Below, in pieces: positions 1 to 39,245 of a DNA stretch of 39,245 nt. The stretch is from IMG/VR virus record IMGVR_UViG_3300033158_000004, positions 1 to 39,245 of that record; one strand, written 5' to 3'. The DNA comes from a virus. The position numbers and the translations under genes were made by a program. The notes beneath the pieces are model-generated. The model was not told the origin of the DNA. It saw only the letters and a program-made list of their open reading frames with translations, and made no database searches. How positions within the stretch are numbered: position 1 is the first letter of the stretch; every line of letters starts with the position of its first letter.

Positions 1-7
1 CGAGGGG
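1..7. repeat. Terminal 7-bp identity (CGAGGGG) with 39239-39245
   Basis: The window begins and ends with CGAGGGG. Removing one copy restores an uninterrupted reading frame across the join, which suggests that the window is a circularly closed phage map with a 7-base overlap at the cut point. Confidence 0.6.
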
Positions 8-55
8 ATCCAATTTCTTGACGATCCGGGAGGTGTTCGGCGAGATGAAGCTCAT
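1..55 (-). CDS. N-terminal part of head-associated protein, cut by the window edge
   Basis: ATG at 53-55 reads leftward off the window edge (MSFISPNTSRIVKKLDP...). The first 7 bases of the window equal the last 7; once they are merged the frame continues into the open frame at 39245-39027 and gives a protein of about 88 residues. It lies 44 bp downstream of terL, where podophages often have a small head protein before the portal. An upstream in-frame GTG at 86-88 is possible, but the ATG is preferred. The Shine-Dalgarno sequence is weak. Function unknown. Confidence 0.6.
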   Translation of the reverse strand, partial: MSFISPNTSRIVKKLDPL

Positions 56-99
56 GGTGCACGCGAGCCTGCCCCGCGCGCTCGGCACAAGCAACGCCC

Positions 100-1626
100 C
101 TACATCTCGGAGTAGGGCGGCCGGATGCGTCGCTGCCCGAACTCCCCACGCAGGACGACCCGACCCTCGCCGGCGCCGAGCATGCGGTACTGATCCGCCT
201 CGCAGATGTGACTCACCTCGTTCTTCTCCGGCTGCGCCTGGTAGATGTCAGCCCCGGCGGCGGTCGCGATGCGCTTGTAGCGGTACTCCCCCGCCATACC
301 GCGCAGGAGCATCGGGCAGTCGTAGCGGCTCACCTGGTAGCCGGGCTCCCCGTCGATCAAGCGGTTCATGGCCTGGGCGTGGGCTTCGCGCCTGAGCGTG
401 AAGTCGTTCGTCGAGGCGGGGCGCACCTGCGTAAGCCCGGCATTGCGCAGGATCTTGAAGCAGGTCTCCTCGCTATCGGCTTGGGAGCGGGCATCGCCCG
501 CGGGGTCCCCGGTGATCGACTCGATCGAGAACTCAGCGCACCGGCTATTGAGGAAGCCCTTCAGGGCCTCGGCGAACTGCTTGGCGCCCGCGTTCGCGCT
601 GACGAGCTCCCAGCGCACGCGCTGAATGCCGCGGTAGGTACGCTGCCCGATCGATGCGGCCGGCGTGAGCCCGAAGTCGAGCCCGATGGTGAGCGGGAGC
701 CTCGGGTCGAGCTCGAACTCCCGCACATGGAGCGCGCGGCGGAACTCAGGATAAACGGCGCGACCCTCCTGGATGAAGCCGTACTCGTTGTGGACGTAGA
801 CCTTGATCCACTCGGGGGATTTGCCGGCGGAGATGCGGGCGTAATAGTCGGGCGGAGTATTGGCCTGGTTCTCGGCATCGGGCGACAAACCCGAGGGCTG
901 GCTGAAGAACTCGAAGAGCCGCTGGCCGGGCTTCAGGAGCCCGCGCGCCATGAGGTCGCGCTCGGCATCGCGCGTGCTCGTGATGAGTTCCGCCCCCTTT
1001 TCCGTGCTCGCGTCCTGCTCGGCGAGGATCTGCCACCAGTGCCCCATGTTGGGGCTATTGGTATCCATCGCGATCTGCCCGCCCACGCAGCCGCCTAAGC
1101 GCACCGGCGGATAGCGCCCGACGCGCGCCGTGAGTCCGTCCAGGATCGCCTTCGGGACCTCACGCGCCTCGTTGATCCAGGCGGCGGTCAGGTCCATGCC
1201 GAGGAGCTTTCTGACATCGGGCTCGCGGTCGAGCGAGACGAAAATCACCTCGAGGTCGAGCTTCGCGTCCCGGATGTGGTGCGTCGGGGGGGCCGACCAG
1301 GTCCACTTGCCGAGCGTCTGCGGGATCCACTCGTGCCAGGTCTTGATGGTCGTCGTCTTGAGTTCGGCATAGGTGTTGCGGATCACGGCGATGCGGGCGT
1401 GGCGGCGGCCGTCCTTCTGCACGACCTGCCGCTGGGCCACGAACATGACGAACATCACGCAGGCCGAGGACTTGCCCGAATGGAAGGGCCCGCGGATGCC
1501 CTTCACCAGCGCCTCGGAGAGCAGGAACTGATCGGCGATCCTCCCCGGGCTCGTGTAGTCGAGCGAGAGCGTCACACGCGCGGCGGGAGCGAGAGGATGC
1601 GCGCGCCGCTTTGTCGCACGCGCCAT
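100..1626 (-). CDS. terL: Terminase large subunit (packaging ATPase-nuclease)
   Basis: 508 residues, the usual size for TerL, the motor that drives DNA into the prohead and cuts it. Visible motifs: Walker A near residues 46-54 (GPFHSGKSS), an acidic Walker B-like segment ending in AAWINEA with the catalytic Glu near 153, and a nuclease half with IGLDFG (Asp about 317) and ITGDPAGD (Asp about 374 and 378), as in the RNase H-fold nuclease of TerL proteins. The ATG at 1624-1626 lies inside the 3' end of the preceding 107-codon gene (54 bp overlap). It follows terS by one small gene. TerL identification is firm; the packaging type (headful, cos or direct repeats) cannot be read from the sequence. 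Confidence 0.95.
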   Translation of the reverse strand: MARATKRRAHPLAPAARVTLSLDYTSPGRIADQFLLSEALVKGIRGPFHSGKSSACVMFVMFVAQRQVVQKDGRRHARIAVIRNTYAELKTTTIKTWHEWIPQTLGKWTWSAPPTHHIRDAKLDLEVIFVSLDREPDVRKLLGMDLTAAWINEAREVPKAILDGLTARVGRYPPVRLGGCVGGQIAMDTNSPNMGHWWQILAEQDASTEKGAELITSTRDAERDLMARGLLKPGQRLFEFFSQPSGLSPDAENQANTPPDYYARISAGKSPEWIKVYVHNEYGFIQEGRAVYPEFRRALHVREFELDPRLPLTIGLDFGLTPAASIGQRTYRGIQRVRWELVSANAGAKQFAEALKGFLNSRCAEFSIESITGDPAGDARSQADSEETCFKILRNAGLTQVRPASTNDFTLRREAHAQAMNRLIDGEPGYQVSRYDCPMLLRGMAGEYRYKRIATAAGADIYQAQPEKNEVSHICEADQYRMLGAGEGRVVLRGEFGQRRIRPPYSEM

Positions 1627-1895
1627 CGCTCCTGCTGCTCTTTCAGCTCTTCCAGCGTGGACTGTGGGAGTTGCTGAAGCTCTTCCATCGTCGGCGCGTG
1701 GAGCGCGAGCATCTTGTCGAAGCGCAGGAGCGTCCCGCAGCAGAGTGCCAGCGTCAGATCCCCGGTGCGCGGGCGCCCGCGGTTGTGCGGATCAGAGCTC
1801 GCGTTGATCGTGGCACCGCACCCGGGGCAGAGGCTCACCGGATGCTTCCAGCCCTTCGCGCCCCCGCGTTCGGCCGTGCCGCGCCGGTCAGCCAC
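1572..1895 (-). CDS. Small Cys-motif protein between TerS and TerL
   Basis: 107 residues from a GTG start. It has a Cys pair (CPGC near residue 23) and a second CC pair near residue 52, a spacing compatible with a small zinc ribbon, followed by a Gln/Glu-rich helix (EELQQLPQSTLEELKEQQERW). It overlaps terS by 8 bp and terL by 54 bp, so it is part of the packaging operon and probably translationally coupled. No family recognised. The long overlap with terL could mean that one of the two starts is misplaced. Confidence 0.65.
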   Translation of the reverse strand: MADRRGTAERGGAKGWKHPVSLCPGCGATINASSDPHNRGRPRTGDLTLALCCGTLLRFDKMLALHAPTMEELQQLPQSTLEELKEQQERWRVRQSGARILSLPPRV

Positions 1896-2427
1896 GGCGG
1901 GGCGGATCGCTCGAGAGGCGGATCGTGAGGTTGAGGCCGCCCGTTTCGCCCGGGCTTGCGGTCTTGTGCATCCCGAGAATACTCATGCACTTCTCGAGCG
2001 CCACGAGCTTGTCGCGCACCTTGATGCGCCGGACCATGCCGACCGCCTGACGTTCCTCGCCCCGGCCCTGGTACTCCTCGAAGCTCTCGACGCCCCCGAT
2101 CATCGCCGCCTCGTCCTCGGTGAGATCGGCAAGCGCCTTCAGGTTGTAGCCCTCGTCGAAGAGCCTGCGCACGTCCCCGTAGGCGATGCGCGCGATCTCC
2201 CGGCAGGTGCGCTCGGCCGTGATCTCCGCCGCATCCGTCACGCGCTTCAAGAGCTTCGCGATCTGCTCGCCCACCTCTGGGTCCGCCAAGAGGCGCGACG
2301 CCGTCACGTAGGCCGAGCGCGGCGCGTAGCCCGCGCGGATGGCCGCCTGGGTCGCGTTCAGGTCCTTCGCGTACTCGTAGGCGAAGCGCACGCGCCGGTC
2401 CGCGGCGGGTTTACCCGTCTGCGCCAT
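1888..2427 (-). CDS. terS: Terminase small subunit
   Basis: 179 residues matching the Terminase_2 pattern. An N-terminal helix-turn-helix of the type LNATQAAIRAGY (about residues 22-34) should bind the packaging site. A middle helical region containing ITAERTCREIARIAYGD is typical of the oligomerisation domain. The C-terminal part contains KVRDKLVALEKCMSILGMHK, the segment that usually precedes TerL contacts in this family. The ATG overlaps the stop of the upstream 59-codon gene by one base (ATGA). Its role is recognition of viral DNA and handover to TerL. Confidence 0.92.
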   Translation of the reverse strand: MAQTGKPAADRRVRFAYEYAKDLNATQAAIRAGYAPRSAYVTASRLLADPEVGEQIAKLLKRVTDAAEITAERTCREIARIAYGDVRRLFDEGYNLKALADLTEDEAAMIGGVESFEEYQGRGEERQAVGMVRRIKVRDKLVALEKCMSILGMHKTASPGETGGLNLTIRLSSDPPRRG

Positions 2428-2606
2428 CAGCGCCTGGCCGCGCGGGCGTACTTGCGCCGGGCCACGTGGGCGGGCAACGCGCTCACGTGCTGCCCGTGGC
2501 TGTGGGAGACGAACTTCTGCCCGACCGACTTCGGGATCCCGATGGTGCTATGACCAGAGGCGGCCGCATGCATGGCCGCGTTCTGCGCTTTTGAGAGCAT
2601 CGGCAT
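2427..2606 (-). CDS. Small basic phage protein, 59 aa
   Basis: The frame is open further upstream, but the ATG at 2604-2606 overlaps the stop of the upstream gene as ATGA, so 59 residues is the likely product. It begins MPMLSKAQNAAMHAAASG and continues with a GIPKSVGQKFV segment, a pattern I associate with small uncharacterised proteins encoded next to terminase or replication genes in many tailed phages. Basic C-terminus (HVARRKYARAARR). Role unknown; nucleic-acid binding is possible from charge alone. Confidence 0.7.
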   Translation of the reverse strand: MPMLSKAQNAAMHAAASGHSTIGIPKSVGQKFVSHSHGQHVSALPAHVARRKYARAARR

Positions 2607-2860
2607 CAGCCGCCCACCTCGTCGTTGACCGCCCGCTGGCGCGCGCTGAAGGCCTCGGCTTCCGCGGGCTCGATGCGCTCGCAATAGACCGCGCCGTCCT
2701 CCTGGCGCAGCCACAGCGGGCGGTGCCCTGGGTGCGCGATCACGAAGCCGCCGGCCGGATGCGCGCGCGCTTCCTCGCCCGGCCTGAGCGTCACGCGCGG
2801 CGCCTCACGTTCCACGTGGAACTCGTGGCCGCAGTGCGGGCAGAGAACGAGCTCAGACAT
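2606..2860 (-). CDS. Small zinc-ribbon-like protein, 84 aa
   Basis: Starts at the ATG 2858-2860 (MSELVLCPHCGHEF); longer readings upstream run through the HNH gene. The N-terminal CPHC pair with one further Cys near residue 60 suggests a half zinc ribbon. The start overlaps the end of the HNH gene by 8 bp, and the stop overlaps the next start as ATGA. Codons for the EFHVER segment carry a perfect parS-type palindrome (separate entry), so part of this coding sequence may be held at the DNA level. Function unknown. Confidence 0.72.
   Translation of the reverse strand: MSELVLCPHCGHEFHVEREAPRVTLRPGEEARAHPAGGFVIAHPGHRPLWLRQEDGAVYCERIEPAEAEAFSARQRAVNDEVGG
2809..2822. promoter_or_regulatory. parS-type palindrome (ParB-binding site), copy 1
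   Basis: Perfect 14-bp palindrome GTTCCACGTGGAAC, identical to the core of the chromosomal parS site bound by ParB/Spo0J in many bacteria (the Pseudomonas-type version of the consensus). It sits inside the 84-codon gene in the register TTC CAC GTG GAA. A second perfect copy is at 22272-22285. No parA or parB gene is in the window, so any ParB would be the host's. Confidence 0.7.
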
Positions 2861-3506
2861 GGGGCTCTCGATATAGCCTCGCGCCGGTCCCCCAAGTTGG
2901 CGTCTTGCGATGGCAGGCCACGCACAACGTGCGCCCGTTGGATAGATCAAGCGCCAGGTCAGGACGGGCCGCGTAGGGGATGATGTGATCCGCATTGATA
3001 CGCCCTCCGCGCTCGCCGCATCTCTGACACGTGTAGTCGTCGCGGGCGAACACAGCGCGCCGCCACGTCAAGTATTCCACGCGCCCCATCAGCGCGTGGC
3101 GTGCCGTACCGTAAGTCCCTCCCCGCCAATTGTGGTTACGCTCACCGCGCATATCGTGTCGCGCCTTGCCGAGACGGGCGCGGGAGATCCCGGCTGCGCG
3201 ACTCGGGTGCTTCACGCCCTCGATCAGCGCGTGACGCACCGCGCTGGAATTTCGGTACTTCCACTTGCCCGCGCAGGAGTTGCCGCAGAATCGCAGTCCG
3301 CTGTGGCGCAGCGGCTTGGAGCAAAGCGTGCACCGCGTGCACTCGTAGCACTTGATGCGCCTGCCGCTGCGAGATGCGAATTCCTTGCCACACGAGCGGC
3401 ACCGCAAGGCGAACGACCGGGACTCGCCAGCTCTGAAGCGGCCGTCAGGCACGATGCCGAGCCTCCGCAGCGCGGTGTCTGCCAGCCGCAGCCATTTCCG
3501 CGACAC
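2853..3506 (-). CDS. HNH endonuclease with N-terminal zinc fingers
   Basis: 217 residues from a GTG start. The N-terminal half has repeated Cys pairs (CRSC 36-39, CYEC/CTRC/C 53-62, C74/C78) that look like zinc-binding DNA-recognition modules, followed by a basic linker. The C-terminal HNH domain has C160-x2-C163, D173-H174 (the catalytic DH), N190, and C195-x2-C198-H199. It lies in the packaging operon, where HNH proteins may assist terminase cleavage in HK97-type phages; a homing role is the alternative. It overlaps the upstream 64-codon gene by 62 bp, so the true start may be further in. Confidence 0.85.
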   Translation of the reverse strand: MSRKWLRLADTALRRLGIVPDGRFRAGESRSFALRCRSCGKEFASRSGRRIKCYECTRCTLCSKPLRHSGLRFCGNSCAGKWKYRNSSAVRHALIEGVKHPSRAAGISRARLGKARHDMRGERNHNWRGGTYGTARHALMGRVEYLTWRRAVFARDDYTCQRCGERGGRINADHIIPYAARPDLALDLSNGRTLCVACHRKTPTWGTGARLYREPHV

Positions 3507-3639
3507 GCTTAGCCCCGTATTTTCTGCGGGCGATGAATGCGCTCAAGGCCCCCGGATTGTGCACGCCCTTGCGCCCCGCGAGCTTGTGCTCCATGGCGGC
3601 GAATCGTCCGCCCCCGCCTGGTTCCATCGACTTTGCCAC
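3445..3639 (-). CDS. Small basic phage protein, 64 aa
   Basis: GTG start at 3637-3639. The sequence pattern MEHKLAGRKGVHNPGALSAFIARRKYG is a layout I associate with small uncharacterised phage proteins near DNA-metabolism genes (a KLAGRxGVxNPxALAAxIGRxKYG-like motif). Strongly basic. It begins 3 bp after the 170-codon gene ends and runs 62 bp into the HNH gene. Function unknown. Confidence 0.65.
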   Translation of the reverse strand: MAKSMEPGGGGRFAAMEHKLAGRKGVHNPGALSAFIARRKYGAKRVAEMAAAGRHRAAEARHRA

Positions 3640-3642
3640 GTG

Positions 3643-4155
3643 CTACTCCTCTCGCGGGAGACCCATCTCGCGCTCGTGCACGGGACGGTTCCCGGTGGTT
3701 CCGGCGCGCGTCGCGCCCGTCAGTTTCGCTTTCCGCCAGTTCTGCCCGACCTGCGCCGAGTATCGGTCGAGACAGGCGACCGCGAGCCGGCGCAGTACCG
3801 TCGTGGAGACCGGGAGTCCCGTCTGCCGGTCGGTCTCCGCGAAGGCGATGGTTTCGAGCCCGTCGCGGAGCGTCTCGACCGCCTTCGAGAGCTTGAGGTT
3901 GCCCTCCTGGGCATGCCGCTGGGCCTCCTGTGCGGCCTCCAGGGGGTCCAAGGGCTCGACGGGCGGTCTCGGCTCCTTTGGCGCGGGATCGCCGCGTGGC
4001 GCGCTCCGTGCGTTGGCAGAGCCGCGTTTCGCCGCCGCCCTCATGGCGAGGGCGCGTTGAGCCCGACCCCGGCGGCGTTTGACACGGGGCGCGGTGGTCT
4101 CGGCCGCGGATGCCGTGGTGGGCTCCGCCGAGGTCGGGTTTTCGGTCTCAGTCAT
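3643..4155 (-). CDS. Hypothetical protein with disordered, charged N-terminus, 170 aa
   Basis: The first 75 or so residues are low-complexity (Thr/Ala, then Arg-rich RVKRRRGRAQRA, then Pro-rich). The remainder is predicted helical, with an EAAQEAQRHAQEGNLKLSKAV segment that could be a short coiled coil. ATG at 4153-4155, 8 bp overlap with the upstream gene. No family recognised. The basic tail-like N-terminus suggests nucleic-acid contact, but nothing more specific is supported. Confidence 0.65.
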   Translation of the reverse strand: MTETENPTSAEPTTASAAETTAPRVKRRRGRAQRALAMRAAAKRGSANARSAPRGDPAPKEPRPPVEPLDPLEAAQEAQRHAQEGNLKLSKAVETLRDGLETIAFAETDRQTGLPVSTTVLRRLAVACLDRYSAQVGQNWRKAKLTGATRAGTTGNRPVHEREMGLPREE

Positions 4156-4453
4156 AGACGTCTCCGGTGGCGAGCTGCGCCTTCGTCACCCCGCGCGGCC
4201 CCTTGTTGCGGCGGTTCGCGAGGCGCCGGGTGCGGTCGTAGCGCGCCTCCTTCGTGCCCGGGCGCTCGTCCCCGAGCTCGCGCATGAGCGCGTTCGCGAG
4301 CAGCGTCGTGAGATCCGCGAGGCGAGTGCGGTCAATGCGGGAGAGGAGATCGGTGTCTTCGCCAAAGCGCATCGACCAGCGCACGCGCAGATGATCGAGA
4401 CAGCGCTCAAGGTGCGCAACCACCTCCTGGCGCACCGCCTCGACGTTCTTCAC
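4148..4453 (-). CDS. Hypothetical protein, 101 aa
   Basis: GTG start at 4451-4453 overlapping the preceding stop as GTGA. The N-terminal 60 residues read as amphipathic helices (VEAVRQEVVAHLERCLDHL...), with a basic C-terminal RTRRLANRRNKGPRG segment. It belongs to the closely overlapped minus-strand chain between the DUF1064 gene and the terminase genes. No family recognised. Confidence 0.65.
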   Translation of the reverse strand: MKNVEAVRQEVVAHLERCLDHLRVRWSMRFGEDTDLLSRIDRTRLADLTTLLANALMRELGDERPGTKEARYDRTRRLANRRNKGPRGVTKAQLATGDVYD

Positions 4454-4638
4454 GTCTTCACCTCCTCGACCTTCGGCCCCTTCATCGGGACCGTGCCCGT
4501 GCTCAGCCGATCATAGCGCACGAGGCGCGCGGGCCGTCCAGTGAAGTCATCGACCAGGTAGTAGAACCCGTCCCCGATCTGCCGGATCACGCTCACGCGG
4601 CTGTGCTTGCCATCGCTACGGCGCATCTGGGCGATCAC
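4450..4638 (-). CDS. Hypothetical protein, 62 aa
   Basis: GTG start at 4636-4638, overlapping the upstream stop as GTGA. A compact sequence with alternating hydrophobic residues (VSVIRQIGDGFYYLVDDFTGRPARLVRYDRL) suggests a small beta-barrel-like fold. No family recognised. Both ends overlap neighbouring genes by 4 bp, which supports it being real. Confidence 0.65.
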   Translation of the reverse strand: MIAQMRRSDGKHSRVSVIRQIGDGFYYLVDDFTGRPARLVRYDRLSTGTVPMKGPKVEEVKT

Positions 4639-4856
4639 TGGGGCGTTCCTTGTGGCTCAGCCTGGTAGCGCGCGCACCAGCCGCCACGGTCAACGGGCGG
4701 GTGCATCCCGACGACGCGCATCTCGCCTGGGCGGTTGCCCGGCAGCACGCAGGGGCGCGGCGGCTCGGCACGGCACGAGAGGATCGGCTTCTCGAACCCA
4801 TCGACGGTGAGGATCGCCGAGTACATGCAATCGCCGCAGGTGCCTGCCGGCCTCAC
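4635..4856 (-). CDS. Hypothetical Cys-containing protein, 73 aa
   Basis: GTG start at 4854-4856 with a GTGA overlap. Five cysteines (CGDC near residues 7-10, then single Cys near 28, 36 and 61) suggest a metal-binding or compact fold. A CxxC-C-C-WC-type layout of this length recurs in small phage proteins of unknown role. Function not assignable. Confidence 0.62.
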   Translation of the reverse strand: MRPAGTCGDCMYSAILTVDGFEKPILSCRAEPPRPCVLPGNRPGEMRVVGMHPPVDRGGWCARYQAEPQGTPQ

Positions 4857-5314
4857 GAGAACCTCGCCACGTCCGCGCGCTTCAGAATGCGGACCCGCAC
4901 GCCGTAGAGCTGCTCGACCATCGCGAGCTTAACGCGCGAGGCCTCGGTGAGAAAGCCCTTCGTCTCCTCCGCTGTGACCCCAAGGTCGTTCCATCGCGCA
5001 GGCGTGTCCCACACGACCAGGAAATCACAGCGGTAGGTCGCGCCAGGCGCCAGCACGAACGGCACCTGGCGCAGGAAGTACTTCACCTCGCCCGAGGCTC
5101 TCAGGAGCTTCAGCTCGCAGTAGCGATCCGCTTCGAGGCGCGAGTCGAATCGAAAGCCGTCGACGACCGTCGCGCGGTTGCGGTACTTGGTGCGGCGCAA
5201 ACCGAAGTCGATGCCTGCGGAGCCGATCGCCGAGCGGACGACGGTAGCGTGCGGCAGACGTTCACGCACGCCCCGGACCTTGGCGAGCCAGGCCCTTCTC
5301 TCAGAGATCTTCAA
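4853..5314 (-). CDS. DUF1064 family putative PD-(D/E)XK nuclease
   Basis: 153 residues with the DUF1064 pattern: TKYRN...VDGFRFDSRLEADRY near 43-65, then YRCDF (Asp 97) and an E-T-K motif at 117-119. The conserved Glu61/Asp97/ExK arrangement is that of the PD-(D/E)XK nuclease fold; phage members are thought to be small endonucleases, possibly Holliday-junction-resolvase-like. TTG start at 5312-5314 overlapping the upstream stop. It lies in the minus-strand operon downstream of the winged-helix protein, fitting a role in replication or packaging DNA processing. Biochemical activity is inferred from the family. Confidence 0.82.
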   Translation of the reverse strand: MKISERRAWLAKVRGVRERLPHATVVRSAIGSAGIDFGLRRTKYRNRATVVDGFRFDSRLEADRYCELKLLRASGEVKYFLRQVPFVLAPGATYRCDFLVVWDTPARWNDLGVTAEETKGFLTEASRVKLAMVEQLYGVRVRILKRADVARFS

Positions 5315-5598
5315 TGACTCCTATCCTTGGGCCTGCGACGCAAGCCGAATACCCTGCGAAGCGTTTTTTCGCTGATTTCGTATTCCGCAGCGATGTATAT
5401 CAGTTTCTTGCCTAGGACCAAATCGAAGAGCAGACGCGTCAGCCTGTCAGGTCCCAATTCCCCGAGGATTATCAATGCTGGCGGGCGGCCTGGCCCTCTG
5501 CGGTAATTACCTGCGATCGCGCAGTAGATGGTCACAATCCGCGCGACCGTGGCCACGACGTACCTGCGCGTTGCCGGGTCGAAGGAAGGAGTTGACAT
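5311..5598 (-). CDS. Small helix-turn-helix-like protein, about 95 aa
   Basis: The C-terminal part has a helix-turn-helix-like stretch (IYIAAEYEISEKTLRRVFGL) ending in Arg-rich RRPKDRSH, suggesting DNA binding. Two starts are possible: ATG at 5596-5598, whose bases overlap the ATG of the plus-strand HNH gene (shared CATG), or a TTG at 5608-5610 adding four residues inside the HNH gene. Neither has a strong ribosome site. The stop overlaps the DUF1064 start. On its own strand it is separated from the next upstream gene by about 300 bp occupied by the HNH gene, so the HNH insertion may have displaced its original leader. Confidence 0.6.
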   Translation of the reverse strand: MSTPSFDPATRRYVVATVARIVTIYCAIAGNYRRGPGRPPALIILGELGPDRLTRLLFDLVLGKKLIYIAAEYEISEKTLRRVFGLRRRPKDRSH

Positions 5599-5923
5599 GG
5601 GATTTTTCAATTACCGCTCACGCGAATGGGAGCGGTTCCAGCGGCAGCAGATTGAGCGCGCCGACTTTCGTTGTCAGTCGCCGGGTTGCGGTACTCGCCG
5701 GCACCTGCACGCGCACCACATGGTGCCGATCTGGCGCGCTCCCCACCTCGCTTACGAGCCGAGGAACATTATGGTGCTGTGCCCGGTGCACCACGCGCGC
5801 GTTCACGGCTGGGCGTTCGTCCCTCGTCACTGGTTCACCGGTGACGAGCCAGCGAACGAGGACCAGTTCGAGTTCGACTTCTCAGACGAGCGAGAGAGAC
5901 CCGAGCGTCAGACACGGAAGTAG
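5597..5923 (+). CDS. HNH endonuclease, oppositely oriented insertion
   Basis: 108 residues from ATG 5597-5599, with a good ribosome site (GGAAGGAG) 5 bases upstream. HNH motif: C26/C31, catalytic H40-H41, N57, then C62-x2-H65-H66 as in small HNH nucleases. It is the only plus-strand gene inside a minus-strand operon and fills the gap between two genes otherwise linked by overlaps, which is how free-standing homing endonucleases insert. It ends in an acidic tail (DQFEFDFSDERERPE) and overlaps the end of the small gene at 5908-6063 by 16 bp. Confidence 0.88.
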   Translation: MGFFNYRSREWERFQRQQIERADFRCQSPGCGTRRHLHAHHMVPIWRAPHLAYEPRNIMVLCPVHHARVHGWAFVPRHWFTGDEPANEDQFEFDFSDERERPERQTRK

Positions 5924-6063
5924 CCCCGCATGCGGCAGTGCCAGCGCAGGGCCGCGACCTGCAGCGCGTACTGCTTGCCGAGCCGCAGGCCCGCGATGCG
6001 GCCCACCCGAAGCTCTGCGGCGAGCCAGAGCCCGTGCTTGCCCCAAAGGTCCTGCGTGGTCAC
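5908..6063 (-). CDS. Small basic protein, 51 aa (short gene)
   Basis: GTG start at 6061-6063 overlaps the stop of the winged-helix gene (GTGA). It reads VTTQDLWGKHGLWLAAELRV, then GRIAGLRLGKQYALQVAALR, ending WHCRMRGYFRV. The perfect stop/start overlap and an amphipathic, Trp- and Arg-rich composition support a real, translationally coupled product. The 3' end runs 16 bp into the convergent HNH gene. No family recognised. Confidence 0.6.
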   Translation of the reverse strand: MTTQDLWGKHGLWLAAELRVGRIAGLRLGKQYALQVAALRWHCRMRGYFRV

Positions 6064-6674
6064 TGCTTCGCCTTCTGGCGCATGGCATGCGCCTCGTCTG
6101 GTGTCATCCCGAAACGAGCCTTGAATTCCGCGTCGGCGTTCGGCTGACGCCCCTTTGGAGGCTCCTCGCGCTCACGTAGTGCCCGAGCGAGCGAGCCCTC
6201 CGGAGGCGTGTATCCGAGGTCCTCGCGCGGCCCCGGCTCTGCGGGTGTCGGCCGCGCGCCTCTGAGGTTTTCTTCGGATCTCTTCGGATTGGGTGTCAAA
6301 GCTTGAGACCCCGTGGCGGCCTCCGTGACACCCCGTGAGACCTCGGGTGATACCCCGTCAGACGTCCGGGGTGTCACCGTGAGACCCCGTGGGGTTATGT
6401 CGTATACGACTGGGCGCCTGTCCGCCCGCTTGATGTAGGCGGCGGCGATCTCCTGGTTGCCGCGCTTGATGACGCCAGCTTGCTCGAAGCGCTGCAGATG
6501 GCGCCTTACGGTAGCCTCAGACAGGCCAGTGTCCTGCATGAGCTGGCGTAGCGAGGGGAATGCGTTCGCGCCGTCCTCGCCCGCGTAGTTCGCTAGGCAC
6601 ATCAAAACCAGCCTCTCCGTGGGCTCGGTGATCTCCTGCTGCTTGATCGCCCAAGCCATCGCTTGAATGCTCAT
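6060..6674 (-). CDS. Winged-helix DNA-binding protein, possible replication initiator
   Basis: 204 residues. The N-terminal 90 residues form a helix-turn-helix_36-type winged helix (AFPSLRQLMQDTGLSEATVRRHLQRFEQAGVI followed by a basic wing). This arrangement is seen in phage O-like replication proteins and in plasmid-type initiators. The middle is Pro/Arg-rich and probably disordered; the end reads FKARFGMTPDEAHAMRQKAKQ. ATG at 6672-6674 preceded by a GGGGGA ribosome-site-like run. It follows the Cro-like gene in the leftward early operon. Initiator versus regulator cannot be settled from sequence; no helicase partner is visible. Confidence 0.72.
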   Translation of the reverse strand: MSIQAMAWAIKQQEITEPTERLVLMCLANYAGEDGANAFPSLRQLMQDTGLSEATVRRHLQRFEQAGVIKRGNQEIAAAYIKRADRRPVVYDITPRGLTVTPRTSDGVSPEVSRGVTEAATGSQALTPNPKRSEENLRGARPTPAEPGPREDLGYTPPEGSLARALREREEPPKGRQPNADAEFKARFGMTPDEAHAMRQKAKQ

Positions 6675-6821
6675 CTATCCCCCGCTCGTCAATACATACA
6701 ACGCCGTAGGCGAAAACCGACAGCGCTTGCCTACTTGCGACATTCTGGGAGGCCCCGTTACAATGCGGCCTCGGCTTCCTCCCCCGAAGCCATCCGGCGG
6801 CCTGGCGGCAGGCTAGCGCAC
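6675..6821. other. Non-coding spacer between Cro-like and winged-helix genes
   Basis: 147 bp with no convincing gene. Contains an inverted pair GTAGGC (about 6716-6721) and GCCTAC (about 6728-6733), and a second pair GAGGCC/GGCCTC on the minus strand around 6750-6772 with a loop of about 12 bases. It is less GC-rich near 6690-6720. It could hold a terminator, an operator or an origin; none can be assigned. Confidence 0.35.
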
Positions 6822-7034
6822 CTAGACCGTCAGGCCGCCCGGATTCCCGACACGCCGGTAGATCACCCGACGCTCGAGCCCGAGCTTGGCAAGGAGCGCC
6901 TCGTCGGGGTTATCCATCACGCCGTTCATGAGCCTCCAGACGTAGGCATGGTCGGTCCCGAGCGCCCTCGCGGCTGGCCGCACCCCACCGTGCTTGCGCA
7001 CGAACCTTTTCACCGTCACCTGTAGTGTGCTCAT
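6822..7034 (-). CDS. Cro/CI-type helix-turn-helix regulator, 70 aa
   Basis: ATG at 7032-7034 is the last plausible start; the frame is open far upstream but into the promoter region. It reads MSTLQVTVKRFVRKHGGVRP, then AARALGTDHAYVWRLMNG, a compact lambda-repressor-like helix-turn-helix at residues 5-40 with the typical AAxALG turn. It faces the rightward early operon across a 121-bp divergent spacer, the classic position of a Cro-type switch regulator. No second (CI-size) repressor and no integrase are visible, so lysogeny is not supported by this sequence. Confidence 0.75.
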   Translation of the reverse strand: MSTLQVTVKRFVRKHGGVRPAARALGTDHAYVWRLMNGVMDNPDEALLAKLGLERRVIYRRVGNPGGLTV

Positions 7035-7038
7035 AATC

Positions 7039-7114
7039 GCGGTGTTTACCACAGCAGCGGCTCTGAGTCCAGCCTGTGCCCGCCGCGGCACCATGTTGAC
7101 AGCACGGACACCGC
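7039..7114. promoter_or_regulatory. Candidate operator pair in the divergent early region
   Basis: GCGGTGT at 7039-7045 and its inverse ACACCGC at 7108-7114 flank the divergent spacer. One copy lies beside the Cro-like start, the other lies between the -35 and -10 boxes of the rightward promoter. The spacing (about 62 bp) would suit looping or two separate half-sites. Only 7 bp each, so chance cannot be excluded. Confidence 0.25.
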
Positions 7115-7125
7115 TACGGTATAAG
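7096..7125 (+). promoter_or_regulatory. Rightward early sigma70-type promoter
   Basis: Perfect -35 box TTGACA at 7096-7101, an 18-bp spacer, and a -10 box TATAAG at 7120-7125. Transcription would begin near 7132, 24 bases before the first early ATG at 7156. This is the strongest host-type promoter seen in the window and is placed for the whole plus-strand block. Confidence 0.75.
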
Positions 7126-7155
7126 GCGCCATCGATCTCGCTAAGGACGCCCGAC

Positions 7156-7278
7156 ATGCTCGCCTTAATCGCCTGGTTCCATTTCGTGCTGCCGCCCGAG
7201 AACCCGCACTTCCCCGTCGCGCACGTCGCGCACGCCTGCACGAACTCGACGTGCCTGCACGGGCGGGTGCGCCCGTGA
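7156..7278 (+). CDS. First early gene, 40-aa peptide
   Basis: ATG at 7156-7158 with AAGGA at 7143-7147, directly downstream of the strong early promoter. 40 residues: a hydrophobic N-terminus (MLALIAWFHFVLPP), then AHVAHACTNSTCLHGRV with two Cys and several His that could bind metal. The stop overlaps the next GTG start (GTGA). No family recognised. First-transcribed phage genes of this size often act on the host, but nothing here shows a target. Confidence 0.6.
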   Translation: MLALIAWFHFVLPPENPHFPVAHVAHACTNSTCLHGRVRP

Positions 7279-7469
7279 CGCTCTTCGAGATGGCGGCCGC
7301 GCTCACCGCTGCCGATGCGGCGCTCATCCTCGAAGGTGTCGAGCGCGAGCAGCGCGACCGGATCCTGAACCGCGTGAGCAAGAGTCTCGCGCTCACGGCG
7401 CTCCATTCGCAGCCCGTGGGCGAAGCGCCGCGCTCCCACTACCCCGCGACGCCGGGGAAGCCGTTTTGA
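7275..7469 (+). CDS. Early hypothetical protein, 64 aa
   Basis: GTG start at 7275-7277 in a GTGA overlap with the previous gene. Reads VTLFEMAAALTAADAALILE, then a charged helix with EREQRDRILNRVSKSLALTAL and a short Pro-rich tail. Predominantly helical. No family recognised. The upstream in-frame extension to 7251 lacks support. Confidence 0.62.
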   Translation: MTLFEMAAALTAADAALILEGVEREQRDRILNRVSKSLALTALHSQPVGEAPRSHYPATPGKPF

Positions 7470-7651
7470 TCCCGCGTCCGCCGCCCACCTGGCCCACCGA
7501 GCAGATCGTGCTCGAGACCGTGGACGGGCGCGTCCTCATCCGGCGGGTGACGGCGCCGGGCTTGCGCTTCACGGACCCGCGACCCTTTACCGGCTGGGAG
7601 CGCGCACGCCGCACGCAGCTCCCGCGTGCCACCCCTGCGGCAGGAGACTGA
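7466..7651 (+). CDS. Early hypothetical protein, 61 aa
   Basis: TTG start at 7466-7468 overlapping the previous stop (TTGA). Reads MIPRPPPTWPTEQIVLETVD, then GRVLIRRVTAPGLRFTDPRP. The IVLETVDGRVLIRRV hairpin suggests a small beta fold; rich in Pro and Arg. It is followed, after 6 bp, by the recombinase-type ATPase gene. Function unknown. Confidence 0.58.
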   Translation: MIPRPPPTWPTEQIVLETVDGRVLIRRVTAPGLRFTDPRPFTGWERARRTQLPRATPAAGD

Positions 7652-7657
7652 GACGCC

Positions 7658-8578
7658 ATGCTGCGTATTACGAAATCGACCGACCCGATCGAGGTGAAGA
7701 ACCTCACGCTCTGCCTCTACGCCGTCCCGGGCGTCGGCAAGACGACGCTCGCCTTCACGGCCGAGAAGCCGCTCCTCCTCGACTTTGACCGCGGGAGCTA
7801 TCGCGCGGGCAACCGCGGCGACACCGTCGTGGTCGAGCGCTGGGAGGACGTTGAGGCGATCACCGCGAAGGACCTGGAGCCCTACAAGACGCTCGTCGTC
7901 GATACGGCGGGACGTGCGCTGGATGCGCTCACCGCCGCGATCATCGCCCGCAACCCCAAGATGGGGAACGGCGGGGCGCTCACGCTCCAGGGGTTCGGGG
8001 AGCTCAAGGCGCGCTTCACCGCCTGGACCAAGCTCGTGCGCTCCTTCGGGCTCGACGTCGTGCTGATCGCGCACTCGGACGAACAGCGTAAGGGTGACGA
8101 GGTCATCGAGCGGCTCGACATGCAGGGAGGCTCGAAGAACGAGGTCTACAAGTCGGCCGATGCCATGGGGCGACTCTACTTGGCGGGCGGCAAGCGCACG
8201 CTCAACTTCTCGCCCACTGACACGGCCTTCGGCAAGAACCCCGCGCAGCTCGATCCGCTGCTCGTCCCGCGCTTCGCCGATGCGCCGCGCTTCCTCGCGG
8301 ACGTCGTCGACAAGATCAAGGCGGCGCTCAATGCGCACTCCGCGCAGCAGACCGAGGTTGCGGGTGCGCTCGCCGACTGGCAGGCGCTCTTCGAGGAGGC
8401 CTCCACCGAGGAGGAGCTGAACGGCATGATCGCGCAGACCGACCGGGCCGAGGAGTCGGTGCGCGACAACGTGAAGCGGCTCCTGCGCGCGCGGGCGAAG
8501 CACCTCGGCTATGCTTACGACATCCCGTCGGCGAGCTTCCAGAAGACCGACCGCGTGCAGAAGAGGGCCTCCGCGTGA
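7658..8578 (+). CDS. RecA-core ATPase of the Sak4/AAA_24 type (probable single-strand annealing recombinase)
   Basis: 306 residues. Walker A A22-VPGVGKTT, Walker B TLVVD ending at D82, and further RecA-core features (VVLIAHSDEQRKG, motif-3-like). The layout and length match phage Sak4-like proteins, which bind single-stranded DNA and promote annealing. The C-terminal 80 residues (WQALFEEASTEEELNGMIAQ and following) form a separate helical domain. ATG at 7658 with AGGAG 11 bp upstream. The stop overlaps the exonuclease start, so the two probably work as a recombination pair. Family-level naming only; replication-clamp roles are less likely. Confidence 0.82.
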   Translation: MLRITKSTDPIEVKNLTLCLYAVPGVGKTTLAFTAEKPLLLDFDRGSYRAGNRGDTVVVERWEDVEAITAKDLEPYKTLVVDTAGRALDALTAAIIARNPKMGNGGALTLQGFGELKARFTAWTKLVRSFGLDVVLIAHSDEQRKGDEVIERLDMQGGSKNEVYKSADAMGRLYLAGGKRTLNFSPTDTAFGKNPAQLDPLLVPRFADAPRFLADVVDKIKAALNAHSAQQTEVAGALADWQALFEEASTEEELNGMIAQTDRAEESVRDNVKRLLRARAKHLGYAYDIPSASFQKTDRVQKRASA

Positions 8579-9231
8579 TCCGCCTGAGTGTCACGGACCT
8601 CGAGACGTTCCGCTACTGGCGCGAGCGCGAGGACTCGACCTTGGATGAGCTCATCGCGCAGCTCGTGGGGATCGCAGAGCCCACGCCTCAGATGCAGGCC
8701 TCGCGCGCCTTCCACAAGGTGTTCGAGACGCTCGACATCGAGGCGGTGGCGGCGCTCGAGCAGGTGAGCCGCGACGGCTGGACGTTCGTCTTCGAGCTCG
8801 ATGGCGAACTCGCGATGCCGAAGATCCGCGAACTCAAGGCCGAGGGGATCTGGCACACGCCGAGCGGGCCGGTGACGCTCGTCGGTAAGGTCGACGGTCT
8901 CGCCGGGCTCACGGTGCACGACTACAAGCTCTCCGAGAGATTCGAGGCGGAGCGGTATCTCGACTCCTGGCAATGGCGCGCCTACCTCTCGATGTTCCAC
9001 GCGACGCGCTTTGTCTATGAGGTCTTCGAGTGCTGGTACGACCGCTACGAGCCAGGGCTCGTGCGCATCCGCGCGCTTCACCCGCTCGCCTTCGACCGCT
9101 ATCCGCTCATGGAGCGCGACCTTGCGGAAGCCGTCTGCGAGCTCGCAGAGGTGGTCGCGCGGCACTGCCCGCAGAAGATCGTCGACTCGCAGATCCGCGA
9201 GGGGATGCTCGCGGCAGGGATCAGCGCATGA
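8575..9231 (+). CDS. PD-(D/E)XK exonuclease, RecB/Cas4-like
   Basis: 218 residues. Nuclease core VGKVDGL (D107), HDYK (D116-x-K118, the D/ExK motif), and a QxxxY motif (Q133...Y137) typical of RecB/AddB/Cas4-type nucleases. No Cys cluster is visible, so no Fe-S cluster is predicted. GTG start at 8575 overlaps the stop of the Sak4-like gene (GTGA), consistent with a two-component recombination system: 5'-end resection plus annealing. A role in replication by recombination is plausible, since no DNA polymerase is encoded. Confidence 0.82.
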   Translation: MIRLSVTDLETFRYWREREDSTLDELIAQLVGIAEPTPQMQASRAFHKVFETLDIEAVAALEQVSRDGWTFVFELDGELAMPKIRELKAEGIWHTPSGPVTLVGKVDGLAGLTVHDYKLSERFEAERYLDSWQWRAYLSMFHATRFVYEVFECWYDRYEPGLVRIRALHPLAFDRYPLMERDLAEAVCELAEVVARHCPQKIVDSQIREGMLAAGISA

Positions 9232-9320
9232 GGACGGTGCTCGACTTCCTCGCTGGGTTAGCCGCAATCGCCGGCATGATCGCCTTCGGCATCTATCTCG
9301 CGTACCTCTTCCACCTGTGA
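9228..9320 (+). CDS. Single-span membrane micropeptide, 30 aa
   Basis: ATG at 9228-9230 (ATGA overlap). MRTVLDFLAGLAAIAGMIAF followed by GIYLAYLFHL: essentially one transmembrane helix with a short charged N-terminus. The stop overlaps the next GTG start. The precise overlaps at both ends make this more than a chance frame. Function unknown; membrane micropeptides in early operons may modify host membrane proteins. Confidence 0.65.
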   Translation: MRTVLDFLAGLAAIAGMIAFGIYLAYLFHL

Positions 9321-9541
9321 ACACACTACCCGAGGAAGTGGTGGCGGCGGTCGATGCCGTACTCGAGGCCCAAGGCCTCGGCGTCTACGATGCGGCGCTC
9401 GTCGTCGTGCGGCTGCCGAAGGACGGCGGGCACCGGATCCTGCAGGCGCACTTCGGCAACCCGGACGTGCTGCGCGCGCTCATCGATGAGGTGCGCGCGC
9501 GATTGCCGACCGGCGTCATCTTCACGGAGAAGCCGAATTGA
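9317..9541 (+). CDS. Early hypothetical protein, 74 aa
   Basis: GTG start at 9317-9319 overlapping the previous stop. Reads VNTLPEEVVAAVDAVLEAQG, then VVVRLPKDGGHRILQAHFG and IDEVRARLPTGVIF: an alternating helix/strand pattern of a small alpha-beta fold. No family recognised. The stop overlaps the next TTG start. Confidence 0.65.
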   Translation: MNTLPEEVVAAVDAVLEAQGLGVYDAALVVVRLPKDGGHRILQAHFGNPDVLRALIDEVRARLPTGVIFTEKPN

Positions 9542-10035
9542 GGACCAAGGCGAAACCGGTGGCGCCGCCGGCCGAGCTCACCTGGACGGTGGCCGAGGTC
9601 TGCGTGGTGCTCCTCTGGAAGCTGCGACCGAAGGGGCTCAAGCTCTCGAAGAAGGACTTAGGGAGCCTCCCGGTCGACCGGGTGCTCATTGAGGAGCGGC
9701 TCACCGACCGGATCATCTACCGGTGGGAGAGCGTCGACTCGACGCTTTTCGAGAACGCGAACCGCGCGCTCGCGGGCCAGGAGAAGCCCGGCCTCTACGA
9801 GGCGCAGGGGCGCTACATGAAGCTCCTGGGCGTGCTCTTGTGGAAACTCGCGAAGGACGGGATCACGCTCGGCACCTGGGACCGCGAGGCGGTGCCCGCC
9901 GACAAGGTGCTGCGCATGGACGGGACGGCGGATCGCGTCATCTACAGCTTCGTGACACGCCGGGACGCCGAGCGCCTGAGCAAAGGCGAGAAGGAGCACC
10001 AGGGGCTCGACATCGTGGAGGCGATACGCCGATGA
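9538..10035 (+). CDS. Early hypothetical protein with an internal tandem duplication, 165 aa
   Basis: TTG start at 9538-9540 (TTGA overlap). Two related modules are visible. Residues about 20-68 contain VVLLWKL, then LPVDRVL, then DRIIYRW; residues about 95-143 contain GVLLWKL, then VPADKVL, then DRVIYSF, with the same spacing. The copies are diverged, so the duplication is old. The repeated VLLWKL-x(18-20)-(L/V)PxD(R/K)VL-x(7)-DR(I/V)IY pattern defines a small domain I cannot name. The stop overlaps a following ATG. Confidence 0.7.
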   Translation: MRTKAKPVAPPAELTWTVAEVCVVLLWKLRPKGLKLSKKDLGSLPVDRVLIEERLTDRIIYRWESVDSTLFENANRALAGQEKPGLYEAQGRYMKLLGVLLWKLAKDGITLGTWDREAVPADKVLRMDGTADRVIYSFVTRRDAERLSKGEKEHQGLDIVEAIRR

Positions 10036-10079
10036 GCGAAGAGCACCACACCACTGATCCGGTGGTGCAACGTGGCTGA
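10032..10079 (+). CDS. 15-aa leader-like peptide, fragment of a paralogous start
   Basis: ATGA overlap with the previous gene, reading MSEEHHTTDPVVQRG and stop. Its first ten residues resemble the start of the gene at 11092 (MSDAHHTSNPKLLE). It overlaps the next GTG by 8 bp. It may be a leader that couples translation, or the stump left when a paralogue was replaced by the gene at 10072. Confidence 0.4.
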   Translation: MSEEHHTTDPVVQRG

Positions 10080-10416
10080 CTTCGGCGGTCTTGGAGGCTG
10101 TTGGGAGACGCTTCCGATGGAAGTCTGGAAGGATGACCTATTCGCTCAAGCGGTCAATCGCGCTCTTGGAGATAAGATCCGCGCTGAGAAATCTATGGGG
10201 TCGGCCATGTGGAGCGCGCTCGCCAACGTGGATTGGACGCACGAGAATGGTGACACGGCTTCCTATAGCTTCCGCTGCGCTGGTGACTTGATCGCGTCAA
10301 TTCGTGGCGAGGGTATGTACATGGACTGGTACTGCTCAGGACCTTACGCGGAAGTCAGCCCGGAGATTTCCGAGGCCATGAACAAAGAGGGCTGGCATTT
10401 CGAGGTGAACACATGA
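10072..10416 (+). CDS. Hypothetical protein, 114 aa
   Basis: GTG start at 10072; an internal ATG at 10117 is the alternative. Core reads NGDTASYSFRCAGDLIASIR, then GEGMYMDWYCSGPYAEVS and EISEAMNKEGWHF. I associate this pattern with an uncharacterised family common in phages of Gram-negative hosts. Codon use is less GC-rich than in the upstream operon. The stop overlaps the next ATG. No enzymatic motif. Confidence 0.68.
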   Translation: MADFGGLGGCWETLPMEVWKDDLFAQAVNRALGDKIRAEKSMGSAMWSALANVDWTHENGDTASYSFRCAGDLIASIRGEGMYMDWYCSGPYAEVSPEISEAMNKEGWHFEVNT

Positions 10417-10721
10417 GCAGAGAGTCGGTTCCTATCGATGAGAAGCTCTATGCTCAGTGTCTCGCTGGCTATCCGACGTGGTACACCCGCCCTAAGGGAA
10501 TCATGGGCGGTCCGTGCCTGATTTGTCACGGTTCACAGCCTGAGCACGTCGGCTTGACCTGCGCAGAGGTCAGAGCGAATCGGGCTACTGAGATGCGCAA
10601 GGCCTTCGAGAACGTCAAGCCGATGTTCAAAGAGCCGGAGTGTCCGCAGTGCCATCGCCCGGCACGCCGCCAGCTTTTAGGGTTCTACGTCTGCGATCAT
10701 TGTGATGGGAGGCCGGTATGA
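10413..10721 (+). CDS. Zinc-ribbon protein, 102 aa
   Basis: ATG at 10413 (ATGA overlap). Contains CLIC near residue 35, then CPQC-(about 14)-CDHC near residues 77-96, a classic four-Cys zinc ribbon at the C-terminus. The middle is helical (CAEVRANRATEMRKAFENV). Probably nucleic-acid or protein binding. No family name. Overlaps the next gene by 4 bp. Confidence 0.68.
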   Translation: MSRESVPIDEKLYAQCLAGYPTWYTRPKGIMGGPCLICHGSQPEHVGLTCAEVRANRATEMRKAFENVKPMFKEPECPQCHRPARRQLLGFYVCDHCDGRPV

Positions 10722-11095
10722 ACCAGCCGCTGGAAACTTACTGGCGCGAGCAGCCGTGGATCGTGCTCACCTATGAGCGCACCGACGAGGAAGCTGACGC
10801 TTGCGGGCTGATGGCCGTCATGACTGAGTGCTGTATCTGCGGCACGCGCAAGAGATTCGAGTTTCCGATCGTCCCCAAGGGGCACGACAACCCGGAAGCG
10901 TTCTACGAGAAATCCAAGGCCGAGGCGGAATCGTATTTTCGGGATCACCATTTGCACCCGGATTTGAACAAGAAGCCAGCGGCGCTGTTTTGGGCGCGTC
11001 CGTTACGGAATCCAGATGCTCAGAGGATTGATTGGCCGCAGATCGGCGAGCGCATCATCGGTGACATCAAAGGGCAGCAAGGACCGAAATCATGA
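10718..11095 (+). CDS. Hypothetical protein with CCxxC motif, 125 aa
   Basis: ATG at 10718 overlaps the previous stop. Contains CCICGTRKRFEFPI near residue 38, two or three Cys that could make half of a zinc site, with nearby His-rich DHHLHPD. The C-terminal WPQIGERIIGDIKGQQG is helical. No family recognised. Part of the less GC-rich small-gene battery. Confidence 0.63.
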   Translation: MNQPLETYWREQPWIVLTYERTDEEADACGLMAVMTECCICGTRKRFEFPIVPKGHDNPEAFYEKSKAEAESYFRDHHLHPDLNKKPAALFWARPLRNPDAQRIDWPQIGERIIGDIKGQQGPKS

Positions 11096-11409
11096 GCGAT
11101 GCTCACCACACCTCAAATCCGAAGCTCCTTGAATCGGCTCTTGTGCTTCTGCGCGAGGAATTGCCGATCTACTCACGTTTCCACGACCACCCCGCTACTG
11201 TGATGGCGATGCGCTTTGCCGCCGACGAGATCGAACGGCTGCGCGCGGCGCTGGGATGCCTACTGCCGGGGTTAGAGCTGGACCTGCGCTATGCCGATCC
11301 TGACGATGACCGGGACGCGCTCCGGTCGCGCATCAAGTGCGTGCGTGATGCGCTTGCTGGAGTCGATTACGAAGCCGCACCACCTGCCGAGACGAAAGCA
11401 GCTCCATGA
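11092..11409 (+). CDS. Hypothetical helical protein, 105 aa
   Basis: ATGA overlap start. Begins MSDAHHTSNPKLLESALVLL, then an MAMRFAADEIERLRAALGCL helix and an acidic ADPDDDRDALRSRIKC segment. The N-terminal ten residues match the 15-aa fragment at 10032. The FAADEIERLRAAL helix is a pattern often seen in small phage proteins of unknown function, possibly as a coiled coil. No catalytic motif. Confidence 0.65.
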   Translation: MSDAHHTSNPKLLESALVLLREELPIYSRFHDHPATVMAMRFAADEIERLRAALGCLLPGLELDLRYADPDDDRDALRSRIKCVRDALAGVDYEAAPPAETKAAP

Positions 11410-11702
11410 ACAAACGACTCGCCGCAATCAGCGCGCGCCTTGCAGAGTGCAAGAAGGATATGACCACGTTCCGCGACCCGTGGCAGGCCGTGGTTGACGT
11501 TGAGTATCTGCTGCGACGCATTCGCCGCTTGGAGAAGCCGCTCCGGCGATGGACGGTCGATCAACAGCGCAAGGATGGGTCATGGCATCGGGCAGCTACC
11601 GCTCATATCTGGCAGAGCAGCGCCGACGCCCACTGGCAGAAGGACGAGTTGCAGCGGCACTATCCGAACCGCGTCTTCGCTGTGACGCCGTACGACAAGT
11701 GA
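11406..11702 (+). CDS. Hypothetical basic helical protein, 98 aa
   Basis: ATGA overlap start at 11406. Arg/Lys-rich helical N-terminus (RLAAISARLAECKKDMTTF, EYLLRRIRRLEKPLRR), Trp-rich C-terminal half ending FAVTPYDK. No recognised family. It is followed by a 16-bp gap before the papain-like gene. Confidence 0.62.
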   Translation: MNKRLAAISARLAECKKDMTTFRDPWQAVVDVEYLLRRIRRLEKPLRRWTVDQQRKDGSWHRAATAHIWQSSADAHWQKDELQRHYPNRVFAVTPYDK

Positions 11703-11718
11703 ACGGGGAACCACGTCG

Positions 11719-12120
11719 ATGAAACCCGTGGACATGCTTGTACAACATGATCCGCCGGACGCTATCGGGGATTGCTTCCGCTGCGTCGTCGCCAGCATCT
11801 TCGAGCTACCGGCAGAGGAAGTTCCACACTTCGGACAGTACGATTGGGGCGAGGATGGAGAACGCGGCCGCACTGCGCTCAGGGAGTGGCTGGTGCCGCG
11901 AGGGTTTTACTATCTCGACGTGGAGTGGACGGCCGAGCAGATCGTCAACTGGGAGCCCGTGTTCCAGTTTCATCACCTGATGAGTGGTCTCAGTGCGCGA
12001 GGCACGCGGCATGCCTGCGTCGGATACGGCGGTAAGGTGGTACACGATCCGCACCCGAGCCGCTCAGGGATCATGCCCGACGACGGCAAGTACCTCATCG
12101 GCATGTTTGTGAAGCGGTAG
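11719..12120 (+). CDS. Papain-like-fold protein (candidate cysteine peptidase or deamidase)
   Basis: 133 residues. GDCFRCVVASIFELPAEEVP places Cys19 at the start of a helix, as in papain/C39/NlpC-type folds; RHACVGYGGKVVHDPHPS supplies His98 and Asp110 on following strands, in the usual Cys-His-Asp order. I recall uncharacterised phage and bacterial proteins with the same GxC...HAxV...HDPHPS signature. Possible activities are peptide or amide hydrolysis or transglutamination; none is shown. ATG at 11719 with GGGGAA upstream. It stands apart from neighbours by 16 and 24 bp rather than by overlaps. Confidence 0.7.
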   Translation: MKPVDMLVQHDPPDAIGDCFRCVVASIFELPAEEVPHFGQYDWGEDGERGRTALREWLVPRGFYYLDVEWTAEQIVNWEPVFQFHHLMSGLSARGTRHACVGYGGKVVHDPHPSRSGIMPDDGKYLIGMFVKR

Positions 12121-12144
12121 CACCTGTGAGCGAGGAAGCGAAGC

Positions 12145-12372
12145 ATGACTGAGAGGCACTTTATCCCGCTACGGTGTCGGCTACTGGGCCATCGCTGGAA
12201 GCCGCATCACATCAGCCAAAAGATCGAGCCCTTTGGTTTCAGGGGATGGGTCTACCTTGAGGACGTGTGTCAGCGCTGCTACACGTCCGAGTACCGCATG
12301 AGTAGCTGGGCGCGGTCCAGAGACGAGTACAACGACCGGAGACTCGCTGTGGGCAAGGATGGTGGTACATGA
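12145..12372 (+). CDS. Hypothetical protein with Cys/His residues, 75 aa
   Basis: ATG at 12145 with GAGGAAG about 10 bp upstream. Starts MTERHFIPLRCRLLGHRWKP, with a second Cys pair (VCQRCYTSEYR) near residue 38, giving a possible C-H-C-C zinc site (the LLGHxW...CxRC layout is common in small phage proteins). The stop overlaps the following ATG. Function unknown. Confidence 0.63.
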   Translation: MTERHFIPLRCRLLGHRWKPHHISQKIEPFGFRGWVYLEDVCQRCYTSEYRMSSWARSRDEYNDRRLAVGKDGGT

Positions 12373-12602
12373 CTGAGGACTGGCCACCGCAGGGTTACGT
12401 GCTCGCTGATCCGATTGCGGAGGCGAAACGACTGATCGAGGAAGTGATCTACTCGCACGCCCATAAGCACGACCGCGGTGGGTACTTCTCCGATCCGCAC
12501 GTCTACAACGAGTGTGAGATCGCGGAGTGCATGTGGTGCGCGTGGGCGCGAGACTGGATCAAGAGAGTTTCGGATACATCCATAGCGGAGCATGGCAAGT
12601 GA
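12369..12602 (+). CDS. Hypothetical protein, 77 aa
   Basis: ATGA overlap start at 12369. Helical DPIAEAKRLIEEVIYSHAHK, then a Cys-containing ECEIAECMWCAWARDWIK helix. No family recognised. The stop overlaps the next GTG. The high His/Cys/Trp content is shared with several neighbours in this battery. Confidence 0.6.
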   Translation: MTEDWPPQGYVLADPIAEAKRLIEEVIYSHAHKHDRGGYFSDPHVYNECEIAECMWCAWARDWIKRVSDTSIAEHGK

Positions 12603-12784
12603 ACCAACATGAGAAATGGCTGCGCCTTTTAGCGCAGGAGATCAGAGCCGAAGGTCATCCGGGATGGGGTAACACCGCTGAGTGGGCGGCTGACGAAGTG
12701 AAGCGGCTTACCGAGCGTGTCATGGAGCTTGAGATAGCTATAGCCTACCCATCCAAGAAGCGACGTGCTCATAGTGCGGACTAA
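12599..12784 (+). CDS. Hypothetical helical protein, 61 aa
   Basis: GTG at 12599-12601 in a GTGA overlap; the longer upstream frame is a shadow of the previous gene. Reads VNQHEKWLRLLAQEIRAEGH, then EWAADEVKRLTERVMELEIAI, a two-helix protein likely to form a coiled coil. Resembles in layout the helical middle of the gene at 11092 (DEIERL versus DEVKRL). Function unknown. Confidence 0.6.
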   Translation: MNQHEKWLRLLAQEIRAEGHPGWGNTAEWAADEVKRLTERVMELEIAIAYPSKKRRAHSAD

Positions 12785-12789
12785 CCTCC

Positions 12790-12981
12790 ATGTTCGTCGC
12801 TGACATACCGACAATCGACCGGGCCATGAAGTTCTGCTGGAGCGAGATCCAATGGCTCGACAAGAAGCCAGAGGAGTGGGCAGCCCGGAAAGCCCGCGAC
12901 ATGCGAGACATCTATGAGCTGCTCGGGACGCTACGGCGCCGGATTCAGATGACCGGCATTGGCGGGAAGGAAATCACATGA
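12790..12981 (+). CDS. Hypothetical helical protein, 63 aa
   Basis: ATG at 12790, 5 bp after the previous stop. Reads MFVADIPTIDRAMKFCWSEI, then AARKARDMRDIYELLGTLRR: two amphipathic helices. The stop overlaps the next ATG (ATGA). No family recognised. Confidence 0.58.
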   Translation: MFVADIPTIDRAMKFCWSEIQWLDKKPEEWAARKARDMRDIYELLGTLRRRIQMTGIGGKEIT

Positions 12982-13235
12982 GCGGAGAGCACCGATCAAT
13001 GGAACACAAGCTCACTCCTCTTGAGCACCTAATCACCCCGTGCCCCGTCTGCTATTCGGAGGACCGATGCCCGCACACGCCCGTCCGCTGCCAGCACCGA
13101 TGGTGGTACGGCAAGAATCCATCGTCGCTCATGGAGCGACCTCCTGAGGATCAAAAGATCGGTGGCACGCGCGAGTGCGAGTACTGCGGCCGGATCGAGC
13201 GCGCGGTGCTGGACTGGGAGACGGTATTCGCATGA
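12978..13235 (+). CDS. Zinc-ribbon-like protein, 85 aa
   Basis: ATGA overlap start. Starts MSGEHRSMEHKLTPLEH, echoing the MS-x-EHH starts at 10032 and 11092. Cys pairs CPVC near residue 22 and CEYC near residue 68, with single Cys/His between (RCPHTPVRCQHRWWYG), giving a likely zinc-binding fold. The stop overlaps the next ATG. Function unknown. Confidence 0.64.
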   Translation: MSGEHRSMEHKLTPLEHLITPCPVCYSEDRCPHTPVRCQHRWWYGKNPSSLMERPPEDQKIGGTRECEYCGRIERAVLDWETVFA

Positions 13236-13618
13236 TGCGCTGCCCGATGGATTGGGAGATCTATAGACGGCCGGACCCGTGGACCGGGAAGGACATGGGC
13301 GACCGTAGCAACGGCTACCTGTACATCTCCTCACGCGACACAAAGATCATCTTCTCGAATGGCGAGGGATGGGAGCACGTCAGCGTCAGCCACTCCGACC
13401 GCACGCCGACATGGGACGAGATGGAGGCCATCAAGCGGCGGTTCTGGGCGCCAGAGGACACGGTGATGCAGCTCCATGTGCCGGTGAGCGATCACCGGAA
13501 CTGCCATCCGTACTGCCTGCATTTGTGGCGTCCGACCGATTGCGAGATCCCAAGGCCGCCGGGGATATTCGTAGCGCCGCAAGCATGCTCACCGGACAGC
13601 GCATCAGCGCGGCGCTGA
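13232..13618 (+). CDS. Conserved phage protein, DUF7694-like, 128 aa
   Basis: ATG at 13232 overlaps the previous stop. The segment TPTWDEMEAIKRRFWAPEDT, then VMQLHVPVSDHRNCHPYCLH and LWRPTDCEIPRPP, matches the pattern of a widespread phage family (I associate it with DUF7694) with conserved WDEM, EDxVxQxH and HPxCLHLWRP motifs. Its molecular role is unknown to me. It is the last plus-strand gene; its 3' end overlaps the convergent gene at 13604-13756 by 15 bp. Confidence 0.72.
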   Translation: MMRCPMDWEIYRRPDPWTGKDMGDRSNGYLYISSRDTKIIFSNGEGWEHVSVSHSDRTPTWDEMEAIKRRFWAPEDTVMQLHVPVSDHRNCHPYCLHLWRPTDCEIPRPPGIFVAPQACSPDSASARR

Positions 13619-13756
13619 ACTCTTACGTCTGTGGCTAGCTCTTCCCCGGCACTTTGCACAGAGCATGCGCCGCCGCCCGCGCCTCGGCCCCTCGGGGATC
13701 TCGAAGACCTCCCCGCAGCGGCATAACCTCTGCAGGGAGGCGTTCGGGTAGCTCAC
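13604..13756 (-). CDS. Small zinc-ribbon protein, 50 aa (short gene)
   Basis: GTG at 13754-13756 overlapping the stop of the tiny ORF upstream (GTGA). MSYPNASLQRLCRCGEVFEI with a CRC pair and a second MLCAKC pair 20 residues on, then an Arg-rich tail: a minimal four-Cys zinc ribbon. It converges on the last plus-strand gene with 15 bp overlap. No family name. Confidence 0.6.
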   Translation of the reverse strand: MSYPNASLQRLCRCGEVFEIPEGPRRGRRRMLCAKCRGRASHRRKSSAPR

Positions 13757-13818
13757 GGACAGCAGCGCTTACAGAACACGCAGTGCCGTTTCATCCAGCC
13801 CGGGAGCCAGCACGTCAG
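13753..13818 (-). CDS. Tiny Cys-rich ORF, 13-21 aa
   Basis: The frame reads TCWLPGWMKRHCVFCKRCCP and stop, with five cysteines. ATG at 13792-13794 gives 13 residues; a CTG at 13816-13818, overlapping the preceding stop (CTGA), would give 21. The Cys-rich content and GTGA link to the next gene suggest it is translated, perhaps as the first part of a split zinc-binding unit. The start codon is uncertain. Confidence 0.35.
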   Translation of the reverse strand: MTCWLPGWMKRHCVFCKRCCP

Positions 13819-14192
13819 GAGACAGAGAGCTGCGGAGCATCCGGGGCGGCACCGGGCAAAGGGATTGAGAAAGGCACCTCCGTCGCGCCCCACGCACTGG
13901 TGAAGTTGGCTCCCTGGTACGTGTCGGTCTGCTTGCCGTTCAGCCAGTAATTGCCGGGGGCGAGCGCGGATCCGATCGCCGCGTTGAGCGCCGCCAGGCT
14001 CTCGGTCGTCTGCCCGGGAGGCACGACCACGAGCGTCCCGTAGTTGCCGGGACCGTGAGCCGCGTCGCCGTCCGGGCGGATCCCGAGCGTGATGCTCGCC
14101 TCGGTCTCGCCCGAGGGGAGCGGCGCGCCTCCGGGGCCGGTCGTTGCCGGCACAATGGTGATCTGATTCAGCGGGGGGAAGGTCGTCGGCAT
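13815..14192 (-). CDS. Hypothetical protein downstream of the spanins, 125 aa
   Basis: ATG at 14190-14192 with AGGAG 7 bp upstream; a longer reading through the spacer is rejected. Pro/Thr/Gly-rich beta-type sequence (PPLNQITIVPATTGPGGAPL; NYGTLVVVPPGQTTESLAAL; APGNYWLNGKQTD). It could be a small virion or surface-associated beta protein; there is no signal peptide. It lies 22 bp after Rz1. No family recognised. Confidence 0.65.
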   Translation of the reverse strand: MPTTFPPLNQITIVPATTGPGGAPLPSGETEASITLGIRPDGDAAHGPGNYGTLVVVPPGQTTESLAALNAAIGSALAPGNYWLNGKQTDTYQGANFTSAWGATEVPFSIPLPGAAPDAPQLSVS

Positions 14193-14214
14193 CGCGGATC
14201 TCCTGGTGGAGTGA

Positions 14215-14487
14215 CTATCGTAACGCGGCGAGCCGTGCGCGGCAGAGTGCGAGTGCGGCACGGGTCGCTTCGAGCTCGCCGATCACCGCCTCGACGGTGA
14301 GCGGGCCGGACGCCGGGATGACTTCCGCCGGCGGGCAGTCGGCCGTGAGCGCGGCATCCGGCTTCACGACGACCGGCACCGGCACGTCGACCGTCTTAGT
14401 GACCGTGACCGGTGGCGGCACGCTCGCGCAGGCTGCCAGCAATGTCAGGGCAGACAGCAGCGAGATCAGCGCCAAGGAGCGCAGCAC
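14215..14487 (-). CDS. Rz1: Rz1-like outer-membrane spanin lipoprotein
   Basis: GTG at 14485-14487 gives VLRSLALISLLSALTLLAAC, a lipoprotein signal with lipobox LAAC (Cys 20), followed by a Pro/Val-rich stretch (SVPPPVTVTKTVDVPVPVVV) typical of Rz1 proteins. About 90 residues. It starts inside the 3' part of the Rz-like gene in another frame (92 bp overlap), the usual overlapped spanin arrangement. It should sit in the outer membrane and pair with Rz to fuse the membranes at lysis. The C-terminus is unusually long and helical for Rz1. Confidence 0.8.
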   Translation of the reverse strand: MLRSLALISLLSALTLLAACASVPPPVTVTKTVDVPVPVVVKPDAALTADCPPAEVIPASGPLTVEAVIGELEATRAALALCRARLAALR

Positions 14488-14821
14488 ATTGTGGGGTCCC
14501 ACGGTCCTTTGCCTCCGCCGCAGTGAGCGCGGCCTGTGATGCATCGAGCCTTCCTTCGAGGGCGGTAAGAGCCGATTCGGCCTGCGAGAGCTTGGCGGAA
14601 TCCTCCGCGCAGGCGCTCTGCCAGCGCGCTACGTCGGCGAGCGCGGCAGTAAGGGAGTCGCCCGATGTCTTGAGCGCCGCCGCGTCCTGGGCAAGCTGCT
14701 GCGTCTGGGCGCCGTTTTGCGTGCGGGCCTTGGCGAGGGCGTCGGCCTCGAGCTTCACGGTGATCCCGAGGGCTGCGATGATGAGCCCGACCGCGATCGC
14801 GAGGATGCCGTCAAGGCTCAT
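14396..14821 (-). CDS. Rz: Rz-like inner-membrane spanin
   Basis: ATG at 14819-14821. 141 residues: an N-terminal transmembrane helix (about residues 4-22, GILAIAVGLIIAALGITV), then a long Ala/Gln/Asp-rich helical periplasmic region (AQTQQLAQDAAALKTSGDSL) and an ALEGRLDASQAALTAAEAK coiled coil, with Cys near residues 81, 118 and 130. Its start overlaps the upstream membrane protein's stop by 4 bp. Partner of the overlapped Rz1. The upstream 12-codon extension is rejected. Confidence 0.8.
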   Translation of the reverse strand: MSLDGILAIAVGLIIAALGITVKLEADALAKARTQNGAQTQQLAQDAAALKTSGDSLTAALADVARWQSACAEDSAKLSQAESALTALEGRLDASQAALTAAEAKDRGTPQCAALLGADLAAVCPDIAGSLRERAATGHGH

Positions 14822-15087
14822 GGCTGGGGATGGAGGTTGCGGCGCACGCGGGCCCACATGGCGGCAATCGCGAGCACGCCAGCGGCCACCCCGAATCCCA
14901 CCTTGAGCCAGTGCGTCTCGGGCAGGTGCTGCTGCACGTCCGGGAGCTGCCCGCGGATCGTGTCGGCGTTATCGACGAGACTATCGATCCAGGTCGGCAC
15001 CTGCGAGGCGACACCGGCCGCAGCGGCTAACCACACGGTGAGCTTGTCCTTCGCCTCGGTCCACCAGCGCTTGAGGTACGCGATCAT
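14818..15087 (-). CDS. Small membrane protein, holin candidate, 89 aa
   Basis: ATG at 15085-15087. Amphipathic basic N-terminus (MIAYLKRWWTEAKDKL), a hydrophobic stretch at 16-32 and a clear transmembrane helix at about 62-78 (KVGFGVAAGVLAIAAMWAR), ending in basic residues. Size, two hydrophobic segments and position immediately before Rz fit a holin, but no holin family is recognised. The two other membrane proteins nearby are competing candidates. Confidence 0.62.
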   Translation of the reverse strand: MIAYLKRWWTEAKDKLTVWLAAAAGVASQVPTWIDSLVDNADTIRGQLPDVQQHLPETHWLKVGFGVAAGVLAIAAMWARVRRNLHPQP

Positions 15088-15121
15088 GCGGAACTGAGCC
15101 TACAGCGCGGGCGCCGCACCC

Positions 15122-15616
15122 TCAAGGCGCGTTGCCCACCTCGTTGCAGTTCGGGATCCGCCAGTCGGCGCCGGTGATCGCGCGGTAGCGCTGCAGGAGG
15201 TCCGCGAGGCGTCCGAAGTAGAGGCGCTTCGCTTCCGCGTTACGCGCCGTGCAATTCTTCTCCCGCACCCAGAGGAGCTGCTGGTCAAGACGCTCGACGC
15301 GGTCGTCGTGGAGTGCCCTGGTCTGCGTGTCCTGGTTCGCCGAAATCTTGTCCACCTCCGTCTGCACGGCCGTGATCGTGCTCGCGAGCTGGAGCTTTGC
15401 CTCTTTCACTTGCTCGCGCACCTCCTGGGCGGTGGCCGGGCGGATGAGATCTGGCAGCCCCCTGCGGTATGCGAGCCCGTAGTAGAGCAGCACGACCGCG
15501 AGGAAGGTGCCGCAGAGGATCCCTGACATCCGCCACCGGTAGGCGAGCTCGACCGCCGGGTCGTGCCCGACGGGCGGGACCATCCAGGTCGCGAGCCGTT
15601 CGAGCAGGGCGAACAC
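15122..15616 (-). CDS. Membrane-anchored coiled-coil protein, 164 aa
   Basis: GTG at 15614-15616. One transmembrane helix at about residues 30-50 (MSGILCGTFLAVVLLYYGLA), then a helical coiled-coil region with TAQEVREQVKEAKLQLASTI and EVDKISANQDTQTRALHDD, and a small C-terminal domain with Cys near 121 and 156. The architecture resembles i-spanins and some phage anchor proteins, but an Rz/Rz1 pair is already present. In the lysis block between the 59-aa membrane protein and the holin candidate. Function unknown. Confidence 0.65.
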   Translation of the reverse strand: MFALLERLATWMVPPVGHDPAVELAYRWRMSGILCGTFLAVVLLYYGLAYRRGLPDLIRPATAQEVREQVKEAKLQLASTITAVQTEVDKISANQDTQTRALHDDRVERLDQQLLWVREKNCTARNAEAKRLYFGRLADLLQRYRAITGADWRIPNCNEVGNAP

Positions 15617-15626
15617 GGCGGCCGCC

Positions 15627-15806
15627 CTACTTCACGATCGAGCGGATCGCGTAGCCCAAGAGCGCGCCCGCGACCGTGCCGCAGAGGATCCAGACGGCGT
15701 TCGCGCGCACGCGCGCCTCAAGCGCCGAGATATAGGTCATCACGTCCGCGTGCACGCTTCCGAGCTTCGCGGTGGCCGCGGCCTTGAGATCATTCAGTGT
15801 CGACAT
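15627..15806 (-). CDS. Small C-terminally anchored membrane protein, 59 aa
   Basis: ATG at 15804-15806 with AAGGAG 7 bp upstream. An amphipathic helix (MSTLNDLKAAATAKLGSVHA) leads to a Gly-rich transmembrane helix at 38-57 (WILCGTVAGALLGYAIRSIV), the layout of ElaB/YqjD-like (DUF883) inner-membrane proteins. It lies directly after the endolysin, so a holin or antiholin role is possible. The longer upstream frame overlaps the endolysin and is rejected. Confidence 0.68.
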   Translation of the reverse strand: MSTLNDLKAAATAKLGSVHADVMTYISALEARVRANAVWILCGTVAGALLGYAIRSIVK

Positions 15807-15817
15807 GGTGAGTCTCC

Positions 15818-16267
15818 TTAAGCGACGAGCTGATACTGCCACGCGCCGGGGTTCCCCGTCGCGGTGAGCGCCTGGCGCCGCGGCTCGGCTCCCGGGGGCG
15901 CGATCGCGAGGTGTATCCAGGCCGCGCACTCGAAGATGATCTGGTCATAGGGCAGGTCCGCCTGCGTGCGCAGCGTCTCGAAGGCGGTGGCGAGCGGCAC
16001 GCCGATGGGGATCAGGTCGGCGGCACGCCCCTCCATATGAGCGCTTGCGCTCGCCCCGCCTATCCGGGAATTCAGTTCCGGGCACCGGTAGCCGGAGTCC
16101 ACGTGCAGCGGCACGCCGAGCACCGTGCGCGCGGGCTCAAGGAGCGTTGCGCAGAGGCGCCCGAGCTCCTCGAGCGCGACCGCCGGCGGCGTATTGTCGA
16201 TGCCCAAGCGCGATGCCGTCTGCGAGAAGACGAGCTCCTCGAGCGTGAAGTTGGGAGATAACTGCAT
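15818..16267 (-). CDS. M15A-type peptidase endolysin
   Basis: 149 residues from ATG 16265-16267 (AAGGA about 10 bp upstream; a GTG at 16283-16285 would add six residues). LSPNFTLEELVFSQTASRLG is the typical N-terminus of Peptidase_M15_3 proteins; SGYRCPELN 58-66, the zinc motif SAHMEGRAADL (His77, Asp84) and WIHLAI (His119) complete the metal-binding set, with Glu113 a likely catalytic acid. It should cleave peptide cross-links in peptidoglycan at lysis. No signal peptide, so it needs a holin. It sits between the decayed remnant at 16296 and the membrane proteins. Confidence 0.88.
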   Translation of the reverse strand: MQLSPNFTLEELVFSQTASRLGIDNTPPAVALEELGRLCATLLEPARTVLGVPLHVDSGYRCPELNSRIGGASASAHMEGRAADLIPIGVPLATAFETLRTQADLPYDQIIFECAAWIHLAIAPPGAEPRRQALTATGNPGAWQYQLVA

Positions 16268-16295
16268 CACTCGCTCGTCCTTCACTCCCGGTCAC

Positions 16296-16502
16296 TCACT
16301 TCGCCTCCAGCGCCGCGACCCGCGCGAGGAGGGAGGTGATCTGGAGGTACTGTTCCTGCACCGCCTTGATGAGCGGCGCGCTGCAAACTTCTTAACCGCT
16401 ACGGGTCCGGCGCCCTGGGCGGCCCGCAGCGTCGCAGGCCCGAGCACCCCGTCTGGCGTCACCCCGAGCGCCTGCTGCAGGATGATGACGGCGCGGGAGC
16501 AC
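16296..16502 (-). pseudogene. Frameshifted remnant: peptidoglycan-binding-like segment plus fibre-type C-terminal helix
   Basis: No start codon, but two adjoining frames have clear protein character. The first reads GECSRAVIILQQALGVTPDG, then VLGPATLRAAQ, resembling the PG_binding_3 domain of GH108-type (TtsA-like) endolysins. The second reads APLIKAVQEQYLQITSLLAR, then VAALEAK and stop at 16296, like the C-terminal helix of chaperone-ended phage fibres. Removing one CG dinucleotide from the GC-alternating run near 16374-16380 joins them in one frame. The first frame also enters the 3' end of the tailspike gene. Decay, a sequencing slip or programmed shifting are all possible. Confidence 0.5.
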
Positions 16503-18476
16503 TCACCGCAAGAGGTGCCAGTCGGTCGAATTGCTGTTCGCGGCCGAGCAGTTGATGGTGAAGCCTCCCGTTCCCTTCGCCGTCACCCAGCAGTAGCCCG
16601 CAGCGTTGCCGCCCAGCGCGACGAGGTAGCTCGCATCCGGCTCGGCCGTCGCGAAGGAGACCGCTACCGAGGTCGCTGCGGCGAAGGTCGCCGTTCCGCG
16701 CAGGTTGTTCGCCGGCGTCCCGGTCCCCGAGATGCCCGCGACGTCAAAGGGTCGCAGTCCCGGCGCGAGCCCCGATGCCGCTGGGCTGATGCCGCCCACG
16801 AGGTTCCCGGAACTGTTGCGCGCCTCCCAAAGGTTGCCCGTTTGCGATGGCGCCATGTCGACGCGCATCGGGACATCGGTCGCGACGTTCGCGCCGAAGC
16901 GCGCCAATCCGTGCCGCTGTACGGTCTGGTTGTTCCCGCCGTCCCAGGTCCCGAAATAACGGTTGCGGAAGTCGCCCGTGTTATCGGTCACAAGCCCGGT
17001 GCTGAGGCCGGCGTTGGTGCCGAACCAGCACTGGCCCGCGGCGTTGGCGTCGTACAGGATATCGGTCGTGTTGCCTTCAAACCGCACGCCGACCCAGGTG
17101 GCGGGACCTACTGCCGCGTAGCAGTGCACACCCACGCCGCAGCTCTCGAGGTCGATATGTTCGTAGACCGAGAGCTGCCCGACGCCCGCAGTCACGCCGT
17201 CGCCGTGCTGGATGCCGACGCAGGTAGTGTCGGTGCCGACATCGCTGACGGCGTTGCAGTTGGTGAAATGGTTCTGCGTGGGCTGCGTGCTGCCCGAGCT
17301 CTTTTGCTGAAATCCGACGTGCAGGTGCGCACATTCGACATCGGTCACGTGATTGAAGAAGGACCCGAGAACCCCACTCGCGGCGTCGATGACGACACCC
17401 TGCGTGGTGCGCCCGGCGCTGATGGTCTCGCCCTCGAAGTAGCAGCGCGACACCTCGCCCCCGACCGTGTTGTAAAGCAAGCAGATGATGCCGAGGGTTC
17501 CGGTGAGCTGCACCGTCAGGTCCGACAACGCCGTGCCGAAGGCGGTCGAGGTTGAGCTATTGCCGAGTTGGAAGAGCACCGGGGACCCGGAGGTCGGCGC
17601 CCAGGTGATATAGGTCGCACGCTTGCCGCAGCCGCGCACCGCGACGCCGGGAGGGATGACGACGCCGCCCGTTGCGGGAAGCGGGTACGAGCCGGGCGGG
17701 AGCTGCACGGTCCCGCCGTTGCTCCCCGGAACCTGAGCGACAGCGGTGATCGCGTTCTGCAATGCCGTGAGGTTCTGCGCCGCAGTGTTGCCGGTCGCTC
17801 CGAAGCCGTAGCGACGCGCATCCGCGATCGGCAGGCCTATATCGCTGAAGTTCGTCGGGGTGATGCTGGTCGCGATTTCCCCCGGGGTGAGTGGGAAGAG
17901 GGTCGCGGCCGCGAGGAGTGCGTTGAAGACGGCTTGCGTAAGCGCGGTGCTCGGCACGACGCCGATCTGCAGGTTGCCGTTCGCGTCGAAGTACGGGACG
18001 CCGCCGCCGGCCCCGGAGAGCGAGCGGGCGCGCGCGGACGGGAGCGTCACGAGCGGCGAGACATCGCCGTCGGGCGCCACGAAGCTGCGGCTCACCTGGT
18101 CCTGGAGACGCAGCACCATCTGCGTCAAGCGATCGAGGTTCGCCTGGACCGCGGCCGAGGGGAACGCCTGCCCCTGCACATATTGGCTCGCCTGCGTCTC
18201 GACGGGCGCGAGGATCACCTGCAGCGTGTAGCCCGCAGCATAGGCGGCCGCCGCGAGCGTCGTGAGCGTCCACTGGGTCGGGGAGAGCGAGCCTGAGGTC
18301 GCCATGGAGTAGTCAGAGTTCAGGACGAGCGTCGTCTGCGCACCGCCCGAACTCAGCGGAGCGGTGAGGATCACCTCGAAGTCGCTCGACTGATACGCCT
18401 GGATCGCGACGTTGAAGGTCTTGGTCGTGCCATCGCACGAGAGGAGGACGCGGTTGGTCGGGCTCTGAATCGTCAT
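16503..18476 (-). CDS. Tailspike with beta-helix (pectate-lyase-like) domain
   Basis: 657 residues. The N-terminal 110 or so residues (PTNRVLLSCDGTTKTFNVAI, then VILAPVETQASQYVQGQAFP) resemble the T7-type fibre domain that docks to the tail. Residues about 215-300 contain RRYGFGATGNTAAQNLTALQ, then NGGTVQLPPGSYPL and VVIPPGVAVRGCG, the start of a pectate-lyase-superfamily right-handed beta-helix. Later turns end in a compact C-terminal domain closing STDWHLLR. Such proteins bind and often cleave host surface polysaccharide. ATG at 18474-18476 overlaps the ejection-protein stop. The catalytic residues cannot be identified by eye. Confidence 0.85.
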   Translation of the reverse strand: MTIQSPTNRVLLSCDGTTKTFNVAIQAYQSSDFEVILTAPLSSGGAQTTLVLNSDYSMATSGSLSPTQWTLTTLAAAAYAAGYTLQVILAPVETQASQYVQGQAFPSAAVQANLDRLTQMVLRLQDQVSRSFVAPDGDVSPLVTLPSARARSLSGAGGGVPYFDANGNLQIGVVPSTALTQAVFNALLAAATLFPLTPGEIATSITPTNFSDIGLPIADARRYGFGATGNTAAQNLTALQNAITAVAQVPGSNGGTVQLPPGSYPLPATGGVVIPPGVAVRGCGKRATYITWAPTSGSPVLFQLGNSSTSTAFGTALSDLTVQLTGTLGIICLLYNTVGGEVSRCYFEGETISAGRTTQGVVIDAASGVLGSFFNHVTDVECAHLHVGFQQKSSGSTQPTQNHFTNCNAVSDVGTDTTCVGIQHGDGVTAGVGQLSVYEHIDLESCGVGVHCYAAVGPATWVGVRFEGNTTDILYDANAAGQCWFGTNAGLSTGLVTDNTGDFRNRYFGTWDGGNNQTVQRHGLARFGANVATDVPMRVDMAPSQTGNLWEARNSSGNLVGGISPAASGLAPGLRPFDVAGISGTGTPANNLRGTATFAAATSVAVSFATAEPDASYLVALGGNAAGYCWVTAKGTGGFTINCSAANSNSTDWHLLR

Positions 18477-21400
18477 TGCGGGCCTGCCTTGATGAACTGC
18501 TTTGCCGCGATCCCGTCCTGGATCATGGGACCGAGCACGCCGGCGTTCTCCTGGAGGACCTGCTCCTTGGCCCCGTTACGGTATTCCGCCACGATGTCGC
18601 GGATCATGTCGGCCTTCGTGCCATCGGGACCGTCGGTGAGGCGCTGGTAGGTCGGCGAATAGGGATGGTTCCCGGTCACGAGCGCGTTCAGCGCGTCCTT
18701 GAGACCTAAGCCATCTGGCCCCTTGTAGCCGTTGCCGGCGAGCTCTTGGTAGCGTGAGTAGAGCTTCGGGTCGATGCGGTTCAAGTCCAGCGTGACCCCG
18801 TGGATCGCGGTGCGGGACGGCGTGCGCGGAATGTCGATCTGCTGGCGCAGGAGCTCGGCATCGATCGGCTCGTTCGCCGCTGGGCGCGTGCCAAATGGCG
18901 AGAAGAGATCGAAGCTCGCGCCCATCCCTGAGCCGTTCGGGATCGGCTCGCCCCAGGGACCACGCAGCGGCGGGAGGCCCTCCGACATCCCGGGCGTGCG
19001 CGCCCGAATCGCATCGATCATGCGATACACCTCGCGCTTGTTCGGGTCGGTCACGCGGTCTAGTGCAGCAAGCCCGGCCGGCACAAGCGAGCCGGTCTCG
19101 GAGAGGATCGCGTGCCCGGCCTTGGAGGGGTCGCCGCTCATCGCGCCGAAGAAGTTCGAGAGTCCCTGGAGGTAGCTCTTGGAAGTGATGTCGTTCGCGA
19201 TCGCAAACGTCGTGGCGAGCGCGAGATTCGCGGTGTCGGGGTCGTCCCCATTCACGCCTGCGTGGAAGTGCTGCATCGCCTCGACCGCATCGGCCGCGAG
19301 GGCCATCGCGGAGCCCGTCGGCTCAAGCCGGTTGTACTGCACCCAGCGGTTGCCGACCTTCATCGAATAGGGCTGCCAGCCCTCGTTTTCGAGCACGGCT
19401 CGGGTGCCCTTCTCCGCCGGCCCGCTCCCCGTGAGTTGGCCCGAGAAGACGGCATCCGCGGTGGCGAGCATCGTCATCGTGCCCAAGCCCATCTGCGCCA
19501 TGGCGAGAGACTGGCGGGCGCCCCCGGCCGCGATGTTGTCGCGGAAGGTCTGCATCGCAGGCGCGAGCGGCGTACGTTCGCCCGTGAAGGCGAGGATGCG
19601 CGACGGGATCTTGTAGAACGGGATGAGGACCCGCAGGAGCGGGTAGTCGTTGCGCAGCTCCCCGATTCGCTCCGCAAGCTTGCCGGGCGCGTCCGTGAAG
19701 GTCTGGTAGAGCGTCCCGTTGACCGCGTCCATCCGAAGCTGCGGCGGCGGGTTCTCCAGGAGCTCGGCGATCCGGTTGCCCATCCCGTCCTCGGCGATCC
19801 GACCCGCGAGCACGTCCTGGGTCGCCTGGCGGGTGGCGAGCGCGTTGAGTTCCATCCGGTAGCCGATCGACCGGAAGAAGTCGTGCTCGGCGGTGAGCGA
19901 GCGCCCGGGCATGCGGGCGAGCTGCCCGAGGTAATCGACCCCCTGGCCGACGAAGCCCGCGTCCGACATCCGCAGCGCCGCCGAGCTGATGGCGCCCGCG
20001 CTTTGCATGTACTCCGGGTCCCCCATGGGCTTCAGCGAATACTGCCCGGTGCGCGCCGCCTGGATGGCGTTCGAGAGCGGGTCGTTCTCTAGCGCCGGCA
20101 TCTCGAGTCCCCGACCGCCCTCCCAGGGTTCCTCCGCCCACACGCTGCGCGAGATTTTGCCCGCGAACCGCAGCGCATCCTTGAAGCCCCCGACGAGACC
20201 TGAGACCTGCGCCGCGGCCTCGCCTGCCGCCACACCGTCGGTGTTGCCCATGAGCTGGTCGATCTTGGCGGCGACCGCCCGCTCGGCGATCCGCAGCCCA
20301 ATGGTTGCGGTGTTGGAGGCAATCACCTTCACGTGGGTGAGCGGGGCGGTGAGGAGCGCGTTCGTGTAGCCCTCGAGCACGGCATCGCGCGTGCGCGCGT
20401 AGGCGCTCTTTTCCAGGAAGGTATCGATCGTCTTGTAATCCTGAGCGGCCGCGAGCTCCTGGACCTTCTGCGCGAGCGTGAGCGCGGTCTGCGCCCCGCC
20501 CTTAAGGCCCGCGTCTGCCGAGAGACTCTGCACCATCTGCTCGATGCGCAGCGGATCATCCCCGGCCGGGATGCGCCAAGCGCCGAGTGCGCGCGCGGTC
20601 TCGGTGCGCGCCGCGATCACCTCCTGCTGGATCGCCGCGTGGGTCGCGAGCATCCGCCGGAACGCGAAGAGGTTCTCGACGGTGGGGGCCTTCGTCGCAA
20701 TGTCCGAGAGCTCGATCACCTTGGATGCCGAGGAGGCCCAGAGCTGGCGCGCGGCGAGACCCTGCTCGGCATTGAGCGGCTGCCCGACGCGCCGGTCCAT
20801 CAGCGTCTTGAAGGCGTCCTCGGCCTGGGCGCCGAGCTCGGTCTGCTGGAAGGTGCGCACCCCACGGCGCGCCGTGTTGATGTCCCCCGAGAAACGGTCT
20901 GCGAGGTCCTGCATGACCTTCTGCACGTCCTCGCCAGAGTTCACGCGTGCGAAGTTGATCTGCACGCCCTCGACCTTCGGGCCCACCTCGAAGACCGGGC
21001 GCCCGTCCTTGCTCACGAGGTTGCCGGTGGTCTCGGACTCCTCGGCCGGGTTCTGCGTCACCTGGTAGCCGCGGCGCTCCAAGCCCGCGTATACGCGCTG
21101 CGCATCAGGCGACACCGAGACGTTCGAGCCGAGCTTGAGCCCGCGCTGCTCCGCCTCCTGCTGCAGGCGCTCCATCATCGCGATCGCCTCACCCTTGCCG
21201 CGCGCCTCCTCGGCGACGTCCGAGCGGTTCACCAGGAGATAGTCGCCCGACTCCTGCGCATGAATCTCCCCGTTCGGGCTCCGCGCGACGTGATCACCCA
21301 CCTCTCCGACCTCGTGCGTGACCTTGACCGGCGTCACATCGTGCGGCTCCATGCCCTCGGTCGCCTTGGCGGCCGCCGAGAGCTTGAGCGTCTGCAGGCT

Positions 21401-22690
21401 CGCCGGCTCCGGCAGCCCCCAGTCTTTGGCAATCGCGACCGTCGGGCGCGCGGCATTCTCCTCGTTCGCGGCTTCTCCCAGGGCATCGAGCCCGGCGGAA
21501 GGCCGCGGCGGCGGCGCAGAAGCGGCAGCCTCTACGGCCGCCTGAGCGGTCTCGTGCGCGGCGAACGCCCCGCGGAGCACCCGAAGCCCCGCCACGACTC
21601 CATCCGTCGCCTGCGCGAGCGCAGAGCCTTCCACGGCGTTTTTGAGGCGCCCCACAGCTTCGTTGTCGTCCGGCTTCGTTGAGAGGAAGGACGTCACCGG
21701 GTTACGCAGCGCCGGCACCTGCTGGATGAGATCCGAGAGGCGGTGCTGGCCGCCATCGAATCCCTGGAACATGGCGAGGAACCCGCGCGCCGCGGTGAGC
21801 CCACGCCCGACCCATCCGGCCGCCTGCGTCGGGACCCCGAGGAGCTTCATCTCTCGCCCCGCGAGCGCCATTGAGGTCGCGAACTGGGTGACGCCCTTCA
21901 CGAGGTTCGCGGTCACGGTCGTCTGCTCGAAGCGTCCCGGGAGCTCGGTGCCCTCGAAGGGGCGGTGGAGCTCGTCGCGCTCGGCCCCCGAGACGAGCGA
22001 GAGGAAGGGCTTCGCCGGGTCGTACCCGCTGACTCCAGGCACGTTGTAGCGCAGGACCGGCAGGTTCCCGGCCTTCTCGAGCCAGGTGCCCAAGTCCGCC
22101 GCACCATCGAGCGAGGACTGCACGGAGTCGCGCATGCCGCGCACGACCGCGCCGGGCGTCTCCAGCGCCCCGACACCGACGTCGCGGGCGAAGCGCCCCT
22201 CAAGCGCCTTCTCGCGGTTGAAGGCACTCGTGACCGCAGCATAGCCGCCCTGGGCGGCGGTCGCGGCTTCTGTTCCACGTGGAACCGCCTCCTCCTCATT
22301 CGCGGCCCCCAGGTTCTTGAGCGCGGCCGCGCGCGCGACTTCCGGGTTCGCATACTTCGCGGCGTCCACCTTCTCGGTGGCAAGGCGCTGCATCTCCGCC
22401 TGGATCATCTCCTCGGACGGAGCGGTGCTCCTGGCCGCGGCTCCTGCGGCGGCCCCAGGCTCCGGCATCGCCGTCTTGACGAACCCGGGCTCCTCCGTCG
22501 CCCCCGGTGCCGTGGGCGGCTGTGGCTGCGCCTGCGGGCCTGCCTGCGGCGATCCGCCCTGCGGAGGTGGTGCGCCTACGGGTGCCTGCACTCGCGACAG
22601 CATGGCCGCGTAGGCGGCCTCGTCCGTGGCGCTCCCGCGGTAGTCCGTGTACGCGTCAGGCAGGCGCGGGCTGTCGGTGAGGTCGGTCAC
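18473..22690 (-). CDS. Giant internal virion (DNA-ejection) protein with embedded GNAT-like domain
   Basis: 1405 residues from GTG 22688-22690 (GTGA overlap with the gene before it). Size and position match T7 gp16-type ejection proteins. The first 150 residues are Pro/Ala/Gln-rich. Residues about 455-565 look like a GNAT acetyltransferase: SGDYLLVNRSDVAEEARGKG followed by EAIAMMERL and VSVSPDAQRVYAGLERRGYQ, with the R-G-x-G pyrophosphate loop. The C-terminal half is long and helical, with GSLVPAGLAALDRVTDPNKR and PTYQRLTDGPDGTKADMIRD typical of podophage ejection proteins. No clear lytic transglycosylase motif as in T7 gp16. A parS-type site lies at 22272-22285. Confidence 0.82.
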   Translation of the reverse strand: MTDLTDSPRLPDAYTDYRGSATDEAAYAAMLSRVQAPVGAPPPQGGSPQAGPQAQPQPPTAPGATEEPGFVKTAMPEPGAAAGAAARSTAPSEEMIQAEMQRLATEKVDAAKYANPEVARAAALKNLGAANEEEAVPRGTEAATAAQGGYAAVTSAFNREKALEGRFARDVGVGALETPGAVVRGMRDSVQSSLDGAADLGTWLEKAGNLPVLRYNVPGVSGYDPAKPFLSLVSGAERDELHRPFEGTELPGRFEQTTVTANLVKGVTQFATSMALAGREMKLLGVPTQAAGWVGRGLTAARGFLAMFQGFDGGQHRLSDLIQQVPALRNPVTSFLSTKPDDNEAVGRLKNAVEGSALAQATDGVVAGLRVLRGAFAAHETAQAAVEAAASAPPPRPSAGLDALGEAANEENAARPTVAIAKDWGLPEPASLQTLKLSAAAKATEGMEPHDVTPVKVTHEVGEVGDHVARSPNGEIHAQESGDYLLVNRSDVAEEARGKGEAIAMMERLQQEAEQRGLKLGSNVSVSPDAQRVYAGLERRGYQVTQNPAEESETTGNLVSKDGRPVFEVGPKVEGVQINFARVNSGEDVQKVMQDLADRFSGDINTARRGVRTFQQTELGAQAEDAFKTLMDRRVGQPLNAEQGLAARQLWASSASKVIELSDIATKAPTVENLFAFRRMLATHAAIQQEVIAARTETARALGAWRIPAGDDPLRIEQMVQSLSADAGLKGGAQTALTLAQKVQELAAAQDYKTIDTFLEKSAYARTRDAVLEGYTNALLTAPLTHVKVIASNTATIGLRIAERAVAAKIDQLMGNTDGVAAGEAAAQVSGLVGGFKDALRFAGKISRSVWAEEPWEGGRGLEMPALENDPLSNAIQAARTGQYSLKPMGDPEYMQSAGAISSAALRMSDAGFVGQGVDYLGQLARMPGRSLTAEHDFFRSIGYRMELNALATRQATQDVLAGRIAEDGMGNRIAELLENPPPQLRMDAVNGTLYQTFTDAPGKLAERIGELRNDYPLLRVLIPFYKIPSRILAFTGERTPLAPAMQTFRDNIAAGGARQSLAMAQMGLGTMTMLATADAVFSGQLTGSGPAEKGTRAVLENEGWQPYSMKVGNRWVQYNRLEPTGSAMALAADAVEAMQHFHAGVNGDDPDTANLALATTFAIANDITSKSYLQGLSNFFGAMSGDPSKAGHAILSETGSLVPAGLAALDRVTDPNKREVYRMIDAIRARTPGMSEGLPPLRGPWGEPIPNGSGMGASFDLFSPFGTRPAANEPIDAELLRQQIDIPRTPSRTAIHGVTLDLNRIDPKLYSRYQELAGNGYKGPDGLGLKDALNALVTGNHPYSPTYQRLTDGPDGTKADMIRDIVAEYRNGAKEQVLQENAGVLGPMIQDGIAAKQFIKAGPQ
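22272..22285. promoter_or_regulatory. parS-type palindrome (ParB-binding site), copy 2
   Basis: Second perfect GTTCCACGTGGAAC, here flanked as TGTTCCACGTGGAACC, the form typical of pseudomonad chromosomal parS sites. It lies within the ejection-protein gene in the register GTT CCA CGT GGA AC, different from copy 1, and uses CGT and GGA codons that look uncommon in this GC-rich gene. It lies about 19.46 kb from copy 1, close to half the genome. Confidence 0.7.
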
Positions 22691-24183
22691 TGGGTCGTCG
22701 CCTTGCGCTGGGCTCCTAAGCGCGCCGCGCGGTCGGCGATCGCCGCCCACTGGGCGATGAGCGCCATCTGCTGGACGGCCTCCTCGTGGCTGATGCGGTG
22801 CGCGAGCTCGGCGTCCCGAGTCGCACGGATCGTACCGTCGATGTCCGGGGCGAGCTGCGTCCCTTTCATGAAGCGCGGCCGATCGAGCGTCGCCATGGCA
22901 TCGCCGACCGGGAGATAGGTGCGCGCGATGTCACCGGCCGCTGCTGTGGCCTGCCCCGGGGTCGCGTTCGGATTCGCGCGCAGCCAGTCGAGCATCGCGT
23001 TCTTCGCATCCACGTGCTTCGCGTTGAAACTCGGGTCGTACTTATCGAATAGCCCCTGCTTGAAGTACCCGTCGACGGAGTCCAGCGCCTGCTTGTGCGC
23101 GTTCGGCAGTCCCCGGTCGCCGATCTGGAGGAGCTGCGCCGCCGCTTGCGTAGAGAGGGAGTGACCAGCGGCTGCCATCACGTCGCTCGACACGTCCTCC
23201 CCGGCCTGCGCACGCTGCAGGAGCGGGAGATAAACGTGCGGGTCCGTGTCGACGCTCTTGCCCGAGGCGATCGCCATGGCAGAGGAGAGCGCCGCCGGTT
23301 CGTGCCGGAAGAGCGGCGCCACCTTCATGACGTCCGCCATGGAGACGCCGTCCGTGGACTGGGACTTCACCATGAGCTGGGTGAGCGCTGCGGAGGCGTT
23401 CTGCCGCTCCTCCTTGTCGCGCATGGCTTCCAGCCGCTCGGCATCCGCCACCCGCTGGTGAAGCATGGCATCCGCGTGGGAGAGGAGCACCTCGCGCTCC
23501 GCGGGCTTCAGCGCCTGGATGGTCGTGTCGGCGGTCTCGGGGGTGAGGAGTTGCTGCATCGTGCGGTAGGGATCCGCCTGGATGCGCGCCTCGACGGCGC
23601 TCTTGTTGATCGCGCCTATCACATAGCGGCTGGTCTCGAGCTCGACATCGGGCCCCAGGCGGGACGACTTCACCTGCTTCAGCGCCTGGCCGACCAGGTC
23701 CTCGGCCTGGTCCGGGTGCTGGGCGGCGATCATCGCGAGCTTGTCCGTCGTGTCGATGGCGGACTGCTGGCGGTACTTGATGCCCGCTTGCGCCTCGTAG
23801 GCGAGTGCCTCCTGGCCGAACTGGTCGCGCAGGCGGTTCAGCCCCGGTCCCATGGCGCGCGCGAGGTAGGGGTTCGAGAGGTCGTACTGCTTGGCGCGCC
23901 CGTCGAACTGCTTGAGCACGTCCGTCGTGAACCCTTCCGCCCCGGGAGCGGCGTTCGTCTTCGCCTGCTCCATCGCCTGGCTCATCCCGAGGCGCAGGTC
24001 CGCGAGCTCGTTCCCCGCGTAGGTCTCGACATCGCCCGTGTACTTGCGCTCGACGGCGCCGGCGAGGCCTTCGATGCCGGCGACCAAGGGCGTGCGCCGC
24101 ACCTCGGGGATGATCTTGCGCGGCAGGACCTCCGGGGAGACTTCCGGCGTATAGCCCGCTTCGCCCGGTTCGCCGCGCGCCAT
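22687..24183 (-). CDS. Internal virion protein (T7 gp15-like position)
   Basis: 498 residues, almost entirely helical, Ala/Gln/Asp-rich, with no signal peptide or transmembrane segment. Typical of the tubular ejection protein that lies between the small gp14-type and the giant gp16-type proteins in T7-like podophages. Repeated helices such as AGEDVSSDVMAAAGHSLSTQ and ATPGQATAAAGDIARTYLPV are visible. ATG at 24181-24183; the stop overlaps the next GTG start. The name rests on position, size and composition rather than a motif. Confidence 0.75.
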   Translation of the reverse strand: MARGEPGEAGYTPEVSPEVLPRKIIPEVRRTPLVAGIEGLAGAVERKYTGDVETYAGNELADLRLGMSQAMEQAKTNAAPGAEGFTTDVLKQFDGRAKQYDLSNPYLARAMGPGLNRLRDQFGQEALAYEAQAGIKYRQQSAIDTTDKLAMIAAQHPDQAEDLVGQALKQVKSSRLGPDVELETSRYVIGAINKSAVEARIQADPYRTMQQLLTPETADTTIQALKPAEREVLLSHADAMLHQRVADAERLEAMRDKEERQNASAALTQLMVKSQSTDGVSMADVMKVAPLFRHEPAALSSAMAIASGKSVDTDPHVYLPLLQRAQAGEDVSSDVMAAAGHSLSTQAAAQLLQIGDRGLPNAHKQALDSVDGYFKQGLFDKYDPSFNAKHVDAKNAMLDWLRANPNATPGQATAAAGDIARTYLPVGDAMATLDRPRFMKGTQLAPDIDGTIRATRDAELAHRISHEEAVQQMALIAQWAAIADRAARLGAQRKATTQ

Positions 24184-24186
24184 GGG

Positions 24187-24678
24187 TTAGGTCGTCGGGA
24201 TGCCGTTCACGTAGGCCGCGGACGTGTTGCCGCCCCCGAGAGCTGCGGTCGGCGGCGGCTTGAAGTAGCTGCCGCCCATGGCGGAGAGGGCCTTGGAGCC
24301 CGCGAGCAGGATCCCGCTCGTCATCTCCTCGTCCCCCTCCTGCTTCAAGTTCAGCGCCTGGGTGTTGTAGCCGTAGGCCGTGAAGGCGCCGCGGTAGCGC
24401 GTCGTGAGGGCGTCTAGCTCCTCGTTGATCGCCGACTGCTTGAGCGCGGTGCGCGCGCTCCCCTGGTAGCCGACGCCGGCGGACCCGAAGGCGGCGGTCT
24501 CGCGCCCGAGCGCCTCGCGCCCGGCGTGGCGCTGCAGGTTCTCGGCCGCGACGCCCTGCGCCATCGCGGAGGCGCCCTCGTTCGTCATCACCTGAGCGTT
24601 CGCGTCCGCGGTCTGCTTGGCGCGTGCGCCCTGGTAGATCGCGGACGCCGCCATCACGGCAAGCGGTAGTACAGCCAT
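24187..24678 (-). CDS. Internal virion protein (T7 gp14-like)
   Basis: 163 residues: a short hydrophobic N-terminus (MAVLPLAVMAASAIYQGARA), then an Ala/Gln-rich helix (QTADANAQVMTNEGASAMAQ) with GVGYQGSARTALKQSAINEE, the pattern of T7 gp14-type proteins thought to form the outer-membrane part of the ejection channel. It begins 1 bp within the end of the GNAT-like gene and is 3 bp from the next. Confidence 0.78.
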   Translation of the reverse strand: MAVLPLAVMAASAIYQGARAKQTADANAQVMTNEGASAMAQGVAAENLQRHAGREALGRETAAFGSAGVGYQGSARTALKQSAINEELDALTTRYRGAFTAYGYNTQALNLKQEGDEEMTSGILLAGSKALSAMGGSYFKPPPTAALGGGNTSAAYVNGIPTT

Positions 24679-25118
24679 CAGCGTTGCACCTTTGCGTAGC
24701 GCCAGTGGTCGGCGCCGTCATCGCCGTAGCAGGCGAGCGGTCCCTCGCGCGTGAAGCCGAGGAGCTCGAGCCAGCGGCAGCCGGCGGGGAAGTCCTGTTC
24801 GACTGAGGCTTCGAGCCGGCGCCAGTTGCCGATCTCGATGAAGCGCTGGGTGCCGCGGTGCAGGCGCATCATGTAGCGGCCCGCGTCCTCCGAGAGCACC
24901 GCCCATAGAACGCCGAAGCGGTTCGCCAGGGGAATTGCCCCGCCCGTCATGATCACGTGATCGCCCTCGAGCGCGGTGAGCGCCATGCCTGGAAGCTTCA
25001 GGACCCTAGCCGCGTCCGCCGGCACATGCGAGACGATGCGCCGCTGTGCGGGCTGAAGGTCCCCGGCGAGGAGGATCTCCAAGTGCACCGGCCGGTAGGG
25101 GACGACCCGAAAGCTCAT
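24678..25118 (-). CDS. GNAT-like virion-associated protein (DUF2833 / T7 gp13 type)
   Basis: 146 residues; start ATG overlaps the nozzle gene's stop (ATGA). DQ-x-FPAGCRWLELLGFTREG, preceded by RFIEIGNWRRLEASV, is the end of a GNAT fold, and the size and place immediately before the gp14-type gene match the DUF2833/T7 gp13 family of acyltransferase-like virion assembly proteins. The N-terminal half includes HVIMTGGAIPLANRFGVLWA. Whether it binds acetyl-CoA is unknown; the R/Q-G-x-G loop is not evident, so it may be structural. Confidence 0.75.
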   Translation of the reverse strand: MSFRVVPYRPVHLEILLAGDLQPAQRRIVSHVPADAARVLKLPGMALTALEGDHVIMTGGAIPLANRFGVLWAVLSEDAGRYMMRLHRGTQRFIEIGNWRRLEASVEQDFPAGCRWLELLGFTREGPLACYGDDGADHWRYAKVQR

Positions 25119-28100
25119 CCGCGCCCCGAGGGTTCCTGCACGTTGTAGTTCGGGAAGAGCCCGACGACCGTCATGGGCACGGGATCGTTCTGCTGCACCA
25201 GGACGTAGAAGTCCCGCTCGTCCTGATCCGAGGTTGCGCTGTGCGGGAAGGTCGAGATCGGGAAGTCGCCCGACTGGATCGATGGCGGAGTATCGAGCGG
25301 GGTGCTCGTGTCGTTGTAGCGGATCGACTCGGTGAGTGCCGGCGAGAGGCTCGTGAGCCCGAGCGGATTCGAGTAGACCTGTGTCAGCGCATCGATATTC
25401 GAGAGCTGCGCGACGATGCCCCCGAGCGAGTCGACGAGGCGCAGCACGAGGTTCGCCCCCTGCTTCATCTTCCCCTGCGCGGTGCCGACGTCCGCCCCGC
25501 CTTCGAAGCGCATCGGCACGATGTTCCCCTGGTAGGGGAAGCCGAACGTCACGGTGCTGAAGGTCCCGGGGACCGTGAGCGTGCCGGTGCCGCTCACGAC
25601 CTGCTGCGGCTGCACGCCCCCGTCCGCCAGGATCGCGACGGTCTGATTCCAGAGCACCGCGGGGATCCCCGTGATCACGGTCGAGCCCGTGCTCGGGACA
25701 CTGAGCACGGCCCCGCCGCCGCTCACGTACACGAAGGTGTAGTTGCCCCCGAGCACGAAGACGAACTGCGTCGCACTCGCCGAGGTCACGGTCCAGGAGC
25801 CGTTCACGTTGAGCGTGCCGCTTGAGACGACGCCCGAGATATTGACCTGCTGGCCTGCGCTGAAGCTATTGGCACAGGTCACGGTTACCGTGCATTGCAG
25901 GATGTGCAGATGTCCGACCGAGCTATTCACGATCGTCACGTTCGTGATCGGGTTCGTCGTCGGCGCGAGGTACTGGAGCCCGCAGTCGACGTACCAGGCG
26001 GCCGACTGCGCATCCCCCTGCTGGCCGCCCTGCGGGCCTTCCCAGGGCTTGGCTAGGTATTCGACCGTGCGCACGATCGCCCCGTTCACGACCCGCTGCA
26101 CGCTCATCCAGAGCTCATCCCGCAGGCCATCGGGAGCGGGGATCACGGCGATCGATTCGACGACCGCGTTCCCGCCTAAGTTGTGGCGCGCCCAGGCGGT
26201 GACGTTGTCCTCGCGGTTGAAGGTGTAGGAGAGGAGCGTCCCGTCGGCCCGCAGCGCCCATACGATCGAATCGGGCTCCTGCTGGAGCGCCAGGCTCACG
26301 ATGCCGCCCACCCCGATGTGGAAGGCGTACTTGCTCTGATCCGTAGAGTCGTAGCGATTGAGCCAGAGCGTGTAGTCCATCGCGAAGAGCTTGCGGCCTG
26401 CGCGCTGCACATAGACGATCGTGGTGCCGAGGAGCTGCGGGCGGATCGGGCGGGAGCGCCACTGGCTCTGCCTCAAAATCTCGACGTTCGAGGGGCCGAG
26501 CGGGGAGGTCGAGAAGTTGGCGGCGTCGAGCCCGTATTCTCCGCCCTGCGTGCCGATGAGGAGGAGGATCGCGGACGACATCCAGGTGGTGCCGGAGGCG
26601 TCCGAGCCGCTGATGAAGAGGTTCAACGCCGAGTCTGTCGTCTGCTGGCCGAAGAAGTCAGGCGTGTGCGAGGTATAGAGCCCCGGGACCGATCCCCACA
26701 CGTTGAGCTTGCCGGCCCAGAAGAGGCGGTCCTTGAAGAAGGCGAGGCAGCGCGGCCACTCGGTCGTATTCGACCAGGCGCCGAGCTGCCACTCGACCGA
26801 TGCCCCGCCCACGATCGTGCCGCCGGATGTATAGGCGCTGTAGCTCGTCGAGTCGACGCCCGCGAGCGTGGCGTTCGCGCCGTTGGCGGTCTGGTTCGAG
26901 ACCGGCGTCTGCTGGTTGATCTGCGTCATCCCCTGGACGCCGTAGATGAAGAGCGCCTCGCTCGCCGTGAAGGCGTTGGCGCAGGTCACGACCGCAGGGA
27001 ATGCCTGCGTAATTCCGGTGATCGCCGCCGAGCTCGCGATGACGCTCGCCGGGAACTGCTTGATGACTTTCGCCGTGACCTGCGTTGCGCTCACGTAGGC
27101 GGTGATCTGCGCCACCCCGTAGCCGGAGTCCGTGTAGATCCATTCGACCGCGCCCTGGCCATCGAGCGCCATGCCGGAGGTGTGGACTGGCGGGGAGCCA
27201 CCGGTGGTCCCGCCCGCGGGCGTGATGTAGTTGTTGCCGTTGTTCGTGCAGCGCGTGCCTGCCCCGAAAGCGGTCTGCGAAGTCCAGGGGGTGACCGCGA
27301 AAATCTGCGTGTCGATGCGCACCAGGCGCCCGACATCCGTTGAGGCGAAGACGTTGCCCCCATACGCTGTGATCGTGACGGTGGCGCCAGGGGATCCGGC
27401 GGCCGAGACGCCGAGCGCGATCTCACTCCCCGGGACGAGCGGGAGCGCATCCGCAAACGGCCCGTCCGTCGGGAAGTAGGCCGCGAACTGCCAGTTGGGA
27501 GGAGCGTTCGCGTAGCGCGTCAGCGTATAGGGCGGGTAGCCGGCGCCCGCGATCCCGCCCGCGATGTAGAGCACGTCCCCGCTCTGCTCGATCGCGAGCG
27601 TCGGTTCCCCGAGAGAGTCGAAGAGATCGGCGGCCGCGTAGGGGCTCGGGATCTCGTAGATCGCGGTCGTCGGGGACCCCTGGTACGGGCTCATCGGGTA
27701 CCAGTAGGTAGCATTCGGCGGGGCGTTCCCCGTGGTCGGGGCGATGCAGTAGTAGATGATCCCGCCCGAGAGCGCGAGGTTGCCGAGTACGTAGGCGGTC
27801 GCGCCGTTGTAGGCGGCGACGCCCGTCGCGAGGAGCGGCGCGTGGAGCGTATAGAAGCGCACGTACTTGTCGCCGAACTCGAGCACGAAGGCCTGCGTCT
27901 GGCTGAACTCGAAGCGCTGGATGTAGGTGCGGTTCGCACTATTCTTGACGGTGGAGGCGTAGGCAGACCCTTCCCGGAACTTCGCCGGCCCCTGCTTGAG
28001 GAGCTTGAAGTTCTGGCAGATGTGGCAGCCGAGCGCGTACTTCTGCTCGACGTCGGTGCGCGCCTCCATCTGCGGGGAGAGTTCCCCGGCGTTGAAGGCG

Positions 28101-28126
28101 ACGATCGCGGGCGAGGCCTTCCCCAT
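25115..28126 (-). CDS. Tail tubular protein B (nozzle)
   Basis: 1003 residues, longer than T7 gp12. The N-terminus VAFNAGELSPQMEARTDVEQ, then ALGCHICQNFKLLKQGPAKF, is diagnostic of the nozzle family, and the ...FEFSQTQAFVLEFGDKYVRF segment follows as expected. The rest is beta-rich, with inserted Thr/Ser/Gly domains (about 230-450 and 730-850) of the kind found in surface-exposed nozzle insertions. ATG at 28124-28126. It forms the distal tail tube in complex with protein A and the spikes. Confidence 0.9.
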   Translation of the reverse strand: MGKASPAIVAFNAGELSPQMEARTDVEQKYALGCHICQNFKLLKQGPAKFREGSAYASTVKNSANRTYIQRFEFSQTQAFVLEFGDKYVRFYTLHAPLLATGVAAYNGATAYVLGNLALSGGIIYYCIAPTTGNAPPNATYWYPMSPYQGSPTTAIYEIPSPYAAADLFDSLGEPTLAIEQSGDVLYIAGGIAGAGYPPYTLTRYANAPPNWQFAAYFPTDGPFADALPLVPGSEIALGVSAAGSPGATVTITAYGGNVFASTDVGRLVRIDTQIFAVTPWTSQTAFGAGTRCTNNGNNYITPAGGTTGGSPPVHTSGMALDGQGAVEWIYTDSGYGVAQITAYVSATQVTAKVIKQFPASVIASSAAITGITQAFPAVVTCANAFTASEALFIYGVQGMTQINQQTPVSNQTANGANATLAGVDSTSYSAYTSGGTIVGGASVEWQLGAWSNTTEWPRCLAFFKDRLFWAGKLNVWGSVPGLYTSHTPDFFGQQTTDSALNLFISGSDASGTTWMSSAILLLIGTQGGEYGLDAANFSTSPLGPSNVEILRQSQWRSRPIRPQLLGTTIVYVQRAGRKLFAMDYTLWLNRYDSTDQSKYAFHIGVGGIVSLALQQEPDSIVWALRADGTLLSYTFNREDNVTAWARHNLGGNAVVESIAVIPAPDGLRDELWMSVQRVVNGAIVRTVEYLAKPWEGPQGGQQGDAQSAAWYVDCGLQYLAPTTNPITNVTIVNSSVGHLHILQCTVTVTCANSFSAGQQVNISGVVSSGTLNVNGSWTVTSASATQFVFVLGGNYTFVYVSGGGAVLSVPSTGSTVITGIPAVLWNQTVAILADGGVQPQQVVSGTGTLTVPGTFSTVTFGFPYQGNIVPMRFEGGADVGTAQGKMKQGANLVLRLVDSLGGIVAQLSNIDALTQVYSNPLGLTSLSPALTESIRYNDTSTPLDTPPSIQSGDFPISTFPHSATSDQDERDFYVLVQQNDPVPMTVVGLFPNYNVQEPSGRG

Positions 28127-28129
28127 GGC

Positions 28130-28741
28130 CTACTGCAACCGGGAAGCGATCCAGGTGTCGTCGGCGGGGATCTCGGGCACCCGGACCAATGCGTTCGAGG
28201 CGGTCGCTTCCTTGCGCGCGAGCTCGCGACGGTTCGCGGCAAGGGACTGCCGCTCGATCGAGCCCGTGATGCGCTCGCACGCCCACCAGGCGAGGTCCGC
28301 CCCGAAGTAGTTCACGAAGTGCGGATTGAAGAGCGTCGTGTCGGTCACATCCGACACGTACATGATCGAGAGCGGCGCTCCGAAGTCACACAGGATCATG
28401 CGCCCCTCGATCTGGTAGTCGTTGTCGACCGGGCCTAAGCGGTAGTCCGAGAGGTCGAGCCCGGGCCAGGTGTCGCCGACCAGGAGCGGGCGGATGCAGT
28501 CGGTCGGGAACGGGTACTGCGTCTGGAAGGGCCCGGATACCGGGGCCGTCGCACTCGCGGCGAGCGAGCCGCGCTTGACCGAGAAGCGCCACACGGCAGG
28601 GCCCTCGAGGAGGGCGCGGCGGCGCGTGTCATAGATCGCGTTCAGCGCGCGCGCGGCGTTCGAGGGGTCCGTGATATTGACGATCGTCGGCTTGCCGAGG
28701 ATGTCCAGCGCAAGGTTGCAGATGTCCGTTTGCGAGCTCAC
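28130..28741 (-). CDS. Tail tubular protein A (adaptor)
   Basis: 203 residues, close to T7 gp11. ICNLALDILGKPTIVNITDP and ALNAIYDTRRRALLEGPAVW are the typical opening helices of the podophage adaptor family; the remainder follows the family (FPTDCIRPL, then the IMYVSDVTDTTLFNPHFVNY strand-helix). It connects portal and nozzle. Followed after 3 bp by the nozzle gene. No internal oddity. Confidence 0.9.
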   Translation of the reverse strand: MSSQTDICNLALDILGKPTIVNITDPSNAARALNAIYDTRRRALLEGPAVWRFSVKRGSLAASATAPVSGPFQTQYPFPTDCIRPLLVGDTWPGLDLSDYRLGPVDNDYQIEGRMILCDFGAPLSIMYVSDVTDTTLFNPHFVNYFGADLAWWACERITGSIERQSLAANRRELARKEATASNALVRVPEIPADDTWIASRLQ

Positions 28742-28784
28742 GGCGAGGCGAACCTAGCCGAGCGCAGCGGCACAAGCGAGAGCG

Positions 28785-29087
28785 TTATGCGACGACGCGG
28801 CCGATCGAGGCGAAGATGGCGCTACCCGCTCCGCCCGTGATCACGAGCTGGAGCTGCGTCGGGGCGAGTTCGACGATCGCGAAGCCCGTGGTCGTGACCG
28901 CGGAGCCGACCGGGACCCAGGTAGCGCCGTCGGGGCCGAGCTGGTTCAACTGGACGGAGGCGCCCCCGAAGGTCCCGCAGACGCCGTAGCTCATGCGGCC
29001 ACCCGGGCAGTCGAAGGGACCGAAGGTCCCGTTGCCGGTGCCCGTGGTGCCAGAGCCCGCGAGCTGTTGTCCCCAGGAGGCAGACAT
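28785..29087 (-). CDS. Small virion-type beta protein, 100 aa
   Basis: ATG at 29085-29087. Gly/Thr-rich, no Lys (MSASWGQQLAGSGTTGTGNG, GPFDCPGGRMSYGV, then STITGG-like beta strands with VQLNQLGPDGATWVPVG). This resembles small head or head-fibre proteins that follow the capsid gene. Two Cys. No signal peptide. The gene is preceded by an adjacent small gene after 7 bp. Function by position only. Confidence 0.62.
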   Translation of the reverse strand: MSASWGQQLAGSGTTGTGNGTFGPFDCPGGRMSYGVCGTFGGASVQLNQLGPDGATWVPVGSAVTTTGFAIVELAPTQLQLVITGGAGSAIFASIGRVVA

Positions 29088-29094
29088 CGGGCGG

Positions 29095-29328
29095 CTACTC
29101 CCCGATGCTCGTGTCGCGCAGCAGCGCCTCTTCGAGCACGCGCAGGAGTGCCTGCACCTCGCCGCGCTTCATGACGCGCGTCCCGCCCGGGGCGTTGCCG
29201 TCCGTCACGGAGGCCGCGGTCTGGTCGATGCGCAGCTCCACCATGCCGGCGCCGCCCGTGGGAGCTGCGGCGCCGATGGTGACCTGCTCGAGCGTCTGCC
29301 CGACCTGAACCTGGTAGCTGACCGCCAC
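29095..29328 (-). CDS. Small virion-region protein, 77 aa
   Basis: ATG at 29326-29328. Reads MAVSYQVQVGQTLEQVTIGA, then a MVELRIDQTAASVTDG strand region and a C-terminal helix (RGEVQALLRVLEEALLRDTS). Lies between two beta-rich proteins in the capsid module. No family recognised. Confidence 0.62.
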   Translation of the reverse strand: MAVSYQVQVGQTLEQVTIGAAAPTGGAGMVELRIDQTAASVTDGNAPGGTRVMKRGEVQALLRVLEEALLRDTSIGE

Positions 29329-29331
29329 GGT

Positions 29332-29892
29332 CTAGCGCACCCAGGTGTACTGCAGCGCGATCGTGCCGACCGCGGTAGGTGCCGTGGTCGCGGTGATCGT
29401 CAGGTGGAACTCGTAGAAGGGGTCGAAGTCGAGCCCGAGGAGTTCCCACACCCGCAGGAGCACGTTCGCCGCGAGGAAACCGGCCGCGAGGATGCTCGGG
29501 CTGTAGACGCTCTTCCAGGCCGAGTTCGCAGCCGCCGTCGAGACGCCGGTCGCGAAAATCTGATCCGAGCTCGTGAGCGAGAGCGCGCCCGCCGCGGAGG
29601 TCGAGACGACCCCGCCGGTCGTCGAGGTGAGGGCCTGCTGATCGTTGTTGTAGACGCCGAACTTCCAGACACCCGCCGTGGTGGCATCGTTCATGAGCTC
29701 GATGTCCTGCACGCGCACGCCGGACGGCAGGAACCCGTAGCGGTAGGTCGAGCCGATCGAGTCGGTCGCGACCGTCGCGACGGTTGCCACACATACCGTG
29801 TCGTTCGCCCCGGCGATGTAGCCGGAGGTGAGGACGCGCGGGCTCGCGTCGAAGTTCGAGATCGTGGTCGAGAGGCGATTGACGACGGCCAT
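29332..29892 (-). CDS. Virion structural protein, capsid-adjacent, 186 aa
   Basis: ATG at 29890-29892 with AGGAG 8 bp upstream. Thr/Ser/Ala-rich beta protein (TTISNFDASPRVLTSGYIAG, IELMNDATTAGVWKFGVYNN) with a more hydrophobic helix LLRVWELLGLDFDPFYEFHL near the end. Directly downstream of the major capsid gene, where decoration or cement proteins are found. Function is inferred from place and composition. Confidence 0.65.
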   Translation of the reverse strand: MAVVNRLSTTISNFDASPRVLTSGYIAGANDTVCVATVATVATDSIGSTYRYGFLPSGVRVQDIELMNDATTAGVWKFGVYNNDQQALTSTTGGVVSTSAAGALSLTSSDQIFATGVSTAAANSAWKSVYSPSILAAGFLAANVLLRVWELLGLDFDPFYEFHLTITATTAPTAVGTIALQYTWVR

Positions 29893-29954
29893 CTAGGTTG
29901 CTCCTGCGGGCTCCAAGCTGGGGACCGGCCCCCTGGCTATTTACCCGGGTCGGT

Positions 29955-30872
29955 TTAGCGTGCCCACACCTGCGTGACGCGGGCCTCTTCGAGGCGGGTC
30001 GCACCCGCCGTCATGAACACGTACGCCTGCCACGGCTCGCTCTGGAGATCATGGCGCTGGCTGATGTTGGTCGAGATGTCGTTCCAGAGCCCGAGATGCA
30101 TCCCGAGCTTCTGCCAGATGTGCACCTTGGTCGAGGTGCCCGCCTGGTCGTCCGTGCCCGTGAGCAGCCGCTCGATGCGCACCGTGTCGATGCCGAGGAA
30201 GCGCTTCACGCGCCCGTCGACGAGCGCCGCCACGTCGTTGAAATCGCGGCTGATGACCTGCGTCTCGGCGAGTAGGTTATCCATCTGCTTCGCCTTGCCG
30301 ATCATGACGAGCCCGTCGGTCGGATCGCCGGGGTCGCCTTCCTCATCTGACACCGCCTCGTTCTGCTCGAGGATGAGCTTCGCCTGGCGCATCTTGGCGA
30401 CCGTGAGTCCCGTCGGGGCGGTCGCACCCTGCTGGACCGACACGATCTCGGCAGCGGGAAGCGCGGTCGTGTTCTGGCCCGAGACGCCCGTCTGCGCGTT
30501 TCCGCCGAGGGCGGCGATGATGAGGTCATCGAACTGGCGGTTCGCGGCGAAGTGCGCGTTCTGCACGAACTTGCCCTTCGGGTCGATGAGGAGCCGGAGC
30601 TTGTCGAAGTTGTCGAAGAGCTGCGGCAGATCGTAGTCCGAGGGGTAGACCCAGCGGCGGTTCGTCTGCGCATCGACCCGCTGCATGGGGCCGTAGCGCT
30701 GCGTGACCGGCTGCATCGCGACGGCGCCCACCTGCTCGACCGGGCTTCCGGCCTGGCCGACGTAGCGCTCCTCGGTGCACCACTTGCGCAGGCGCGAGGT
30801 CTTCTGCTGAACGAGCTCGTTCAGGACCTTGGCGTACTGCTGGACGTAGAACGTGACGATGTTGGTCGACAT
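29955..30872 (-). CDS. Major capsid protein
   Basis: 305 residues. MSTNIVTFYVQQYAKVLNEL and the HFAANRQFDDLIIAALGGNA stretch are typical of a podophage capsid family (I associate it with the PF19821 phage capsid group). The central domain with DDLIIAALGGNAQTG and a C-terminal ITNISQRHDLQSEP-like end fits an HK97-fold shell protein. ATG at 30870-30872 preceded by CGAGGG. It follows a small gene and a 178-bp spacer after the scaffold, the expected order. Confidence 0.85.
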   Translation of the reverse strand: MSTNIVTFYVQQYAKVLNELVQQKTSRLRKWCTEERYVGQAGSPVEQVGAVAMQPVTQRYGPMQRVDAQTNRRWVYPSDYDLPQLFDNFDKLRLLIDPKGKFVQNAHFAANRQFDDLIIAALGGNAQTGVSGQNTTALPAAEIVSVQQGATAPTGLTVAKMRQAKLILEQNEAVSDEEGDPGDPTDGLVMIGKAKQMDNLLAETQVISRDFNDVAALVDGRVKRFLGIDTVRIERLLTGTDDQAGTSTKVHIWQKLGMHLGLWNDISTNISQRHDLQSEPWQAYVFMTAGATRLEEARVTQVWAR

Positions 30873-31050
30873 GGCGGCCCTCGCGGCGCGTGCGTAACGC
30901 GATCAGTTCGCGAGTGCCGTGTCCCTTTCGGGGGGCGCCTCTTGCGGTTCAGGTCCGCCAGGCCGGCGTCTTTCCGCCTGTCAGCGGGGGCGAGGTCCTC
31001 GCCGTGTCCGCATCCGTGGGCTCAGACGATGCACGCGGCAGGTGGCACAA
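30873..31050. other. Spacer before the capsid gene, with a perfect 15-bp inverted repeat
   Basis: 178 bp without a supported gene. Contains GGCGAGGTCCTCGCC at 30989-31003, a palindrome of 7-bp arms about one base, too tight for a hairpin and so more likely a protein site if functional. On the minus strand a TTGATT-like box occurs near the upstream end, but no convincing -10. It could carry a capsid promoter or a processing site. Confidence 0.35.
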
Positions 31051-31287
31051 TCAAGGGGAGGGGGGCGTGTCCTTCGGCGGGGGCGGCGTGTAGGGCACGA
31101 AGCTCTCGGTGCCTGCCTTGTCCTTGACGAACTCGTAGCGCTGCCCCGGGATCGGGTGCGTCGCGGTGTCGAGCGTCAACTGTACTTTCTTGACCTCGAT
31201 GCTCTCGCGCTCGCCGGGGACGCGAAAGCGGGTGAAGCGCGCGATCGCGTGGTGGCCGAACTTCTCGAGCTGGTCGCAGTACCACAT
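31051..31287 (-). CDS. Small protein between scaffold and capsid, 78 aa
   Basis: ATG at 31285-31287, 9 bp after the scaffold stop. Reads MWYCDQLEKFGHHAIARFTR, then IEVKKVQLTLDTATHPIPGQ and a Pro-rich C-terminus (PYTPPPPKDTPPSP). Beta-rich core with a flexible Pro tail; perhaps a decoration or assembly protein. No family recognised. Confidence 0.62.
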   Translation of the reverse strand: MWYCDQLEKFGHHAIARFTRFRVPGERESIEVKKVQLTLDTATHPIPGQRYEFVKDKAGTESFVPYTPPPPKDTPPSP

Positions 31288-31296
31288 GACGAGCCC

Positions 31297-32208
31297 CTAC
31301 TGCGCGAAGCCCTTGGTGATCTGGCTGACGAGCTGGTCGTATTCCCCGCCCGTCTTCGTGATCTCGCGCCACTGATGCGCGCTGATCTCGCCGGCCGACC
31401 GGGCGGCCGTGAGCGCATCGAGCCGCGCCTGCGCCTCGCTTGCCCCGCCCTGGAACCCAGGGGGCGAGCCGCCATCGCCAGCGAACCGGTGCTCGGTGTT
31501 GCCCGCCCCGAACTTGTAGAGGAGCGTCATCCACTTGGGCGTCCCGAGCACGGCCTCGAGCGTGCGGAGCTGGATGTCCGTCAAGCCCCCGACTTCCTGC
31601 GCGATGAAGGACTTGCCGGCGTTCGCGATCCCCATGCGCTCCTGGTATTGCGGGCCCCAGTCGCGTTCGAGCTGCTTCAGGCCCTCAGTGCTCGCGGTGT
31701 CCTCCTGGGCGCGAAGCTCCGTCTCCATGCGCTGCATGGCCGCCTCGTAGCCCCTGGAGATGCGCGTCGCCATCGCGCCCGGCACGTGGGCCTTCAGGAG
31801 CTCCTCGGCGACATAGGCCTTGAACTGTGGATACGGGTTTTCCGCCGGCACTGCGAGATCGTACTTGTCGGCGCTCTCGGGCACCCCGGTGAGCGCGCGC
31901 CACGCCTTGACCGCGTTCTCGTCTTCCTTCCCGTCCTGCCCGGGCACGGGATAGCCCTTGCCCTGGCGGATGGTGGCGGCCTCGCGCTCCAAGTCGCGGG
32001 CGGTGCGCGCGAGCGTGAAGGTGTCGGGGTAGTTCTTGTTCTGCGCCCAGGCGCGGATTTCGGCCTGCTCGGGCTTGTCCCAGGCGGCAAAGAACGGCTG
32101 GTTCGCGCTCCCGCCTCCGGGAGCTGCGCCACCGTTCGGTGAGCCACCGCCGGCGGGGGCTGCCCCGCCCTTCGCTCCTGCCATCGCTTGATCTGCTGGG
32201 GTGCCCAT
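31297..32208 (-). CDS. Capsid scaffolding protein
   Basis: 303 residues. Gly/Ala/Pro-rich, disordered first 45 residues, then a charged helical body (PEQAEIRAWAQNKNYPDTFT, AAMQRMETELRAQEDTASTE) and a C-terminal helix with QWREITKTGGEYDQLVSQIT. Acidic and helical, as in T7 gp9-type scaffolds, and placed between the portal block and the capsid. It should guide procapsid assembly around the portal and be lost at packaging. Confidence 0.8.
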   Translation of the reverse strand: MGTPADQAMAGAKGGAAPAGGGSPNGGAAPGGGSANQPFFAAWDKPEQAEIRAWAQNKNYPDTFTLARTARDLEREAATIRQGKGYPVPGQDGKEDENAVKAWRALTGVPESADKYDLAVPAENPYPQFKAYVAEELLKAHVPGAMATRISRGYEAAMQRMETELRAQEDTASTEGLKQLERDWGPQYQERMGIANAGKSFIAQEVGGLTDIQLRTLEAVLGTPKWMTLLYKFGAGNTEHRFAGDGGSPPGFQGGASEAQARLDALTAARSAGEISAHQWREITKTGGEYDQLVSQITKGFAQ

Positions 32209-32214
32209 GCGTCG

Positions 32215-32529
32215 TTACTCCCGCGGCTCTTTCCACTCGAGCTGCGTTCTAATGTACTCCATCACGTCGAAGTGCCCAAGCCGCCGCCACGTCTGGTACT
32301 CATCCGTCCGATCGGTCCGGTCGAGCACATTCGGCGGCAGCCCGTGCTGGCCTGGGGGATTGCCGAACTTCGCAAGCAGCGCCTCGAGGATGCGCTCGCC
32401 GTGCGGGGTGGGTTTCTCCCAGGCGCCGAACACCTCCTGGAAGGCGCGCGCCCGCTCGCGAATCCGGGCGCGAGAGGCGGCCTTTGCGACCTCGTTCTCT
32501 TCCTCGACCGTGAGGCGCGGGTCCGCCAA
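32215..32529 (-). CDS. Bbp19-like phage protein, 104 aa
   Basis: Helical N-terminus (EEENEVAKAASRARIRERAR), then FQEVFG-x-GERILEALLAKFGN and a TWRRLGHFDVMEYIRTQLEW end, close to the Bbp19-like domain seen in podophages such as Bordetella phage BPP-1. Such proteins are encoded next to the scaffold; their role is not established. The start is 1 base after the FN3 gene, the end 6 bases before the scaffold start. Confidence 0.7.
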   Translation of the reverse strand: MADPRLTVEEENEVAKAASRARIRERARAFQEVFGAWEKPTPHGERILEALLAKFGNPPGQHGLPPNVLDRTDRTDEYQTWRRLGHFDVMEYIRTQLEWKEPRE

Positions 32530-32868
32530 TCAGTAGCCGCCGGGAGTGTTCGGGAACGGGAACCGCCCGCGCGACATGGGGGTCGTGAGCATGACCTGCT
32601 GCGGCTGAGGGGTCACCAGCACATCGAGCGCGGGACCGACTTCGATGCCGGCAACGACGGGGGCGACCCGGATGTCGTGCGTCGTAGGCAAGGTCTCGGT
32701 GACCCCGTTGTAGCTTGCGACCGTGAGACCCGTGATCGTGGCCGAGAGCCCCGGCACGTTCTGATTGAGGATGCCGTCCAAGTAGACGTTGTAGCTCGCA
32801 GGCGCGAGCCCCGTCGGCACGGCCCACGTGACCGTGACGGATCCGCCCCCGTTGTCGATGACATCCAT
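32530..32868 (-). CDS. Fibronectin type III-like domain protein, 112 aa
   Basis: The segment VTVTWAVPTGLAPASYNVYL, then NQNVPGLSATITGLTVAS and HDIRVAPVVAGIEVGPA, follows the strand pattern of a fibronectin type III (Ig-like) domain, about 80 residues, with a Pro/Arg tail (MSRGRFPFPNTPGGY). Such domains decorate phage capsids or tails and may bind surface sugars. It follows the 20-residue repeat gene in the cassette between portal and scaffold. Confidence 0.72.
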   Translation of the reverse strand: MDVIDNGGGSVTVTWAVPTGLAPASYNVYLDGILNQNVPGLSATITGLTVASYNGVTETLPTTHDIRVAPVVAGIEVGPALDVLVTPQPQQVMLTTPMSRGRFPFPNTPGGY

Positions 32869-32881
32869 CGTGCCAGTGATC

Positions 32882-33970
32882 CTACTCCGAACGGATGAGC
32901 GTGCCCACGGGAAGCGTCGTCTCCTCGAACGCTGCGAGGAGCGCGAGCTGCAGGACCTGCGCCTCGACGCGCGCCACGGGCGGCGCTAGCGCGACTGAGG
33001 CCGGCTTCGGCGCATCCGCCGCACGGCTCGACATCCTCGGGGACGCGATCGCCGGTCCCTCCATGGGCATGCTGCGAGGCCCCATACCGGTGCCAAGCGC
33101 GGCTTCCGCCGGATCCGGGAACTGCTTGAGTGTGCGGGCTACCTGCGCGCGGTCGCTCTCCTTGCGTCGCGGGCGCTTGGCGGGTCCTGGCACGCCCCCG
33201 CCCGCGGCGGCCGGCGGAGCTGCGGGAGGCGCGTACGTGAACGATATGGTCGCGAGCGAGTAGCCGAAGGCTGCCGCGAGCGCTTGCCCCGACCCTGGAG
33301 CCGCCCCGGTGAGTGCGCCCAGCGCCGGCCCGACGGCGAAGGCCGTGCCCGTGAGGACGGCGGCGCCGGAGACGCCCGAGTACGCGAAGCCCGTGCCCGC
33401 TGCTGCGGCTCTGAAGGCTGCGGCGCCGAGGAGCGTCCCGGCTGCAGTGCCGAGTGCGCTCGCGCTCCCCTGCACCGGATTGACGAGGAGTCCAGCGGCG
33501 AGCGCGTAACCCGCAGCATTGGCACGCGCTGAGAGCGCCGTGGTTCCCGCGATGGCCCCCAACACCGGGCCGTGCGCGAACGCCGCGCCCGCGAGCGCTG
33601 CCGCTCCCTTGATGGAGGCGGATGTCGGACCGAAACCAAAGGCTACGCCGCCGAGCGCTCCTGTGCCGGTGAGCGCGCCCTTGGTTGCGCCTGTGCCGAA
33701 GGCGAGCCCGTCGACGAGCGTGACGAGGAGGCCGGTGGCGAACGCCGGCCCGACGGCTGTCGCCTTGCCGGCAAGTGCACCGGTGGCCGTGATTTTCGCA
33801 AGCGCCGGCCCGGCAGCGCTTGCGCGAGCGGCGAGCGCGCCGGAGCCGAGCAGCGTGCCGGCCGCCGAGCCGCTACCTAGCGCTGCCCCGAGCCCGTTCG
33901 CGGTGGTGCCCCCGCCCGTGAACTCGAAGGTCTCGTCAAACCACTTGAGGATGTCGAGATCGTAGAGCAC
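32882..33970 (-). CDS. Ala/Gly repeat protein, 362 aa
   Basis: A short opening (MLYDLDILKWFDETFEFTGG) leads into at least ten degenerate 20-residue repeats with the pattern G-x-GAL-x(2)-A-x-A-x-GPA-x(2)-I, spanning about residues 35-245 and including TGALGGVAFGFGPTSASIKG and AAALAGAAFAHGPVLGAIAG. A Pro-rich and basic linker (KRPRRKE) follows, then a C-terminal helix with VARVEAQVLQLALLAAFEET. The repeat suggests a rod or beta-solenoid fibre. It lies between Ig- and FN3-domain genes. No known family is recognised. Confidence 0.7.
   Translation of the reverse strand: MLYDLDILKWFDETFEFTGGGTTANGLGAALGSGSAAGTLLGSGALAARASAAGPALAKITATGALAGKATAVGPAFATGLLVTLVDGLAFGTGATKGALTGTGALGGVAFGFGPTSASIKGAAALAGAAFAHGPVLGAIAGTTALSARANAAGYALAAGLLVNPVQGSASALGTAAGTLLGAAAFRAAAAGTGFAYSGVSGAAVLTGTAFAVGPALGALTGAAPGSGQALAAAFGYSLATISFTYAPPAAPPAAAGGGVPGPAKRPRRKESDRAQVARTLKQFPDPAEAALGTGMGPRSMPMEGPAIASPRMSSRAADAPKPASVALAPPVARVEAQVLQLALLAAFEETTLPVGTLIRSE
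32882..33970 (-). repeat. Array of 20-residue (60-bp) coding repeats
   Basis: Repeats run from roughly 33230 to 33870 within the Ala/Gly repeat gene. Period 20 codons; each unit centres on GAL...A...GP. Copies are diverged at the DNA level, so this is a protein-level repeat rather than a recent tandem duplication. Confidence 0.6.
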
Positions 33971-33973
33971 GGC

Positions 33974-34936
33974 TCAGAACCAGCGCTTGAGCGTGAGCGT
34001 GGACTTGAAATCCTGGTAGCGGTGCGGCAGCAGTTGCGTCGGGCGCTTGGTGAAGCGAGTCGGCAGCTTAAATACCGGGCTCGCTGCGAAGCTATTGAGC
34101 GTCGCATTCGAATCCGTCACTGCGCAGTAGAAGGACGTCCCCTGATCGGTGGGATAGACCGGCGTGTAGTTGTAGGTCGAGGACGTCGCCCCGCCGATGG
34201 AGCTGCCATTCTTGTACCACTGATAAGACAGCGAGCCGCCGCTTGCCGTCGCTGTGACGGAGAACGTGACCGAGGCGCCGGAACCTGGAATGACGTACTG
34301 ATTCGTCGGCTGCGCGGTGATGATCGGCTGAAGCTGCAAGAACGAGAGCGCCAGAGCGCTGACCGTGCCACCCCCACTCTCCCAATTCCCCCTCGCTGTC
34401 GAGAGTCCTCTGTTCGCTACCTCGTCGACGATCAACATTCCGCAGACAGAGCTTGTGGCAGCACTATTGACGCGCGAGGTCGTTCCGGCTGGCGGCACGA
34501 TCTCCCACGTTCCGCCGCTCACCGGATTGGCCCAGATGCTGAGCAGAGCGTCATTCGGTATGTTGCAGTTGAGAACCGGCGTATAGGCCAGATTGGTCGC
34601 GCTAGTGCTACCTGTCGATGAGGCGGCGCCAACTGCATCGAGCGGACTAGTCGTCAGCCCACGATAGTCGAGCAGCACCGCTACGGTGTCTGAATTCGTA
34701 TCAGTGACCGTCGGAGCAGTCTCGGAAGCTGTCGCAAGTCGCCACCACAACGCGATGTCGACTGATCCGATGGAGATGCTCTCGATCAGCGTGTAACCGG
34801 AAAGCGACGTGGTCGGCGCGGTCTCGGAGACCAGCACCAGCACAAAAATGTCATTCGCAGCGTGCCCGGCCGGCAGCCCGACCGTCGGACTCGCCCCCGT
34901 AGCCACCGTGCCCGCGGCGACGAATGACCACGCCAC
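33974..34936 (-). CDS. Ig-domain structural protein, 320 aa
   Basis: Residues about 205-290 (IITAQPTNQYVIPGSGASVT, then SLSYQWYKNGSSIGGATSST and DQGTSFYCAVTDS) form a clear Ig-like domain with YQWYKNG and YCAV. The N-terminal 200 residues are a Thr/Ser-rich beta domain (MAWSFVAAGTVATGASPTVG) with a pattern I associate with phage tail or head surface proteins. Codon use is less GC-rich than neighbours. The start overlaps the upstream stop by one base. Likely an exposed decoration or adhesion protein. Confidence 0.72.
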   Translation of the reverse strand: MAWSFVAAGTVATGASPTVGLPAGHAANDIFVLVLVSETAPTTSLSGYTLIESISIGSVDIALWWRLATASETAPTVTDTNSDTVAVLLDYRGLTTSPLDAVGAASSTGSTSATNLAYTPVLNCNIPNDALLSIWANPVSGGTWEIVPPAGTTSRVNSAATSSVCGMLIVDEVANRGLSTARGNWESGGGTVSALALSFLQLQPIITAQPTNQYVIPGSGASVTFSVTATASGGSLSYQWYKNGSSIGGATSSTYNYTPVYPTDQGTSFYCAVTDSNATLNSFAASPVFKLPTRFTKRPTQLLPHRYQDFKSTLTLKRWF

Positions 34937-35826
34937 TAGAAGTTCTCCAGCCGCGCGAGCACCTGGTTGACGGTCCAGGATGCCGAGGTTCCGCCGTTGA
35001 CCGACAGGCCGAGGTACGTATTGACCGTCGTGGAGTCGAAGCCGGACGAGACCGCGTTGACGTTCTTCACCGCGTTGGAGAAGCCGGTGGTGGTCAGGTT
35101 GGTGTCGAGCGACACCGTGCCAACCAGCACTGCACTCGTGCCGCTGCCTATCGTGCGGAAGTAGGCATCCACCGTCACATAAGCGGCGTCAGCCGCAGCC
35201 GTGCCCGCCGCAAAAGTGAACGTGCACTCGGCGGTGTCTGAGGTGCTAGCGGTGGTGCCGTAGCGCAGGCTGAAGATCGGCGTCGCGGTGCCGGCGGCCG
35301 TCTTGGACATCTCAAAGTTGAGCAAGTAGCGCGTGCCGGCAATCGGTCGGCTCGTCGGCAGCAAGATGCTTGAGCCCGTCAGGTACGTGTCGGACGAGAA
35401 CCCCGCGCCCTGCGCGCCGGTCGAGAAGTTGTAGAGGATCTTAGCCTGCGTCGTCGCCTGGTAGATTCCGCCGTACTGGTCGTAGTGCAGCCACGTGTCG
35501 CCGTTGAAGACCAGCTCCTCGCCGATGAGGAGCGTGCATTTGATGAGCGTGACGGTAGTCGTCCCGTCGTAGTGCTCCACTGTGCAGGCACAGGAGTTGG
35601 CCGCATCCACGTTCGCAATGTGGATCTCGCGGACGTTGCGCTGCACGCTGGACGCGGGCGACCCCACGATGGTCGTAGTCGCGGCAGTGGTGATCGACTG
35701 GTTCGCCTGGATCCCCGGGGTGATCGTCCCGGCGTTGTTGTCCGCGTAGTCCGCGTGCACGTGGATCGTGCTCGCAGCTCCCGTGACGAGCTCGACCAGC
35801 GATGCCGTGGTGGTGAGGAGCAGCAT
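34936..35826 (-). CDS. Virion structural beta protein, 296 aa
   Basis: Thr/Ser/Ala-rich, without signal peptide. An N-terminal third with NVREIHIANVDAANSCACTV, then LIGEELVFNGDTWLHYDQYG, resembles the small capsid-decorating or baseplate-like protein that occurs before Gp80-type proteins. The C-terminal 160 residues look like a carbohydrate-binding-type beta sandwich. Part of the surface cassette between the Gp80-like and Ig genes. No family name certain. Confidence 0.62.
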   Translation of the reverse strand: MLLLTTTASLVELVTGAASTIHVHADYADNNAGTITPGIQANQSITTAATTTIVGSPASSVQRNVREIHIANVDAANSCACTVEHYDGTTTVTLIKCTLLIGEELVFNGDTWLHYDQYGGIYQATTQAKILYNFSTGAQGAGFSSDTYLTGSSILLPTSRPIAGTRYLLNFEMSKTAAGTATPIFSLRYGTTASTSDTAECTFTFAAGTAAADAAYVTVDAYFRTIGSGTSAVLVGTVSLDTNLTTTGFSNAVKNVNAVSSGFDSTTVNTYLGLSVNGGTSASWTVNQVLARLENF

Positions 35827-35836
35827 GCGCTGCCCC

Positions 35837-36547
35837 TTAGCTCAGGTAGGCGACCAGCGCGCCGATGGCAAAGGATGGCGTGACGCCATTCGACACCGCG
35901 AGCGGAGTCGATGCCTTGATGACGTAGCCGGACCCCACAGAGGACGTGTTGACCGGGTTCGCGTTGCTGGCGGTCGTCGAGAGCGAGATCGTGATGCCGG
36001 AGGCCGTGCCCACGTAATAGGTCGTGCCCTCGGTGAACCCCGTCGGAAGCGTGTCGGCCGCGTCCGCGAAGACCGCCACGCGGTCATTGACGGAGAACGC
36101 GGATCCCGGCACCGTCATGGAGCCAGGGGACGCACTCGTGCACGTGAAGCCGAAGGGGCCAGACGTCACAACGCCGACGGGACCGGAGAGGAGCAGCGTC
36201 CCCGCGCCGGAGGACGAGAGCCCGAGGCCGAAGTAGGAGATCGTGTCACCGGACGCCCCGCACTGCGCGAAGTTGACCGCGACGGCGTTCGAGACGTTCA
36301 CGGTCGGGGACGAGCCTGCGATCGTGAAGCCCCCGGACGTGCGCGCCACGGCGACGCGCGCGTAGTTCGTGTACGCGGTCTCGCTCGTATTCTGCGAGCC
36401 GCCGGCGCCCGGGTCCGCGTTGTGGAGCGACACGTAGATATTGGTCGCAGGCGATGTCGCCGTGTTATCGGCGATGTTGGCCCAGCCGGTCGCGTTGAAG
36501 AGGAGCTTCAGCGCGTTGGTCATCGTGGTGCCGGTATAGTTCGACAT
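35837..36547 (-). CDS. Gp80-like phage fibre/decorating protein, 236 aa
   Basis: The segment NIYVSLHNADPGAGGSQNTS, then ETAYTNYARVAVAR, is the signature of a family commonly annotated as phage tail fibre (Gp80-like, with YVxLHTADPGxGGSQ and YxxYARVxV). The C-terminal half, with YYVGTASGITISLSTTASNA, is a further beta domain often found next to it. ATG at 36545-36547. It is located between portal and scaffold rather than among tail genes, so capsid decoration is as likely as a fibre role. Confidence 0.75.
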   Translation of the reverse strand: MSNYTGTTMTNALKLLFNATGWANIADNTATSPATNIYVSLHNADPGAGGSQNTSETAYTNYARVAVARTSGGFTIAGSSPTVNVSNAVAVNFAQCGASGDTISYFGLGLSSSGAGTLLLSGPVGVVTSGPFGFTCTSASPGSMTVPGSAFSVNDRVAVFADAADTLPTGFTEGTTYYVGTASGITISLSTTASNANPVNTSSVGSGYVIKASTPLAVSNGVTPSFAIGALVAYLS

Positions 36548-36582
36548 GGTCTTGCCTCACGCCTTTCGGGCGATGGTGGAGA

Positions 36583-36909
36583 TCACGGGCGTGTCTCCTT
36601 GACAGTCATCATGGCCGGGCCCGTCGGCAGGTGCACGGTCGCTTGACGGGTGGTCGGGGTGCGCAGCACTGCAACGAGCGCCTGGAGGTCCCGGCACACC
36701 TCAGCGGTCCCGGCCCCGGCATTCGCCTTGATCGCCTGAGCGAGAGCCGTGAAGAGCGCGGCGAGCGCTTCGGGCTTCAACGCCGCCTCGAGCTCCGCGA
36801 TGCGCTTCTCGTGGTCGGCGAGCTTGTCGGTGGCGCCCTTGCGCGCCTCGTGGAGCGCGACCAGGTGCGCCTCGTTCGTCTTCAGCCTCCGGGCGATGGC
36901 GTGATCCAT
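36583..36909 (-). CDS. Hypothetical protein after the portal, 108 aa
   Basis: Helical N-terminal half with a likely coiled coil (HEKRIAELEAALKPEALAAL). No membrane segment. ATG at 36907-36909 overlaps the portal stop by one base. No family recognised. A head-assembly role is plausible from position only. Confidence 0.6.
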   Translation of the reverse strand: MDHAIARRLKTNEAHLVALHEARKGATDKLADHEKRIAELEAALKPEALAALFTALAQAIKANAGAGTAEVCRDLQALVAVLRTPTTRQATVHLPTGPAMMTVKETRP

Positions 36910-38576
36910 CAGGCGGCTCCCGCCGGCACCTGAGTCTGTGGGGGAGCCCCGCCTGCGCTGCCTGCAGCCTGTGCCGCCTTAGCGAGATTGAGCACGCCCT
37001 GGCTCACGGCCGGGAAGCTCGAAGCCGCGCCCGCCTGGCTCGTCTGGTCGGCCGCGTGCTCGAGGAGTTGCTGCACCTGGTCCTCCGAGCGCAGCACGTC
37101 CGCCGGGCAGCCGCGGATGTCGGCCATGCGACGGGTCGCCAAGTGCGTGTCCATGATGTACTTCACCGACGGATCTACCTGGCTGAAGCGCGCGATGTCA
37201 TCCGCCGTGTTCAGGATCGCGGTGCCTTCCTCGGCGCGCAGCGCACGGGCGAGCGGGCTCGTGTAGATGATCGAGAGTCCCTGGCCCGACTCGTAAAGTT
37301 CCTTCGGCGGGGGCGGGAGCTGCCCCGCGTGGTGCAGAAGATCGAGCTCGCGCCGGATGAGGGGGCCTAGGAACTCCGACTGCTGGCGTCCCATCGCCGG
37401 GGCGATGAGCTCGCCCTTCTCCTGTGCGCGGATGAGCGCTTCTGTCGCCGTCATGTTCGGGTGGTCGACCAGGATCTGGAAGAGCGTGTTGAGGAAGGTG
37501 TCACGGATCGAGGCGTTCACCTTCTCGTGCAGGCCCTCGCCGATCTGCCAGTTGGCACCGCTCACGAAGGGCATGGCGAGAGGCTTCCCGTCGCTCGTCG
37601 CCATGCCGTAGTTGTTCGCTCCCGGGCGCTGATTGAAGTTGGTCAGCACCGAGTCCTCAGCGAGGAGCACGGGCGGGTCGGCCGCCTTCTGTCCGATGCG
37701 AAGCCCGGTCTTCTGCATCTCGTTCGAGGTGCGGATGTCCGGGAAGGCGAACTGGGCGGGCCCGCGCCCGTAGGACTCGCGCGGTGCCACGCGGTAGCGC
37801 CCGATGCCTGCGGGGAACGTGCGGTACCCGCCCCGGCTGATGGTGGCCTGCCCTTCGAGCGCGATGTACCAGCTCTCGTAGGCCATGCCACGCGGCCCGT
37901 AGGCGCCCGGGATGTGGTCGTGGGTGGGCCGGATGACGTGCAGGTACTCGGATTCGTTGAACTTTGAGCCCGGGCGCGCGTAGGCGTCCTTCACCGATTG
38001 CGGGCAGAGATCGCCCCACTGCTGCATCGCCTGGCGGTTCGTGAACTTGAACTTGCGGTAGAGCGCGTCCACCCGCCCCTGGTGGTTGACAGCCCAGCAG
38101 AGCTCGGAGAGCGGGATCGCGCGGTAACGGAGCGACCGTCCGATCGCCTCGTCCGCGAAGAGGCAATGATTGCCGAAGGCGCCCAAGGACATGAAGCACT
38201 CGTCCGCCTGGCTCGCGAAGTTCGCCTCCGGGTGGTAGCGGGCGGCGAATAGGATGCGGTTCACGCGCTCGAGCCAGAGCTTCACCGCCGGACGATCGTT
38301 GAGTTCCTCGTCCGCGGCCTTGAGGAGGTGCCATACCTGGGTGCGGGGCGTGAGCATGGCCTCGATGGCCGCCGCGAAGCGCTCGTTCGCGACCATGCCG
38401 GTCGATTCAAACTGGCGATAGCTCCTGTTGACGCCTTCGGCGAACTCACCCACGAAGTTGTCCCACGCGGGCATCACGAACTGGGCGGTGTTATTCCAGA
38501 TGATGCGGAAGTTCCCCTGCTTGCTCCAAAGCCATTGGAACTCAGCGATCAGCGACTTCGCATCATCATCAGCCAC
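36909..38576 (-). CDS. Portal (head-tail connector) protein, T7 type
   Basis: 555 residues from GTG 38574-38576. It matches the Head-tail_con/T7 gp8 family: the opening WNNTAQFVMPAWDNFVGEF, ESTGMVANERFAAAIEAMLT, a central QADECFMSLGAFGNHCLFAD, and the wing/clip region ISRGGYRTFPAGIGRYRVAP. The dodecameric portal nucleates capsid assembly, lets DNA in with terminase and joins the tail tube. It overlaps the upstream small gene by 8 bp. The C-terminus is Ala/Gln/Pro-rich. Confidence 0.93.
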   Translation of the reverse strand: MADDDAKSLIAEFQWLWSKQGNFRIIWNNTAQFVMPAWDNFVGEFAEGVNRSYRQFESTGMVANERFAAAIEAMLTPRTQVWHLLKAADEELNDRPAVKLWLERVNRILFAARYHPEANFASQADECFMSLGAFGNHCLFADEAIGRSLRYRAIPLSELCWAVNHQGRVDALYRKFKFTNRQAMQQWGDLCPQSVKDAYARPGSKFNESEYLHVIRPTHDHIPGAYGPRGMAYESWYIALEGQATISRGGYRTFPAGIGRYRVAPRESYGRGPAQFAFPDIRTSNEMQKTGLRIGQKAADPPVLLAEDSVLTNFNQRPGANNYGMATSDGKPLAMPFVSGANWQIGEGLHEKVNASIRDTFLNTLFQILVDHPNMTATEALIRAQEKGELIAPAMGRQQSEFLGPLIRRELDLLHHAGQLPPPPKELYESGQGLSIIYTSPLARALRAEEGTAILNTADDIARFSQVDPSVKYIMDTHLATRRMADIRGCPADVLRSEDQVQQLLEHAADQTSQAGAASSFPAVSQGVLNLAKAAQAAGSAGGAPPQTQVPAGAA

Positions 38577-38760
38577 GGCCGGCTCCGAGCGCTGCCGCGC
38601 GCTGGCGGGCTACGACCTTCTGCGCCTGCAGCCGCGCGTGATGGCGCTTCGCGTCCTCGCGCGTGCACTCGACGCATCGGCCACTCGAGCGGTAGCGCAG
38701 CCCCGTGTGCCCGCGTGTGCAGGGAGAGCCCGGGCGCATGAGCGTGAGGTCACCCGTCAT
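38569..38760 (-). CDS. Small Cys-motif protein before the portal, 63 aa
   Basis: ATG at 38758-38760; one base separates it from the upstream gene. Reads MTGDLTLMRPGSPCTRGHTG, then RYRSSGRCVECTREDAKRHH: a C-x2-H / C-x2-C zinc knuckle with a basic tail (KVVARQRAAAL), a pattern often found in small phage proteins resembling half an HNH finger. Probably nucleic-acid binding. Function unknown. Confidence 0.66.
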   Translation of the reverse strand: MTGDLTLMRPGSPCTRGHTGLRYRSSGRCVECTREDAKRHHARLQAQKVVARQRAAALGAGRG

Positions 38761-38761
38761 T

Positions 38762-39022
38762 TCAGTGCAGCTCGTTGACCCGCCCGATCTCAAGACCCTG
38801 GAGCTGGAAGTTCGCGAGCACGATCCAGGGGTCGGCCGCGGTCTTGGCGGCCGCGATGTCTTCCAAGAGCACGCGGTTCGTCGGGTGCTCGGCGGCCAAG
38901 TGATCGAGGAGCTCGTAGGCTTCGCCGAGCGTGAGCGACACCATGAACTCCGACGGCCGCACGCCCAAGTACCGCGCGTGAGCGGCGAGCGATTCGGCCT
39001 TGGAGAGCGCCGCGGGCTTCAC
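38762..39022 (-). CDS. Hypothetical helical protein, 86 aa
   Basis: GTG at 39020-39022, 4 bp after the stop of the edge gene. Helical with short beta segments (LAAHARYLGVRPSEFMVSLT, AYELLDHLAAEHPTNRVLLE, IVLANFQLQGLEIGRVNELH). Upstream extension of the frame overlaps the edge gene and is rejected. It sits between the junction gene and the portal block. No family recognised. Confidence 0.62.
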   Translation of the reverse strand: MKPAALSKAESLAAHARYLGVRPSEFMVSLTLGEAYELLDHLAAEHPTNRVLLEDIAAAKTAADPWIVLANFQLQGLEIGRVNELH

Positions 39023-39026
39023 CGCC

Positions 39027-39245
39027 CTAGCTCCCGCCGAGCTGCGTGCGCCCGACGACCGGCGACCCGCCGCCAGCGCCCGCATAGATGTTGGCGAGGA
39101 GCCCGCGCCGCATCCGCAGCGCATCCGTCTGTTCCTGGGCGGCGTTCGCGGCGTCGTTCGGGTTCGGTGGCCCCGGGGGCCCGGGCTTGTTGAGCCCCTT
39201 GCCGAAGAGCGAGTAGGCGGCCGCGTTGATCGGCGCGCCGAGGGG
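39027..39245 (-). CDS. C-terminal part of head-associated protein, cut by the window edge
   Basis: Open from the right edge to the stop at 39027-39029: PLGAPINAAAYSLFGKGLNK, then PGPPGPPNPNDAANAAQ and LLANIYAGAGGGSPVVGRTQ. The RRGLLANIYAG...GRTQLGGS end resembles short podophage proteins found beside the terminase/portal (RR...TxLTG...LG). It joins to the ATG at 53-55 across the 7-bp terminal overlap. Function unknown; a head-completion role is inferred from position. Confidence 0.62.
   Translation of the reverse strand, partial: PLGAPINAAAYSLFGKGLNKPGPPGPPNPNDAANAAQEQTDALRMRRGLLANIYAGAGGGSPVVGRTQLGGS

Follow-up and report, generated by a model that had tools for sequence, protein, structure and literature searches.

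Chromosomal-type parS palindromes in a podovirus lineage that encodes neither ParA nor ParB

Gene map of the window and its two parS palindromes

The DNA analysed here, referred to below as the window, comes from IMG/VR, where it is a virus record 39,245 bases long. It is a near-complete podovirus genome, with recognised genes for internal virion proteins, head, portal, tail and terminase. The terminase large subunit (100–1626, minus strand; phrog_2) and small subunit (1888–2427, minus; phrog_51) are followed by a small ORF (2606–2860, minus; MSELVLCPHCGHEFHVER...), which is zinc-ribbon-like on a reading of its sequence, zinc-ribbon matches being weak only, and by an HNH endonuclease gene lying just upstream of it (2853–3506, minus; PHROG and Pfam matches). 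Genes of DNA metabolism include an O-like replication initiation protein with an HTH_36 domain (6060–6674, minus; Pfam, PHROG), which suggests that replication may start on a circular intracellular genome, as well as a Sak4-like single-stranded DNA annealing ATPase (7658–8578, plus; phrog_124, PF13479) and a DUF1064 resolvase-like protein. Neither an RNA polymerase nor a DNA polymerase was recognised among the window proteins scanned. The virion module contains a protein of 1425 amino acids (18473–22750, minus) related to T7-type internal virion protein D by tblastn against named phages, and the portal, or head-tail adaptor, lies near the far end (36909–38576, minus; phrog_332). A megablast search with the first 25 kb returned no neighbour among named phages.

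The palindrome GTTCCACGTGGAAC is present in two exact copies, at 2809–2822 (site 1, context CACGTTCCACGTGGAACTCG) and 22272–22285 (site 2, 16-bp context TGTTCCACGTGGAACC), where the first-pass annotation had placed two perfect copies, and a scan of all 39,245 bases found no other copy with up to three mismatches. Both sites fit exactly the GTTNCACGTGNAAC pattern for chromosomal-type parS, as do those of the relatives described below. Base composition predicts 1.3e-4 exact copies in the window; models of 2- to 5-mers give 0.9e-4 to 2.1e-4 and a 6-mer model gives 4.6e-4, so that the annotation's view of a chance origin as very unlikely is upheld by an expectation of only about 0.0001–0.0005 copies. 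The probability of two accidental copies is approximately 1e-8 to 1e-7, uncorrected for the choice of motif.

Site 1 is read within the zinc-ribbon-like ORF as GAG TTC CAC GTG GAA CGT, while site 2 is read within the internal virion protein as GTT CCA CGT GGA ACA, which verifies the different codon registers reported for the two copies (TTC CAC GTG GAA versus GTT CCA CGT GGA). The accompanying claim that protein sequence does not explain the palindromes holds as far as the registers go but less well for site 1, where the encoded residues F-H-V-E adjoin a CPHCGHEF zinc-ribbon motif, and protein coding may have eased the presence of this copy. In the closest relative, G001, nothing matches site 1 at that place. 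For comparison with the origin-proximal placement of chromosomal parS, the initiator gene lies about 3.3 kb from site 1 and about 16 kb from site 2. The spacing of the two sites by nearly half the map, pointed out by the same annotation, is true of the window; it was rejected as a conserved feature because relatives carry a single site each.

Enrichment, placement and turnover of parS in the lineage

Relatives were gathered by a search with the major head protein (29955–30872, minus; phrog_3437), which yielded 27 and then 51 viral loci, together with two contigs of a betaproteobacterial metagenome-assembled genome (MAG). The enrichment set comprised at first 29 records (558 kb) and, with 16 added, 45 records (805 kb), the window being G000. 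Canonical parS (GTTYCACGTGRAAC) occurs at nine sites in eight of the 45 records, twice in the window and once each in G001, G009, G017, G018, G022, G026 and G085, and site number is mostly one per lineage genome. Both natural variants of the site are represented, GTTCCAC at eight sites and GTTTCAC at one (G017, GTTTCACGTGAAAC). When 14-bp palindromes were ranked without bias across the 29 records, parS came first, with six records against two for the runner-up. Of 200 composition-matched control palindromes, each generated by shuffling one arm, 198 had no occurrence in the 45 records, and the other two were degenerate forms including parS itself. Copies with one mismatch number four, among them GTTACACGTGAAAC in G083, against a control mean of 0.2 and a maximum of 1. 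No exact parS was found among 47 more distant terminase relatives, which argues that the site is not general to podoviruses of this shape, and none was found in the named relatives MW202898, Limnohabitans phage DC33 and Desulfovibrio phage ProddE. Phage DC33 (PQ492659.1, L596) is itself recorded as Inoviridae, yet its genome is 39 kb long and matches the podovirus tail protein of the window.

The sites are located in the internal virion protein gene in the window and G018, in the C-terminal part of the homologue of virion-module gene p2 (22687–24183, minus) in G001, and beside a p2 match in G085. In G009, G017 and G022 the site falls in a region homologous to virion-module gene p4 (24678–25118, minus), where G084 has a one-mismatch copy, and in G026 it falls in the homologue of the tail protein gene (25115–28126, minus; phrog_376); the extra site of the window is the one in the zinc-ribbon-like ORF. 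The module extending from internal virion protein to tail thereby holds eight of the nine sites (P = 0.0065), by a Poisson-binomial test in which the chance per record equals the module's fraction of that record and which is weakened by partial contigs. In G001, the module around the site is non-homologous to that of the window, and the distance from the site to the start of p2 is approximately 1.9 kb in both.

The sites occupy different genes and frames, at mostly non-orthologous positions, and where orthologous codons can be aligned in relatives the palindrome is absent. Residues encoded at the sites often depart from the family consensus: TFHVEP against TFKPDP in G001, AFHVEQ against AFEGDR-like residues in G022, SSTWNA against mostly STxYxA or STxFxA in G026, and VSRVTT against VADITD-like residues at the imperfect site of G083, with a milder departure in G009 (PFHVER against PYHVDL). 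The missing palindrome in relatives' codons and the off-consensus residues indicate that parS was gained repeatedly and independently, under selection that would have acted on the DNA word and not on the protein. Relatives with the same genes and no palindrome, which the first-pass annotation regarded as evidence against a function, literally exist; yet these relatives have the palindrome at other places in that module, suggesting turnover of the site and not a lack of function.

Lifestyle genes and the wider IMG/VR collection

No match to ParB_N (PF02195) or to ParA-type AAA_31 (PF13614) was obtained in 18 lineage records, that is, the window and 17 related records, in agreement with the reported absence of ParA and ParB. 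The broader proposition, that a phage which encodes no ParAB carries a real chromosomal-type parS, receives strong support from the relatives, the palindrome controls and the convergent gain.

The window has no match to tyrosine integrase (PF00589) and carries its own O-like replication initiator, a combination that would be expected of a phage-plasmid. Among the 13 near-complete members of the lineage, integrase was found in none of the four with an exact site (G000, G001, G018 and G022), while it is present and parS absent in G020, G021, G086, B511 and MW202898. Of the remaining four, G019 lacks the site and gives a weaker integrase-like match, G023 lacks integrase and has a site that is imperfect, and G015 and B147 have neither parS nor a recognised integrase. 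The resulting inverse relation between parS and integrase is suggestive, with a Fisher P of 0.10, 0.07 or 0.02 depending on how G019 and G023 are classed, and absence of integrase from parS-bearing genomes is the expectation if parS serves extrachromosomal members. In G022 (38,143 bp), the contig ends fall within a virion gene some 2,300 codons long, which implies a complete circle in the assembly.

The window also encodes an HTH protein of about 70 amino acids (6822–7034, minus; profile search, start computed), possibly a Cro- or repressor-like regulator at a divergent early region. This HTH family is common to G000, G001, G018, G022, G023 and B147, and a profile search did not find it in integrase-bearing lineage members. 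Neither a CI-type repressor nor a plasmid maintenance gene was recognised in the parS-bearing members; a plasmid-like prophage is therefore not demonstrated, and a purely lytic life is possible.

Across IMG/VR, the parS 16-mer CGTTCCACGTGGAACG was found in 119 stretches against 11 for the control CGTTCCAGCTGGAACG, a ratio that is indicative, since it relies on a single control with a PvuII-site core that phages may avoid. The 119 stretches represent 85 distinct contexts, 104 of the stretches lie within ORFs of at least 60 amino acids, and part of them may be host DNA. Only one of 50 large parS-bearing contigs encodes a ParB_N domain. Extra sites were present in three of the 119 loci and, in another scan, in seven of 120 among the matches listed. 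Integrase avoidance was not seen in this wide set, in which integrases occur in 4 of 50 parS-bearing contigs and 0 of 45 control contigs; the lack of depletion here, together with the missing CI-type repressor, leaves the idea of an extrachromosomal prophage as suggestive only.

Several other parS loci stand apart from the lineage. Sixteen viral loci of an unrelated phage group (including L046, L361, L380, L397, L402, L420, L430, L442 and L445) share one parS context, which lies within a protein of roughly 720 amino acids. Megablast with three parS loci of other phages, this group among them, gave no named-phage neighbour. L431 (11,545 bases) contains six exact sites, at 438, 6274, 6306, 7370, 8104 and 10174, and is either a phage that carries a parS array or DNA from near a host's origin; several sites are also present in L112 and L065. 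For the collection as a whole, we consider it an even bet that convergent evolution has given many unrelated tailed phages a host chromosomal parS but no ParAB, in which case host ParABS would be a general, unrecognised means of handling phage DNA, whether to position it, to partition it when infected cells divide or to maintain prophages that lack an integrase.

Putative use of the host ParABS system and rival explanations

The phage palindrome is identical over 14 bp to chromosomal parS of ParABS (Soj/Spo0J) systems in its GTTCCACGTGGAAC form, known from Pseudomonas and Myxococcus. The GTTCCAC form is that of Pseudomonas parS (PMC5450999) and is reported for M. xanthus and P. aeruginosa (PMC7022226). 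Natural variation of chromosomal parS at position 5/12 is mirrored in the phage lineage, whose two parS forms are separated by the T5C-A12G transition, the sole internal symmetric change tolerated by the Burkholderia chromosome-1 ParB (PMC5450999); the occurrence of both natural variants favours a reading as host-ParB loading sites. In contrast to chromosomal parS, the sites are phage-borne, lie within late genes, are usually single and have no parAB on the same replicon. With a possible Burkholderiales host in view, 41 genomes of that order were searched, of which seven contain GTTCCACGTGGAAC; the betaproteobacterial MAG that holds two related phages does not; both of those phages are without parS.

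Centromere sites on a phage genome are also known from the partition systems of P1, N15 and actinobacteriophages, which encode their own ParA and ParB and act on a dedicated centromere, whereas the present lineage encodes neither protein and the site is the host's. Test plasmids with chromosomal parS can be positioned and stabilised by ParAB from a single site (PMC7022226); those plasmids are laboratory constructs, while the phage sites are natural, recurrent and viral. On injected lambda DNA, ParB loads and forms foci when a parS site is provided, as imaged with CFP-ParB (PMC13190303), although the site was engineered and the CFP-ParB supplied, and the experiment speaks to the feasibility of loading only. 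The literature searched, which covered few subscription journals and preprints, describes phage- and plasmid-encoded partition systems and engineered parS phages, and a natural host-type parS in a phage without ParB was not found in it.

Taken at the level of sequence, these observations suggest that the window phage and its relatives have evolved a bacterial centromere site without its reader proteins, and thus may borrow the host segregation machinery. Chromosomal ParB is a CTP clamp that loads at parS, spreads across kilobases of DNA and is driven by ParA (PMC12704722, PMC7022226), and loading of host ParB at the phage sites is very probable. Whether such loading would position or partition the phage genome is less firm, with the balance near equal, and the full reading of the palindromes as functional loading sites through which ParABS positions or partitions phage DNA in the cell likewise has roughly a one-in-two chance of being correct. 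Under this reading, sites would repeatedly come and go while one (two in the window) is kept somewhere in the late module. Once the phage DNA is inside the cell, clamps of host ParB-CTP would be loaded onto it at the site and would spread from there; the host ParA gradient, together with SMC where ParB recruits it, would then position the circular intracellular genome, and on cell division copies of the phage genome would pass to both daughters. A single parS lets a chromosomal par operon stabilise plasmids, and one that is oriC-proximal is enough for origin positioning (PMC7022226), so that the prevalence of one site per genome fits what partition needs. Weighing against this reading are G015 and B147, near-complete genomes with neither parS nor a recognised integrase, the lack of recognised CI-type repressor or plasmid maintenance genes, the integrase counts of the wide set, and the betaproteobacterial MAG that holds related phages and has no copy of the palindrome.

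The same sequence evidence would equally accompany titration, in which many parS-bearing phage copies strip ParB from the chromosome and stall segregation and division to the benefit of the phage. ParB-binding parS variants slow the growth of B. cenocepacia in vivo through plasmid incompatibility (PMC5450999), and the lack of recognised CI-type lysogeny genes in parS-bearing members is compatible with such an attack. Titration should nonetheless favour several sites or arrays, while a single site is what most lineage members have, and few of the other parS loci hold extra ones (3/119; 7/120 among the matches listed); it also leaves the regional constraint and the inverse relation with integrase unexplained, and we regard it as rather unlikely. 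Coating or condensation of phage DNA by ParB clamps and SMC, which might protect it from nucleases or defence systems, help its packaging or adjust late transcription in cis, draws on the position of the sites in the late virion module, on the imperfect G031 copy that adjoins a conserved promoter-like motif, and on the ability of ParB spreading over kilobases to alter distant expression (PMC7022226). Since the sites are intragenic at scattered distances and not at promoters, with no shared regulatory neighbour seen, this explanation is unlikely.

That the palindrome is read by a phage-encoded DNA-binding protein, such as the HTH protein at 6822–7034, instead of host ParB is improbable: the HTH family is indeed present in all four parS-bearing near-complete genomes and missing from integrase members, but B147 has it too while lacking the site, enrichment of the palindrome extends to many unrelated viral contigs, and the sequence is exactly that of chromosomal parS in both natural variants. 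Chance or a by-product of protein coding is very improbable in view of nine exact and four one-mismatch sites against 0 and 0.2 in controls, with varied frames and residues bent off consensus, even though F-H-V-E is plausible beside the zinc-ribbon motif at site 1 and PFHVER in G009 is near the family's PYHVDL. Equally remote is misassembly of host chromosome or plasmid DNA into viral contigs; some matches of the wide set, such as the six-site locus, could be host DNA, but all lineage sites lie inside a conserved phage gene map, between phage genes.

If host ParB truly loads at these sites, the phages would exploit a bacterial centromere, a route of host takeover not met in the literature searched. 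In that case, parS would provide a sequence marker for such phages, native ParB fusions could track phage DNA in infected cells, and the borrowing of ParABS in the inheritance of carrier states or integrase-free prophages would become testable. Phage parS may also bear on between-species differences in the site preference of chromosomal ParB.

A separate promoter-like motif was observed on the coding strand near head and packaging genes, consisting of CTTGCATGTGCCCG or TTGATTGTGCCCG and, some 17 bases further along, TAGCxT-like bases, an arrangement similar to a sigma-70 -35/-10 pair whose spacer is conserved. The motif is carried by G009, G011–G013, G016, G017, G020–G024, G026, G030, G031, B147 and B511, and the window has no exact copy. 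Near position 4396 of G031 (reoriented coordinates), the one-mismatch parS GTTCCACATGGAAC directly adjoins this motif.
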